NCBI GenBank assembly: GCA_964036045.1
Contig: OZ038378.1
Coordinates: 40,177,228-40,241,227 of the forward strand
Length of the DNA: 64,000 nt
Origin: Eutreptiella sp. 'Long Island Sound 2002'
Lineage: Eukaryota; Euglenozoa; Euglenophyceae; Eutreptiales; Eutreptiaceae
Direction: 5' to 3'
Below, piece after piece: positions 1-64,000 of the stretch (position 1 is its first letter; each line of letters starts with the position of its first letter). The position numbers and the translations under genes are program-made. The notes under the pieces were generated by a model. The model worked only from the letters and a program-made list of their open reading frames with translations. It was not told where the DNA came from and did not search any database.

Positions 1-124
1 GGATAAGAAAAATTTGCTTTTGCACCACACACGGCTACATACATGCCGCGATGCATGCACGCCTGATCTGGCCCTCTGTCCTACTCCAGCGCTTCACTTG
101 GGCGCTATTCATGAAACAGCAAGA
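1..124. repeat. 124-bp dispersed direct repeat, copy 1
   Basis: This stretch matches 3746-3869 at a constant offset of 3745 bases with only scattered substitutions. Both contain the shared stretch beginning AAGAAAAATTTGC and ending ACAGCAAGA. The two copies bracket the G/C-rich block at about 545-3113. They are in direct orientation, but they do not abut the block, so they are not a simple target-site duplication. They may be ends of an older element into which the block inserted. The left edge may extend beyond the window. Confidence 0.85.
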
Positions 125-544
125 CCGAATTGCTACATGGCGACAAAGCTCTCTGCATGGCAAGATGGTGCTGCAATGATACCATTGGACTTACGCGTGC
201 CCTGCTCTGAGGGCTTGGCCACGGCCGACCCGGAATGCGCCTGGCCTTGGTGGCCGTTGGCCCCATGGAACACCTGCGAAGTAGTGCAACAAAGTGTGAA
301 CCCTTGGTGACCAGGCCTGGTCAAGCCCCCGACTGGGCGCTCTGGTCCGATTGGAATAGCTCCGTACCGAATCGCCGCAGCTGGTCTCTGCGGCTAGACT
401 CCACAGCGCAAATGCAGCGAAGGGACTTCGGCAAGCGTCTCACTGTCGTTCTCTCTGTGTTCCTTCAGAAGATGCGGTGGCTCATGGTGCATAGGAACCC
501 AACGGCCAGCGACATGCAAGTCCTCGGGCAGGGCCACAGTCCAG
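125..544. other. non-coding stretch, no gene seen
   Basis: Nothing recognisable is encoded here. Short open frames occur on both strands but show no motif. The right edge, where the sequence turns into a run of C at about 557, is my approximate left boundary for the neighbouring G/C-rich block. Confidence 0.4.
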
Positions 545-1802
545 TCCGCAGATACCCCCCCCCCCCACTGGGCACATGGCAACCAGGATGAGGTGAGAGA
601 CAGGGACCGAGGGAAGAACACTAGGGTGGGAGAGATACCAGGAAAAAGGGTAGGGTTGACAGAGAGGGGCAGGGGTAGAGCACGGGGGTGGCACACACGA
701 GTGACAGCGCGGCTCAGACAGAGAGGGCAGGAGAACAGTGCAGGCAGGGTCGGCTGAGAGACGGAGAATGGGAGGGAGACGAGCGAGTGAGGGGGCGCGG
801 GGCGGCGAGACAGGGGTAGCACGGAGAAGAGCAGGGGGCACACGCAGGGCGCGCGGGAGCAGCGGAGAGCGTGACCACGGGGACACCCAAAAAAAAAACA
901 GACAAGGTGGACAAGACACCCAGGAAGGACACGCAGAGGAGGCAGGGCGCGGGAGGTGGGGGGAACAGGGGGCCAGCGAGGGTGCAAAGGAGCACAATGT
1001 CTCTCACAGAGAAACACTATGCCAAGGACCCGCATTGGGCCGTACCGGCCGCCCCGCCCGACCATCAGGGAACTGATGGAGGGGCGGCCGGCGGGGGAGG
1101 ACGATGGGGGAGTCCCCCCGAAGGGGTATCTGGGGAGGCCCCCCAAGTCGGCTTACAGGTCGGAAGACAGGGCGGAGGCCCTGAGGCGCGTCAAAGCGCG
1201 CGAGATACAACCATGGCGTGGGGACGACCAGTGGCGAGCACACGGAGCAGGAGAACAACAGTAAGAGGGCGGACAGGAAACAGAGGAGAGGGGAGGGTGG
1301 AGAGGAGAGAAAGAAGAAAAACGTCATTGAGGGCATAAAAGACTGGGACGCGAGGGAGGGGCGCCCACCTAGCATGGCCGGGGACCGCCAAGGGCCGCGC
1401 CACAGGAAGGCGATGGGACTGGACGTGAGCACCGATCGGAGCCGGGACAGATGGCTGTGCAGTGTTGTTGTGCCTGCATGCAGGGAGGAGGGAACCTCGC
1501 GACGGAAAGCACGGCGAAAAACAAAAACACGAACAAAACCCCACAGCGCCACAGGAGGGCGTGCAGCACAAAGCGAGCGGGCGGCGGGGGAACGGGACGG
1601 AGCAAAAAGGGCAGACGAGGGACCGCGGGTGGCGCAAAAAAAAAACTAATCATAGCAACGAAGAACAGTACCAACAAAGACCGCCGACCACGTGGCGGAA
1701 TGGCAGGAGTCACGGGGGGCGCGGGGGCCAGGCAGAGGGATCCACCACAGGTCCTGACGGGAAAACACCACGCAAGCGGAAGGGGGCGGGAAGGGGGGAC
1801 CA

Positions 1803-2330
1803 GTGCTAGGCTCACGAACTGGACCCGGCAAGGCAGCGGAAATGGTGGGCCCGCGCCAGAGGGTTGCAGGTGGCCCGGAAAAAAAAACGGGATGCAGGGA
1901 AAAGGGGACGGGACAGAAAAGGGCCTGTGGCTAGAACCACACGACGGCCCCAGGGGACTAGGACGGCATGGGAGGCGGCACAGAAGTAAGGGGCGGGGGC
2001 GGGAGGGGCGCGACGCGTGCTAGGCGCACGAAACGGTCCCCGGATGGATGAGGATCCAGTGGGCCCGTGCCACAGGGTTACTGGCGGCCCGGTGGGGTAT
2101 AAACAGGGGACGAGGGAGGAGATGGGGCCGCAGAACAGCCCAGGGGAATAGGCCGGGGCCGCAGCACAGGGGAAAGGGGCGGGGGTGGGAAGAGAGCGAC
2201 CTTTGCTAGGCGCACGACACGGTCCCTGGATGGAAGAGGATCCAGTGGGCCCGCGCCACAGGCTTGCTGGCGGCTTGGTGGGGTATAAACACGGGATGAT
2301 GGGAAAAGGGGAGGGGACAGGGAAGGGCGT
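1803..2330. repeat. tandem repeat, about 200-bp unit, three copies
   Basis: Copies start with TGCTAGG followed by a CACGA-containing stretch at about 1803, 2019 and 2204. They continue through a shared GTGGGCCCG...GCCA core. The second and third copies each carry GGTGGGGTATAAAC at about 2091 and 2277, which looks TATA-box-like. Units are diverged by substitutions and small indels. Confidence 0.7.
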
Positions 2331-3092
2331 GTGGCTAGGGCCGCACAACAGCCTGGCGGGGTAGGGAGTCCACGGGACGCTGGGAATGGGCCGGTGACGG
2401 GATGTGGCATAGGGGAATGGGACATGGGATCGGAAGGGAGACCGACAGCGCCAAGCAACAGCTCCGTGAAATTGGGAAACCAGTCGCCATGGAGTGGTGA
2501 ACCATGGGCCAACCATGGGGAAGCTGACCACGGGAAGTCGGAAAAATGCCCTGAACACCGGGACGGCCGTGAGGTGTCCGCAGGGGTGAGGGTTGACCTT
2601 GAGATCCCTGGGTCAATGGCCTGAGTAAACGTAGGTTCACGCGTGAGCGGGACCAGGGGGAACGTGGAAAAGGTCGCTTCCTGGCCTCCAGCCGTGGATG
2701 GATGACACCCAAGTGCATCCGGGAGCTGAGTGGGTACTCCAACCCGTGAGGGATGGGGAGTGGTGCAACTTGGTTGACAGAGAAAAATGCTCCGCTGTCG
2801 GCGAGGGCTATCCACAGGAAACCCGCCTACAGGCGCCCAAAAGGCTTAGCTAGGGGGGGAAGGCCGGAGGATCCTTCGATTGGTGACCGGAAGGAGCTGA
2901 GACCGTGAGGGCAGCGACTGAAGGGAACCTACCACCGGTCATGCCCCAAGGGAACCTGGTTGAAATTCCCGGCCGTGAGGTGAGACAGGTGTCGCCAGGG
3001 GAACTGATGGTGGAGAGCTCTCCTTCCCGCCAGAGGCGGCCACCATGTAAAACAAACAAGGAGATGTCAGATGAGGCTGCGGACGCGGCCGA

Positions 3093-3112
3093 CCTTACTT
3101 ACTTACTTACTT
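3093..3112 (+). repeat. (TTAC)n terminal tail
   Basis: Four tandem TTAC units follow GACC. The position at the 3' edge of the G/C-rich block, and the parallel with the (TACC)n ends of two better-defined non-LTR elements in the window, suggest a target-primed reverse-transcription tail. Confidence 0.6.
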
Positions 3113-3113
3113 G

Positions 3114-3745
3114 GTACAGGTTGAATTTGTGTTCTCGCTTCAAAAAAATACTTGTTTCGCGGGGTATTGGAGCAAGTTATGAGGTGTTTCCGAGCCGCCA
3201 GCTGGTGGTACCAGACTTCTTTTTTTTTTTTTTTTTTGCAGGTAGCGTCTTCTGCAACTGGGCAACGGTTGGGAATACAACGTAAGAACAAATTCGTGTG
3301 CAGGCCCAGGTTCGCGGAATGATTGTTGATGCCACTAGCAGACATGGCTCAGTCATGGCCCTCTACACAGGATCCACCACTGACTCATCCAAAAGTAACA
3401 CAGCTTGCTCTCTGTACGCTCCCATCACATGGCAGGTTGACCGCAAGTGCCGGCCCATCTCCGCCTCATCCTTTGACAAGATGTGCGCTGACATGAAAGC
3501 CGAGCGTGATGATATGTCCTCGGTCCTCTATACCCATGGCTCTCGTGTGCTGGTTGCTGATGCTTTGGTGTGCTTGGTACCCCCGTGGGAACACATTCAG
3601 GTTATGAACCAGATTTTGGTTCAGAAAATTTTGTTGGGCCCTTTTGCCCTATCCTGTTTGACCATATTTTGATAGGTCTAAAGAAGATTTTGCCTCAGGC
3701 AGTTTTACCTCAGATGCCGGGCGGTGGGGAAAACAAAAAAGAAGG
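3114..3745 (+). other. host-like DNA with a 124-codon open frame of unknown nature
   Basis: A pyrimidine tract at 3220-3237 followed by TTGCAG resembles a splice acceptor. The open frame 3298-3672 downstream has ordinary amino-acid composition, for example YAPITWQVDRKCRPISASSF, unlike the surrounding low-complexity frames. I do not recognise the protein. It could be a host exon or a transposon fragment. No start context or donor site settles the gene structure. Confidence 0.3.
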
Positions 3746-3869
3746 GGAAAAGAAAAATTTGCCTTTGCACCACACACGGCTAGGTGCATGCCGCGATGCA
3801 TGCACGCCTGATCTGGCCCTCTGTCCTACTCCAGCGCTTCACTTGGGCCCTATCCATAAAACAGCAAGA
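3746..3869. repeat. 124-bp dispersed direct repeat, copy 2
   Basis: Second copy of the repeat at the start of the window, in the same orientation. The flanks on both sides differ from copy 1. Confidence 0.85.
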
Positions 3870-4657
3870 ATGCGCTTGCTAACCCAGTCCTGAGAGCCCA
3901 ATGACGTTACATGTTGCTCGGTCCGAACTGAGCTTTGCAAACGTCGGCTTCGTTGCCACTATTGGCAGGGTGTTTGGCAGACATGGTTAGTTGTTGTCTG
4001 TAGGTCATCTCTGGTGCACCGCAGTTTTGGTGGCACTACAAACTGGCCTTGCTACGGCATGTTTTAGCCTTGCCTATCTGTAGTTTGTTTTCCCGATTTG
4101 TTCGCGGAGACATCCGAACTCAGATGTGGAAAACGGTCGTTGTGGGGGCCTTGATAGCCCTTGGAGGATCTGCACACCATGGTTTGCCTTACCCTGCCAC
4201 CCATGCGACTTCTCTTTCTGTGTTTTTTTTTACGCATTTTACGCAGTTCTGTAATACACATACCACCCGAAGGACCTAGAGGCCTGAGCCCTCCTCTGGT
4301 ATGCCTGATTACTCTGCTTTAATTACTCTTACTAGACTGTCGCGCCTTGCCCCCCACTGTGTTGGGTAGTGCTGTCTAAGATGGTGTAGGACGTTGTGTG
4401 TGGGACCTTTAGAAAGTTCGCATTTACATATAAGTAGTGCTGGTACTAACTGCAGCTACACTGCAGCGCAATGTTTCTGCAACCAGGAACTGGTAATGCT
4501 GTAAGGCTTTGGGACACTTGACAGCGTTGCAGTGAAGTAAGCTCTTCAGAGTTTTCTGTGCTGCGGTACAGTGTATGCTGATGCCCTCTTTCAAAGACTC
4601 CATTCGGCGTGCCTAGTGTTGCTGAGGGGTGACAGTGACGCCTGTGATACCAACCAG
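3870..4657. other. non-coding, possibly intronic
   Basis: AT-rich, T-rich DNA with no conserved frame. It leads directly into the light-harvesting-protein relic, whose left edge is preceded by an AG (CCAACCAG), so part of it may be the remnant of an intron. Confidence 0.35.
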
Positions 4658-4834
4658 GCTGACCCGGGAGAGACTTACGACCCACTGGGTTTGGCTGACG
4701 ACCCTGACACCTTCGCCGAACTGAAGGTGAATGAGACTAAGATCGGCCATTTGGCAATGTTCTCCTTGTTGTGCTATTACATGCAGGCGATTGTGTTCGG
4801 TGAGGGAGGAGTTGAGAACTCCCACATTTCTGAA
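4658..4834 (+). pseudogene. LHCII chlorophyll a/b-binding protein exon relic
   Basis: The translation contains [17 protein letters not shown] followed by GHLAMFSLL and QAIVFGEGG. It lines up over about 58 residues with the stromal loop and third membrane helix of major LHCII antenna proteins (Lhcb1-3), which bind chlorophyll in the thylakoid. In the family the helix motif reads GRLAMFS; here the Arg of the chlorophyll-liganding ion pair is His. Neither the first two helices nor the usual C-terminus can be found nearby. A CCAACCAG directly upstream resembles a splice acceptor. I infer a single-exon relic or an exon of a decayed gene. It is the best clue that the genome is photosynthetic and green-lineage. 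Confidence 0.8.
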
Positions 4835-6684
4835 AGATACAGCACCAGGCGGTCCATGCCCTCCCCTGCAGGGTACCCGCGTGGTTATGCTCACTGCCTG
4901 TGGTTGTGTGTCTCACATTTAGGCTTCATGGCACCGCGCCCCATGGTTTGGGGAACATCACCTCGAGTTGCCGCACAGAGTGAGAAAACCAGCCCCTCTC
5001 TGATTTATGTGGTGTAGTTGACTGGTTAGGGCTTACACTTGTCTCGTCGTGGCTCTGCCTGAGCCTGCATGTATGTTATTCTGTCATGTGTATGATGTAT
5101 GGACTACTGTCCTGCTGCTTTTCTATTTTTTTTCCTCCACCTTTGGCAAGTGGACCCTACCTGTATGGAAGTTGGAGTTCCGTATAGCCAGTCTTCTTTG
5201 TTATTTTTGTCATAGACTGAAGTGACCAACCTTTCTTCGTTCTCAGTTACCTCTTTGTTTCCTAACACAGACTAATGTGTTTGAGTGAAAGCTTACTCTG
5301 GATAATGCTTACTGGGATTCAGAGGAGTGTGATGTACATTGTGCTCACTTATTGCTAGCTTCAGGTCAATACCAGATGGTGGGCATGGCTTTAGATGTAC
5401 AGGTACTACAAAATAGGCAGAAGCGGCGCGCGAGTTGGTCCAAATCGTTGGCTACAGGACAGCCCCCTCATCTCTTTCAGAATGCAGGGGGGGGAAACTG
5501 CTGCTGCTTTGCCCCATTGGGGATCCTGTGTTGTCTGAACCTCATTTGTGGTGAACGTGTCCAGGATTGCTTGTCCTGAACCAATGTCCAGACTGTACCT
5601 CCTGTTGGATGCCTCAAGAACCCTACTACTAGGCGTTGCCTGTTTGATAACGCCCAGGCCAGCATGTGTAGTGTCTTCTGCTGTACTCTTGTTTGCTGTT
5701 CAGTGGGTGTTTTCTGTGCAGCCCCACTATGAGTGCCTCATCAAAGCAAGATTGGGGCTTCGCGGGACTGTGAGAAATGGCAGTTGCTGTGCATTTGTAT
5801 CCTGTGTGAATGTCCCAGGCCTGACGTCCTGACGCTCACGATTAGACCACAAGATATTTTGCTGAGTACGATTGCATTTTACCGACTCAATAGCCCATAG
5901 TTTTTCTCCCTCCTGAAAATGAGTCACTTTCCTATGCACTGTTTTCTCTTCGCTCACTGGAGGAACTCAGACGTGTCCCTGATGAGGACAGTGAGGTGTG
6001 CAGCTTTGTTTGTCTGCATGTTTTCATCACGGTTGTAGGCTCAGACCACATGTGCAACCGGATTTCTGGTTCTGTTATATGGAGGCTGACCCTGTCTACC
6101 GTGCAGAGCAGTTTCCTTCTTCCTAGTTCATTTCCTAGTTATTGCTCTGTCTGATTCTTTGCTGGTACTTTTTGACACCCTGGGCGTATGTCTCTCCATA
6201 TTCCGGGTAAGTGACGTGTACAGGACAGTCCTGAATTCTCTGCCAAGGGTCCACTGAAGTGACTGTCAGTGGTACTTTGTTTGTACTTAGTAGTCAAGAC
6301 ACGGTCTTGGGCAGGACACCACCTTCTTCAATTGGTGGCCAGGGACACAGCCTGATTTCTTCTTGAAGTCCTGCCTTGTTTGTTCAGGTGAAACAAACGT
6401 TAATCTCCTTTCGGTATCGTGTACGCTGAGGTACCCCGAGAACCATCCATGTTAAGCTATCACCTCTGGTTGGTTACGGAGGACATCCGCCGAAACCCAT
6501 GTTAAGCGTCCACCTCTAGGTTTTTCCTGCTGCAGCCGTCGTGGCTCACCGATACCTGAGGGCTCCCCGACGCCATGAGCATGATAACAATTTTACAGTC
6601 CCCGTCCGTACCCCAAAGTGCACAACTCAAGTCGTGGTGACCTCTGATGGATGCAGGGTGCGGGGATCACGTCTGGACATTGGT
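4835..6684. other. non-coding host-like DNA
   Basis: T/G-rich sequence without a conserved reading frame, repeat or RNA gene that I can support. A related pair of short phrases (CCATGTTAAGC followed by CCACCTCT) occurs at about 6447 and 6498. Confidence 0.4.
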
Positions 6685-6865
6685 GGAGATAGCCAGAAGT
6701 GTAAGTCTGACGAGACTATTCTGGTCACTCGCTGAACGATTACGTCTAGACAGGGTCGAGATAGCCAGGAGTGTAAGTCTTATAAGACTCTCCAAGGTCA
6801 CTCGGCGAGTTGAGATATCAAGGATTGTAAGTCTGTTAGGACTGTCCTGGAGACTCGACGAATTC
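6685..6865. repeat. short tandem repeat, three diverged units
   Basis: Units start GAGATAGCC or GAGATATC at 6685, 6758 and 6812 and share GTGTAAGTCT or TTGTAAGTCT and a CACTCG/GACTCG segment. The first unit is 73 bp and the next two are about 54 bp. Each contains a small dyad around AAGTCT...AGACT or similar. The function is unknown. Confidence 0.7.
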
Positions 6866-6972
6866 GGTAACCTTCCCAAGTTAAATCCATGAGTACCTCT
6901 GAGTTGCCAGTTATCGCAGGCGTAGCGGGTGTGCGTACAGGTCTGAAACCGCAATGGTTTATCGACGCTGTC

Positions 6973-7534
6973 ATCCCCTGTCATACCCACAGCTAAGGGC
7001 TGAATGTAATCCGTCTGTGCGACAGTAACGACCCATGAGGTACGGGACGCACAAGACCAAGCCCTAGCTGCTGTCATTACCCTAGAATGCCTTCTGTAGG
7101 TCTGGGATGACGAAGGAAGGGAGGAGCAAGGGTAGTCAAGTTGGGGAGTCGATCAGCATATCAGACAGCCAGTGAGAAAAATACCCTTTGCCCAGCAGTG
7201 ATTGATCACCAGTGCACCTGGGGGGTGAATGACCATTAAGCCATGTATCCAACGTGCTGTTTTCAGCTTGTTTCGGGTCCCTGCCCCTTGTGCACTGGTG
7301 ATCAATCACTGCTGGGCAAAGGGTATTTTTCTCACTGGCTGTCTGATATGCTGATCGACTCCCCAACTTGACTACCCTTGCTCCTCCCTTCCTTCGTCAT
7401 CCCAGACCTACAGAAGGCATTCTAGGGTAATGACAGCAGCTAGGGCTTGGTCTTGTGCGTCCCGTACCTCATGGGTCGTTACTGTCGCACAGACGGATTA
7501 CATTCAGCCCTTAGCTGTGGGTATGACAGGGGAT
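6973..7534. repeat. perfect 245-bp inverted repeat with 72-bp spacer
   Basis: The left arm 6973-7217 and right arm 7290-7534 are exact reverse complements over every segment I compared, with spacer 7218-7289. A transcript would form a 245-bp hairpin. No terminal transposon signature or coding potential was seen in the arms. It could be a foldback element, a small-RNA hairpin locus, a recent palindromic duplication or an assembly artefact. Confidence 0.95.
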
Positions 7535-9951
7535 TCTGTGTTTTGTGGTGTGAGCTATGCCAGACCGCCTGAAAGCGAGTCATGACGGCCGTCAATAATG
7601 GTCCTTTGGGACTGACTGAGATAGCTCGTGACTTGTTTTGCAGATGTACAAGGGAAGCCACCAAGGCACCCTTGATTCACCTGTTTCTACTAGCTGTGTT
7701 TGTAGTGCCGCTGTGTCTTTGAAGAGCAGGATGTGCTTTGCTTGTCATTTAACAGGAATATACTACATGTACTGTGAATGGATGTTCACTGAGTGTACCA
7801 TGCGCCTTGTTTTGTTTATGCCTGTCCTGTATGGTGTTTGTCAGGCCGGGCAGCCAGCCCGTGTCGTATGAGTCCAGCGTTTGTGTAAATTGCATACAAA
7901 CGTAGACAGGGCTGAATTCTGATTTTGCCTCGGTAAAATGACGTCAGAATTCCGACGGTGGGTAGTGTATCATTGGTGAACCTAGCCTGTTCAAGGTTAG
8001 CGGTCCTCCTCTGGTGTCTGACCTTCTTCACTTACTTTATGCAGACTTCAGTGTGTATTTGACTTCTGTGCTGCATGCGTCCGATGGATGTCAGGTGTGT
8101 TGCCCGAGAACCAGTCCCAGAGCATGCTTTGCCACAGGGTGCTGCAGGTTCACCCTGAGGACGTAGAGGGAGACGTTTCATTCAGTCTGACGGATCAATT
8201 GAGCGCAGATTGCTGCTTGTTCCTCTGATGTTCATGCTCAGTTGGAGTACGATGTCAAGTCGTATTTCTGTTCATTCAAAGCAGGCCTACACGACTGTCT
8301 CCAGGTTGTGCTTCGTTGGTCTGTTTCTTTGTGACAGGTACTTCAGTGTTCATTTTGCATATGCCTGATATTCAAGAGCCTACTGGAGTTTGTAACCCTT
8401 CTGAGGTCTCCATAATGCAGAGCCCTTACATTATGATGTGTTTTTGCAAGGCACATTTTGCAGATTTTGCAGACAGTCGCGTTGCAGTGCTTGCAGCCCT
8501 CGGGTACCCCTGTGCCTAAGAGTTTCACCAGAGCTTCGTACTGGGGCATCAGCCCTCATAAATTTTGTGTTTCCTGTTTTTCCCTCTGCAGATGCACTGG
8601 TAACTGCTGCCGTTGGTTGTCGGCTTGCCTAAGACTTTTAGTTGCAGGGACTCCAAGGGAGAGGATTCCAGAGATATCAGGGAGAACCACGTGTCTGGAG
8701 ACTTGTGTTCTGAACCCCCTGGGGTGGGATCTGGAGGACTCTCAGAGTCTGCGAGATATGCAGAAATTTCGGTGAATTGCCTTGATTGCCATTGGCATGG
8801 TTGGAGGCTCAAGAGCTTGTTATGCAGGCGAATTTGCCTTAGACTGTCGTGTTGCTATCTTGTCTGCTGTCACATTTGCCGGGGCGCAATGCTAATGGCT
8901 TGCATACCCCCTGTGCCCCTGACCAGAGCGCCCCCTGAGACATCCTTACCCTTTGGTGCGTCGTCTGGGGGGGAGTTAGGAAAACTGCAAGTACAGTGTT
9001 TAGGGCACTCTGGTTTCATTTGCGATGTTGTCTTCTGATTCTTGTCTGTAGATAATGCCGGTGGTCTGTTTTTGCTGGGACAGCTGGCCTCTCGCCGTCA
9101 CCATCGCCGACGTCTCAGTTTGTCATGAAACATTTAATGTTGATCGGATCTGGTGAGATTATTGTCCTGATTTACTAATTTCTGAACGTCGTTTTCACGA
9201 TAGAATTATCGGATGCCTGAATGTAGATTTTCAAACGGAATTTCAATGCTGTGCGCATTTCATTCCTGTACATTCATTCAATGCGCATTATTCGCCACGT
9301 TCCGTGTCATGCGTGCTGAGTTCGGTGATTGGTTATGAATACGAGTGGAATGGTCTGGTTGAAGCATGCATTCTTTCATTCATGCATGTTCTCCTCACAT
9401 GCATACAAATAGTATATGCATAATATTGGTGTTCATGTATCCCGATTGTTATATGTTTCTCTTTGTTGCTTCCCTTATCTCTTTATAGGCATGCAGGCAG
9501 AGTTAACCCATGCCATGCATGGGGCGACACAATGGATACGAGGCATGGGGGCCTCTAGGTGTGGATATGGATGACTCGAGGTTCAACCAGGTACGGCATA
9601 GAGAATAAAGATGCACTTATGCCGGACTGAGGAGTGCATTGCCTCAATGTGGGATTCTTGCTCTTGATTGTTGCTTTGCTTTGTTTGTTATTTGCTTGAA
9701 TGTTTGTTATCATATTTTCAAGAGAAACTGATTTTGCTCGTGTGCTACCAAACCCACTCCCAAAATATATGCATACATGTTTACATGCACACACAATATA
9801 CGTGCAAGGAACACTCCCGTTTTGACACACTTTTTCCATTATGGGGAATATGCCAATTCATTTTAGATTGTTAGCAAGTTACAAAAGGAGTCGTCTACCT
9901 TTTTTATCTTTGTCAGAACAACAGATCTGTAGGTCCCCCGGAGCGTCTCTG
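7535..9951. other. non-coding host-like DNA
   Basis: No recognisable gene. Frames up to about 140 codons are Cys-rich and T-driven and look spurious. Around 9240-9430 the sequence is dense in ATTCATTC and CATGCAT motifs. Confidence 0.4.
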
Positions 9952-10281
9952 TCAGAACTCCGCGGGGCAGGTCACTTCAAACCCATTCTTCTGAAGTTTC
10001 TGCGCTATGCGCATGAAACGGGAGCGTTTGAGGGCGTTCGACTGGTCCCCATCTTTGTTGGCACGCTTAGTCTCTTGTTCTTGTTGGGCTTGTCTCTTGG
10101 AACGGGTCGTAGGTCTCATGTTTGGTTGCCCACCAGAGGGCTCACAGTTCCTCGCTGGCGTAGTATTGGGCTTCCCTCCGGACTGGTTCGCGTTCTTGTC
10201 CTTGTCCCGCTTGCGATCAGAGCCTCCTCTTCCACCTTTGCCTTTACCCCCTTGGTGTTTGGTTTCCGTCATGCCCTGCAC
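9952..10281 (-). CDS. small basic low-complexity ORF, hypothetical
   Basis: This 109-codon minus-strand frame starts at ATG and is rich in Lys, Arg, Gln, Gly and Asn. It includes a Gly/Lys-rich start (HQGGKGKGGRGG), an acidic-basic DRKRDKDK stretch and a C-terminal helix-like segment (RFMRIAQKLQKNGFEV). The composition suits a nucleic-acid-binding tail, perhaps of a Gag protein or a host RNA-binding factor, but no domain is recognisable. It lies just upstream of a diverged LTR in the opposite orientation. It may be one exon of a larger gene. Confidence 0.3.
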   Translation of the reverse strand: MQGMTETKHQGGKGKGGRGGSDRKRDKDKNANQSGGKPNTTPARNCEPSGGQPNMRPTTRSKRQAQQEQETKRANKDGDQSNALKRSRFMRIAQKLQKNGFEVTCPAEF

Positions 10282-10515
10282 CCCCCGGCCCCCCCTGTGG
10301 GGCCTGATCCCCGGTTAGGGGGACACATACTCCTCTTTGTGCTGACCCCCGTCATTCCCTTGTGTAGGCTATCATAGGCCCACACTATGGGATTTGATAG
10401 GGGATATCATTAGCCTTCATCCCCCCTTAACCTTCCCTTTCGTGGCACTTTTGACTTGAGCCTGCAGTAGGGATATCAGGGAACTCGGCGTGTTTTTCTG
10501 CCGCTTTTGTATCAG

Positions 10516-11360
10516 TGTAAACCTTGGGGCATAGGCATGTCAGAATCCATGTTTGTTGCCGATTTCTCCTTTGCACACTCATGTTGCTTCTTGTGTGCCA
10601 TTTCAGGTGTAAATTATTATGCGATCCCAGCATTTGATTCCCATCCCAGATTTCAATCCCAGATTTAATTCCGTTTGCAGATTTCAGTTCTGTCTTTGCA
10701 TTTTCGATGTTGCATTGATTTTTTCAATTCTGCGGTTGCCCAGCATTTGTTCTAACATTATTCGGGTCTCGGATTCGTCGATTGGCTGCTGCTGTGTGTG
10801 TGCGCGCGCCGTCGTTGGTCGCGCCGTAATGCAGGCCAGCCAATCGAATACCCTTCTACTTTGGTGCTAGTAGTGTTACATCTATCCTGTTGCGGATATG
10901 GATACGAATCAGAAGCTAGGGCAACTCCAGTGGAAGATAGAAGGCCCGGAATGGCAATCTGGCTAAACCTTGGTGTGGTGCCTCCGCGCACACCGGCTGT
11001 CGCCCTTGGGTGCATCACTGCAATTGAGAGAAGAATGGTACACATTAATGGGCGCATCTGTTTGGGCAGTGCCACGCCTACGTGTATGGGGGATCACGAG
11101 TCCCTGGAAGCTGGAGGAGTCCTAGTGGAAGAGGAGTGGAAGTGGAAGTGGCTGAGGTAGGCGCACCGCTGGTCATGGGATACATTGGTTGTTGCCTGGC
11201 ATTTGGATTCCATTGGGGTGCCACACCATATTTGGTTTTCAGGTCTCATACATTCATTCTAAGAGTTGACATTGCATTTGTCATTCATGCATGGTTCATT
11301 CATGGTGTGACTCAAACTTGGTGGTGCCCACGATTCCAAGGTCAAGGTGAACATATAGTG
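10516..11360 (+). mobile_element. diverged LTR (solo or remnant) of the chromovirus family
   Basis: It begins TGTAAACC and follows the 5' LTR at 48305 closely for about 370 bp. Conserved stretches include CCATGTTTGTTGCC, GGTGTAAATTATTATGC, GATTGGCTGCTGCTGTGTG and GCAGGCCAGCCAAT. After a variable middle the match resumes at GGTAGGCGCACCGCTGG and runs to GAACATATAGTG. No gag or pol lies downstream and no polypurine tract lies upstream, so this is a solo LTR or the 5' stub of a lost element. Confidence 0.8.
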
Positions 11361-12429
11361 TGCCTTAAATTCGCATAGGTACAGAAGTTAGATAGTGGCG
11401 GCGGCCTGGTGGTGAACCGGCGTCGCGCCAATTTGCGGGCGAACTGCCAGTTGGGATCTGGCGACCCGAATTGCGAGACCATGAACTGGCCTTTACGGCA
11501 ATTCCATCCTGTTGAGTTAATCTGATTCTGACTGCACGGTGGTAATAGTCAATACTTAGTTTATGATAGGGAAACAAAAGTGCTGGGGGCGGTGCCACTG
11601 TTTTCAAAAACCCCTAACGTCATGGTGCGCAGCCATTTAAAGTATAGGGATAGCTCAGGCATTGTTGCCAGCACGTTACGGTGCCTTTTTCTTTTACCCC
11701 CCATTGTTAGATCAGGCATGGCATGCACACCTTATGCATTTCATGTGCTGACTTCTGCCTAACCATAAATTCGGATTTTCCATTCATTTTTCCTTGGGGA
11801 GACATGCATTAGAACGGCATGACCTTCCCCTTCAATGATATGTTATTTGTTTGTGTGAGTTGCAAGCCAGTACCGAGATATGCCCTAATTATTAGATTTG
11901 AATTGAGTTTTTGTTGTGGTTTTGAGACCATGGTGAATTCCAACGTCAAGCTGATTTCATTGACTCCAGGGTGAAGCCAACATTCAGAGACACTTTGGTT
12001 TGCCCTCCCTTCCGTTTGCTTTGTCGAGATATGGTCGTGGTGGGTCACCATACTCCATGGTGGGACCCATTTTCATGCATGAAGAGGGCATTTTTGTGTC
12101 GTTCATGTTGTCACTTTTTGGAGTCATTGTGTTGCGTCATTGCCGAGTTTTGTCGCAAATTGTTTTTGGTGTCGTAGCCGAAAATCTCTACCTTCAGTAT
12201 CACTTGGATTCGAGTTCATTTGAGGCATTGGTGATTTTGGGCTTCAATTTTGGTTTCGACATTTTGAGCACTTTGTTTTCATGTGCTCAAAGCTCGCCAC
12301 TATATCTCCAAGATATAGCGGCGACGGAAAATAAGTAAGACCCCTCCCGTTCGTACTTGGTGAGTACGAACAATATATGTTAGAAATATGGTTGTGTTTC
12401 CACGCTTTTGACATCTTTTAGTTCGAGGT
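11361..12429. other. non-coding DNA with two short hairpins
   Basis: No coding frame is supported. Two perfect small inverted repeats lie close together: an 8-bp stem CTATATCT/AGATATAG with 3-nt loop at 12300-12318, and a 9-bp stem GTTCGTACT/AGTACGAAC with 5-nt loop at 12349-12371. They sit about 60-130 bp upstream of the giant retrotransposon insertion site. Confidence 0.5.
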
Positions 12430-12446
12430 TTTAAACTTTTTTGAGC
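12430..12446. repeat. target-site duplication, left copy
   Basis: TTTAAACTTTTTTGAGC occurs here and again at 34329-34345, immediately outside the (TACC)n tail. These 17 identical bases define the insertion limits of the element between them. The A/T-rich target is typical of APE-type endonuclease nicking. Confidence 0.9.
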
Positions 12447-13110
12447 CAGGAGTGGCGAGGACCGCCCACCGCCACCGGCATCGAAACCCAGCCAGGAGTG
12501 GCGGGGAGTAGAACACAGGAACCTCCGCCAGGAGTGGCGAGGGACCAACCACAGCCACAACCCCACCAACACACCACCGCCGCACACCACACACCACACA
12601 CCACACACCACGCGCCACGCACCACCGCCGCCAGCAGGCCCCAGCCAGGAGTGGCGGGGAACCGCACACCACCACAGGCAGCGAAACCCAGCCAGGAGTG
12701 GCGGGGAGTAGCACACAGGAACCTCCGCCAGGAGTGGCGAGGGACCACACACACCACACACCAGCCACAACCCCACCACACACCACCGCCGCCCGGAGAC
12801 CTCAGCCAGGAGTGGCGAGGACCGCCCACCACCACCGACAGCGAAACCCAACCAGGAGTGGCGGGGAGTAGCACACGGGAACCTCTGCCAGGAGTGGCGA
12901 GGGACCAACCGCACCACACACCAGCCACAACCCCACCAACACACCGCCACCGCTCACCACACACCACACACCACACACCACACACCACACGCCACTGCCG
13001 GCGGCGGAACCCCAGCGGGGAGTGGCGGGGAGCCGCACAACACCACAGGCAGCGAAACCCAGCCAGGAGTGGCGGGGAGTAGCACACAGGAACCTCCGCC
13101 AGGAGTGGCG
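12447..13110. repeat. CAGGAGTGGCG hairpin repeat array at element 5' end
   Basis: CAGGAGTGGCG starts at 12447, 12493, 12529, 12646, 12693, 12729, 12807, 12853, 12889, 13064 and 13100, usually as GCCAGGAGTGGC. The four-base arms GCCA/TGGC enclose a GGAG loop, giving a mini-hairpin. Copies come in triplets with about 46 and 36 bp internal spacing, separated by (CACACCA)n filler, so there is a higher-order repeat of about 160-210 bp. A variant triplet member lies near 13013. Isolated copies recur at 14328, 15293 and 16262. Such monomer arrays at LINE 5' ends often act as promoters; that role here is inference. Confidence 0.9.
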
Positions 13111-14325
13111 AGGGACCAACCACACCACACACCCGCCACAACCCCACCAACACACCACCACCGCACACCACACACCACAAACCACGCACCACACACCAAC
13201 ACAGACACCACGCGCGCACGCACCGCGCCACAAACACACACACCGGCGGCGAACCGCGACCAGGGGAGGGCGCGACACGCCCGCAAGCAACACAGCCAGG
13301 AACAGCGAACACCCCCCCCCCCACCACCACCACCCCACCCCGGAGAGACGGGACACCAACCACCGCAAACCGCACAGCGAAAAGGGGGGCGGGAGGAAAA
13401 GGGCCCACGGGGGGCGCCGGCGAGGGACCCAACCTCAGGGGTTTGGGGGCCCCCCCGGTGACCGTATCGGCCCCACCTGAGCACACGCAATAAGGTGGGA
13501 TACGCCCGGGACCGTTGGTCAGCGGCCCGCGGTGGCACCGGCCTGGGGGGGTGACCAATGGGCCTGACCAAGAGCACTCCCCGAGGCACGTACTGCGGTT
13601 CGGGCCCAGCGAGGGGCTGCGGGTAGGGCACACCGTCCATCGGGGCAGGCAAGAGACGCGCCTGTCCCGCGAGGACTCTCCAGCGACCCACAGTGTACCC
13701 GACCCCGGTGTGGGGAACGGCTGGAGTACCTGGCTACGGAACAGGTCCATGGACGGCATCCGTACAACAGAGTTACACCCTGACGGGGAGTGCAAGCACC
13801 GGCTCCCCCACGGGGAAACACCAGGGGAAGGGACCCGAGCCGGCGACAAGGACCCCCCCCCACACACCACAGCCGGGAAGGCCCGGGCACGACACCGCCC
13901 CAAGCGACACGGAAAAGAGACAGAAGGAGGAGGGCACGCAAAAGGGACAGCAAGGGGACGCACCACCAACAGACCCCAGCCAAGGGGGGCGGGGAACCAC
14001 ACAGCCGAGACAGGGGGGGGGGCACGACACACAGGGCCGCCAAACAGGGCCGCCAAACCACGCCCGCAAAGGCGAGGGCAGGCGCCCCAACGCACCACCA
14101 ACACACCGCACACACGCCCGAGCGTGCACACAACACACACCCCCACAACCGCCACCGACACGAGCCCCACAAGCGCACACCACACACCAAAGCGCAGGCG
14201 CCGCCCGCACCACACACGCAACACACACAAACCCAAACAACAGGAAACCAGCAACCCGCCAGGGGGTAGGGGGTAGGGCCGCCAGAAGCCGCTAGGACGC
14301 AAAGGAGGACCCACCAAGCCCGCAG
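13111..14325 (+). other. 5' region of giant LINE, no supported ORF
   Basis: Low-complexity CACACCA DNA gives way at about 13400-13860 to a more base-balanced G-rich segment, for example CCTGGGGGGGTGACCAATGG, then back to C/A-rich sequence. I see no conserved protein. The balanced segment may be untranslated leader or regulatory sequence. Confidence 0.4.
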
Positions 14326-17300
14326 CCAGGAGTGGCGAACGGCCACACCCAGTAACACCCGAACGGCCACGCCCAACACCAGGACCGGGCACTACGACAC
14401 CCACACCAGCACCGCCACCAACGCCCAAACCGGACGCCACGACACCCTCACCAGCGGACACACCCGAAACCAGCGGAAGCACCATCGGCAACACCAGCGA
14501 CCCCAGCACCCACCAACAACAAACAAACACAAAAAGCCACCCAACACTGCCCAACGACCGCACCCAGCCGATCCGGTCCCCCACCGGCTCGCACCCAGAA
14601 CCACCGCCACCGACATCCACGCCATCGGAAACACCAACACCACCAAAAATCAAGCCAGCACAACACCCTCACCAACACCGTCACCGCCGGCACCAACGCC
14701 TACGACACCTACGCATGCCACCGCCGGTTCCAGCACCTACATCACCCAAGCCAACGGCATCAAGCACACCATTGCCGGCAACACCCCACCATCAGCGTCG
14801 CCACCAGCAACCTCTGCCACCGGAGGACACCGAAACCACCACAGCCGGTGAGCCAACAAACCACCAAGCCCCGGCCAGGGGAAGCGAGGGCACGCGCCCG
14901 GAACCACCATGCAATCCCCGGCGACACCCACACCACCGGCGCCGCCAACACCACCCTCACCCACGACACCACCCGGAGCAACACTTACGCCACCTACACC
15001 AACAGCAGCACCAGCAGACCACACCACCTACTGCACACCCCCCCAGACAGAGCCACAGAAGCCGACCACCACCAGCATCGGCAGCGTCCGAGACGCCGAG
15101 AACCATAGCGACACCCACAACGACCTCACCACCGGCATCACCGACACCGACACCGGCAGTACGGCCTCAGCACCGACAAACCAGAGCGTCAACGGCAATC
15201 GCCACGGCAACACCGCCCGGTACGACACCATCGGCATCAACAACACCAAGGGAGCCAACACACAGGCCAGCGACACCCATGGGTACCTCCACCAGGAGTG
15301 GCGAGGTCCGACCCCCGCCGTCAGAACACCACCAACCACCAGGGCAACACCCGCAGCGCCCACATCGGCCGCAGCTCCACCGGCGGCGCCCTCGCCAACA
15401 CCGTCACCAACACCGCGACGGCCAGCCACGAGTGGCACACCCGGAACCGCTGACCACCCAAACACAGGCCGCGCCCAGCACCAACACCAACAAGGCCCAC
15501 GCCAACAGACCACCACAACACACGCCAACCACCAAGTAACACATAAGGCACCCTCGCCCTCGGCAACACCAACGCCACCAACACCCACGGCACTATCCAC
15601 ACCACCACCAACCCCACCAACGACGGGCCGAGGTGCCGTCACCTACAACGCCCCCAACACCACCACCACGGCCCCGCCACCTAGGGCAACCCCACCAACG
15701 GCGTCACCAAGGACGCCAGCACGGCTGGCGAACGAACGCCACCGAGCCCTCAGCCAGGAGAGGCGAACGCCCACACCCAGCAACACCCGAACGGCCACGC
15801 CCAGACCCAGGGCCAGGAACTGCGACACCCGCACCTGCACCGCCGCCAACACCCAAACCGAACACCACAACACCCTCACCAACGGGGACGCCCGGAACCA
15901 ACAACGGACCAACACAAGAAACCACCCAGCGGCCAAGTTACACCCAAGGCGTTCCAACCGCGCCACCCACCGGCCCGCACCCAGAACCACCACCAGCACC
16001 AGCAACAGCCACTGACAAACCACACACAGACCCACACCAACCACCAGCAGCATCAACAACATGAGCGACACCGTGAACCATAGCAGCGCCCGCAACGACC
16101 TCACCACCGGCACCACCAACGGCGCCACCGGCAGTGCGACCTCACCGACAGCAACCCGGAGCATCCCCCATCCCGCATCCCGGTGAGACACCATCGGCAG
16201 CAAGGACACCGAGGGGGCCAAGGCCAACCCACCAGCCAACGACGCACGTGGGAACCTCCGCCAGGAGTGGCGAGGTCCCCCCTCCGCCGTCAGAACACCG
16301 CCAGGGCAGCACTTACAACACCCTACAACGCCAACACACACAGCTCCCCCGGCAGCACCCCCAACAACGCCAACACCGGCACCACCGACAGCGGCAACAC
16401 GGCGACACCACCACCCAACCGCAGCAAGGTCACCCTAAACCGCAACCGCAGCAACACCTGTCACTACGGACCCGCGGACAGCCGACACCACCAGGACCAC
16501 AGACTGGCCAAACACCAGCCACGAATGGCACGCCCGGAACCACCGAACACCAGCACACAGGCCACCGGACCACCGCGAGACACACCACCGCCCCTAACAC
16601 CCCTAACACCACCACCACGACCCCGGCACAGAGTAACACCTAGGGCGCCCCCATCGACGACACCACCCAGGACGCCACCACGGCTGGCGAACAAACGCCA
16701 CCAGCGCCGCCCACCAGGCCCCCAACCAAGGGTAGAAACAACAACGCCACACGCCATCACACCCACCGCATCGAAATCACCCGGAGCAACGTCAACATCA
16801 ACCAGGGGTCCCCACCACCCACCCAAGCAGCACAAAACACCACAGCAACACCACCACACCCTCACCACCAGCGACACCACCGCCAGCACCCTCCGCCAGG
16901 AATGGCGAGGAGAAGGCCCAACAGCGCGGACCCACCCAACGTCCCCGGCACCCTCACCATCGGACCGTCACCACCGGCGCCGACCCCCAACACACCACCG
17001 TCACCAACGCCACCGACCCCGGACGCAAAAATCACACAGCCCGCACACACGGCACCAGCCAGAGCAACGCCGACACCACTCCCGGCCAGCTCACACGAAC
17101 ACCACCGGAAGCACCACCGTCGACCGAACGCCACGGCGACCCCAGGGTACGAGTCCCCCCCACCATCTGCACGGCCAGCGACACCGTCACCGGCACCAAC
17201 CGGAACACCGACAACGACAGCCTCACCAACAACCGACACCCCCCTACCGCTGCCACCCACCAGTCACGCCACCCGCCGTCAAAGCCACCCACCAATGCCG

Positions 17301-18050
17301 CACCCCGAACCACACTTACACCCGAAACCGGCACCAGCACGCCCGGCCGAACCGTCAATGGCACCACCGCCATGGCACCGCCTACGCTCACCACCGCCAC
17401 CACCACCCCACGCGAGACCAGGAACCCCCGCCGTCGCCAACGGCCTCAACGAGCACCGACACCACCAACACCACCACCGCCGGACAGGGACTACCCACAA
17501 ACCAGGAACATCTCCACCACCAACAACCAATACACCACCCGCGGCACCCCACCATCGCCGACACCACCACGGCACCCATCACACCTCCACCACCGGAGGC
17601 GACGTGGGCCACACCACCCGTCAACTACAGCACCCTCGCCACCACCGCCACATCCGGCCCACAAACGTTACCGCCGACAACACCACATACGCCCATACAT
17701 CACCCACGCCATGCTCACCGACCATCACCTCGTCATCAGAGACACCAACACCACCGGCGACGACGACAGCGACAACAGCTGACCCACCAGCTAACCACCA
17801 TCAACCATAGCCCAACACCAGCTTCATCTACTCTAACGCCCATACCACCCTCGCCAACAGCGCCGCCACCGACACAATCATCCACTCCGGCGCCCACACC
17901 ACCCTCACCACCAACATCACCAACACCACCACCCCCAAGGTCAAGGCCCGCGGGAAACAGAACGGCAGAGCGAGCACGCCACCACCCGCACGCGTCGCCC
18001 ACCCTATCGTACACCGCTCCGCAACACGCCCCCCCCCGCTTCCCCTGACA
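14326..18050 (+). pseudogene. frame-broken Thr/Asn-rich repeat protein region
   Basis: Degenerate modules of about 0.95-1.4 kb recur: 14326 resembles 15751, 15080-15320 resembles 16060-16290, and 15640-15770 resembles 16590-16720. Short stretches in all three frames translate to similar hydroxyl- and Asn-rich peptides, such as NTLTNTVTAGTNAYDTY, NDLTTGTTNGATGSATS and HSGAHTTLTTNITN. The correct frame switches repeatedly. I infer a former repeat protein, beta-helix or adhesin-like in style, damaged by indels or by homopolymer errors in the assembly. Open frames such as 16183-18048 are long only because stops are rare in this C/A-rich DNA. Confidence 0.5.
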
Positions 18051-18283
18051 GGGCGTGCGCTCCAGCCCACTGCTGGGAAGACGACTTCGACATCCTCCCG
18101 GCCATCCGACACCTACTGGCAGCCACGGCCCCGCGCCCACAAGCCCACCAGCAACCCACGGAACCGCAAGAGCCCGACCACCCCATGCCACCGCGCTCCA
18201 TATCCCCCGCGACCACCGCAGACCGGAACGCGGAACACCAGCGAGAGGAGCCCGACCCCGGCCGCGCCGCCACACCCCCACCG

Positions 18284-18295
18284 CCCCCCCCCCCC
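18284..18295 (+). other. 12-C run at a reading-frame switch in ORF1
   Basis: Upstream of this run the protein-like frame contains CWEDDFDILPAIRHLLAA (from 18071) and enters the C run. Downstream the protein-like frame is the one reading KDIYATLASTLAP into the first ATG of ORF1. The two differ by one nucleotide. The run may be a sequencing or mutational slip, or a site of programmed slippage. Confidence 0.6.
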
Positions 18296-18335
18296 AAAGG
18301 ACATCTACGCCACGCTGGCCAGCACCCTAGCCCCC

Positions 18336-21300
18336 ATGGACGCCGAGCAGTGCTACCAGTCCGTCCAACGAGACCTCCCTGAGGACCACGCGACCCTCCA
18401 GGGGTGGAAGCAGGAGAAAAGGTACGACAACGAGTGGGGCACAGAGGAAGACCTTCTCTGGGACGACACCTGGAAAGGCACCGCGGACACCTTCCTGGAG
18501 GCAGCAGCCGAAACCTACCCCCGCCCGCCCGGGGACACCAGACACGGCCTCCACGCCCTCCTAGCGTTCCACAGCTGGAAACACCGCCACACCGTCACCC
18601 TCCACCCCCTCGACCACAATCCGCACCGATGGACACCTGAAGACGACGCCACAGCCACCATCACCGTACAGCAAAGCCCCGAGAACCCGGAGGAATACCA
18701 CATCACCTGGGACGATCCGGCACCCCACCCCCCCGCCTCCCCCACCCTCCCAGATGTCTTCGCCGCCATCAGTGCAGAGCTCCAGGAGGCCAAAGCCCCC
18801 CAGCAACTGGACGAAGACATGCCCCAGGCACCATCACCATCAACCACACAAGACCAACCCCGCACAGAGCCCCTCACCCACCCCATCACCACAATGGAGC
18901 TCCCCCCACAACACCGCACCACCCCAGACCGAAACGGGTTTCGAGACCTGCCGCGGGAATGGGCGGTCCACAACGGCACACTCCGATGGGACGAAATCAG
19001 ACCGGGCCTCCAGGCCATCCGCCTCCACTCAGTCGCAGAGCCCACCACCACCTGGGCACTACCGACGGACCGCCACCACCTCCTCCTCACCGTCCAAGGC
19101 GATGCCACGATCACACCCACGGAAGGAGACCCCGTAACAGCAGCCGCCGCCCACGCCGTCCACATACCCCCGCAAGCATCGTCGGCACCTATGACGGTGC
19201 ATCCAGGCCCCACCCCTTGGCAGGCCATCGTCGTCACCTACCCCGCCCCCAATGACCACACACATACCTGGCAGCAACGATGGGAGGACATCCGAGGGGA
19301 CCTCCTCCAAGAACACCTAGGGCTCACACGCACCCACCACACCCTACAACCGATACGAGGAGTAGGCCAAGCGTCACACGGCATACACGCCCCGGGAGTA
19401 TGGGCCTACGCCACACCCATAAACCCACAAGCAGCGGAGGACATCAAGACCGCCCTATCCATCCAGCAAGCCCAGACCCAAACCCCGCACCGCAACACCC
19501 AACGAGGCTACACAATTTGGTGGGCGTACCAAGACCATGACACCCTCACCCCCCAACCGGGGGCCCCCCCTCTAGACACCAACACCACCGCCCTCCTCCA
19601 AGCCGCAACAGCGGCAGCCACACAGGTAGGGGCCCCGGAAACCTGGGGCCCACAATACCTGGTCGAAACCAAAGTGGCGCCCCACGCGAAGGGCCAAGAC
19701 AAGCCCCCAACACCGAAGCCGCTCCACCCCCCGCTCAAGCTAGACCCGACGGAGCACACCCCCCAGGATGAATGGGCGACCCACTACATCATCCCCCACA
19801 CCACCACCCGCAAGAACGACGCCGCCAAGATCACCGTCACCCGCAACCTCCCCCACACCACACAGGTGTATGAGCTGACGGCCCCCAACGTCCTCGTCAC
19901 CCGTCGCCGACACGACGATCGATACACCATACAGGCGGAAGGGGCCGCCGCGACCACCCTGTACACATGGGCAACACGGGGGGACCTCCCACACCCCACC
20001 CTCCACCACGCCCCCTCCTGGCCCACCCCCTTCCACACAGCGGACCGCCCCAACAAGAAGCCCAACCACACGGGTGTGCACACCCACGCCCAGGAGGCCC
20101 AGCACCGACACGAAGCGAGGCGCAAGGCCCGCACCCTCCACGACGACCACACCATCCCCCGCATCGGCGCCCCCCCCGCCAGGGTATCAGATACCACCCA
20201 CAACCGCACGATCACAGGCATCACCACAGACTGCCTGAACCCAGCGGCGTCGCGGGCAGACGCCGTATGGATCAGCGAAGGGCGCTCCCACACACGGGCG
20301 GTGGCGCGCCTCCACAACATCCAACCCCACAAACTCCAGCGCGCCGTTGGACCCTTCGCCGTACACGTCACCCCGTACGGCATCGACCACCCCCGGTGTG
20401 AGCACCATGACCCGCCCTGCTCCACCCCATGCACCTCGCCCCTCCGCCAACCACTGCCGGCCCCCACCATCACGGGCAACATGTACCTGGGCACCGTACC
20501 GGGAGACCCGGGCATATACATCCTGCCCAACAGGTCCAGGGAACACGCCATCCCCCTCCACTGTGTGGAATCCCTCGCCCTGGGACCACCCCCACCAAAA
20601 CACCAACACCAACACATCCCGGGGGACAAACGGACACAGGCCCCAGACGGGGGAAAAAAGGCCCACCAACGCGCCCTGGCCCACATCACCCTCCACCCCG
20701 CAGCCCACCTACCAAAGGACTTCGGCACGGAGCGCCACATCGTCCTGGAGGGCCAAGCCCACCACATCATCACCGCCGCCCTGTACACCCTCGCCGCCCA
20801 CGAACGCCACTGGGACCCCACAACCATCCCAGCAATGCCCCCACCGCCCCAAGGCCCCAACGATCCCGTCACCCCCTTCCACATCGATCAACTCCTAAGC
20901 CGCAAGGCCCCCCCACACCTCCACCCCTCCAGGATACCACTAGCCATTGCATCGTGGGACACCCTGGACACCCCCCCCCAACAACCCGCCATCCACATCC
21001 TCAAAGCGGACACCCAATGGTGGGTCCTCCACTGGGCACACGGAGTCCTCATGGCGGCCCAGGCCTATACCCCGGAAATGGACCCGGAAGACCCCCCACG
21101 GGGCCAACAGCGACTCCTCCAAGCCACCACCCTCACAGGCCGCGAAGGCGCCCCCTGGGAAGCCCTCCACACAGCACTCTACTGGGCTCAAGGCTCCCCC
21201 AACGGCCCGGACACACCGGAACCCACAGAGGCCTGGGTCAGGCAGGCCAAGGCCATGAGGAACTACCACCTACACCACCCCTTCGACGACAGCCCCGCCG

Positions 21301-21677
21301 CACTGCCATGGCCAACAGATCCCCCGGAGACCGTACGCAAGCTCGCCGACATCGTACGCAGCCACGCGAAAGCGAAAATGCAAACACCGGCAGAACCCCC
21401 ACTGAGGGATCCAGACCAGCAAGCAACGCACCCCTTCTTCCAACCCCATGCCCCCCCAGCCCCGCCACCTCCAGTCCCACCCAAGCGAACGAGACGACAA
21501 AAGGGCGCACCCGCCCCCAGCCAAGCCGGAAAAGCAGCAACCTCCCGACCCCCCGCATCCCACCCCACCCACCCGACGAACCCAGACCAAGCATCCTCGT
21601 CATCCTCCCTCCCACCACTACCACCGCCCCACCCGGACCAGGCATCCTCATCATCCTCCCTCCCGCCACCAGCATAG
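18336..21677 (+). CDS. giant LINE ORF1, large protein of unknown function
   Basis: The frame has 1113 codons from ATG to TAG and stays protein-like throughout. It is Pro/His-rich but has many Trp-containing blocks. Around residues 215-310 a hydrophobic alternating segment (HHLLLTVQGDATITP) suggests a beta-barrel, cupin-like fold. Around residue 690 a cluster of His and Cys (CEHHDPPCSTPC) could bind zinc. The tail is low-complexity with two near-identical DQASSSSSLPP phrases. ORF1 proteins of other LINEs bind RNA and chaperone it; that role here is inference, and the protein is far larger than usual. The coding frame probably begins further upstream, at or before 18071, across a C run. Low-complexity antisense frames were ignored. 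Confidence 0.7.
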   Translation: MDAEQCYQSVQRDLPEDHATLQGWKQEKRYDNEWGTEEDLLWDDTWKGTADTFLEAAAETYPRPPGDTRHGLHALLAFHSWKHRHTVTLHPLDHNPHRWTPEDDATATITVQQSPENPEEYHITWDDPAPHPPASPTLPDVFAAISAELQEAKAPQQLDEDMPQAPSPSTTQDQPRTEPLTHPITTMELPPQHRTTPDRNGFRDLPREWAVHNGTLRWDEIRPGLQAIRLHSVAEPTTTWALPTDRHHLLLTVQGDATITPTEGDPVTAAAAHAVHIPPQASSAPMTVHPGPTPWQAIVVTYPAPNDHTHTWQQRWEDIRGDLLQEHLGLTRTHHTLQPIRGVGQASHGIHAPGVWAYATPINPQAAEDIKTALSIQQAQTQTPHRNTQRGYTIWWAYQDHDTLTPQPGAPPLDTNTTALLQAATAAATQVGAPETWGPQYLVETKVAPHAKGQDKPPTPKPLHPPLKLDPTEHTPQDEWATHYIIPHTTTRKNDAAKITVTRNLPHTTQVYELTAPNVLVTRRRHDDRYTIQAEGAAATTLYTWATRGDLPHPTLHHAPSWPTPFHTADRPNKKPNHTGVHTHAQEAQHRHEARRKARTLHDDHTIPRIGAPPARVSDTTHNRTITGITTDCLNPAASRADAVWISEGRSHTRAVARLHNIQPHKLQRAVGPFAVHVTPYGIDHPRCEHHDPPCSTPCTSPLRQPLPAPTITGNMYLGTVPGDPGIYILPNRSREHAIPLHCVESLALGPPPPKHQHQHIPGDKRTQAPDGGKKAHQRALAHITLHPAAHLPKDFGTERHIVLEGQAHHIITAALYTLAAHERHWDPTTIPAMPPPPQGPNDPVTPFHIDQLLSRKAPPHLHPSRIPLAIASWDTLDTPPQQPAIHILKADTQWWVLHWAHGVLMAAQAYTPEMDPEDPPRGQQRLLQATTLTGREGAPWEALHTALYWAQGSPNGPDTPEPTEAWVRQAKAMRNYHLHHPFDDSPAALPWPTDPPETVRKLADIVRSHAKAKMQTPAEPPLRDPDQQATHPFFQPHAPPAPPPPVPPKRTRRQKGAPAPSQAGKAATSRPPASHPTHPTNPDQASSSSSLPPLPPPHPDQASSSSSLPPPA

Positions 21678-22073
21678 GCCCCGCCCAAAGCGTACCCAGG
21701 GTTCGAAAAAGGTGCGAAGGTCCAACAGCCCTTCCGCAACGACCACACAGGCGACTGGATCTGGTGTGAGGGCACGATCCAGTACCGCCTCAAGGGAACG
21801 GGGGACAACGGGGGGCCACAGATCCGGGTAATCTGGCACCGCCAAAAGGAGCTAGACCAAGGCAACAGCGCCCCGGACAAACCACTCGGCGACACCCTGG
21901 AACTCACCAGCGCCCACCCCATCCGGCTCCGCACCGAAGAGAACAAGGCCCACACAGGCACCAAATACACTGGGGAGCTCCCCCCGGAGTGGAGCCAAGG
22001 CCTCCCCCCGCCGCGCCTACCCAAACGCCCACAAACCGGCAAAAAGTCCCCAACCCCCAGTCCCCCTCCCTGA
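21678..22073 (+). CDS. same-frame extension of ORF1 beyond a TAG, Tudor-like
   Basis: After the TAG at 21675 the same frame runs on for 131 codons to a TGA at 22071. It contains a compact beta-rich segment (AKVQQPFRNDHTGDWIWCEG, then GGPQIRVIWHRQKE) that resembles Tudor or SH3-like small barrels. A short basic Pro-rich tail (LPKRPQTGKKSP) ends it. There is no early ATG. Expression would need readthrough of TAG, reinitiation or splicing; alternatively TAG is a recent inactivating mutation. The Tudor resemblance is a pattern judgement only. Confidence 0.5.
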   Translation, partial: APPKAYPGFEKGAKVQQPFRNDHTGDWIWCEGTIQYRLKGTGDNGGPQIRVIWHRQKELDQGNSAPDKPLGDTLELTSAHPIRLRTEENKAHTGTKYTGELPPEWSQGLPPPRLPKRPQTGKKSPTPSPPP

Positions 22074-22208
22074 CGGGGCAAGGGCCGAGGGCACAAGCCT
22101 CCACAGCCCCGGCCCGCCCCCACCGAGGCCACCGTCAACCTCCTCGACCTCAACCACCCGGCCGTCACATACTCCAAGGACGCCACAACCGCCCTCCAAG
22201 AGCTCCCG

Positions 22209-25200
22209 ATGGCACAGGGGCCGGGGTGGGTCCCCCACCTCCTCACCTTCCAGGAACAAGGCCTACAGCGCGACGACCCCCCGGAAACCACCCCCATGTA
22301 TACCCCGGACCAGAAAGCGTACAAATGCTACTGGCACAAGGGGACCCCCCTATACGCCCAAACCGGCATCCACGTCCACCTCGTCCACCACCTCAGCGTC
22401 CCAGGGAGGCTAGGTGTCTATGAGGTCGTCGGGGACGGATGGCAACTCAACGTCATCAACACCCACGTCCCCTTCGGCGAAGCCACGGAACCCTTCCTCC
22501 AGGCCCTGGCCGAGGCGTACCGCCAAATGGCCATGCTCGCCCCCACAGTCATCATCGGCGACACGAACGCCGCCCCCACCCCAGCGGACCGAGGAGGACA
22601 GGCCACACCCCAGGACCAAGCAGTCCGCGACACCATCGAAATGCTGGGGCTCGTGGACCTAACAGCCAGCCTCGAAGGCCAACCATCCCACTTCCCCCAC
22701 CAAACGGATGCCGCCCCATCCCGCATCGACGTATGCTATGGCGACCCCACCACCATCATCCGAGCGGAGGCCCGATATGGACCCCTCCCGCTGGGACCCA
22801 CAGGCCATAGCCCCCTGCACATCCGCCTCACCATCCCCAACCTTCCCCCCAGCCCCCCAGAAGATGCGGACCAAGGCCTACCACCCCCCCTGAAGATGCC
22901 CCCGCTGCATGACAAGCATGCCTGGTCCCAATATCACAGGGCCATAGACCGCGCCCGGCGCATCCAACCAGACCCCACCGACCTACTCACAGCCATGCGC
23001 ACGGCCGCCGTCGCCTGCGGCTTCCAGCAACACCCCCACACAGACGACGACCAACCACCCACGGCCCTGGGGGACATGCTGCATGACCTCTGGCATGCGA
23101 AGCAACAACTGGCGACCCTCCTCCACACCGACACCCCCCAAACCCGCCGCCAGATACACCACTGCAGGACACAGATAGCCCAAATCAGGGCGGACCTGCA
23201 GCGGTGGCACATCCACAGGCAACAGCGCATCGCCCAGGAACACGAACGGTATGCGCAACACGAACTCCCCTACAAGGCCATCCGCCACCTCAACGACGCC
23301 ATGACCGATACCGGCCACCGCACCATCACCACGGTCCGGCAGGAGGACGGCTCCCTCACCAACGACCCAGCCACAGTGCTCCAAGCCACCCAAGACAGCT
23401 TCCTCCGGCAACACACCCCCACCCAAGACACACTGGACCCGGACACCCAGGCCAAAATCGACCGCCTCCCTCGGGTCTTCAACCACGCCCAGAGGAGGCA
23501 CCTGGAAAAACGCCCCTTCACCATCCACGAAGTCCGGAAGGCCATCCACAGTCTCCGGCAACACAAAACCCCAGGCTACGACGGCCTCCCTGCAGAGGCA
23601 TACTACCACCTCCCCGCCCACCTCCTCCGCGTCCTCGCCCACCGCCTCTGGGACATCGTCACGGGGCGGACCCCCCTGCCACCAGACTGGGCAAACGTTG
23701 TCCGCCCCCTCTACAAAAAAGGGGACTGGGCGAACCCGGACAACTGGCGCCCCATAGTCTGTGCGGTCACGGAAGTCAAAATCGTCTGGACCATCCTCCT
23801 GCGCCGCATCCGCCCCCACCTGGACCCCCACATACCAGCGAGCCTCTGGGGGGCCATCACAGGCCGCTCCCCACACGAGGCCATCTTCCTCCAGGACACC
23901 ATCGCGGACATGGACCCGGTGGACCTCATCATCGCCTCCCTCGACGTCAAGGGAGCCTTCCCGAACACCCCCTGGCTCCTCCTAGAAGCGGTGTGGAAAC
24001 GCCTAGGCCTCCCCTTCTACAACTTCACCTCCGACTACATCCGCACCCGCAAATACACGGTCCGCACAGGAGCAGGCCTCACCCCCTTCCTGGAGCCAGG
24101 CAGCGGGGTCCCCCAAGGGGGAGCAGAGGGCCCCTTCCTGTACCTTCTAGTGACGCTCCCCCTGGCCCTCGCGATCGAGCAGGATTACCCGGCCTACGCA
24201 CCCTACCCCCTCCTCTCCCCCCTGGTCGGCTTCGCGGACGACACCAACCTCACCGTCGCGCACACCCCACACGACCCCCATGCCCCGGACCCCGGACCAA
24301 CGGTCACCCAACAGGCCAACGACTTACTGGACGTGACCGTCTCCTACCTCTCCCACAACAACCTCATCGTCCACCCCACAAAGTCAGTGGCCATGATCAA
24401 GGGGTCTGCCACACCTCCCACCCTGGGGCCACAAGGGCCCCCCATGCAAGTCGTGACGACCACCACCCACCTGGGGGTAGTCCAGGCCGCCAACCCTGAG
24501 GACGCCACCCTCCCTCCCAAGTTGCAGTCACACCTCGCCCATCTCCCCAGATATGCGTCCCCGACCACCAAGGCCCTCTCCCTGTCCCACCAGAGCCTGG
24601 CGTACTACCTCACCGGGGTCTTGAACGCCTCCATAGGCTTCCAAGCACTCCACCTAACACACCCCGCCACCGCCCTCCAGCCGGCCACACGCGCCGTGAC
24701 CAAGGCATGGGCAGCACACGGGGGCTGGCCCACCTCCATACCCACCCGCGCCATCCGAGCGGCATGGCCCCACTATGGAGACGCCATAGGGGACGAGGTG
24801 AAAGCGGCCTATACCAGACACACCGCCCTCCTCCTTCACCGCATGACCCACAACCACTCACCGGAGGTCCGCGAGGTCACCGCCATCCGCCTCCAAGCCG
24901 CACAACGGGCCCGCAACACATGCCCGCGCTGGGTACTCCACCAGACGGGCATGCCCACCAACATGAACACCCGCCTGTGGAACCACCTGCAGCTTCTGCT
25001 CCCATCCCCACACCACGCCATACTCACCAACCACACGTGCCCAGAGAAAGGGCCACTAGCGGTCCTCTGCGGGGACCTCCACCACCACCGCAAGGGCACC
25101 ATCCACACCATAGACCTTGTCGGGGCCTCCATCACCGTAGTATACGTCACCCTCGCCCAAATGCGGGTCCTGCACCACAGCGGGGCACACCACACCCCCT

Positions 25201-27422
25201 TTCTACAGCTTCCCGAATGGCCACAATACCGCCTCTTCCACCAGTACCTCACACAGACGGCACGAACAGCGGGACACACTCTACCGAGCAGCAAAGACAT
25301 GCGCACAGCCTACCAAGAATTCACAAGGCAACACCCGCGACCCATCCCAGAGACACCGCCCCACGCACCCACCGGATCGAAACACGAACCCGTCCCCCCA
25401 GTAACGGGCCCAGTCCCACCACTAACCCTACTACTGGCCCCGAATGAAGCCAAACCCACGCAGACCACCGTCATCCACCACGGGGCAAAATGGCGCATAC
25501 CGAAACACCACATGACCGCCCGAGACCTACCAAAGGTCCCCCAAGATTCCCAGAGCATGCCACGCACATGTTGGGCCTGTGACCCCGAGGCACCAACCGC
25601 ACCATGGCCCGTGCTACACCTCATAGCACGCCACCACACCCACCCCACGACCCACCTACCACCACAGGCCTACGCATGGATAGCCCCATGGTTCCACCGC
25701 ACCGACACTAACCCCACGGTAGCATGGAACCCCGACCACGCGCCCAAATGGCTCTTCACCACTACACCCACATGCCCCCGCCCCGACCCGGCAGGGGTCG
25801 CCATCCGTTACAGCATGTACGAGCCAGGCAGAACGGGCAAACACGAGCACCCCTACTATCCACTCCACCACTCCTGCCACACACCGGAGCACCGAACACA
25901 AACCCTCACATGCCACGACCTAAACCCCGACACAGCCTACATCCTCCACTACATCTACTCCTACCTCACACAAGGACAGCCGGAGCAGGGACTCATAGCC
26001 CTGTCCCCCCAAGCAAAGCACATCATCTCCAAAGGAATAGGGGTGTACGCCACCCCCATCCTACAGCCCACAACCCCAGTAGCCCACCTCGCCACGGGCC
26101 TTGCCATATACGCCTACCTGCCCATGAACCCATGCCGCCTCCCACAACCATCACCGGCGGACCGGCTCTTCTTCACCGACGCCTCAGGCGAATCCGCCCT
26201 CACGCCCATCAGCGGGGGGGCCACCCTGCAACTAACCCACACCGGGGGACACTACCACATGGACCACCACACGGGCCACACCACCTATGGGGCCTCTTCC
26301 CACGGGGAGCTAGGGGCCATGGCCGACGCCATCACCGAGGTCGCGGCCCACCTACCCGCCCACTCCCCGCACATCGTCCGGGTCTGGTTCGTGGTAGACG
26401 CCACTGTCGACACGCACCTGCTCCTCCGCATAGCAAGGCAACCACTTCACAAAGCAACCGCGACGAGCCTCGGCACCCAGGCACTGCTACTCTGGAAAGC
26501 CCTACGCAGCCTTCCCCCCTACGTCCAACTCCACATCGTGAAACAAGAGTCCCACAGGCACCAATACGGAAATGGTAAGGTCGACAACCAGGCAGTACAC
26601 CAGCGCACAACACACCTACCAGCCCTCCAGATCCCTGACCTCGGCCGCAACCACACACACCTCCAACACGTGCCCCCGGTACCCGAGCCCCATCAGACCC
26701 CGGACTGGGTACCAGAGGACGCCCCCTATTCCTCCCACGACAGAGCGTACCACTACCCCAACCCCGTCCAACATCTCGCCCGCGTGCTCGGCGACGCAGA
26801 CAGCCGGGCGCACATCCAGGAGCTCCAGGACAGACTGCAAGTCCCCCTCTACCACTCAGCGCTCCGCCCAGCAAACGTCCCAGCCCACCTCCAGAAACGA
26901 CGCATCCAGCTGCTCAGGGAGCAACTGCCTTTCCTCACCAGGGTCGCCAGATGGCTCGCCCGCAAGCACATCCACGTCCCCGACGAACACACCCGTTGCC
27001 CATGCGACCACACCACCCCGGAGGACTGGGAACACTTCAAGAAATGCCCCCTCCATACAGACAGGGACACCCTAGTGGGCTGGTCCCCGGCGGAAACCCT
27101 GCGGCAACACGAAGGATGGCCAGCCCACAGCCACGCACACCAGGCCACCGAACACCTCTTCCGGGACCCCCTGATCAAAGAAGCCACCATGAGAGGGGCA
27201 GTGACACAGGCCCTGCACCGACACCTCACCAAACACACGGAAAGCCCCATGGAGGCAGCAGCACACCTCCAGCTAGAAGCGGTCCGCAGAGCAGCGGCCC
27301 AAATGGTACACCGCAAACACCTCCTGCTAACACACGCGGAACAACTCACCGACCCCACCGCCAGGGAACACATGCAGCGTCTCATCCATTACCATGCCGT
27401 GCATGACCCAGACGTCCACTAA
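22209..27422 (+). CDS. giant LINE ORF2: APE endonuclease, RT, RNase H
   Basis: A 1737-codon intact frame, acting in nuclear target-primed reverse transcription. Residues about 1-205 form an APE-type endonuclease: E16 (TFQEQG), D118/N120 in GDTNAAP, D174 in SRIDV and H200 in GHS. RT spans about 410-760: KKGDWANPDNWRPI, D579 in SLDVKGAF, GVPQGGAEGP, then D677/D678 in FADDTN. A C2H2-type finger is at C1121, C1124, H1137, H1142. RNase H follows with D1324 (FFTDASGE), E1367, D1397 and D1459. A CPC...H...C zinc knuckle lies at about 1597-1613. The frame is open back to 22074, and endonuclease-like sequence (VNLLDLN) precedes this ATG, so the true start is probably upstream. The same frame as ORF1, separated only by stops at 21675 and 22071. 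Confidence 0.95.
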   Translation: MAQGPGWVPHLLTFQEQGLQRDDPPETTPMYTPDQKAYKCYWHKGTPLYAQTGIHVHLVHHLSVPGRLGVYEVVGDGWQLNVINTHVPFGEATEPFLQALAEAYRQMAMLAPTVIIGDTNAAPTPADRGGQATPQDQAVRDTIEMLGLVDLTASLEGQPSHFPHQTDAAPSRIDVCYGDPTTIIRAEARYGPLPLGPTGHSPLHIRLTIPNLPPSPPEDADQGLPPPLKMPPLHDKHAWSQYHRAIDRARRIQPDPTDLLTAMRTAAVACGFQQHPHTDDDQPPTALGDMLHDLWHAKQQLATLLHTDTPQTRRQIHHCRTQIAQIRADLQRWHIHRQQRIAQEHERYAQHELPYKAIRHLNDAMTDTGHRTITTVRQEDGSLTNDPATVLQATQDSFLRQHTPTQDTLDPDTQAKIDRLPRVFNHAQRRHLEKRPFTIHEVRKAIHSLRQHKTPGYDGLPAEAYYHLPAHLLRVLAHRLWDIVTGRTPLPPDWANVVRPLYKKGDWANPDNWRPIVCAVTEVKIVWTILLRRIRPHLDPHIPASLWGAITGRSPHEAIFLQDTIADMDPVDLIIASLDVKGAFPNTPWLLLEAVWKRLGLPFYNFTSDYIRTRKYTVRTGAGLTPFLEPGSGVPQGGAEGPFLYLLVTLPLALAIEQDYPAYAPYPLLSPLVGFADDTNLTVAHTPHDPHAPDPGPTVTQQANDLLDVTVSYLSHNNLIVHPTKSVAMIKGSATPPTLGPQGPPMQVVTTTTHLGVVQAANPEDATLPPKLQSHLAHLPRYASPTTKALSLSHQSLAYYLTGVLNASIGFQALHLTHPATALQPATRAVTKAWAAHGGWPTSIPTRAIRAAWPHYGDAIGDEVKAAYTRHTALLLHRMTHNHSPEVREVTAIRLQAAQRARNTCPRWVLHQTGMPTNMNTRLWNHLQLLLPSPHHAILTNHTCPEKGPLAVLCGDLHHHRKGTIHTIDLVGASITVVYVTLAQMRVLHHSGAHHTPFLQLPEWPQYRLFHQYLTQTARTAGHTLPSSKDMRTAYQEFTRQHPRPIPETPPHAPTGSKHEPVPPVTGPVPPLTLLLAPNEAKPTQTTVIHHGAKWRIPKHHMTARDLPKVPQDSQSMPRTCWACDPEAPTAPWPVLHLIARHHTHPTTHLPPQAYAWIAPWFHRTDTNPTVAWNPDHAPKWLFTTTPTCPRPDPAGVAIRYSMYEPGRTGKHEHPYYPLHHSCHTPEHRTQTLTCHDLNPDTAYILHYIYSYLTQGQPEQGLIALSPQAKHIISKGIGVYATPILQPTTPVAHLATGLAIYAYLPMNPCRLPQPSPADRLFFTDASGESALTPISGGATLQLTHTGGHYHMDHHTGHTTYGASSHGELGAMADAITEVAAHLPAHSPHIVRVWFVVDATVDTHLLLRIARQPLHKATATSLGTQALLLWKALRSLPPYVQLHIVKQESHRHQYGNGKVDNQAVHQRTTHLPALQIPDLGRNHTHLQHVPPVPEPHQTPDWVPEDAPYSSHDRAYHYPNPVQHLARVLGDADSRAHIQELQDRLQVPLYHSALRPANVPAHLQKRRIQLLREQLPFLTRVARWLARKHIHVPDEHTRCPCDHTTPEDWEHFKKCPLHTDRDTLVGWSPAETLRQHEGWPAHSHAHQATEHLFRDPLIKEATMRGAVTQALHRHLTKHTESPMEAAAHLQLEAVRRAAAQMVHRKHLLLTHAEQLTDPTAREHMQRLIHYHAVHDPDVH

Positions 27423-28548
27423 CCCGCTCCGCGCCCCGCACGCGCCCCCCGTCTCCATCCACAGGTCTCCAAGGCACCACCACAGCGCCCCGAGACCCGT
27501 CTCGCACCCAAGAAGCCACCCGGCACCGCCCAGTCCGGCCGAACCCAGCCAGGGCCAACCATCCATCGACGTAGACGCGCAAGACCCCGGCAGCCCATCC
27601 AGCCCACCCCCCCCGGACCCGGGACACCCCCCCCTCACACCGGCCACCATCCGCGACCCCGACCTCCTCCGAGCGACCCTCCAAGACAGGGCCCCGAACA
27701 CCCCCCTGGGCTGGTACCGCCTACAAGAGGACTGGACCAAGCTCACCGTCAAAGCCCTCCGGGACCTGACCACCCCAGGCAGCGGCCTCCACGAGACCAT
27801 AGTAGACCTCGTGCTCTGGCGAGCCCGCAAACACACCCGGGGCCAGCCCATCTGGATCCCCCCCATCGAGTGGGGCCAGGCCCTGACGCACGACACCGGC
27901 AGCAACGTCACGCGTCGAGGGACCGTACGCCTACGGCGGGCCCAAGCGGAGACGGACCACCCAGCGGACCCGAACCACCCGGAGCAGTGGGAACAGGCCA
28001 CCGCGCCCAACCGCGACACCGCCCTCCGCGCCGCCGGCCTCCGCACCCCCGACGACGACCTCCCCCCCCCACCTACAGACAGTGACCACCCCCCGCCGGA
28101 GGTCTGGGTTACAGTCCTCGAGCGCGGCCACTACTACGTGATAGCCGCTATGGCTACGTCCCACGGCCCGCAATGGATCATCCAGGGGACAGACACCATG
28201 TTCGCCCCGAAGACCGCCCCACCAGGGGCAGTGGGGGACCCCACCACCCAGCACAGGATCCTCAGGGGTCTCCTCCAGCCAGGGGACACGCCCCCAGCCC
28301 GCGCCCTGGCCCAAATCACCTCAGGGAAGGCGGGCTACCACCTGGGATTGTCCATGCTCTGCCTAACCCACTGGATCCAGCGCCACTGGCCACCCACGGG
28401 GACCGTGCCCTGGGTTTGGGCCATCCCCACCGCCCACACACAAGTCGAAGCAGGCCCGGACACACGACCAAACCCCCCCCCTAGGCCGCAACAGTCCCTC
28501 ACCTGCGGGTACCACGCCATCCACAGGGTCCTCTTAGCCCAAAGCTAG
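27394..28548 (+). CDS. C48/Ulp1-like cysteine protease ORF of giant LINE
   Basis: The 384-codon frame starts at an ATG overlapping the ORF2 end by 29 bases in a +1 frame. The first 100 residues are Pro-rich with a PSIDVDAQD phrase. The remainder has the order H246 (GHYYVIAAM), D267 (IIQGTDTMF), Q366/Q367 and C371 (LTCGYHAI), matching the His-Asp-Gln-Cys order of Ulp1/SENP-type C48 peptidases, which cut SUMO-like modifiers. The Asp-to-Cys distance is longer than in yeast Ulp1. A diverged homologue in the element at 38-40 kb keeps HY, GTDS and a Cys at the same places. An OTU cysteine protease is known in Dualen/RandI elements; a C48 type here would be distinct. It could process the polyprotein or act on host modifiers. 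Confidence 0.7.
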   Translation: MPCMTQTSTNPLRAPHAPPVSIHRSPRHHHSAPRPVSHPRSHPAPPSPAEPSQGQPSIDVDAQDPGSPSSPPPPDPGHPPLTPATIRDPDLLRATLQDRAPNTPLGWYRLQEDWTKLTVKALRDLTTPGSGLHETIVDLVLWRARKHTRGQPIWIPPIEWGQALTHDTGSNVTRRGTVRLRRAQAETDHPADPNHPEQWEQATAPNRDTALRAAGLRTPDDDLPPPPTDSDHPPPEVWVTVLERGHYYVIAAMATSHGPQWIIQGTDTMFAPKTAPPGAVGDPTTQHRILRGLLQPGDTPPARALAQITSGKAGYHLGLSMLCLTHWIQRHWPPTGTVPWVWAIPTAHTQVEAGPDTRPNPPPRPQQSLTCGYHAIHRVLLAQS

Positions 28549-30227
28549 CATGCCCCCTTCCCACCACTGACCAAGAGGTCCACCAGATACGAACGCTCGT
28601 CTGCGAAATCCTTGCCGCGGCAGCAGAAGACGGCAAGCTTCTCCTCCAAACCGCCCGGCCTACAACTGCCCACGCAAGCGCGCAGCAAGCGGACACATAC
28701 ACCGGCACAGCACAACCCCCCGCACAATCCCCGCCCATGCCTCCCCCCTCTCGCTGCTCAACCGGAGACCCACACACGCCCACTATCGCGCGCGCCCCCG
28801 GGCCCCGCGACACGGGCCTCCCCCACCCGCCCGAACACCAGCACACGCCCGCCACACACCCACCCACCGGCCACCCTTCACCGCCCCCCACACTCGACAA
28901 CCCACACACACCCGCCAAGGGGAGCCCCACGCCCCGCGGCACGCCCACCCCACCCAGTGGCCCGCCCACGCCCCCCACACACACCCCAGAGGACCCAGGC
29001 CCACCCCCCCCGGCCCCTGAATGCAGCCCACGCGAACTGTTCCCCCCCGCTGACACCAACCCACACGACCTCGCACATTGCAGGACCCGGGCCCAGCCGA
29101 GCCCAGAAAGAGAAGGCCGCAGCCCGGCGCCTCCCTCCCCCGCCGCAGCCGACCAGATCGGCCCGCCGGGCCGCCAGGTCACGACCGGGCCCCCCCAGCC
29201 GCCCGCCCCCAACCTACAACCCGGGGACATGCCCTCCATCCTCCCCGCCGTGGCCGCAGCAGAAGCCGCCGCCCGCAAGCCCGCCCGCATCACAGCCCAA
29301 CCCGCGTCCACCACCTCCTCCTCGTCCTCAGCCTCGTCCACCTCCTCCACCTCATCCTCCGACCCCCCCCTCCCCGCCAAACTCATCCTCCAGGCCACGG
29401 CAAAAGCCAAAGCCGCGGCCGCACGCACCAACCCCCCAACCCCCACACAGGCGACTCAGGCACCCCGGCAACCCACCGGGACGACCCCCGACCCGGCATC
29501 GACGCCCTCACACCTCCGGACAGAGGTACTCCTCAACCTGGAACCGGACCCCAACCCCAAACCCGACCCCAAACCCAAACCGGACCCCAACCCCAAACCC
29601 AACCCCAAACCCAAGCCGGCACCCACGCGACCACACACAACACCGCATACGCAACGACACAAAACCACCCGATACCACCCCCGCCCAGGCCCTCGCCAAA
29701 GCCAGGACCCCCCACCCACCACGACCCGCGCCCCCCTCCCGCCGGCACCCACCACCACCGCGGAGACGGCCACACAGCACGACCCCCTCCAAACCCTCGT
29801 CAAAATCCCCGTCACCAAGCGCCCCGTCATCCATCCCCCACAAACCACCACCACCGCCGGTCAAACCGACCCAGGGACGTGGGACCCCTCAACCATCGTC
29901 ACCGTCAAGCCCGGCCCCCAACCCTTCCTCCATGCCCACCACATAGTGCAGCCCCGGGGGCTGCCCACGATGCCCAACCCCCCACCCCCACAAGGGGGAC
30001 CGGAAAACCCACAAGGACCCCATGGGCCATACCCGCAACACCAACCCCACCACTACACACACCACCACCACCAGCGGCCCCACCACCACCACTACCAACA
30101 CCACCCCCACCACTACCACTGCCCACCGCCCTACCCCACCGGGCCACAACCCCCCGTACACCAACAGCACCAGCGGACGGGATGGCAGCCGCCGAACGCC
30201 CCGCCCGCATACCCACCCCCCCCGTAA
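28549..30227 (+). CDS. giant LINE ORF4, low-complexity Pro/Ser frame
   Basis: The frame opens at the protease stop (TAGCATG) and the first in-frame ATG is only at 28737. Before that ATG there is a clear amphipathic helix (DQEVHQIRTLVCEILAAAAE), so translation probably starts upstream by reinitiation or a non-ATG route. Later come a Ser run (STTSSSSSASSTSSTSSS), a Lys/Ala segment and (DPNPKP)n repeats at about 29545-29620, then a His-rich HHHHYQHHPHHYH stretch. The truncated copy at 40172-41626 has a matching order of Ser run then KPKPKP. A single TAA at 30225 separates it from the SR-rich frame that follows in the same register. Confidence 0.55.
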
Positions 30228-31484
30228 AAGCCACCGCCCCCGTACCAGCCGTACCCCCGCGGCCACCATCCGATGGCCGAGGGGGCCCCATGGACGACGG
30301 GGGATCTCCCCCCCCAACCAGCACCGCGTGACGCCCCGTACCCCCCCGGCCACCATCCGATGGCCGAAGGGGCCCCAAGGACGACGGGGGACCTCCCCCC
30401 CCAAGCGGCGCCGCGCGAGCCCCCCCAGAGGCCGCCGACGCTTCCGGACTGGCCCGACTCCAGCGACGAGGGCCGGTCCCGCAAGCGGCGGCGCTCCCGC
30501 TCCCCCCCCGCACGGCACACTCGCCCACGGCGCCCACACTCCCACCGCGCCTCAACCACCCACTCGCGCCGCTCCCGCTCCCCCAGGTACCACCACGACC
30601 CCCAGGGACCCCGCTCCCGTCGCTCCCGCTCCCCCGGGCACCACCACGAGCGCCACCGCCGCCCCATGTCCCCCTCCCCCTCCCCCCACCAGCCACCCAG
30701 CCCCCGCCACCACCACTCCCGCTCCCCCCGACGCAGCCAGGCACGCCGCCGCCGCCCCACGTCCACCTCCCCCTCCCCCCACACGCCCCGCCGGGCTCCC
30801 CGTTCCCCCCGCCACCCGTACCCATCCACCACCCCCAGCCCCCGCCACCACCACTCCCGCTCCCCCGGACGCCACCGAGCGCGCCACCGCCGCCCCATGT
30901 CCACCTCCCCCTCCCGCTCCCCCCTCCGCCCGTACCCGTCCTCCACCCCCAGCCCCCGCCGTCGCCGCTCCCGCTCCCCCAGGCACCGCCACCCCCGCCA
31001 CCACCGCAGGTCCACGTCTTCCCCCCGCCGCTCCAGGACCCCAGGCACGGACCCCTCCCCCCCCCGGGCCCCCGCCTACCTCGCCTGGTGGTCTCCCTCC
31101 GCTCTGCAGGAGCTCCGCCGCTGGGTGAAGTGGGCCGGAGGAGCGGGAAGGCACGAAGGGGTGCACATGGTGCATACCTTCGAGGAGGTGCGCACCCGCA
31201 CCCCCGCAAACCCCAACGAGACCGCCCCGGAGGCCATCATGCCGCAAGCGGCATGGGAGGCCCTCCTCCGCGATGCGGTCCAGGGCCTCCGCCCCCCCTA
31301 CAGCCCCCAAGCCCTCCGCCGGTGGCTCCAGGCCACCCACCCCCAAGCCTGGGCCACCGGCGCCCCCTCCCCACCCCGCCCCTCCCACCACCACCACACC
31401 AGGAAGGGGCAGGACAAGGGCAAGGGAAGGGCAGGGGACACCAAGGACCACACAGGCAAGAGGGCACGGAAGGGCCCCAAGTGA
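30228..31484 (+). CDS. giant LINE SR-rich basic protein with conserved C-terminus
   Basis: This frame continues ORF4 past a TAA; its first ATG is at 30273 (403 codons). A duplicated 84-bp unit encodes YP.GHHPMAEGAP.TTGDLPP twice. An acidic WPDSSDEG then leads into a long RS/SR and RH-rich domain (RKRRRSRSP and many RSRSP repeats) like those of nuclear splicing factors. The C-terminus is structured: WWSPSALQELRRWVKWA, then IMPQAAWEALLRDAV, then a Lys/Gly-rich basic tail. The same WW...LRRW...MPQAAWEA block is present in the copy ending at 41626, showing selection on it. I infer an RNA-binding, nuclear-targeted structural protein. In the truncated element the two parts form one uninterrupted frame. 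Confidence 0.65.
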   Translation, partial: KPPPPYQPYPRGHHPMAEGAPWTTGDLPPQPAPRDAPYPPGHHPMAEGAPRTTGDLPPQAAPREPPQRPPTLPDWPDSSDEGRSRKRRRSRSPPARHTRPRRPHSHRASTTHSRRSRSPRYHHDPQGPRSRRSRSPGHHHERHRRPMSPSPSPHQPPSPRHHHSRSPRRSQARRRRPTSTSPSPHTPRRAPRSPRHPYPSTTPSPRHHHSRSPGRHRARHRRPMSTSPSRSPLRPYPSSTPSPRRRRSRSPRHRHPRHHRRSTSSPRRSRTPGTDPSPPRAPAYLAWWSPSALQELRRWVKWAGGAGRHEGVHMVHTFEEVRTRTPANPNETAPEAIMPQAAWEALLRDAVQGLRPPYSPQALRRWLQATHPQAWATGAPSPPRPSHHHHTRKGQDKGKGRAGDTKDHTGKRARKGPK

Positions 31485-31980
31485 GGGCAGGCACACGCAG
31501 GGACAGGGCGCCGGAAGCGACACCACATGGGGTCAGGACACCACCCAAGAACCAGGAAGGAGCGGGAACGGGGACCAAGACACGGAGGAAAAGGGCACCA
31601 CGACAGGTGCCACGACCCACACCGACGGGGAGACCAGCGCCGCCCCACCCCCACCACACACCCCAACACACACCACCGAAGCAAACATCGGACGCCATGC
31701 GGATCACACCAGCGCACGCCCACCGGCCACCGGAAACCACACGGAGAACGGAGGGCACACATACACGGGGAGAACGGACCACACCCACAGAGGAGGCCGC
31801 AGGGAACACCGCCGCCAGCCTACGACCCCGACCACCACGAAGGCCAACTCACAGGCACCGGAAGAGGACGAAAGCACGGCCGCGGCACCCACGACTACGG
31901 ACCCACAACCCCAGAGGACACGAGACCAAGGCACAGGCCCCCAGGGAGGGCAACCCCACGGACCGTCACGCGACCACACC
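31485..31980 (+). other. C/A-rich stretch after SR ORF, coding status unclear
   Basis: An overlapping frame open from 31273 to 32325 passes through here with a hydrophilic Thr/Gly/His-rich translation. It has no motif and no counterpart in the truncated element, which instead carries a different ORF at the same position. I leave it as undetermined. Confidence 0.3.
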
Positions 31981-32600
31981 ATGGGCTATAAGGGCCGGGC
32001 TGCGCTACCGTCGCGGTTTGACGCAGAGTATTGCTACGGGGGCTTGATCTCGGCTGGTCTCACGTCCGTGAGGGCGTCCGTCACCAACCTGTTGCGTCCA
32101 GTGGAGGAATGGCACTGCGGCGGCACACCGATCCCGTCCATGATGAATATCGAGCATCGCAAGGGGAAGCGAAACGCTGTGATCGATCGCGAAGGCTTTG
32201 GTGCTGCTGGACGGTGCCCCCCTTCAAGGCCATCTCCGAGCGCCGTGAAGACTGGAAGTACCAAGAATACTACCGATGCCCCGGACCCCAGCAGTCCAGC
32301 ACCAGAGATATGGACATCCCCCTGACCCTACAGTGTGAGCTCATCCCTGCCGGCGGCACCGACCCGGACCCTGCCAGCGCAGCCGAGCTGCAGTGAAAGC
32401 CATTCGCCACTCAAACAACGTTCGGAAGCCACCTCCACCGTCCGACTCCTGATGTCTGTTTGTCTGCCTTGAAGAAGGAACGCCTTTCCTACACCCCGAG
32501 TACACCTGCCTGTCTGCGAGGCCCGGTGAAGATTGAGTCCATGGGTGAGAGTCAGTGTGCACGCCCCAAGGACACCGTGATCATTCAGCAGAATTTCCCG
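31981..32600 (+). other. base-balanced patch inside the LINE 3' region
   Basis: The extreme C/A bias stops here. Three short stretches look like ordinary protein in different frames: RFDAEYCYGGLISAGLTSVR (frame of 31982), PSMMNIEHRKGKRNAVIDRE (same frame) and FKAISERREDWKYQEYY (frame of 32031). No donor or acceptor pair joins them cleanly. I infer a foreign or host gene fragment carried in the 3' region, possibly with a frameshift near 32210. The protein is not recognised. Confidence 0.4.
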
Positions 32601-34311
32601 AAGACCTAACCGACCCACACAGGCCAGGCTGACCTCCACTGACCCACCGCGGCACCACGCGAGACCACGGCACACCGCACCACAGCGCGCCACAGAGCAA
32701 CGCACCACAGCACGACGCGACGCGACGCGGCACAGAGCGGCACAACACGAAACAACTGACCCTAACCTGAGGGACTAACCGAAGCCAGCCACCGCACACC
32801 CGGGAAGGCGCCGCGCCACCACGCCACACACCGGCACCACAGGCCACACACGGGACCACAGCGCGCCAGGCGACAACGGTGACGGACCACCCAGAAGATT
32901 ACAGCCGGCACCGCGGAGAGGTAAGGACACGAGCAACCCCAGCCCCCTAACCCAAAACCACAAGCAGCCGCCTGGCGCAGCCGCCCAGCCGGCAGAGCCA
33001 GGACCTAACCCAGCAAGAAGGGGCGCCGAGCCCACCGTGTACGGAGCCCACCCGACCCATGGGGCCGGAACATGGCCACACAGAACGCAACTGAAAACAG
33101 CAGCCCGGAAGACAACACTGAATACAGGCCAGTGCGTGCGCCAGCCCAGGGAAGGCAGAGGGAGGAACAGGCAAGCCCCCCCCCCAAAAAAGAAAAAAAA
33201 AGGAGGGGGGAAGGGGAAAAGGCACGAAAACAGCCCACAGCCGCCCAACCACCCGCCAACACCACCACAGGCGGCCAGGCCCCCCCCCAGAAAAAAAAAA
33301 AAAAAAGAAAAAAAAAAAAAGGGGGGGACCCCCGCAGAGGCACAGGCGAACCACCCACCCACAACCGGCAACACCAAGCCAGTAACAGCAGACCACGGGG
33401 GAAAGGGACAGAAAAAAAAAAAAAAAAAAGAGAGCCACCAGCCCAGCCCGAAAGAAAGGGGATGGAGGGACAGGGACCACAAAGCCCAGAAAAAAAAAAA
33501 AAAGAAAAGAAAAAACCAAAGCAAAAAAAAAAAAAAAACACACCCCGACAACCCAGCCAAGACGGACTGGGCACAGGCGAGACCCGGGCCCAGCACACAC
33601 GCCCACACCGCGCGCCGGAACCGGAAACGGCGGGGAGCAAGCGGGGCGCCCACGAAACCACACACGTCCCAAAAGCAGGCCGAAACCGAAGCCCAACCAC
33701 GAACACCACAAATAGCCGACACTAGAGGGACAACACCACAAATCGAGCCCAAAAACACCCACCCTAAACCCCAGCCAGGACTGACGGGGTTAACAAAACC
33801 CGCACCCAACCGCCAACCGGACCCAAACACAAACACCACACAACAGTAGGAAACCCAGTGCCCACAGCCCGGGCACTGAGGCAGCCCGTGCCATGCAGGT
33901 GACCCGGCCAAACGAGATCCGGAGCCCGGGGGTAAGGCTGCATCCTAAGGCCTGCGCTGCTTTGAGACTCGAGGCGGAGCGTGCGACACCCAAGCGCCTC
34001 GGAACCCTAGTACCAGGAACGTGCATGCACGCCTTGGGAACGGGATACGCCAGGAAGTCCGGTGAACCCCTAGGGTTCCGCCCGAAGGAGGGGACGTGCG
34101 CAAGCACGGGGGCACACCCTCCCGGCGAGACAAGCATGTCACGCTGGCGGCGATCAGCCCTCCCGGCGTAGCCCGGGGCCGCTTTGTTGGGGGCCAACAG
34201 TCAGGTCTAGCGGGAAGTAAGCCGCCTCCCCTCTTCACGCGCGAAGCCTCTTCCTGTTCGTCACAGGGGCGACGCCAGGGGGAACCATGGGGCGCCTCTC
34301 CACGACCGAGT
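32601..34311 (+). other. 3' untranslated region of giant LINE
   Basis: C/A-rich DNA with a cluster of long poly-A tracts at about 33183-33540, some interrupted by G or C. Near the end lies a conserved segment (CCGCCCGAAGGAGGGG at about 34079, then ACACCCTCCC at about 34114). It has a counterpart in the truncated element (CCGCCCAAAGGAGGGGG at about 43360, then ACACCCTCCC). Shared 3' sequence is expected if the RT recognises its template there. Confidence 0.6.
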
Positions 34312-34328
34312 GCACCTACCTACCTACC
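34312..34328 (+). repeat. (TACC)n terminal tail of giant LINE
   Basis: ACCTACCTACCTACC directly precedes the right target-site duplication. Simple-repeat tails replace poly-A in several LINE clades. Confidence 0.85.
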
Positions 34329-34345
34329 TTTAAACTTTTTTGAGC
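34329..34345. repeat. target-site duplication, right copy
   Basis: Identical to the 17 bases at 12430-12446. The sequence that follows (TCATTTTGGCATACC) is host DNA. Confidence 0.9.
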
Positions 34346-36127
34346 TCATTTTGGCATACCCAGGAGTGGACGGAGTCGCTGCAGGTGGCAGCCGATTATT
34401 TCGCCAGTCGCGGGCTGGGCCGCGAATCAAATCCCTGCGGCACCAGACGACGTAGCATACGTAATGTGAGGAAGGTTTCCGACAACTTTTTGCCATTTAT
34501 ATTGGATTTTACGTCAAAACTATTCATTGATACGCAACGAAGTAATACATTTAATAATATAGCCTTTCCTTTTGTCTTTCCTGATCCAACTTTTCAGAGA
34601 TGCAGCGATACCTCACCAGACGCGAGCCCTCGTCATCAAGCTCGCAGTCCTCACCCAGTCCTCACAGTCCCAGTTTCGGACCTTGCAGAACTTTGTCACC
34701 TCACAGCCTTCCTTGTCCTCTGCCGCACCAGCGGTAGCGCCCAGCCCGGACCCTTGTCCAAAATCTGTGCAGTTGGTACCGGGTTCAACGCGGGCTTGGA
34801 TGAAGTGGTCCGCAGGTCAGCGTCAGGAGTGTGCCACCTTGATGGAACAGCAAGGATACCAAGCTGTGCGGGTACAATATGGTGTGGATACACCACCAGC
34901 CGCTACAGGTAGGACGTGGATCAGTCACCGAAGAGAAGTATGTGCGCCTGTTGCAAGGAATATAGGTTGCCGTCAGGCAGTTGACGGCCGCCGCTACCCT
35001 CCTCCGACCAGCCGTAGGCCGCCGTAGGCCGGTCAAAGTCACTTCAAGGCCGCTTTTACCCTTCCGTCACCTGGCGTAGGCCACCGTTAGCGTCATCGTC
35101 AGGTCGCTGGTACCCTCCTCTCACTGGCCGCGGGCACCTGATGCATTGTCTTTTAGGGCTATGGCCTTCATCACCGCTGGGGAGGCAGCACCACCCTGAA
35201 CCCTGAAGAGGAGTGCAAGGTTGCGGAGTATGTGAGGACGCTGGGAACTGAGGGCGTGCCTGTGGACATTGATACCTTGATCATGGTTGCAGTTCTACTG
35301 GTTCTACCTTTGAAGACCTTCTTGTCAGTGTCCATCAAGACCTCGATGTTGTACGCACCAAGTACTGCCTGGGCTCGCAGTTTCCTGCTCTCATTGTGAT
35401 AGATCACGTACTGTCTCATGACAAGAACCAACTTGAGAAGGTGCAGCGCCGCACGTTCTGCCCGAAGCTGTTCAAATGGAGCAAGGGACCGTTGTAGGTG
35501 TACTTCACCATCCGCAACAGCTCACACTTATGCAATCCGGGCGCTCAAATGGTGAACCGGTCACTGCGCACAACGATCAGGTCTGCTTGCCGAGGACGTG
35601 AAATCCGTCACGCCATGAACGTTCACGACCGGGCTGCGCTTCTGAGGACGGGTGTTGACAAGTCGTGCAAAGTTATCAAGAGTCTGCTTCTGCAGTGGAT
35701 CTCCCGGTGGTGCCAGGACTCGCACACGGAGATGCTCGTTCAATCCAGTTGCAAGGTTGTCCTCGAGCAGATGCCGCAAACGAATTCTGTGGACGACATT
35801 GACGTTCCGGCAGGAGTAATCTACCTCCCCCCTCCACTGCAGCCTGTTGCATCTGCCGCAGTTGGTGATGATGCTTTAAATGCTGCGGATGCCGCATCCG
35901 ATCCTTCACTGGACTCTGATGCAGCACTGGCTTCGAGCGCTGAAGAGGAGGATACCTTTGCACCTGCACTTCTGTTAGACCCACCCGCTGCACGCGTCCA
36001 CGCACCCGCACACTGTCCTAAGCCGAAGCCTGAGCCTGCTTGTGCGCCATGGTATAAATCTGCTGCCGTTGTCGCACTGCTCCGTAAGAAACGGCGTGCA
36101 GAGGCAGCTGAGGCGCGCAGTGCATGA
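34346..36127 (+). pseudogene. pogo/CENP-B-like DDE transposase relic
   Basis: Pieces in shifting frames match the order of Tc1/mariner-superfamily pogo transposases. At 34840-34910 a helix-turn-helix-like piece reads MEQQGYQAVRVQYGV. After a GTAGGACG...TTTTAG stretch (34909-35157) that looks like an intron comes TTLNPEEECKVAEYV with GVPVDIDTLIMVA, typical of the CENP-B second DNA-binding domain. At about 35380 FPALIVIDHVLSHDKN resembles the second catalytic Asp block. From 35498 SSHLCNPGAQMVNRSL resembles the TH.LQPLD...K motif that precedes the last acidic residue. The first Asp block is missing and stops and frameshifts separate the rest. The tail 35800-36127 is acidic then basic. A domesticated or decayed copy; a possible earlier intron is at 34460-34596. 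Confidence 0.55.
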
Positions 36128-36659
36128 GCCCAGAAGAGACAGCGGGAACAGGAGGTGTCAGAATCTGAATCTGAACCCGAGGACGAACCCATGTCTCCTG
36201 AGGTGCAGGCCAACAGTGCAGACTGTGCTTAGTTGTTGTCTCACGCCTGACTGTCCTGACACATAGTGCCCACAGTTTCGTGGACTTCTCCATAAAACGA
36301 CCAAGCCTGTGTGTCTGTTCTGAGGTACGGGGTACCAGTGCAGGCTGCCTGTGATTGATATAGCTATTGTTTCTGTTATGCCTGACTCATCCACGTTGTA
36401 CTCACACACAGTGCGCACAGTCTCGTGGACTTCTCCATAAGACGACCAAGCCTGTGCCACATAGCATTTTATGATTTCGCCAGATCCCAAAATTCAGTTG
36501 CCGCACTATCTCAGAAACCGCCGCAGTCGCAATTTTGCCGTAGCCGCAATCATTTTTTGGCTCATTTTGCAAGATTTGTGCCACTTCTGTGCGCAGTAAA
36601 GCCGATTAAAGCAGCGCAATCCGCCAATTGTAATAATATCCTGCTCCTGTAACCAAATG
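36128..36659. other. non-coding, contains a duplicated 40-bp phrase
   Basis: The phrase GTGGACTTCTCCATAA.ACGACCAAGCCTGTG occurs at about 36278 and again at about 36423, each after a CACAGT and a CCTGACT phrase, so the duplication unit is about 145 bp. No gene is seen. Confidence 0.5.
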
Positions 36660-37734
36660 ACGGTCATCCCATCAACCTTTAGGGAGATATTTCCAAAATG
36701 CCGCCTTTTTGGGCCTTTTTTGGCACTTTTTGACTAAGAAGGTGGCATAAGTGGATTTTGGGGAGGTCTCATGAGATTTCATGTTGGTCAAGATTCTCCC
36801 TAAGGTTAGTTTGGCCTTAGAAAACCACCATATGTGTCCCTAAATGGTGTTGCATCAAGATAATTGAGTGGCGGGTGCCAAAAATTGCCTCAAAACAGCC
36901 ATATTTGCCCTATTTAACTTGTAATTTGCGCATACTTAGATTCAGGGGAGGTATCATGAGATTTCAAATTGCTCACCCTTGTTGCTAAGGTTAGTTTGGC
37001 CTTGGCAAAACACCATATGTGACCCTACATGCTCTTGCAACAAGATTATATCAACGGTGGGTGCCAAAACTGCCTCAAAACAGCCATATGTGCCCTGTTT
37101 GACATCTCATTCTAGTATAAGTAGATTTAGGGGAGGTATCGTGAGATTTCAAATTGCTCACCCTTGTTGCTAAGGTTAGTTTGGCCTTGGCAAAACACCA
37201 TAACTGACCGTACATGCTCTTGCACCAAGATATATCAACGGTGGGTGCCATAATTGCCTCGAAACAGCCATATTTCCCCTGTTTGACATCTAATTCTAGT
37301 ATAAGTAGATTTAGGGCAGGTATCATGAGATTTCAAATTGCTCACCCTTGTTGCTAAGGTTAGTTTGGCCGTGGCAAAACACAATATGTGACCGTACATG
37401 CTCTTGCACCAAGATATATCAACGGTGGGTGCCAAAACTGCCTCAAAACAGCCATATTTGCCCTGTTTGACATCTAATTCTAGTATAAGTAGATGTAGGG
37501 GAGGTATCATGAGATTTCAAATTGCCCACCCTTGTTGCTAAGGTTAGTTTGGCCTTGGCAAAACACCATATGTGACCGTACATGCTCTTGCATCAAGATA
37601 TTTTAACGGCGGGAGCCACAATTGCCTCAAAACAGCCATATTTGCCCTGTTTGACGTTTAATTCTAGTATAAGTAGATTTGAGTGATGTGTCATGAGATT
37701 TGAAATTGCTCAACCTTGTTTCCAAGGTTAGTTG
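36660..37734. repeat. 184-185-bp satellite array, copy 1
   Basis: The phrase TAAGGTTAGTTTGGCC recurs at 36801, 36986, 37171, 37355 and 37539, with a diverged form at 37723. Spacings are 184-185 bp. Each unit carries CCATATGTGACC, a GGTGGGTGCCA phrase, CTCAAAACAGCCATAT and TTCTAGTATAAGTAGAT. The first unit is the most diverged. The unit length is in the range of nucleosome-sized satellites. Long open frames inside it are repeat artefacts. Confidence 0.95.
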
Positions 37735-38298
37735 CACGTTGCATGCTGCACGCACGCATTGTGCACACTGCACGCAAGCATCGTGCACGCTGCACGCCCG
37801 CATGGTGCACGCTGCACGCACGCATCGTGCACACTGTGCTCACGCACCCACTGTGCACGCTGCACGCACGCACTGTGCACGCTGCACGCACGCACTGTGC
37901 ACGCTGCACGCACGCATGTTGCACGCTGCACGCACGCATTGTGCACACTGCACGCAGGCATCGTGCACGCTGCACGCACGCACCCACTGTGCGTACTGCA
38001 CGCACGCACTGTGCACACTGCACGCACGCACTGTGCACACTGCACGCACGCACTGTGCACGCTGCACGCACGCATTGTACACACTGCACGCACTCATCGT
38101 CGCCCGCATTGTGCACACTGCACGCACACACTGTGAACATTTGCACTGTGCACACGCACGCATTCCGCACACTTCACTCACACACTGTGAACATGCGCAC
38201 TGTGCACACCGTACGGATGCACTGTGCAGACTGTACTGTCTTTTGGCAGGACCTCTGTATTTACTTATTTTCTTTGGCCGTACCTGGGAACATTCTCT
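36815..38298. repeat. 1.48-kb direct repeat flanking truncated LINE, left copy
   Basis: From CCTTAG at 36815 to CATTCTCT at 38298, this matches 43602-45082 in order and in unit-specific variants, with only scattered differences. It contains most of the satellite array and all of the minisatellite. The LINE begins at the next base. Confidence 0.92.
37735..38230. repeat. CpG-rich minisatellite, about 22-bp unit
   Basis: Variants of CTGCACGCACGCACTGTGCA are repeated about twenty times. The sequence is almost strictly alternating purine-pyrimidine with GTGCAC palindromes, so it could adopt Z-DNA or small cruciforms. Because the unit is not a multiple of three and lacks stops, every frame is open; the apparent His/Thr/Cys-rich proteins are artefacts. 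Confidence 0.9.
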
Positions 38299-38331
38299 CA
38301 CCAGCAACACCAGGGCCTATTAGGAGCGCCC

Positions 38332-38817
38332 CACCACCACCAACAGCCCCCCCACCCACACTCCATACCAGCGAGCACCATCCACCAGCAGCCACCCATC
38401 ACATACGGACCACAGCCCCACTCGGGGGCTCATGCGGCCGCCTCCCACCCGCACCCCGGCACCACAACCAGTCAAGAACCGCAAGGGCCACACGGCGCAC
38501 ACACGCAACACCCACACGACCCACAGGGACGCCCCGACCCCCAGCCAGCACAACACCCACCCCCGCCCCCCCCACCCCACCACCACCAGCAGCCCCCCCA
38601 CCCACACCCCATACCAGCGAGCACCATCCACCAGCAGCCACCCATTACATACGGACCACAGCCCCACCCGGACGCTCATGCGGCCGCCTCCCACCCACAC
38701 CCCGGCACCACAACCAGTCAAGAACCCCAAGGGCCGCACGGCGCACACACGCAACACCCACACGACCCACAGGGACGCCCAGACCCCCAGCCAGCACAAC
38801 ACCCACCCCGCCCCCCC
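38332..38817 (+). repeat. 243-bp tandem duplication, in-frame
   Basis: Two copies begin at about 38332 and 38575 and are nearly identical. 243 bp is 81 codons; in the frame containing PPITYGPQPH both copies encode the same Pro/His/Gln-rich peptide, including TTSQEPQGPHGAHTQHPHDP. This suggests that it was coding sequence upstream of the protease. Confidence 0.85.
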
Positions 38818-40171
38818 CACCACCAACAGCGCCACCCCCACACCACCCCCCCCCGCCCCCCCCCCCGGAGACCAGGCCACGGACACAACACGCGGCAGCC
38901 AGCACCAGCCAATTGACGTCGATACCCCCGCCAACAAACGCCACCGCGAATCCCCCCTCCCGCAACCGCCACAAGAGACCCCATCACCAGACCCCACGCG
39001 CGACAACGACGACCACCCCCCCGGACCCACACCACCCCCCCCATCAAACCCCACACCACCAGCCGCCGCACCGGCCGAACCCTACGCCCTACACAACCCC
39101 GCAGCGGTACGGCAGCACCTCCGGGGACTCGGGGAACAGGACGTCGTGCTGTACCTCCGCACCTCCGGCACCAGCACCCCCATCCGGGCGGCCACCCTGG
39201 TCCAGGCGGCCACCCTGGGGGAAGGCGTCAGAGACTTCCTCTTCGACGCCTTCCTCCACGTCGCCCGACACGAGCGCCCCCCACGCGCCACCCCAGACGG
39301 CGAGAGCCCGCCCCCCACGGGGAGCCGGATCTGGGTGCCCCCCATCGACTAAGGGCGACACCTGGTCGGACACCCCGTGCCGGGGCGGGTGGACACCAAG
39401 GGCCGCACCCGCTACCGCGAGCCCGACATGGCCCACCCCCCACCGACGCCACCCCCGACAGCACCAAAGAGTGGGAGCGGGAAACATGGGTAGCCCGGAT
39501 GGCCTCCCTGAGCAACTTCCGGCACCACGTCCCGGGGGACATCCCCACCCCCGACGAGCAGCAGCCAGCCCCCTCCACGTACATGACCCTCATGTACAAT
39601 CTGCACTACACCCTCTCCACCACCAACTACCACGCACCCACAGACCACTGGGTGGTACACGGCACCGACTCCCTCCTCCCCGCCGACTACACCCCCCCCC
39701 CCCACACAACCCAGGCCCCGACACGTACGCCAGGGGGGACGACCTGGACGACCCCCACATCTGGGGCACGTGGGAACCCAAATCCCTGGACACGCTGCTC
39801 TCCATCCGCAGCGGCTACCAGGGCCTTGGTAGGGCGATGTATTGCCTCGCCAAGTGGACCCAACGGACCTGGGGGATCCCCACGGACCGATGGGTGTGGG
39901 TGGTCACGCTGCGCCCCCAGCAGAGGGAAGCCCCCCCAAACCGCAGGGGACCCACCCCCCGCGCCCCAGCACCCTACAACTATGCCCGTACATGGTGGCA
40001 GCCCGCCTCATGACGCTGCTGTGGCCGGGCCCAGACACCCCCACCCAAAACTACCCCCACCTCACAGAGGAGGACATGCCCGGCATCCAGCGATGCTTCT
40101 TCCAGACCCTCGACTACCTCCAGCAAACACACCCGCACGTCCTGGAGCAGATATGGCCACCCCCCGGGTAA
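38818..40171 (+). pseudogene. C48-like cysteine protease, frame-broken homologue
   Basis: Homologous to the 27394-28548 protein but spread over three frames. Frame of 38832-39352: QPIDVDTPANKRHRES, then SRIWVPPID and a TAA at 39350. Next frame from about 39430: KEWERETWVARM, then LHYTLST (catalytic His position), VVHGTDSLLP (Asp) and LGRAMYCLAKWTQRTW, matching LGLSMLCLTHWIQRHW in the other copy. Last frame to 40171: LQLCPYMVAARLM carries the Cys. At least two frameshifts and one stop inactivate it. Conservation of the His, Asp and Cys neighbourhoods between subfamilies supports the enzyme call. Confidence 0.65.
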
Positions 40172-41626
40172 CCCACGTGCCCGCGCAGCCGAGACAACGC
40201 CGCCACGCCAGCACCAGCACGCACGGATCACCAGGGAAAACGCGCGCACACGCCCGGTGCCCGAACCTGCACCCTCGTTCTCGCTGCTTACAGGACCCAG
40301 CATCATACGCCCGCCCCCGAAGCCCAGGACCCTCCGCCGTCTCCCACAGCCCTCTCCTCCGCCTCCGACTCAACAACCTCCACCACCACGACCACCTCAT
40401 CCACCACCACCACCACGTCCTCATCCAGCACTCCACCCCCCAGGCCGCGGGGGACACCTCCCAAACGGGCCTCCAAACCCGCCCCCACCGCGAGCAGCCC
40501 CGCCGCCGCCAAGGCCCACGCCCCGACGAAGCCCACACCCACGACCCAGCCGAAGCCCAAGACCGCCGCCAAACGGCCACCCAAACCCGTCAGCACGCCA
40601 CGACCGCAACCCGCAGCCAAGCTCAAACCCAAGCCCAAACCCGGCGCCACGACGGCAGCGCGAGCCCGGCCCCCCGAGGACGTCCTCTACGACATCTGGC
40701 CCCAGCCGTCCCAGGCCCGAAGGCAGCAGCGCCCAGCGCGGCGCCCCCCCACCGTCACCGACGCCACCGCCACCACCTTCATCGCGGAGCGCGCCGCGGC
40801 CGAAGCGCGACGCACCTCGTCCCGCCACCTCTCAAAGCCCGCACCCGAGGCCCACGGACCGCTCCCGACCAAGCCAGAACGACGCCAGGGTCCACCAGCA
40901 GCGTCCCCGCCCCCCTACCAGCCCTCGATAACAGCCCATATGCAACGCCTGCCCCACTACCGCCGCCGCCGCGAATCCCCGCCCAACCCCGAGGCGGAGA
41001 CCGTACGCGCACACCCGCGGGTCCACATCCGCGTGCACCCCCACTCCCCACGCACCCCCACGGAACAGGACTACGAGGAATCCCCCAGGCCCGCCACCGC
41101 CGCCGGTCCCCACGACCCCGTCACACCCACCCACGCCCACTCCTCCGCCCAAGACCGCAGGCCCGCCCAGGAACAGTGGTGGCAGCGCTGGACCCACACG
41201 CAGCTCTGGGAGCTGCGGAAGTGGGCCCGGGGAGAGCCCTCCCTCGGGGGCCTGGTCCATCGGCCCCGCAAGGGGTCGGTGGAGAACCGCCGCCTCCGGC
41301 CGGCGGGGGGGTGGATGCCGCAGGCCGCATGGGAAGCCATGCTGGCCGATGCGCTCCGCCCCCTGGGAGTCCACCCCCGTAACCTCCCCACGCCCCAGGA
41401 CCACCCGTATGTCCTCAGGCGCCAGCGGGAGACCCTCCAGGAAACGCAGCGAGACGGCATCCGCCTGTGGGACATCACCCAAAGCCCAGCCCCGCACGCA
41501 CACACCCCCTCACCACCCCACAAGCGTCGGCGCACCGACACCGGCGACACCCACAGCACCCCAGGAGCCCTGCGCGCCACACAACATGACGCGCCTGACC
41601 CCCCGGCCAGCGGCGCCGCCATCTAA
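40172..41626 (+). CDS. LINE Ser/Lys-Pro frame with conserved C-terminal block
   Basis: A 484-codon frame runs directly on from the protease stop, with the first ATG only at 40940. It has a Thr/Ser run at about 40385-40435, a (KPKP)n basic segment (AAKLKPKPKPGATTA), a helix-like EDVLYDIWPQPSQARRQ, and the C-terminal block WELRKWARGEPS with WMPQAAWEAMLADAL. The last block matches LQELRRWVKWA and IMPQAAWEALLRDAV of the giant element. There is no RS domain; instead a short RRRR cluster at about 40970. The uninterrupted frame shows that the two separate frames of the giant element were originally one protein. Probably nucleic-acid-binding. Confidence 0.6.
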   Translation, partial: PTCPRSRDNAATPAPARTDHQGKRAHTPGARTCTLVLAAYRTQHHTPAPEAQDPPPSPTALSSASDSTTSTTTTTSSTTTTTSSSSTPPPRPRGTPPKRASKPAPTASSPAAAKAHAPTKPTPTTQPKPKTAAKRPPKPVSTPRPQPAAKLKPKPKPGATTAARARPPEDVLYDIWPQPSQARRQQRPARRPPTVTDATATTFIAERAAAEARRTSSRHLSKPAPEAHGPLPTKPERRQGPPAASPPPYQPSITAHMQRLPHYRRRRESPPNPEAETVRAHPRVHIRVHPHSPRTPTEQDYEESPRPATAAGPHDPVTPTHAHSSAQDRRPAQEQWWQRWTHTQLWELRKWARGEPSLGGLVHRPRKGSVENRRLRPAGGWMPQAAWEAMLADALRPLGVHPRNLPTPQDHPYVLRRQRETLQETQRDGIRLWDITQSPAPHAHTPSPPHKRRRTDTGDTHSTPGALRATQHDAPDPPASGAAI

Positions 41627-42251
41627 CCCCGTTACCCAGCAAACCACCACCACGGGGCGCCACGCCAGGCCCCGCCCAGAAGTCACCAAACGAACCGGAC
41701 GCCGAAGGAAGCCAACGCACACGACAACGAGCACCACTACACCCAAAGGCGCCGAATCCAGGCCCGCTACCGTGGGCTCCTCTCCACCCTGAGCACGACA
41801 CACACGTCGCTGGCGTCACTCCTCCGCCGTGCCCCCTCCCAGGCCACCGCCCCGCCCCCCCCCCCTCCCGCCGCACGTCCCCACGCCGCCCAGCACCCAG
41901 CCCCACACACTGCGCCACAGCATCGCCCTAGTCCGGCTCCTCCACCATCGCGCCACTTGGCACCTCACAGTAGACCGCCGTCCTGTGGTCCCGCTCCCCC
42001 CGGCACCGCTCCTGGGGGCGCACCCGGCCCACGTCGTGTTCGCCCCCACGTCGCGGGCCGCGGACATCCTCCCGCTCCTCGCCGCCACCCCTCCCGGGCA
42101 TCGCATACTGCTTGCCGCCAACCCCTCGGTCCTCAGTGAGGTCCTCATCGGGCACGCCGACGCCCTGCACGTGCGCCCGCTGCTGCCCAACCTGCACGCT
42201 GCATACCCCCCCGGCACGCCCGTCGACCCCTTCGTGTGGGACTTTCAGTGA
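41627..42251 (+). CDS. additional LINE ORF, structured C-terminal domain, unknown
   Basis: Two protein-like stretches lie in different frames around a poly-C run near 41850-41870. First is a helix (QARYRGLLSTLSTTHTSLAS), then from about 41880 in the frame 41793-42251 an alpha/beta-looking domain (LRHSIALVRLLHHRATWHL, HVVFAPTSRAADILPLLAA, PFVWDFQ at the end). The domain alternates hydrophobic strands and helices but I do not recognise it. No counterpart exists after the SR frame of the giant element. The frame switch at poly-C parallels the one in ORF1. Confidence 0.45.
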
Positions 42252-42690
42252 GGCCACCGGCCACCGGCCGGCCTGCACGCACCACCCGGCACCCGCCTCG
42301 GGCGCACGACCCCACGGACGCCGCTACCCACACGCCCGGCCCCGCGCAACCGCCTAACCGAGCCAGAACCCAAGCACAAATCAAACCCGAGCCACACCCC
42401 GAAACCGCTAACCCTTGACTCCTAACCAAGCCCGCCGAGGGAACAACGTAACCACAGCCCACACCCACAGCCCACACAGCCGCCTAACCAGCCAGCTCCA
42501 GAAGGAAAGAGACACCTGACCAAACCCACCCTGACCCAAGCCCGTGTACATCAGGACGCGCGAGCCACATCCCTGGGGCGCAACCGCCGCCACAGCACCG
42601 ACGACACACGCCAGAGGACACAACGCTATTGCACCGCCGCACCAGCTGCCCGTGCCTGTGCCTGCAGTGTACGCGCGCCCCTGTCCTTCT

Positions 42691-42779
42691 CTTTTTTGTT
42701 TTTTTCTTTTTTTTCCCAAAAAAAAAAAAACAAGTAAAAAAAAAAAAAAGCAAGTAAAAAAAAAAAACAAAAAAAAACG
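42691..42779. other. poly-T followed by poly-A, potential A:T hairpin
   Basis: T-rich runs at 42691-42715 are followed after CCC by A runs interrupted by CAAGT and GCAAGT, to 42779. The T and A tracts can pair into a long imperfect hairpin in RNA or single-stranded DNA. A-tract clusters also occur at the equivalent place in the giant element. Confidence 0.6.
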
Positions 42780-42843
42780 AAAATTAGGGGGGGAGGAAGA
42801 GGGACACAACCACCCATGGCACACGCGCACCGCACACAGCACG

Positions 42844-43012
42844 CACACCGGTGAACAGGAGCCCAGTGGCCCAGGACAGCGCACATGCAACACAACACAC
42901 CGAGCGAGCACACCGGTGAACAGGAGCCAGCTGGCCCAGGACACCGCAGACGCACCACAGCAAACCGCGCGGGCACACCGGTGAACAGGAGCCCAGCGGT
43001 CCAGGACACTGC
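42844..43012. repeat. 65-bp tandem triplicate
   Basis: Three units start CACACCGGTGAACAGGAG at 42844, 42909 and 42974 and share a GGCCCAGGACA or GGTCCAGGACA segment. Confidence 0.85.
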
Positions 43013-43576
43013 ACACACGTAGGGCGGCCGAGGGACAGGAAAGAACCAATACCCCATGGGTCGGACGCACTGGGGCAACCCAGCCGACCCACTGGGCCAC
43101 TGGCAGGAGCGGTACTCCAAGGCCACTGGTCCGAGCCCAGCCAGGCTGCATCGGGGACCATGGCAAACGTCACCCGGAGCCATGGAAGCAACCGGTGACA
43201 GGCGAGCCGGTACACAGTCCAGGAGGGGGTCACCTGCCAAGCAGAGTGGCCCCGCAACTCAAGCCACAAGGGTGAGGCGGTCGTACCGTAGACAAGCGGG
43301 AGCAATACCCCTTGTGGTGAGAGATACTCCACACGGCTGGGCAGCCCCCCAGAGCTGCCGCCCAAAGGAGGGGGCATTTGGCCTACCCATGGACACATGT
43401 GGGGACACCCTCCCACCTGGGACACATGGACCGGGTGGCCGCGACAATGCCTTCCCAAGCACATGCGGAAGCGGCTCAAGAGGCACCTGACATAGGGCAG
43501 TGGGAGGGACAGGACGTCCCCTTGGTAAGACCTTCTTCCTGCAATGTCAAAGGAGGCATCCCGAGCTCCCGAAGAT

Positions 43577-43601
43577 ACCCACCTACCTACCTACCTACTT
43601 A
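43577..43601 (+). repeat. (CCTA)n terminal tail of truncated LINE
   Basis: CCCACCTACCTACCTACCTAC ends the element and is followed by CTTACC and then the right 1.48-kb repeat. It is the same type of tail as in the giant LINE. Confidence 0.85.
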
Positions 43602-45082
43602 CCTTAGGAAACCACCATATGTGTCCCTAAATGGTGTTGCATCAAGATAATTGAGTGGCGGGTGCCAAAAATTGCCTCAAAACAGCCATATTTGCCCTAT
43701 TTAACTTGTAATTTGCGCATACTTAGATTCAGGGGAGGTATCATGAGATTTCAAATTGCTCACCCTTGTTGCTAAGGTTAGTTTGGCCTTGGCAAAACAC
43801 CATATGTGACCCTACATGCTCTTGCAACAAGATATATCAACGGTGGGTGCCAAAACTGCCTCAAAACAGCCATATGTGCCCTGTTTGACATCTCATTCTA
43901 GTATAAGTAGATTTAGGGGAGGTATCATGAGATTTCAAATTGCTCACCCTTGTTGCTAAGGTTAGCTTGGCCTTGGCAAAACACCATATGTGACCGTACA
44001 TGCTCTTGCCTCAAGATATATCAACGGTGGGTGCCATAATTGCCTCGAAACAGCCATATTTCCCCTGTTTGACATCTAATTCTAGTATAAGTAGATTTAG
44101 GGGAGGTATCATGAGATTTCAAATTGCTCACCCTTGTTGCTAAGGTTAGTTTGGCCCTGGCAAAACACCATATGTGACCGTACATGCTCTTGCACCAAGA
44201 TATATCAACGGTGGGTGCCAAAAATGCCTCAAAACAGCCATATTTGCCCTGTTTGACATCTAATTCTAGTATAAGTAGATGTAGGGGAGGTATCATGAGA
44301 TTTCAAATTGCCCACCCTTGTTGCTAAGGTTAGTTTGGCCTTGGCAAAACACCATATGTTACCGTACATGCTCTTGCATCAAGATATTTTAACGGCGGGA
44401 GCCACAAATGCCTCAAAACAGCCATATTTGCCCTGTTTGACGTTTAATTCTAGTATAAGTAGATTTGGGTGATGTCATGAGATTTGAAATTGCTCAACCT
44501 TGTTCCCAAGGTTAGTTGCACGTTGCATGCTGCACGCACGCATTGTGCACACTGCACGCAAGCATCGTGCACGCTGCACGCCCGCATGGTGCACGCTGCA
44601 GGCACGCATCGTGCACACTGTGCTCACGCACCCACTGTGCACGCTGCACGCACGCACTGTGCACGCTGCACGCACGCACTGTGCACGCTGCACGCACGCA
44701 TGGTGCACGCTGCACGCACGCATTGTGCACACTGCACGCAGGCATCGTGTACGCTGCACGCACGCACCCACTGTGCACACTGCACGCACGCACTGTGCAC
44801 ACTGCACGCACGCACTGTGCACACTGCACGCACGCACTGTGCACGCTGCACGCACACATTGTACACACTGCACGCACTCATCGTCGCCCGCATTGTGCAC
44901 ACTGCACGCACACACTGTGAACATTTGCACTGTGCACACGCACGCATTCCGCACACTTCACTCACACACTGTGAACATGCGCACTGTGCACACCGTACGG
45001 ATGCACTGTGCAGACTGTACTGTCTTTTGGCAGGACCTCTGTATTTACTTTTTTTCTTTGGCCGTACCTGGGAACATTCTCT
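43602..45082. repeat. 1.48-kb direct repeat, right copy (satellite plus minisatellite)
   Basis: It repeats 36815-38298: satellite units with TAAGGTTAG about every 184-185 bp to about 44510, then the CTGCACGCACGCACTGTGCA minisatellite to about 45010, ending GGGAACATTCTCT at 45082. Unit-specific variants are kept in order, for example CTCATTCTAGTATAAG in the second unit. The sequence after 45082 is unrelated to that after 38298. Confidence 0.92.
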
Positions 45083-45514
45083 ATGGGGCATCAGTTCTGG
45101 CCTACTCCATGGAGGCCTCCTGAATCTGAAAACAAATCCCACTCCTATTTGGGGAGCATGGAGACCCTGGTCTTTAATTTAATTCTGGGTTTCCGATCAT
45201 CTTATTTGGCTGGCGGAGGTGTTTTCAGGCACTGCTCAGTGAGTGCATAGTTTGGCCCAGAACTTCATGCTCAAGCTGTTGCTCTTTCCAAATGTCCTCA
45301 AATGATCAGTCAACATTTGCGGACCATGGTGCACACAGGGATGGATGTAGGTCCTGTATTTCTCAAGGTTGTCCCCTTCTCCACAAGGAAGACGTCTTCT
45401 GCATCATTTGCTGCCTTTGAAAAAAAGATTATCCCAAGCCCCCCCCCCCCCCATATTTCAGACTGCACCATGGGTCCAAAACATTGCTTTTGCCCCCGGA
45501 ACAACATGTCAGGG

Positions 45515-45885
45515 ACCCCCCTCCCCTATTTTGAGGGTGGTGGATGTGAAAAAAGAGATTGTAGGGACACACAAATCGTGACTCACACAATTTACAGCAT
45601 CTGTATGCACCAAAATTTGCCTTTTTTCTTCCAAAGTCAGCCAAAAATAGCCGTTTCTTGGTCAAATATCAATTTTTTGGGTTCGGACAAGCAGTTGAAG
45701 ACCCCCCTCCCTATTTTGAGGGTGCTGGATGCGAAAGAGCAGATTGTGGCGACACAGAGATCGCACAAACACAATTTACAGCATCCGTATGCACCAAAAT
45801 GTGCCATTTTTTTAAAACGATGGCAAAAAATGGCCGTTTTTTTGGTCACAAATGGGATTTTTGGACGTCATAAAATCCTATGTGT
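45515..45885. repeat. tandem duplication, about 175-bp period
   Basis: CTATTTTGAGGGTG lies at 45536 and 45711. Each copy continues through GGATG.GAAA, an AATTTACAGCATC.GTATGCACC phrase and a GCCGTTT phrase. A more diverged partial unit may precede at about 45440. Confidence 0.8.
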
Positions 45886-46079
45886 GTGTGCGCTGCCATT
45901 TATTGCTCCCATTCCTCCCATTCCTTCCATTGCAGCGCCACATTGAGGACACACTGCTGTGGACGTTGCCACTGAACAGCCCATTATGCTTGTGTTCCCA
46001 GGTTTTTCTGTATACGCCGTCATGGTGCAGGGATTCTGCAGGGACAAGACTTCAATGATTATTTTTTTTTGGTTTTTTA

Positions 46080-46420
46080 GACTCAGAAATAAACAAGTTC
46101 ATGCATAAGAGGGGGGTAAACAGTAAACAAAATGAAGCACTGAATGGGAAACAAATTTCAAATAGCAGGAGTTCAATTTTGCAAATTGTGATTGTGATTG
46201 TGATTGTTTTTTCTGTCAGAGATAAACAAGTTCAGGCATAACTGGGTAGTACTCACCAAGAAATGAAATTGAGCAATGAATACAAAACAAATTTCAGTTT
46301 CGAGGAGTTGAATTGTGCAGGGATTGGCGATGGTTTTATTTATGGTTTTTTTGTGCTTAGAAAAAAACAAGTTGAGACATGAATGGGAAACAATGTTTAG
46401 TTTGCAGGGGTTCAATGGTA
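46080..46420. repeat. tandem repeat, three units of about 133-141 bp
   Basis: AAACAAGTT recurs at 46091, 46224 and 46365. It is followed in each unit by a CAT or GGCAT phrase, GGGAAACAA or ACAAAACAA, TTTCA or TTTAG, and GAGTTGAATT or GGGTTCAAT. A (GTGATT)n microsatellite lies at about 46186. Confidence 0.75.
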
Positions 46421-48304
46421 AGTAGCTAGATGATAGCAGCCTAAAAAAACCTGAATCATAGAGGGGCTAGGTGTAAATTGGAGGAGATAGTGTCATCGCC
46501 AGCAAGTGGCAGGGGTGTTCTAGGACAAATGTTCATTTTGGTGATGGGTGTGACTCCTGAGTCTGCTTAAGTGCACCTTGGGATAGGCATCCAGGTCTGT
46601 GCACCAGTGGTGCCTCAAATACACAAACCACCAGTTCAAAATCGGGGTGGTGACTCTGCACACCCGTGACCCCGGCTACCCCCGGGTAGTCATTTTATGC
46701 CAAACATCACTCATTTTTGGCCTGTCATGGGCCTATTGTTTGAGCTTGCATCTCTAACCTTGTATCGAGTGTGAGTCTAAGTAATGTTTGTGCGTGTTGT
46801 GGCATCCGTCTACTTCTGACAATGCACTTTGTTCGGCCGTGAATCATTGTACATAGGGCCACACATGAATTTTAGTGATTGTGTCTTGAATTTTTGTTTT
46901 CTATGTGTTCACTTGTGGTGACCATGGAGATCCACTACTATTTCGATCATTCATGGTCTCCATGGTCACTACTATTGATATATGGTCACCATAGGTCGTT
47001 GTTCACTTTTGTCCTTACCCTACGACCTATGTTCTATGTGCCATTTTGGCCTATTTCTGCTTTTAGTAAATTTGGTCATGAGCACATTGCCCAAATTTAC
47101 TCAGTCCATGTGTTGAAGTTTCGAACTCATATCTTCATATACATGTTGAATTCGAACCCAAGTATTGATTCCAATGAAAGGACATGCTTCCCACTCTACG
47201 TGCATGCTTTACTTGGTGATCACTCACTTTGGGCTTACCACACCATTGCAATCCCTAAAACGTTTGGAGGTTTCAAATTTTGTGTGTTCATTTCATTCAC
47301 TTGGTTCATTTGGGTCTTTGGGCCAAATCTCCTTGTTTCTTGACCCTAGACGTCCCGAATGTGTCTATCTTGGGTATTTGAACTTATTTTGGTATGCTCC
47401 ATCACTTACTCAATCCATTGGAACCAAGTCTGCCAAGTGTATAGGATAGTGGTTTTACATGGTCCCAGAGATGTACATTATGGACCCTGAAACCCACCCT
47501 GTCATGTAGTCACTTGGCGGGTGAACAGTAAAGAACACATGAGGAGTTGGACCTTGGGATCTTTTCCCATGTTTCAATGGTGCTCGCTACGTTGTATTGA
47601 GCATTTGTTGGAAGGTTACTGGTACATAGGTTCACTGTTTTGAATTTTCTCTGGAACTTTGTTGAAAATTCCAAATTTCATGAGGTCACTTCTGGGCCAT
47701 GGAAAAGCTGGGCCATCTTCTGGATTTGGGCCAATATTTCACCCATGGCCTCTCATCAGTGTGTATTCTCCATATTTGAGGGGTTGGGATTATGGCCTAC
47801 TTTCATGAGATCGGAGAAAACCCATATGTCACTTCAAATTTGACTTCATTTCTGACTCAGGAATGTGTACATAAGCCCTTTTTGAGGTCCCCAAAAATGA
47901 CCTCAAAAAGTGGGTATTGGAGTTTGTTGCCTTGCTTCAACCGGAGGGAGAGGTAGGGCCAAACCTTTGAGAACAATCGATTCCTCCCCAGATCCTTTGT
48001 GCAAGCACTTCCCTGCACCTTAGGCTAACCCTATGTCAGAGTCATTTGCATTCTTTTCTTCCTTGCTTTTTCACTTATGGCAAGTTCACCAAAGTGCGCA
48101 GCCTACCAGACTTGTGACAGTGACATGGTACCAGGGATAATGTTTGACTGATGTCCTTTGGATGTGCCGGCATGGATTCCTTCGAATCTCCTTTGCCTTG
48201 GCGGGAGAGTGTGTTGAAGTGGGTAACCTCTGCTTTTTGGTTTTGCCTGTTTTTGTGCCCTGCTTCCCATGCTAGGTCTCAGAGCCCGTGTGGAGTTGAG
48301 TCCT

Positions 48305-49100
48305 TGTAAAACTTAGGGCATAGCCATGTCAAGAATCCATGTTTGTTGCCCACTTCTCCTTTGCAAACTCATGTTGCTTCTTGTGTGCCATTTCAGGTGT
48401 AAATTATTATGCAACCTCAGCATTTGATTCCAATCCCAGATTTCGATCGCAGAATTAATTCCGATTGCAGATTTCAGTTCTGTCTTTGCATTTTTGATGT
48501 TGCATTGCTTTTTTTCAATTCTGCGGTTGGCCAGCATTTGTTCTAACAATATTTGGATTTCCGATTCGTCGATTGGCTGCTGCTGTGTGTGCGCGCGCGC
48601 CGTCGTTGGTCGCGCCATAATGCAGGCCAGCCAATTGAATACCCTTCCAGTTTGGTGCTAATAGTGTTAGATCTATCATGTGGAAATTGGAATCACTTAT
48701 CCAACCGGAGGAAGACTATGTGACAGCCATAGTACGTACGTTGATCGCTTCTGTGGGCAGTGTTGAGGGAGTACCTCCGGGGAAACCAAGACCGTCCTTA
48801 TCTCTGCTATGGTGGTATTAGTAGTCACGGCAAAACCTACCAGTCACATGGGGTGTCTTCTGAAGGGGACGAGAGGTGAGACCAAGGGAAGCATAGGTAG
48901 GCGCACCGCTGGTTGTGGGATACATTGGTTGTTGCCTTGCAATTGGATTCCATTGAGGTGCCACACCATATTTGGTTTTGAGGTCTCATGCATTCATTCT
49001 AAGAGTTGACATTGCATTTTTCATTCATGCATGGTTCATTCATGATGTGACTCAAACTTGGTGGCGCCCACGATTCCATGGTCAAGGTGAACATATAGTG
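48305..49100 (+). repeat. 5' LTR (minimum extent by similarity)
   Basis: The start is fixed by the TG and by the match to 63623. The right end is not defined: similarity to the remnant at 10516 ends after GAACATATAGTG, and the 3' LTR is cut by the window. TGGCGCCCACGATTCC at 49062 resembles a tRNA primer-binding start and could instead mark the LTR end. Confidence 0.8.
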
Positions 49101-50474
49101 TCTCTTCTCTCAAAGGTGGATTCGGTGCTTTACCTCACTCTCCCGCTCTCTCCCAATTCATCATGCTCCTCAAGAGGTAAATTGAGCATTTGATGCCATG
49201 TGACCGTTGTCTTTGATCCTTTGAGACTCTTGGGCTCTTTCATTTTTTTCAAGTGCCCGTGACTTGGGAGTTATCAAATTAAGACATGCCGTGGTTTTAC
49301 CGTCTGATGATTTGACTCAAGGATAGGCATTGGTCGAGCTTTCGCCACTCTCTCTCGAAGTGCATGCATGCTCTCTTGGGTCAAGGCTAGGCGAAACTCT
49401 CTCCATATGCATGCTCTCTTGGGTCAGTGCTAGGGGAAACTCTCTCCCCATGCATGCCTTCTCTCATGGTGGATAGGTAAATCTCTCTCAAGGGATTTGG
49501 TTGGGGAATATCTCTTGTCGGGCATGGTTAGGCGATGCATGTACTCTCTCCGGCTTCCGGGATGACACCAACTCTCCATGCAGGTGCTCTCTTTGGGTGG
49601 GATCATCTCCCCATGCACGTGCTCTCTTTGGGTGGAGGTTATTTCCCATGAGTAGCCCGGGAGGCCATTGGCCTTTTGTGTGCTTCTTTGCCAGGAGGTG
49701 GATCTCCATGTCAATGGTGTATTGCTCATTTGCTAATTTTGCTTTAGATTAGTTGTTGATCCTAAGAGCTAACCGGGTCATGGTTTGGTGCCTTTGCTGG
49801 TGCGGGTACATGCCCCATGTGACCATGAATGTGCATGTGCACTTCTTTCCCTCATGTTGGTGTAGTCAAGATGTCCTGAGACTCAAGTGTGACTCCTTTG
49901 CTCTTTGAAGATGGCCCAACGGTGGTGTCGATCATTTCTTTCCTCTCCTCCATCCCCGGTGAGACCATCCATGTCGACGGGTAGAAGTAGTGTGAATTTT
50001 GGTTTACACTTTTGCAAGCATGACTCAAGTCCATAGGATAATGCCCGTGCCCATGAACTCTTCGTTCTTGCATTGCATGTTCTCCGACGGGAAGAGTAGG
50101 TTGAGTCTTACTCGCGCTTGTGAATTCTTTTCTTTTTCTTAAGGGTGGACCATTCAGGAACCGTTTGGACTGATGCCCGTTCTAATCCTGTGTGGACTAG
50201 TGGCCCATTCGTACCTCATTTGTGGACCCGTGTTTGACCATTGTTGGACTGTGGCGCATTTGTGGATCATTTGTTGGTTTTTGTGGACCATTGGTAAACT
50301 CTTGGTTGGATCATTGTTGGACCTCATTGGATTCTTGGGTCATTTCGTCATTGGGCTTTCAATTGGAAATGTTTGTGTCATTGCCGTGCTCTGAGGGACT
50401 TGAATGGGTTGTGAGCTTGGAAATGTCTGCTGGTTTTATTGGTTGGATATTTGGTTGGTTGGAAATTGGGAAAA
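49101..50474 (+). other. untranslated leader of chromovirus with short repeats
   Basis: Between 49340 and 49640 the phrases GCATGCTCTCTTGGGTCA, GCTAGG.GAAACTCTCTCC and GTGCTCTCTTTGGGTGG are each repeated two or three times. From 50150 to 50350 the leader is rich in GTGGACCA/TTGTTGGA phrases. No gene is seen. Confidence 0.5.
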
Positions 50475-51470
50475 ATGGAAGATTCACTCGGTTCAAGTCA
50501 CCTTGAGGGCAAATTGTTGGTAGCAGAGGCTTACCCGGGCGAGGGTTTAGCCTACGGCTCTGACACGGGCAGCGGGATGACTCTCGGAGAGGTTACAACC
50601 ATGATCGGGATGATCACAGCACGGCCAGAGGAATCGGGTTCCGACTATGCGACATGGCCTGAGCCGACGGTTGGGTCTCCTTTGAACTTGGCAGTTGGGC
50701 TTAGGCAGGGCCAGCCAGCCTACCCAGTTGAGGAAGACACCAACATGGAGTCCGCACCATGGGGATACCGATCCTTTGAGAGGATTCGGATGGTGAATCA
50801 ATTCGGTCAGGCAGCCGAAAGGATTCTGATTCATGAGTGGACACCGGAGACGCATGCTTTAGCAACCTTGCCGGCGCAGGTTGAGCAGCTAACAGGTGCG
50901 TTGAACTATCTCCAAACCTTTAATTTTGAGGCGGGTTCGGCGATTTCTGAAATTCGCCAGGTCATCCAAGCCCTCTCTCGCAAGCTTGAACTCCATGCAC
51001 GGGGAGTACAAGTAGATGGGTCAGCTTTGACGGCGCGGGTAGAGGCTTTGGGACAATTGTTGAACGAGGTAAACAACGAGGTGCAGGACCAGAGGTCCCG
51101 GTTTGACTCGAAGAGAGCGCAAAAGCAATCGACTTTAGAACAAGCGACTGCAGCCGCTTTGGAATATCGCCATCTTGCACTTAAGGCGAAGGTGGACAAT
51201 TCTCGCCAAGGGTGGGAGCAAGCCACCAATGAGTTGAAACGGCAACTCGAGGGAGTGTTGAATGAAGTAACTGGGTTGATTTCACACCGGGCCCAATTCG
51301 ACAAATCGGTTGAGGAATTGAAGAGTTTGGAAGGCAAGGTGTTGAATTGTGACCGGGTCACCACCAACATGGCGGAAGAAATCCGGCGGATAGGTCTCAA
51401 CTTTGAGGATGCTGAAAAACGGGTGCATGGCGTGGAAGCGCACCATTGGGAAACTATGCCCAAGCCATAA
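50475..51470 (+). CDS. gag: chromovirus Gag, N-terminal coiled-coil part
   Basis: The first ATG of the likely start (MEDSLGSSHLEGK) is at 50475; an in-frame ATG at 50439 is also possible. The C-terminal two thirds is strongly heptad-like and charged (LEYRHLALKAKVDNSRQGWE, EEIRRIGLNFEDAEKRVHG), which suits Gag multimerisation in the virus-like particle. A TAA at 51468 ends it, but the same frame continues with more coiled coil, so this stop is probably an inactivating mutation. Confidence 0.7.
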   Translation: MEDSLGSSHLEGKLLVAEAYPGEGLAYGSDTGSGMTLGEVTTMIGMITARPEESGSDYATWPEPTVGSPLNLAVGLRQGQPAYPVEEDTNMESAPWGYRSFERIRMVNQFGQAAERILIHEWTPETHALATLPAQVEQLTGALNYLQTFNFEAGSAISEIRQVIQALSRKLELHARGVQVDGSALTARVEALGQLLNEVNNEVQDQRSRFDSKRAQKQSTLEQATAAALEYRHLALKAKVDNSRQGWEQATNELKRQLEGVLNEVTGLISHRAQFDKSVEELKSLEGKVLNCDRVTTNMAEEIRRIGLNFEDAEKRVHGVEAHHWETMPKP

Positions 51471-53375
51471 TTGGCCAACGTTGAGGCCCTGGAATTACAG
51501 GTACGATTGCTCATGACCCGGTTGGAACAAAGTGAGCATGAGGTACATGCGCTCAGGGAGGAGATCCGGACCCGACCCCATGGCGGTCCACCCAAAGGGA
51601 TGCGGTCGGATTCTCATGTCATTGGCGAATTACAAGAAAAATTGGAGTCTTTGGAGAACAAATATCAATTGTTTAAGCATGCGGGTACACCATCCGTGAA
51701 TTTAATTGGGATCCCAACACCGACACCGAAGCCTGAAGCACGAGTCCAAGTTTTTGGAGTGCCGGCGCGGGAAGAACGGGTTGGGGAAAGCCTACCGGGG
51801 TTTGCCTTCCCCCCGGCCGAGGATGACTTGTCGTCCATGCGGTCGGAGGACCGGGTTTTCCGGGGAAGCGCCTCGGGGGGAGCAAGGAGTGGGACCTGCA
51901 CCCACGAGGGACACACCCCGCCGGGCATGGGTGGTGATTGGCGGCATTGCGCCGGGTTGAACCTCCGCTACTTCGAAGCGGACGGTGATGGTTGGTTTAT
52001 GCCACGGATGGTGTTTTGGTTGTTCAACCGACAAGAATCTCTCAAGGATAGGATTGGGCATCCGAAACAAAAGCCCTCGGGAAGTCTACGGGCAATGGCG
52101 TTTGATGAAGTTTGCCCTGAACGACTTCCGGACGCCCCGTTCGACTGGGAAGAGCCACAACTTGAAGGATCGGATCCGCGGTTAATTCCTCCCGGGGTCC
52201 ATGGAAGGCTGGCAACCCCGGTGATCCACCCGCGAACTTCGGGGGATGTTCAAGGAATGTCCGTCGCCCCACGGAAGTGGGACCACGGCCATGAAGTGGT
52301 TTTTGGATCTTGTGCGTGGGAGCGCGATGGGATGTACGGGTTGACGGATGCCATGAGAAGAGCTGTCTTGCCTTCTCTTCTTCCTGCCTCCCGATCCAAC
52401 CCACTGAAGGAAATGGTGAACCGGTACCAATTCCGGTACCAAGATTTGTTGAGGGAGGTGACGGAGGAAGTCTTCACGGCGGCGAACGACGACGTGACCT
52501 TGGAGGCCTTCAACACTGTCAAACTGTCTTCACTAACCGCAACGCCACGCCAGATCATCAATTTTGTTGAACAATTCTTAGCCTTGGGCCGCCGAGTTCG
52601 CGATGGAATCACCCAACAGCAAGCAAAAGATCGACTACTTGATATTATTGCGACAATGAAGGTGGATGGGTTGCTCAAGGAAATCATCAAGGAGGAGACC
52701 GAGGTTGGGGTGGAGATTAACTACCTCAAGATGATCGTGTTCGTGATGAACCCCCTCATGTTTCGCCACAAATTTGCGATCAAGAAGGGGCACATCATGC
52801 GACAACTTGGGCATGCCATCCAAGAATCGCCGCGACCCAAGCCATGGACCCCGCCGAACCAAGTGAACCCTCAACGGACAGGGAACAAGAATGGATCAGG
52901 CCGGGTGAGAGGCATGGAAGGAGTTGAAGACATGGACAAAACCGAGGATCCCGAAGGTCACCAAGATCAAGACCAAGCGGATTCGGAGTTGAGCATTGCG
53001 GAGATTCAAGAAATATGCGAAGCCCAGGTGTTGGCTATGTCAGTACGAGCAGGCGCAGGTCCGAGCTCCATCCCGAAATGCCCGGCATGTGGCAAGGGAA
53101 GACATAGCCGTGAGGATTACTGGGTCTTGGATCCCCACAAAGCACCAGAGTGGCTGCAGGACAAACTCAAGTCCAAGAAAATTGGGAAGGGCGGCCAAGC
53201 GAAGCCCGCTGCGCAAGGAGGTGCCAAAGGAAAAGGACCACACAAAGGTGGGAAGTTTCCGCCTTGCAAGGGCTGCGGGAGCACGCTGCATCCGCCGGAG
53301 GATTGTTGGATGCTCTATCGGGAGTTGCGGGAGAAAGCCAAGGCCGAGGGGCGGCTCGTTAAGCGACACAATTGA
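51471..53375 (+). CDS. gag: chromovirus Gag, capsid-nucleocapsid part
   Basis: Same frame as the preceding part, after the TAA. The coiled coil continues (ALELQVRLLMTRLEQSEHEV). A central alpha-helical region (LREVTEEVFTAANDDVTLEA and LKEIIKEETEVGVEI) probably forms the capsid core. Two CCHC-type knuckles end the protein: CPACGKGRHSREDYW has Tyr where the last Cys belongs, and CKGCGSTLHPPEDCW is intact. Between them is a Lys/Gly-rich linker. The nucleocapsid packages the RNA. Confidence 0.75.
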   Translation: MANVEALELQVRLLMTRLEQSEHEVHALREEIRTRPHGGPPKGMRSDSHVIGELQEKLESLENKYQLFKHAGTPSVNLIGIPTPTPKPEARVQVFGVPAREERVGESLPGFAFPPAEDDLSSMRSEDRVFRGSASGGARSGTCTHEGHTPPGMGGDWRHCAGLNLRYFEADGDGWFMPRMVFWLFNRQESLKDRIGHPKQKPSGSLRAMAFDEVCPERLPDAPFDWEEPQLEGSDPRLIPPGVHGRLATPVIHPRTSGDVQGMSVAPRKWDHGHEVVFGSCAWERDGMYGLTDAMRRAVLPSLLPASRSNPLKEMVNRYQFRYQDLLREVTEEVFTAANDDVTLEAFNTVKLSSLTATPRQIINFVEQFLALGRRVRDGITQQQAKDRLLDIIATMKVDGLLKEIIKEETEVGVEINYLKMIVFVMNPLMFRHKFAIKKGHIMRQLGHAIQESPRPKPWTPPNQVNPQRTGNKNGSGRVRGMEGVEDMDKTEDPEGHQDQDQADSELSIAEIQEICEAQVLAMSVRAGAGPSSIPKCPACGKGRHSREDYWVLDPHKAPEWLQDKLKSKKIGKGGQAKPAAQGGAKGKGPHKGGKFPPCKGCGSTLHPPEDCWMLYRELREKAKAEGRLVKRHN

Positions 53376-53550
53376 GAAGGTCGCCGGCAACGCTGGAAAT
53401 CCAAGACGATGGACCAGGCTGGTAGAGATATGAGCCCCTCAACGGCGACTGTATGCACCATTATGTGGGTAAACCAAGCCGAGGCATGGGATGACGGATA
53501 TTGTACGCGTCCGGTTCTATGAATCAGTGGGGCCGAGGAGGAAATTTTGA

Positions 53551-54504
53551 GGGTGCCTCGACCTGGGCACGCCGAGAAGCTTCCGAAGGGCCTTATCGTT
53601 CCAGGGGATATATATCCCTCACAAAGGGACCTCGGAACGAATAGAGGCACTATCGCTTGGGGACACCGGCAATGAGGTGATTGTGGTTGCTGGTTGGGAA
53701 TTACTCCCCGAACAATTCTGGGAGGTGGCCACCCAATCATTTCGACTACTCCGAGTTGGTGAGAAGGAGTTGGAAGGTGGAAAATATGTGGTCCGGAGCG
53801 ATATCATTGTGCCCGTGCAAAGAGGTTCCCAGGTCGTGATGGCGCGCTGCGCCGATTGCTTGGTTTATTTGGCCTCGGTTGGCCCGCGAGCCATTCTTGG
53901 TTTGCTTTTTTTTGCACGGTATGGACTTGTTGTCCTACCGGATCCGGGATGCTTTGCCCTGGTGGAGGACCTTGGTCAAGGCGGCCCATGGGATGAATTT
54001 GATTATAAATGTCCTTCTCCGGAGGCACGGACATGGTTGCACATGGCGGGCAACCGGGAGTTTGAGCGGGATGTCAATGGGGTGGAGCATGACATGCAGT
54101 TGTGCCGCCCAATGCAAGGCTCGACTACAATGTCTTGCGTGGATGACAAGAACTTGAACGCCCATGAGGTGCATCGCGAGCTTGTGACCGTTGACATTTC
54201 GGAGAGTTTGGCGCAACTACAGGAGTTGCAGCAATCCTCTTCTTTGCATGACCCACTTTTGGGTGTTTTCTCTCATGGGTTGGCAACTTGTGAAGGTACC
54301 GAGATGAATTTTTTTGAGCGAGCACACAATAATCCTCCCGAGGTTTGCCCAAGCGTTGTGGAGTGTTCAATACCACAAGTTATTGGTTTGAGAGGAATAA
54401 TGTTAGTTGGGTCACTGACGGCATTGAACAGCGGTGTTGTCCTCCCAGTGAAGAACTCACGTGGAGGTGCCCCTTCCCGATGGCTTTCTCTTAAGGTCAT
54501 TTGA
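53551..54504 (+). CDS. chromovirus aspartic protease region
   Basis: The open frame follows a TGA at 53548. ALSLGDTGNEVIVVA (about 53650) carries the DTG catalytic motif of retropepsins, and about 80 residues on, RAILGLLFFARYGLVVLPDP matches the conserved ILG...Y segment. The enzyme cleaves Gag-Pol as a dimer. The rest of the frame (about 160 residues) is a spacer of unknown role. The usual start is probably by frameshift from Gag, since no early ATG precedes the DTG. Confidence 0.75.
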   Translation, partial: GCLDLGTPRSFRRALSFQGIYIPHKGTSERIEALSLGDTGNEVIVVAGWELLPEQFWEVATQSFRLLRVGEKELEGGKYVVRSDIIVPVQRGSQVVMARCADCLVYLASVGPRAILGLLFFARYGLVVLPDPGCFALVEDLGQGGPWDEFDYKCPSPEARTWLHMAGNREFERDVNGVEHDMQLCRPMQGSTTMSCVDDKNLNAHEVHRELVTVDISESLAQLQELQQSSSLHDPLLGVFSHGLATCEGTEMNFFERAHNNPPEVCPSVVECSIPQVIGLRGIMLVGSLTALNSGVVLPVKNSRGGAPSRWLSLKVI

Positions 54505-54829
54505 CATGTGGATGGTCCTTTGCTCTCTCCCATTTGCTTATTTGCCATTTCTGGAATGTCAGCCATTGTGTTGCATGTGCATTTGCAGAAGTTGGGCCCT
54601 GGTGAGTGGCCTAAATTACCGGAACAGGATATGCCTCCTTTAAGTGCGTCACATAGTTGTGAGGCGACCCAAGGAACGAGCATTGAGTCCCTAATAGACC
54701 GGATATTAACAGTCCCAGAAATATTGCCTCCCGATGAATGTCTGAAGGATCTTGAGATCTCGGAGACTGTGATAGAAGATAGAGAGATGGGTTCAGAAAC
54801 TTGCTGATCCCAACCTGGACTGTGCTGAA
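54505..54829 (+). other. pol spacer, same frame continues past TGA
   Basis: The protease frame continues after the TGA at 54502 through a protein-like stretch (SIESLIDRILTVPEILPPDE) to 54807. The next domain then starts in another frame. Probably pol linker interrupted by a stop and a frameshift. Confidence 0.5.
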
Positions 54830-57094
54830 TTGGACTCACAATGTGAGTCGAGCCCCTCATTTGATGAGGGCTCGGTTTGCCCTGACGTGCCACTCGACAC
54901 GTTTTTGGGTCGGTATGGCTTTCTTAGGGATGAGGAAGGTTTGGAGACAGTGGAAACCCTGCAGGTGCTTGCTAAGCAAGTTGAGACACCGTCGTCCATT
55001 TCGAGGAGTAGTTTGTTAGGACCAGGTTTTGATTCCCAAGATTCCGGGAAATGCATGGAGTTGCGCCCAAGGGAGAATCCAAAGGATCGCAAGGAAAGGC
55101 GTCAGCTTTGTTGGCGTAAGGTGGCAGCCCTAACGGGAACGTCGAGGCCGCCAACAAAGAGCACGTCCATACACCCACAAGTGTATAAGGAAGGACGATT
55201 CTCTTTGGATCCGCAATGGTTTCAACGGATTTTGGATTGGGCTGGAGATGAATTTCAACCCCAGCGCTACCCATTTGCAGATCCGCGCTCGACTGGTAAG
55301 GTCAAGCGCCCCGGAAAGCCCGCCGGGGTATGGGTCAACCCTCCTAAAGGTGGAGCTGCAGTCACGCAAGGTTTGAACAAGCCTTGGCATGATGACACCA
55401 TATTTGTCATGTGCCCGCATAAATTTCTGCAACAAGTTGCAGAGAAAGCGATATGGGAAGGAAGTCGAGGGATCATGATTGTTCCCCGCAATAAAAACAA
55501 AGAATGGTTTTGGGGTCTCGGTGAAGTGACGGTTGATTGGTGGGATTTGCCGCATGATGCATTGTGTTTCCGTGATGAGGGAGGTACACCTCGTTCTCCT
55601 GGGAAATTAGGTGCACGAGTTTTTCTTTTTGATGCCTTGGGGGGTGATCAAGAAGGGTTTGGACAAACGGATTTCAAGAAATCACATGTTGATCCCCCTC
55701 CTCAAGATCATCGGAACCGGCCGGGCTGTTGCTCGACAGCTTGTTCCAAAAGTCTTTGGGAAGCCTCAACGAGAACCAAATCTCATGCGCCCCCATGTGT
55801 CACCTCCCCTCGCAGACCTGTAGGGATGAGTCGGAAAGCATGGAAAGTCCAGCGTGTTTCAGCTGCGGCTGAAGGGCTTATACCCTTGCCGCCCGATTCC
55901 ATTCTAAACTCCATTCTCCCTCCCTCAGCAGTCATGTCTCAAGAACATGATTCGATTCTTGATTCCATTCTGGCTTGCTTACCAGTCATGTCCCAAGAAA
56001 ATGATTCCATGACCGAGTTAAGAGCTCAGGAACAAGAGCAATCTCTGGATCGACTGGTTGAAAGAGTATGCATTGAACAAAATTGTGGTAATCCTCTCCC
56101 TTCCTCTGATCTTCCTGAAGTGTGTGAGCCTCGAATTTCAAAGGTCTGGTTTGTGCATCGGAGAACAAAAAAGGTCTCACTTCAAGACAGGATCTCCCAT
56201 TGGAGTAAAGGTTTACAGAATGCCCCTCCGAGCGAGTTGACTTCAGAGGAGTCGCAAACTCTGTCTCTCAAGGCGAATGATCGCCCTTTGCCTTTTTCAG
56301 GTATCTCAGGTGATCCAGTTACCATTTTCAGGACGAGGGATAGGTGTGTGCGTTCTGTGATTGAGGTGGATGCTGAACATCCACATTGCCAAGATTATAG
56401 GAAATGGATTTACAACCGGTTCAAAGATACCGTGTTCCAGGAAGGAGGTAATCATCCGTCGGAGATTGAAGAAAACATGGACAAACGGGGTCCCAATGGG
56501 ATTTGTGTCTTGGAGCCAATTCCGGATGCTAAGCCGAAGGCTGACAAGCCCATTCGTGCAGTTGGTCTTAGGGAAGAGGCCATGCGTGAAAAAATCAAAG
56601 AGTTTCAAGAAAAGGGCTGGATTGTGCCCAGCCAATCCCATTGCGTCAGTCGGGCGTTTCTTGTGCCAAAACCTGGCACAAATAAATGGCGACTTGTCAT
56701 TGATTATCGGTACGTGAACACGCAACTCCGCGGCTGCGAGTTCCCGTTGCCGGTAATCGAGGACTTGTTTGTCAAGCGGGCTGGAAAGCAGCTCTGGACC
56801 CTCTTGGACCTTGAGGATGGGTTCCACCAAATGCCTCTAAGTGAGTGCAGTAGGAAATACACTGCCTTCTGTACTCCGTTTGGGGTATTTGAGTGGAGGG
56901 TCCTACCTATGGGAGTGAAGGTAGGACCCCAAGCTTTCCAGAGAATGGTGAGTGAGTGTTTGAAGTCGCTACAGCCGCACACACACATTTACATGGATGA
57001 TTTACTCACGGGGACACGACCTAAGCTTTGTGGTAAGGGCAAAATACTTGATTCAAAGGCATACCTCAAAGATAACGTTCATAACGTGGTTTAA
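54830..57094 (+). CDS. pol: chromovirus pol: methyltransferase-like domain and RT
   Basis: This 754-codon frame has two recognisable parts. At residues about 120-235, FSLDPQWFQRILDWAGDEF, GVWVNPPKGG (about 165) and RGIMIVPRNKNKEWFW (about 210) match the order of DAM-type N6-adenine methyltransferase-like domains found in some retroelement pol proteins, notably DIRS; the canonical (D/N)PPY is NPPK, so catalysis is doubtful. From about residue 600 is RT: KPGTNKWRLVIDYRYVN, LDLEDGFHQM, FGVFEWRVLPMGVKVGP and YMDD. A linker with two near-repeats (HDSILDSIL / PDSILNSIL) separates them. A TAA at 57092 cuts the RT thumb region. Confidence 0.85.
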   Translation: MDSQCESSPSFDEGSVCPDVPLDTFLGRYGFLRDEEGLETVETLQVLAKQVETPSSISRSSLLGPGFDSQDSGKCMELRPRENPKDRKERRQLCWRKVAALTGTSRPPTKSTSIHPQVYKEGRFSLDPQWFQRILDWAGDEFQPQRYPFADPRSTGKVKRPGKPAGVWVNPPKGGAAVTQGLNKPWHDDTIFVMCPHKFLQQVAEKAIWEGSRGIMIVPRNKNKEWFWGLGEVTVDWWDLPHDALCFRDEGGTPRSPGKLGARVFLFDALGGDQEGFGQTDFKKSHVDPPPQDHRNRPGCCSTACSKSLWEASTRTKSHAPPCVTSPRRPVGMSRKAWKVQRVSAAAEGLIPLPPDSILNSILPPSAVMSQEHDSILDSILACLPVMSQENDSMTELRAQEQEQSLDRLVERVCIEQNCGNPLPSSDLPEVCEPRISKVWFVHRRTKKVSLQDRISHWSKGLQNAPPSELTSEESQTLSLKANDRPLPFSGISGDPVTIFRTRDRCVRSVIEVDAEHPHCQDYRKWIYNRFKDTVFQEGGNHPSEIEENMDKRGPNGICVLEPIPDAKPKADKPIRAVGLREEAMREKIKEFQEKGWIVPSQSHCVSRAFLVPKPGTNKWRLVIDYRYVNTQLRGCEFPLPVIEDLFVKRAGKQLWTLLDLEDGFHQMPLSECSRKYTAFCTPFGVFEWRVLPMGVKVGPQAFQRMVSECLKSLQPHTHIYMDDLLTGTRPKLCGKGKILDSKAYLKDNVHNVV

Positions 57095-58693
57095 TTATCT
57101 GAGAAGTTAGAGGAATGCCATCTCATAGTCAGCTTTGAGAAATGTCATCTTTTTATGGAGAGAATCAAGTATTGTGGGCATGTTTTGCATGGGGGAATGC
57201 GTAGTCCCGCCCCTTCCAAGGTGGATGCGGTACACAATTGGCCCAAGCCCAAAACCCCAAAGCAGATGAATGGCTTCTTGGGGGTTGTAAATTGGTATTC
57301 AATTTACATAAGAAATTTTTCCAATATTGCAGCCCCGTTGATGACGTCGCTGCAAGGTAAGTATGAGCGTGTCCCCGGGGTATATGGTCGTAAGGGACGT
57401 TGTAGGGTACCAAGGGAGCGTAATTGTATCCAGTGGACGCCCGAGATGGAGGCTGCTTTTGTTCAGTTGAGAGAAGCGCTCAGTGCTGAGTGTGAGTTGT
57501 ACATACCATCATTCGACGGTGAATATCGCATCCATGTGGATGCATGCGACCATGGAGTCGGTGCTGTCCTTGAACAACAAAACCCTGAAGTGGAGTGGAT
57601 GCCTTGCGCTTCTTTCAGCCGCAAGCTTGAAGGCAAGGATGGGAAGGGACAAAGAGCTTGGAGCACCAGCGAGCAAGAGACTTATGCATTAGTCTCTTGC
57701 TTGCTAAAATTTGAAAGTTGGATGGGGGGACAAAAAGTCACCGTTTACACCGACCACAAGTCCTTGGAGAGTTGGTACAAAGAAGATCTTTGTACCCTGT
57801 CGGGGCCCTTGGGCAGGCGTGGCCGGTGGCACGAATTTTTAAGCCGGTACCACATTGAAGTGGTGTACAAACCTGGCAAGGACAACACCGTCGCCGATGG
57901 GTTGTCCCGGTGGGCATATCCGGCCGGATCGGCAGATGACACCAATTTTCACGGCAGTCATGCCGATCAAAAGGGGGTCATGAAGCAAGAACGTGAACTC
58001 AAGGAAAGGGAAGAAAATTTTTTGGCCCAGCAGGCTAGAGACACACAAGTCTGGTTAGATTCAGGACGTCTCAACGCCATCACTGCCGTGGGGGCTGTCT
58101 TAACTCTCCAATGGCTTGGATATGCCACGGTGCAGGCTCTAAGTGCTCATCAAGCTTGGATACAACCTTGCCCCTCCATTCTTCAGTGTTTCCGCGACAG
58201 TTCTCAGGACATTCAGGACACACAGGACAAAGAGATAAATGAGCTTGCTGCATCTATTGCTTCTGTGAAGGGATGTGCAACTAATTGGTCCAGTGAGACT
58301 GTTTCTGGCTATGCAGCGCATCTTCAAGCTCGGATGAGTCATTTGTCGTATTGGCCGGAGTCAGAAGGACTCATTTGTGCCGTTTCCAAGGTGAACATAC
58401 CACCTCAGTCCGAAATTCTCTATGAGGATTGGACTGAGCATTATCGAAATGAGATTTCTGATTGGGACTTCGAATCTGATCCAGTCATCTCAAACCCGAA
58501 TTATTGGGATTACCGTATGAGGTGGGACGATGACGAAACAAAATTCGGTTCAAGGGAAAGATTGTGTGCCCTACAGCTCTTTTTGAAGACGTGGTGGAGG
58601 CAATACATTCTTACGGCCACCCTCGGGTGGAGAAGACTGTGGAGTTGTTTGATAGAAATTTTGGTGCCTTGCTTACGACTTGCCAAGGGGTAG
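57095..58693 (+). CDS. pol: chromovirus pol: RT thumb, RNase H, connection
   Basis: The frame continues directly from the stop at 57092: LEECHLIVSFEKCHLF, KYCGHVLHGG, PKTPKQMNGFLGVVNWYSIY are RT thumb and connection. RNase H follows with D in HVDACDHGVGAVLEQ, E in SEQETYALVSCLL, D in VYTDHKSLESW and the closing KPGKDNTVADGLSR. It removes the RNA strand during reverse transcription. A 200-residue linker leads to integrase. From about 58560 the correct frame moves to another register, so the last 40 residues here are out of frame. Confidence 0.85.
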   Translation, partial: LSEKLEECHLIVSFEKCHLFMERIKYCGHVLHGGMRSPAPSKVDAVHNWPKPKTPKQMNGFLGVVNWYSIYIRNFSNIAAPLMTSLQGKYERVPGVYGRKGRCRVPRERNCIQWTPEMEAAFVQLREALSAECELYIPSFDGEYRIHVDACDHGVGAVLEQQNPEVEWMPCASFSRKLEGKDGKGQRAWSTSEQETYALVSCLLKFESWMGGQKVTVYTDHKSLESWYKEDLCTLSGPLGRRGRWHEFLSRYHIEVVYKPGKDNTVADGLSRWAYPAGSADDTNFHGSHADQKGVMKQERELKEREENFLAQQARDTQVWLDSGRLNAITAVGAVLTLQWLGYATVQALSAHQAWIQPCPSILQCFRDSSQDIQDTQDKEINELAASIASVKGCATNWSSETVSGYAAHLQARMSHLSYWPESEGLICAVSKVNIPPQSEILYEDWTEHYRNEISDWDFESDPVISNPNYWDYRMRWDDDETKFGSRERLCALQLFLKTWWRQYILTATLGWRRLWSCLIEILVPCLRLAKG

Positions 58694-59918
58694 GCGTAAT
58701 CTGTCACCCGACATTGCTAAAATTCTTGGCCGACGTCATGAGTGTCAAACCACGAAGGCAAGGCGTGGCAAGCAACCCGACACATGTGAGTTTGCTCCCG
58801 TTCCGCAGTATCCCTTCACATCCCTTGCAATTGACTTTTGTAAATTGCCTGAGTGTTTGCAGAAGTCCGCTGGAAAAAAGGTGGACTATCTCATGGTCAT
58901 CGTCTGCCGTCAAACCGGGTATGTATAGGCAATCCCTTGTCAAGAAAAAGGACTGGACAGTAAGAGTGCTGCTTCTTTGTTTTTGGATCGATGGGTCCAT
59001 ATGTTTGGGTTGCCAAAAGAGTTCATTTGGGACAATGCGTCCATTATCAACTCTGAATTTTTGAAGGATTTGTTTGCCATGTGTGGACTTGAACAACACA
59101 GCTCCGTGGCCTACCGACGACAGAGCAACGGACGTGCTGAACGAGCTGTCCAAAGTATTGTAAACTTACTTAGGCAGTACCTTGAGCAGCGTGGGGGTTC
59201 CAGCAAGCACTCTTGGGTGGAAAGCTTGGCATTGGCCCTTTGGGCTTTGAACGATTTGCCGGGGGCAGTCAGTGGGTATTCCCCACATCGACTTATTTTT
59301 GGGAGAGATCCTGTAGGTTGGGGGGATTGTTTGCCCGTATCCCTACAGGATGGGGATGAGGACGCAGGACAATTTTTTGGTCGCATGTTGGACGAACGTG
59401 CGGAAGTCCGAAAGCGCCTTGAAGACCTGCATGCCAAGGAGGTTGCCAAATTTTTAGCCAAACATCTGGAGCAATCGTTCAAGCCGGGGGACCGTGTATG
59501 GGTACGTAATTGTATCGTAGAACCTCCTGTGCATGGCAAGCTCGAAAGGGTTCGGCAAGGCCCTTGTGAAGTGTTGAGACGCATCTCACCGGGCACCTAC
59601 CGTGTAAATATTCGAGGAAGGGAAGAGATCTTCACTTCTCGGCGATTGGAGGCCTATGTCCCTTACAAGGACGACAAGAAAGTGCCTTTGCACTATTATA
59701 CGGATAGGGAAGGGTGGATTGAGACCGACGACTACGTGGTCGAGCGTGTTTTGGAGGATCGTGTCGTTAGGGGAAAGCAACAGTGGCGACTCAAATTTCG
59801 GGGGTTCCCCGAACCTGAGTGGCATTACGCAGGCTCTTTCTTGCATAATATCAAGGACACATGGGCTCGGTACAACCGTTGGAAAGGGATTGATGTGTCT
59901 TTGTCAGATTTGCGCTGA
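58564..59918 (+). pseudogene. pol: chromovirus integrase and chromodomain, frame-broken
   Basis: The HHCC-type zinc-binding start is split: AIHSYGHPRVEKTVELF is in the frame of 58564, and LGRRHECQTTKARRG follows in the frame of 58680, so one frameshift lies near 58675 and another near 58560. The catalytic core keeps D in LAIDFCKLP, a TAG at 58926, D in FIWDNASIINSEF and E in NGRAERAVQSIV, so the DDE triad is present. A GKLERVRQGPCEVLRRISPG segment is the C-terminal domain. The chromodomain is YVVERVLEDRVVRGKQQW with LKFRGFPEPEWHYAG; it targets integration to modified histones. The stretch from 58977 to 59918 is one uninterrupted frame. Confidence 0.85.
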
Positions 59919-60255
59919 ATTATTGTTGATTTTCTATTTTTGTACCAACTATTGGCAGGTTGGCCCTCCAGCAAGTTATTTCATCGAATTTTCCCCGTTG
60001 GAGTGGAATGCCATCTCTTCACACTTTATTCAGGCAATTTTGCGTTCATGCTTTAAACCCTTTGCCATATGATCCCTTTGCCCTTTTCCGTTGCCATTCA
60101 TTGATGGTGGTTGTCTCTCTTACCCACATGTCGTTTCACCTTGTTTGACCTACTCCTCCCATTTGCATTGTGATGTCCTCCTCACACCTGCTTTGCATCT
60201 CCCCCCTAATTTTGGGTTGCCGGATGCAACCATGCCATTGTTTTGTATTCCCACA
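59919..60255. other. post-pol non-coding DNA
   Basis: Chromovirus 3' region before the nested element. No frame or motif is supported. Confidence 0.5.
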
Positions 60256-60345
60256 AGACCCACTGGGGGGGTATTTTCCTCGAACGAACTTCAGTCTTCG
60301 AACGAAGACTCGAATCTTCGAACGAAGATTCGAATTCGAAGATTG
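60256..60345 (+). repeat. left TIR and subterminal TTCGAA repeats
   Basis: Terminal inverted repeat followed by several overlapping copies of CTTCGAACGAAG-type palindromes. Confidence 0.7.
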
Positions 60346-60580
60346 TATTTGCTTCAATCGCAATTCAATTAAATCCAATCGAATCCAAGCTGCTGGGGAG
60401 AATTGCCGCAAAAGCGCAGCGACAGCAGCGTGCGCACCAGATTGACAGGCGATTGACGCAGATTTGTGCCAGAAGGGCGCAGATTTGTGCCAGAAAGACG
60501 CAGAATTGTGCCGGAAAGAAGGGTCTTTGGTTTGAATCAATTGATTTGTTGTATTCTTCAAGGGTGTCACTGTTTGACCA

Positions 60581-61324
60581 ATGGTGCAACTTGGAATTAC
60601 ACTCAGAAACGCGGTGGGCAAGACGAATGCTTATAGCCAGGACGTTGAGGACGCGCTTGTGCAATTTTTCTCCTCCTCCGGCCTGGGACGCGAGCTTTTA
60701 CATTCAATCTACACACGAGTCAACCCAGGCGCTGACAAGCAGAGATTGAATCAACTTCAGCGGTGGCACAGCGATGTTCAATGCTCGCATGAAGAAGCAG
60801 TCGCTTTGCTTCTCGATTTGGGAATCCCTAGACGCCGCCTTTGGGTTCTATCGCGCTTTATTTCCAAGCGTGCGGAGGTATGGTACAAACAGAGTGGCCT
60901 AAGGTTTGGGAAACCAATGCCAGGCCACCGGAGAGTCAACTTGGCTTGGAAAAGGATGAAGTAGCCCCTGCACCTCGTTGGCCACATCGACAAGAAAACT
61001 GGCATCCGAAATGTTCCCTGGCCGTTTAATCACTGGATCAACTACGTTTTCACACAGCCTTGCCTCTATGAAACCCTACAGCCCAGCAAAGATGGGCTGG
61101 TTTTCATTGTGAGTGGCGATGGTTATCCTGTAGCAGGTGTAAGCTGGACTCAGCTTACCATTCGCATCCGAAATCATGAGCATCTAGCCCGCAATGCAGC
61201 ACACATTTGGGTTTTAGAGCTGGCATACTGTGGTGACTCCAATCTGAAGGATTTGCGCCGGGTCTGGAAAAAGAATCTGAGGGTGTGTTATTTCTTCGAA
61301 TATTGCCTTCGTTCGTACCTTTGA
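60581..61324 (+). pseudogene. transposase-like ORF of nested element, interrupted by TAG
   Basis: One frame runs 60581-61324, broken only by a TAG at 60962. The first part is helical and basic (ALVQFFSSSGLGRELLHSIY, EEAVALLLDLGIPRRRLWVL). The second has a mixed fold: FNHWINYVFTQPCLYETLQ, then FIVSGDGYPVAGVSWTQLTI and AHIWVLELAYCGDSN. The GDG followed by alternating hydrophobics resembles the first acidic strand of DDE transposases, but no family match is certain. The position between TIRs and subterminal repeats supports a transposase or passenger gene. A possible donor site (AGGGTGTG) lies at about 61277. Confidence 0.45.
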
Positions 61325-61587
61325 CCGTTCCAACAAAGCTTCTCCTTCGAACGAACATGTTTTTCGAACAAAATTTTGATTCCGCTTTGCACGCTACTAG
61401 GTCCTGCAGCGGATCATAACTACGCGATCCGTCGTCGCGAAGGGCGCACACTGTGCGGCAAGTGTTATGCTGGGCGGAGATTTACCGTTTTTGAAGAAGT
61501 TTTTGGGACTTACTGAGCATTGGTATATACCGTCAGTTCACAACTTGGGCCTTTGGAACCCTCTCAAGAGGCGGTACCTGGGCTGTC

Positions 61588-62031
61588 ATGGGCGCAGAAC
61601 GCGCACCCGTGGTGTGTCCCGACTTGGCAAGACCCCTGTCTGCAAGGGAACTCGTGGCTGCGCTTCAAAACCTTTGCTTCAAGTACCACGACACCATGCC
61701 ATTATTTGTGTTCTTCATATGCTTATGCGAATTGGTGCTTTGCTTGGGGAATACTTGGAAAGGCTATGCTTGTCCCCCAGCAGGGAAGCACGCAACGCTA
61801 TCAACGGAGGGGTAGTGCAAAAACGCGGCGGCAGTGGCGTCGGCAACCGGTGGCGTGCCAGCTCCAAGTGCCAGGAAGAAGAAAGTGAAGGCAAAGAGGC
61901 CAAAGAAGAAGAGGAAGACGCCAACGAAGAGTGGTGGCAAGCCGGAAGAAGAAGATGCCGGAGAGGGAGACAAAGAGGATACCAAAAAGAAAGACACGGT
62001 TGCAGTACAAGTGTCAGGCAGTGAGTCGTGA
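61588..62031 (+). pseudogene. basic C-terminal ORF of nested element, TAG-interrupted
   Basis: The frame is open from 61588, hits a TAG at 61813 and continues to 62031. The first half has ARPLSARELVAALQNLCFKY and a hydrophobic stretch (MPLFVFFICLCELVLCLG). The second half is Lys-rich then acidic (ARKKKVKAKRPKKKRKTP, EEEDAGEGDKEDTKKKD), like a nuclear-localisation tail. It may be a later exon of the gene at 60581. The overlapping frame 61467-62024 is Arg/Glu-rich and I consider it a shadow. Confidence 0.4.
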
Positions 62032-62335
62032 GCCAGGACTGAGAAAGCTACATTGGACAGGGACGCTGGTGGTTGTGCGGTTCTGTTGTTGCCTGTATGT
62101 GCATTTGTAAACGCCGCGTCGTTTTCTCCGAAAAATATCTTCGCTCGAACATTCAAAGGTTCGTTCGAAGAAAAGTCCACCACATTTTGAAAACACATTT
62201 TCAGGGCATTTAGGTGGTTGCAGGCTGAATCCAAAGAACCAAACCCTCCAAAATACCAGTGTTGAGCATTTAATCACAATGTTTGCAGCAAAACGGCCAC
62301 CCCAAAGGCGTTCCAACAGTTCAAAAATTTTCTTT

Positions 62336-62398
62336 GTTCGAAGAAATAATCTTCGACCGAAGGTTTTGTTCGAAGAAACTACCCCCAGCGGTGGGTCT
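62336..62398 (-). repeat. right TIR and subterminal TTCGAA repeats
   Basis: Inverted counterpart of the left end, with TTCGAAGAA and CTTCGACCGAAGG phrases inside. Confidence 0.7.
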
Positions 62399-63611
62399 CA
62401 TTGGTTGTTGTGGGTGTTTCACTGCCTATTCCATCAGGTGCCCACCACTTTGGGCACTTGGGATAGATTTGAGCTAGACGCGTTGAATTCTCATGTTGTT
62501 TGAGCTCCCGCCTCTATTTTGAGGTCGCCGGACGCGATGATGCCCCCGAATCGTGGTTGGGGGGCACCTTTTCCTTCAAAAATGGGTGTTTGTATTTTTA
62601 GGTCACCACGTTCTATTTTTAGAATTTTTCTGCTATTTTTAGTGACAAATTTTCTATTTTTAGAACTCCTCCCCAGCGGCCCCGTTTCGCGTTTCCTCAG
62701 CGTCTGCGACCATCTTTTGCAACGCTTGTCGCATTGGTGGGATCCTTTTCCCTCCAGGGTTGCCCCATTTGGAGATCCAATTTTTCCGCTTCGCTATTTT
62801 TAGTAACAAATGTTACTATTTTTAGTAAAAATTTGATTTTTCATATCTCCGAACTGGTGGCACCTGGGGAGGTTCCGAATGGATCCTCGACCAATTTTTG
62901 GTATGCTCCACGCAACCGTCGGGTCTGTTTGCATTACATTTGCACCAGCGGCCCCTGGTAGACCCTCCTAAAAAAGTTTTTAGGGTAGGATTAGCTAGGG
63001 TCAAAAACCATGTTTTTGCCATATTTTTGACATATCGTAGAGTTGGAAAATTGCGTGAGTACCTACCCACTTCGAAAACTCATTCCGGATGCAACCATGG
63101 CATCTGTTTCCTTCCTGCTCCAACCTGGGTCCCGAATCACGAAATGATTGGTGAAAAAAAAATTTCCGAGATGAAAATTTTTTATTCGGAAATTTTTTTT
63201 TTCCGAAAAAGAATTTTTTTCTCCCCAATTCCTCCATTTATTGTCTTTGGTGACCTCAAGCTGCATTTCAGCATTGTATGGCTCTCATTCTGCTTGTCGA
63301 TTCCCCTTCGCGCCATTGGGTGGCATTGTTTCGCTGCGGCTGGGCTTGTTGCCCGGAATTTGCAGCTAGGGAGGGGGGTGTCAATGGCACGTGTGGGGCC
63401 TTTGCATAGGTGGTCTATCGCCTAAACACCGGCATTTGAGCTATGCAGGGTGTCCAGGGCTAGGGAGGGGGGTCTTCTTAATGCAATGCCCCCACCTGTG
63501 TGGATTTTGCACCCACCCACCCGCCCTATGATGCTTGTTTGTGCTCTCTTCAATGGCTCTGACCCTCGTATTCTGGCTTTGGCGTGTCAGAGCATCGGGG
63601 ATGTCTGAGTC
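62399..63611. other. chromovirus 3' untranslated region
   Basis: The phrase CTATTTTTAG or close variants occurs about six times between 62596 and 62825. The phrase AGGGAGGGGGG occurs at 63368 and 63462, ahead of the true polypurine tract. No gene is supported. Confidence 0.5.
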
Positions 63612-63622
63612 AGGGAGGGGGG
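63612..63622 (+). other. polypurine tract
   Basis: AGGGAGGGGGG abuts the TG that opens the 3' LTR, as required for plus-strand priming in LTR retrotransposons. Confidence 0.85.
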
Positions 63623-64000
63623 TGTAAAACCTAGGGTATAGCCATGTCAAGAATCCATGTTTGTTGCCCACTTCTCCTTTGCACACTCATGTTGCTTCTT
63701 ATGTGCCATTTCAGGTGTAAATGATTATGCGATCTCAGCAGTTGATTCCAATCCCAGATTTCAATCCCAGAATTCATTCAGATTGCAGATTTCAGTTCTG
63801 TCTTTGCATTTTTGATGTTGCATTGATTTTTTTCAATTCTGCGGATGGCCAGCATTTGTTCTAACAGTATTTTGATTTCTGATTGGTCGATTGGCTGCTG
63901 CTGTGTGTGCGCGCGCGCCGTCTTTGGTCGCGCCGTAATGCAGGCCAGCCAATCGAATACCCTTCCAGTTTGGTGCTAATAGTGTTAGATCTATCATGTG
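63623..64000 (+). repeat. 3' LTR, cut by window end
   Basis: It matches 48305-48682 base for base in length, with about 21 mismatches counted by eye. The remainder lies outside the window. Confidence 0.92.

Follow-up and report, generated by a model that had tools for sequence, protein, structure and literature searches.

Does the stretch of about 21.9 kb between two identical 17-bp flanks in the genome of Eutreptiella sp. 'Long Island Sound 2002' represent one mobile element, and if so, of what kind? The window analysed here comprises 64,000 nucleotides of contig OZ038378.1, and its features are collected in Table 1. The first-pass annotation had proposed one giant LINE several times the usual size, and our analysis supports this. 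With high confidence we assign the feature to an autonomous APE-type non-LTR retrotransposon (LINE) that is about 25 kb long when complete, the copy seen here being 5'-truncated. The assignment is based on a LINE-type reverse transcriptase (RT), an APE endonuclease, a constant 3' end with variable 5' truncation and no long terminal repeats, and target-site duplications of variable length.

Within the window, both the 17-bp target-site duplication and the (TACC)n tail described earlier were borne out. The sequence TTTAAACTTTTTTGAGC has only two plus-strand sites in the window with up to three mismatches allowed, namely the two identical flanks, and the tail ends directly before the second of them. 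No long direct repeat was found between the ends of this copy. The tandem monomers near its 5' end vary in number from copy to copy of the giant LINE and may act as its promoter. A tRNA search of the window found none, a spliced-leader pattern search led nowhere, and Rfam gave one weak microRNA match each for the window and for the 5' leader. For a (CTTA)n repeat at about 560-3112 a target duplication was sought as well, and only a 9-base match was obtained.

Table 1. Features of the giant LINE copy and of element 2, in window positions.
Feature	Position	Strand	Remark
5' copy of 17-bp target-site duplication, TTTAAACTTTTTTGAGC	12430..12446	+	exact match to 34329-34345
Tandem monomers with CCAGGAGTGGCG motif	12446..13211	+	
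Giant LINE copy, 5'-truncated, 21,882 bp	12447..34328	+	
T-poor 5' region, 5.2% T, without frame longer than chance	13300..17800	+	
ORF1, 1245 codons plus stop	18336..22073	+	single-frame alignment of 18336-22070 with relatives of 1248-1262 aa
ORF1 stop TGA-CGG then hairpin (paired 22075-22120), candidate readthrough signal	22071..22120	+	
ORF2: APE endonuclease (from relatives), RT, RNase-H-like stretch	22074..27422	+	stop-to-stop frame
RT domain, residues 549-775 of frame	23718..24398	+	RVT_1 E 5.2e-15
RNase-H-like stretch, D-E-D-H-D pattern	26133..26618	+	motif level only
ORF3, overlaps end of ORF2	27394..28548	+	supported by 184 homologues, not by length
Short peptide stretch common to giant LINE and element 2 (41315-41365)	31239..31289	+	12/17 identical
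(TACC)n 3' tail	34313..34328	+	last base 34328
3' copy of 17-bp target-site duplication	34329..34345	+	
Upstream copy of long duplication around element 2	36815..38298	+	98.3% over 1484 bp
Element 2: diverged second element with TACC tail and ORF3-like sequence, apparently 5'-truncated	38299..43603	+	
Downstream copy of long duplication around element 2	43602..45082	+	first 2 bp overlap tail

The first-pass annotation had suggested a search of the assembly for copies sharing both ends. We ran it on the same 2.28-Gb assembly and fetched 22 copies sharing the 5' part. In 18 of these (7 of 10 and 11 of 12 in two batches) the 5' module was accompanied at roughly the expected distance by the 3' end, and the 3' ends of these 18 copies were 96.2-99.6% identical with the same TACC end. 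At C3:80967042 the 3' end lay about 1.5 kb further than expected. Searches with single parts of the element were scored for 40 candidates each, and a candidate is not yet a copy. The 5' module gave 2035 first-look candidates, and the 40 scored (window copy included) were all 99-100% identical over 501 bp. A search with a 500-bp head gave 2374 candidates; the 40 scored (own locus included) were 98-100% identical, the match starting at base 1 of the head in 34 and within base 6 in the other six. The 3' 500 bp gave 1371 candidates, and all 40 scored, the window copy among them, were listed at 100%. When the 40 scored heads were compared with the 40 scored tails, five heads were followed by a tail on the same strand at a distance of up to 60 kb (0.02 expected), and no pair occurred in the wrong order or strand. 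The head-to-tail spans of the five pairs were 23.4, 24.8, 26.2, 27.6 and 42.4 kb; such variation among copies likely reflects indels or later insertions.

A fixed 5' start base was common to nine of the 18 copies with upstream sequence fetched (3 of 6 and 6 of 12). These complete copies begin about 2.9 kb upstream of the start point of the window copy, which is thus itself a 5'-truncated member of the family; the 21.9-kb bounds hold for the window copy, but not for the family. Four complete copies measure 24,893, 24,583, 25,029 and 24,923 bp, and the 5' junction of complete copies has some 12-30 additional nt that are specific to each copy. It had been stated earlier that halves occurring as separate elements with duplications of their own would speak against a single element. 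The copies instead show several 5' start points with a constant 3' end, which points to the 5' truncation of a LINE and not to two separate elements.

Could a LINE of normal size, nested in or fused with unrelated repeats, mimic one large element? The region at 12.4-17.8 kb without a supported gene would fit such an origin, as would the four of 22 copies in which the 3' end was absent from the fetched stretch (searched over ±1.5 kb in three and about ±0.4 kb in one). However, both ends occur at about the same spacing in the 18 linked copies on many contigs, most of those tested have duplications of their own, and heads and tails found in independent searches form pairs. The strand bias, with T making up 8.5% of the sense strand, is unbroken over the whole unit, and ORF1 and ORF2 or ORF2 and ORF3 are joined in six of 147 retrieved proteins, of which one is about 50% identical. 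The linked ends and the head-tail pairing largely refute a composite origin, which we regard as very improbable. Even less probable is a segmental duplication or assembly artefact that multiplied one chance arrangement. The copies are indeed 96-100% identical over the ends compared, and the support comes from the assembly and not from reads. Yet their flanks differ, nine of 12 tested insertions have a target duplication of their own, and truncation points and monomer numbers differ between copies. An assembly chimera was rejected, since near-identical copies with different flanks are found on many contigs.

The nine target duplications, the window's included, are 12-17 bp long; the other three of the 12 tested insertions have no short duplication. 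The window copy and 11 fetched copies were used for the test. The other 11 of the 22 were set aside: C22:30112924 has AT microsatellite flanks, the 3' flank of C3:80967042 comprised 28 nt, the piece for C3:128503177 did not include its 5' end, in four copies the 5' end lay beyond the piece, and four did not show the 3' end. Among 132 swapped flank pairs used as a control the longest match was 12 bp, and two pairs reached at least 11 bp. One insertion lies within an element-2-like 3' UTR, and the two parts of this UTR join up as in the unbroken sequence at 43501-43540.

Longer duplications of 0.2-1.5 kb were found at three insertions, namely element 2, C10:55474560 and C4:143932241. Element 2, which had been claimed as a second 5'-truncated member of the family, is indeed a TACC-tailed and apparently 5'-truncated relative. 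The long repeats around element 2 and C10:55474560 might be older tandem duplications rather than target-site duplications, which we consider somewhat unlikely. The flanks of element 2 sit in tandem arrays, which duplicate easily, and at C10:55474560 the fetched 3' flank did not cover the last 409 bp before the 5' end of the element. On the other hand, the repeat starts at the 3' end of the element in both cases, element 2 also adjoins the other end of its repeat, and C4:143932241 shows the same arrangement, with a repeat of at least 211 bp from the 3' end of the element.

To judge which reading frames are genes, their lengths were compared with composition-matched simulations (n=300). None of the 300 simulated whole elements contained a frame as long as the observed one of 1782 codons. 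A frame as long as that of 1288 codons at 17811-21677 arose in two of 300 simulations when the whole element was modelled and in none of 300 when only its own region was. At 13-17.8 kb and 27.3-32.3 kb the longest frames are of average length (p 0.44 and 0.42), since long frames arise by chance in a strand with only 8.5% T. On this basis the reading of every long frame as a gene was rejected. ORF1, ORF2 and ORF3 are the three supported as genes. The description of the element as multi-gene therefore holds for these three, while the remainder of the "at least four other long frames" proposed earlier are no longer than expected by chance. The one indication of a possible fourth ORF is the short peptide similarity with element 2.

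ORF2 encodes 1737 aa from its first Met at 22209. The first-pass annotation had called it an intact APE-RT-RNase H frame, and of this the length and the RT stand. RVT_1 was found in all seven family members scanned, and matches of the RT protein in the PDB comprised five sequences, four named LINE-1 ORF2 protein and one (8c8j) named RNA-directed DNA polymerase, which we take to be LINE-1 ORF2p too; LINE-1 is the only solved-structure match. An APE-type endonuclease N-terminal to the RT is supported in relatives by their Pfam matches. Exo_endo_phos was found in two of the seven members (best E 9.1e-7), to which the window protein is 47-56% identical over that region; the window's own protein gave no Exo_endo_phos match in Pfam and aligned weakly with the LINE-1 EN (domain E 0.35). 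For RNase H no match was obtained in Pfam, NCBIfam or PDB, and this part of the claim is reduced to a residue pattern, D-E-D-H-D, which is present in four aligned sequences and is named for RNase H in PMC4640811.

ORF1 has an in-frame premature stop at 21675-21677 in the window copy and is also interrupted in one of four sampled copies (L077). A frameshift in the window copy was rejected, since the alignment shows an in-frame stop. ORF1 and ORF2 lie in the same frame across UGA-CGG, which is kept in four of four other copies and is followed by a hairpin (z -2.9). UGA-CGG with a hairpin is a known leaky-stop context, and readthrough into ORF2 is likely. For type II readthrough a stem spacing of 6-12 nt after the stop is quoted; here the lower stem lies closer, 1 nt after the ORF1 stop. 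A doubtful but serious alternative is that ORF2 is made without readthrough, starting by reinitiation at AUG 22209 or at a non-AUG codon. The Met at 22209 is the start of database protein P0001, and P0005 and P0007 likewise begin at a comparable Met, without similarity on its upstream side. The similarity of P0009 to the window frame, however, begins as early as residue 3, upstream of Met 46 of that protein, although P0009 may be a gene model, and reinitiation would leave aside the shared frame with its conserved UGA-CGG and hairpin.

ORF3 measures 384 aa in the window copy compared with 557 aa in the relative P0028. In its alignment a His is kept in 25 of 28 rows, an Asp in 24 of 28 and a Cys in 13 of the 23 rows with a letter there, which suggests a candidate Ulp1-like (C48) cysteine protease. 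A C48 protease match was found neither in PDB nor in NCBIfam up to E 10, and Pfam returned no protease profile but only a weak Phage_cement match in six of 28 members (best E 0.034).

LINE proteins are generally considered to copy the RNA that encodes them in a single uninterrupted round. For the giant LINE, the 5' leader and monomer array would probably give rise to an RNA of about 25 kb, with a predicted transcript start at GTCGCGCGATCG. ORF1 would be translated, and now and then ribosomes would pass UGA-CGG and its hairpin to yield an ORF1-ORF2 fusion, unless ORF2 starts otherwise. The endonuclease would then nick the target and the RT copy the RNA from its TACC end by target-primed reverse transcription, as the structure of the copies suggests. 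The second nick would usually lie 12-17 bp away and sometimes hundreds of bp to more than 1 kb, and incomplete copying would give 5'-truncated copies such as that in the window. The extra nucleotides at the 5' junction may be added as the RT comes to the end of its RNA template. In what is the weakest step, ORF3 may act as a cysteine protease on the long ORF1-ORF2 product. A distinct giant-LINE lineage in which a UGA-readthrough ORF1-ORF2 polyprotein is matured by its own protease, as in retroviruses and RNA viruses, and in which a second-strand break more than 1 kb away creates kilobase duplications, is a speculative and unlikely reading of the same features.

The many 98-100% identical copies of about 25 kb challenge the idea that LINEs must stay small, and their success implies an unusually processive RT or protection of the very long RNA. 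The giant LINE is a natural test of ORF1-ORF2 coupling by stop-codon readthrough, and also of how far apart two target cuts can lie. Its T depletion on the sense strand may, speculatively, help so long a transcript to escape premature ends. The family may form a noticeable part of the 2.28-Gb genome. Viral and genome contig collections contained no relatives in most cases, and one collection gave two pattern matches; a literature search aimed at large or unusual LINEs, outside Repbase and preprints, found no giant LINE; the undescribed class suggested in the first-pass annotation is one possible reading.

Compared with APE-type LINEs, the giant LINE shares the order of APE and RT, target duplications, a simple 3' tail, 5' truncation and an upstream ORF1, and its tandem 5' monomers recall those of mouse L1. 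It differs from them in its length (ordinary LINEs are roughly 3-8 kb), the extra ORF3, the TACC tail, an ORF1 of about 1250 aa that shares its frame with ORF2 through a conserved UGA, extreme T depletion and occasional kilobase-sized duplications. RNase-H-bearing LINE clades differ from it in size and ORF layout. These clades, given in PMC4640811 as the I group, plant L1, Proto1 and Dualen/RandI, share with it an RNase-H-like stretch, which lies downstream of the RT in the giant LINE, a likeness at motif level and not a phylogenetic placement. PMC4640811 also describes Utopia/NeSL LINEs, some with an N-terminal Ulp1-like protease, and the giant LINE resembles these in its possible Ulp1-like cysteine protease. 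However, Utopia/NeSL elements have a restriction-like endonuclease, a domain that did not appear in our Pfam scans, and a protease inside the RT protein, whereas the giant LINE has an APE, and its candidate protease is encoded by an ORF of its own further downstream. Terminons are described in PMC6431247 as giant Penelope-like retroelements of rotifer telomeres of up to 40 kb, endonuclease-deficient and with hammerhead ribozyme motifs. In contrast to a Penelope-type RT without APE, the RT of the giant LINE aligns with LINE-1 and its relatives carry an APE; its insertions are dispersed with target-site duplications, and Rfam gave no ribozyme match for the window or the 5' leader. What the giant LINE has in common with Terminons is that both are giant multi-ORF RT elements with frequent 5' truncation.

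The giant LINE in the window is real and larger than first thought. The first-pass annotation had set its bounds by identical 17-bp flanks and a (TACC)n tail, and both were recovered: the 17-mer TTTAAACTTTTTTGAGC occurs exactly at 12430-12446 and 34329-34345, with no further site on the window's plus strand when up to three mismatches were allowed, and the 21,882 bp enclosed terminate in TACCTACCTACC directly before the downstream 17-mer. Strand composition also sets this element (element 1) apart from its surroundings, both in the composition profile and in plus-strand T (8.5% vs 31% at 5000-12400 and 27% at 45100-64000). The motif CCAGGAGTGG, present 14 times in its 5′ part, occurs once outside, at 34360-34369, 15 bp past the 3′ duplication.

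Copies were searched for in the window's own 2.28-Gb assembly (2205 contigs, the contig carrying the window being 201 Mb). For the start of the 5′ part, or module (query 12447-12947), the best 40 of 2035 candidates, window copy included, were 99-100% identical over 501 bp; for the 3′ end (33829-34328) each of the best 40 of 1371 candidates, window copy included, was listed at 100%. We fetched 22 of the other 39 scored module places, and the 3′ end with its TACC tail lay near the expected spacing in seven of ten copies (±1.5 kb inspected) and in 11 of 12 further copies (about ±0.4 kb inspected), being missing from the stretch inspected in four. The two ends that a full-length copy was proposed to share are thus linked in 18 of 22 cases.

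Upstream of the window copy's start, homology runs on across CCAGGAGTGG monomers, whose number varies, and a leader that is not monomeric, as examined in the 30 kb upstream of six copies and then in 12 further ones. Three of the six begin at a common first base (GTCGCGCGATCGCAGCAG), two start about 40 bp and one more than 1 kb inside; among the 12, six start at this base, two begin 2 bp and 33 bp inside it, and in four the head (the first ~500 bp of complete copies) is absent from the fetched piece. With a 500-bp head as query, the best 40 of 2374 candidates, own locus included, were 98-100% identical and started at base 1 (34 heads) or at bases 2-6 (six heads). Eleven of these heads precede one of the best 40 module places by 2.7-3.1 kb, and five have one of the best 40 tails downstream on the same strand, at spans of 23.4, 24.8, 26.2, 27.6 and 42.4 kb; the chance expectation is 0.02 pairs within 60 kb, and pairs in the wrong order or strand numbered zero. 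Judged by these alignments, the window copy is truncated at its 5′ end. The 21.9 kb claimed initially holds for the bounds of this copy and falls short of four complete copies, which measure 24,893, 24,583, 25,029 and 24,923 bp; a copy starting slightly inside the shared first base (C2:158710562) measures 25,273 bp.

At G000:C1:140648407-140690853 a correctly ordered head and tail are separated by 42.4 kb, perhaps through a large later insertion or because they belong to two copies, and at G000:C14:49212989-49213855 two heads adjoin in opposite orientation, possibly a 5′ inversion. The 5′ leader of complete copies (L040:7121-8900) contains repeated GGTATG, AAGTATGTT and CTATAGGGG motifs resembling splice sites, although it is retrotransposed sequence.

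Exact duplications of 12-17 bp adjoin the tail in nine of 12 insertions tested, and swapped flank pairs, used as a control, gave matches of at least 11 bp in 2 of 132. Among the insertions without a short duplication, C18:36727321 has split a 3′ UTR resembling that of element 2, the second, diverged TACC-tailed relative in the window, and the two UTR halves abut as they do there; at C10:55474560 the first 1315 bp of the 3′ flank recur upstream (99.1%), and C14:46000321 has an identical 91-bp repeat. The flanking repeat at C4:143932241 is at least 211 bp long. Element 2 (38299-43603) lies within 36815-45082 between direct repeats of 1484 bp (98.3%) whose boundaries coincide with the element ends, and which we interpret as a kilobase-sized target-site duplication. 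Given the repeats at C10, C14, C4 and element 2, long duplications are recurrent in this element group.

Complete copies with a short duplication carry 25, 29, 14, 29, 29 and 26 nt of copy-specific sequence before the first base (six measured: L040, L043, L051, L057, L065, L069). Such an extra is about 12 nt by eye in C18:36727321 and 30 nt in C22:30112924 (microsatellite flanks), and is absent from the truncated window copy and C5:4089881; the 99 nt in truncated C2:158710562 speak against a simple rule. Some extras hold short internal repeats, like templated filler.

Other repeats in the window include a purine-rich repeat with a (CTTA)n end at about 560-3112, of a different tailed family, for which no target duplication was found and whose 3′ part resembles by eye the C14:46000321 target. 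RVT_1 and RT_RNaseH matches occur in frames of an LTR-type retrotransposon (54776-58690), a dispersed ~375-bp repeat is present in three copies 91-94% identical (10515-10890, 48305-48682, 63622-64000), and 6973-7534 is an almost perfect inverted repeat, matching its own reverse complement at 93% across 570 aligned columns.

Since every stop codon starts with T, element 1 can contain long open frames by chance. In 300 first-order simulations with composition matched per 500-base block, the 1782-codon frame was never reached and the 1288-codon frame twice across the whole element, and neither when only its own region was simulated. In the regions 13-17.8 kb and 27.3-32.3 kb the longest frame was of average length (p 0.44 and 0.42). 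At least four long frames besides that of the RT had been claimed; this survives for the 1288-codon frame and not for these two regions. The sole support for a possible fourth ORF is a 17-residue stretch common to elements 1 and 2.

Coding features of the giant LINE in the window
Feature	Position	Strand	Remarks
ORF1	18336-22073	+	terminal TGA 22071-22073; premature stop 21675-21677 in window copy
ORF2	22074-27422	+	first Met 22209
RNase-H-like stretch	26133-26618	+	residues in D-E-D-H-D order

A protein search with ORF1 found 17 proteins, of which P0014 represents 509 sequences. P0012-P0014, with lengths of 1248-1262 aa, match 18336-22070 without a change of frame, and the terminal and premature stops were assigned on this basis. 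ORF2, whose frame had been described as APE-RT-RNase H, is clearest in its RT: it has an RVT_1 match (Pfam, E 5.2e-15), and a profile from seven relatives matched five PDB sequences (best E 7e-14), four of them labelled LINE-1 ORF2 protein and the fifth RNA-directed DNA polymerase, over the RT and, weakly, the endonuclease. The APE part was seen as Exo_endo_phos in two of the seven relatives and not in the window's own protein. For RNase H there is the residue order, which we take to be the RNase H pattern, and no profile match in Pfam, NCBIfam or PDB. The ORF2 search found 10 proteins, including P0001, which is 99% identical and represents 758 sequences, and members of a second subfamily at about 50% identity (P0005 for 469, P0007 for 425 and P0006 for 158 sequences). 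ORF3 (27394-28548) found 184 proteins, 120 among the matches listed. Its conserved residues (His, Asp and Q-x4-C-G) point to a candidate Ulp1-like protease; no protease profile in PDB, NCBIfam or Pfam matched, and the family's sole Pfam match was a weak one, to Phage_cement, in six of 28 members. Two ORFs are joined in six of the 147 proteins retrieved: ORF1 with ORF2 in one (second subfamily) and ORF2 with ORF3 in five. These may be gene models, and they show ORF adjacency beyond the window.

ORF1 and ORF2 share a frame with TGA-CGG between them, identically in all four other copies compared. The hairpin after the TGA reaches -36.9 kcal/mol over 80 nt (z -2.9, equalled by 0/200 shuffles; z -2.6 over 60 nt, equalled by 1/200) and is also predicted in those four copies, its lower stem 1 nt and its upper stem 8 nt from the stop. 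Type II readthrough signals, as outlined in an excerpt of PMC11166343, consist of UGA then CGG, commonly accompanied by a stem-loop 6-12 nt further on. Similarity of P0009 to the ORF2 frame begins at residue 3, and the first Met comes at residue 46; the database versions of P0005 and P0007 begin at a Met further on, with alignment from residue 56. Residues upstream of its first AUG are therefore probably needed in ORF2. Fusion with ORF1 would be the simplest source of these residues, and UGA coupling of ORF1 and ORF2 is probable.

The probable UGA coupling of the ORFs and the kilobase target duplications are the two features worth experiments. With the patterns used, neither viral contigs nor the prokaryote genome collection yielded a relative, which is what one would expect of a eukaryotic element. 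Searches of published papers on large or unusual LINEs, outside Repbase and preprints, showed no giant LINE among the matches listed, and the consulted portion of a giant transposon review (PMC6431247) mentions LTR elements of giant size as well as Terminons and Polintons, and no giant LINE. A Terminon was ruled out as the identity of the element, as were Utopia/NeSL elements, which have a restriction-like endonuclease. We assign it to the LINEs because of its RT, endonuclease, 3′ end, truncation and duplications.
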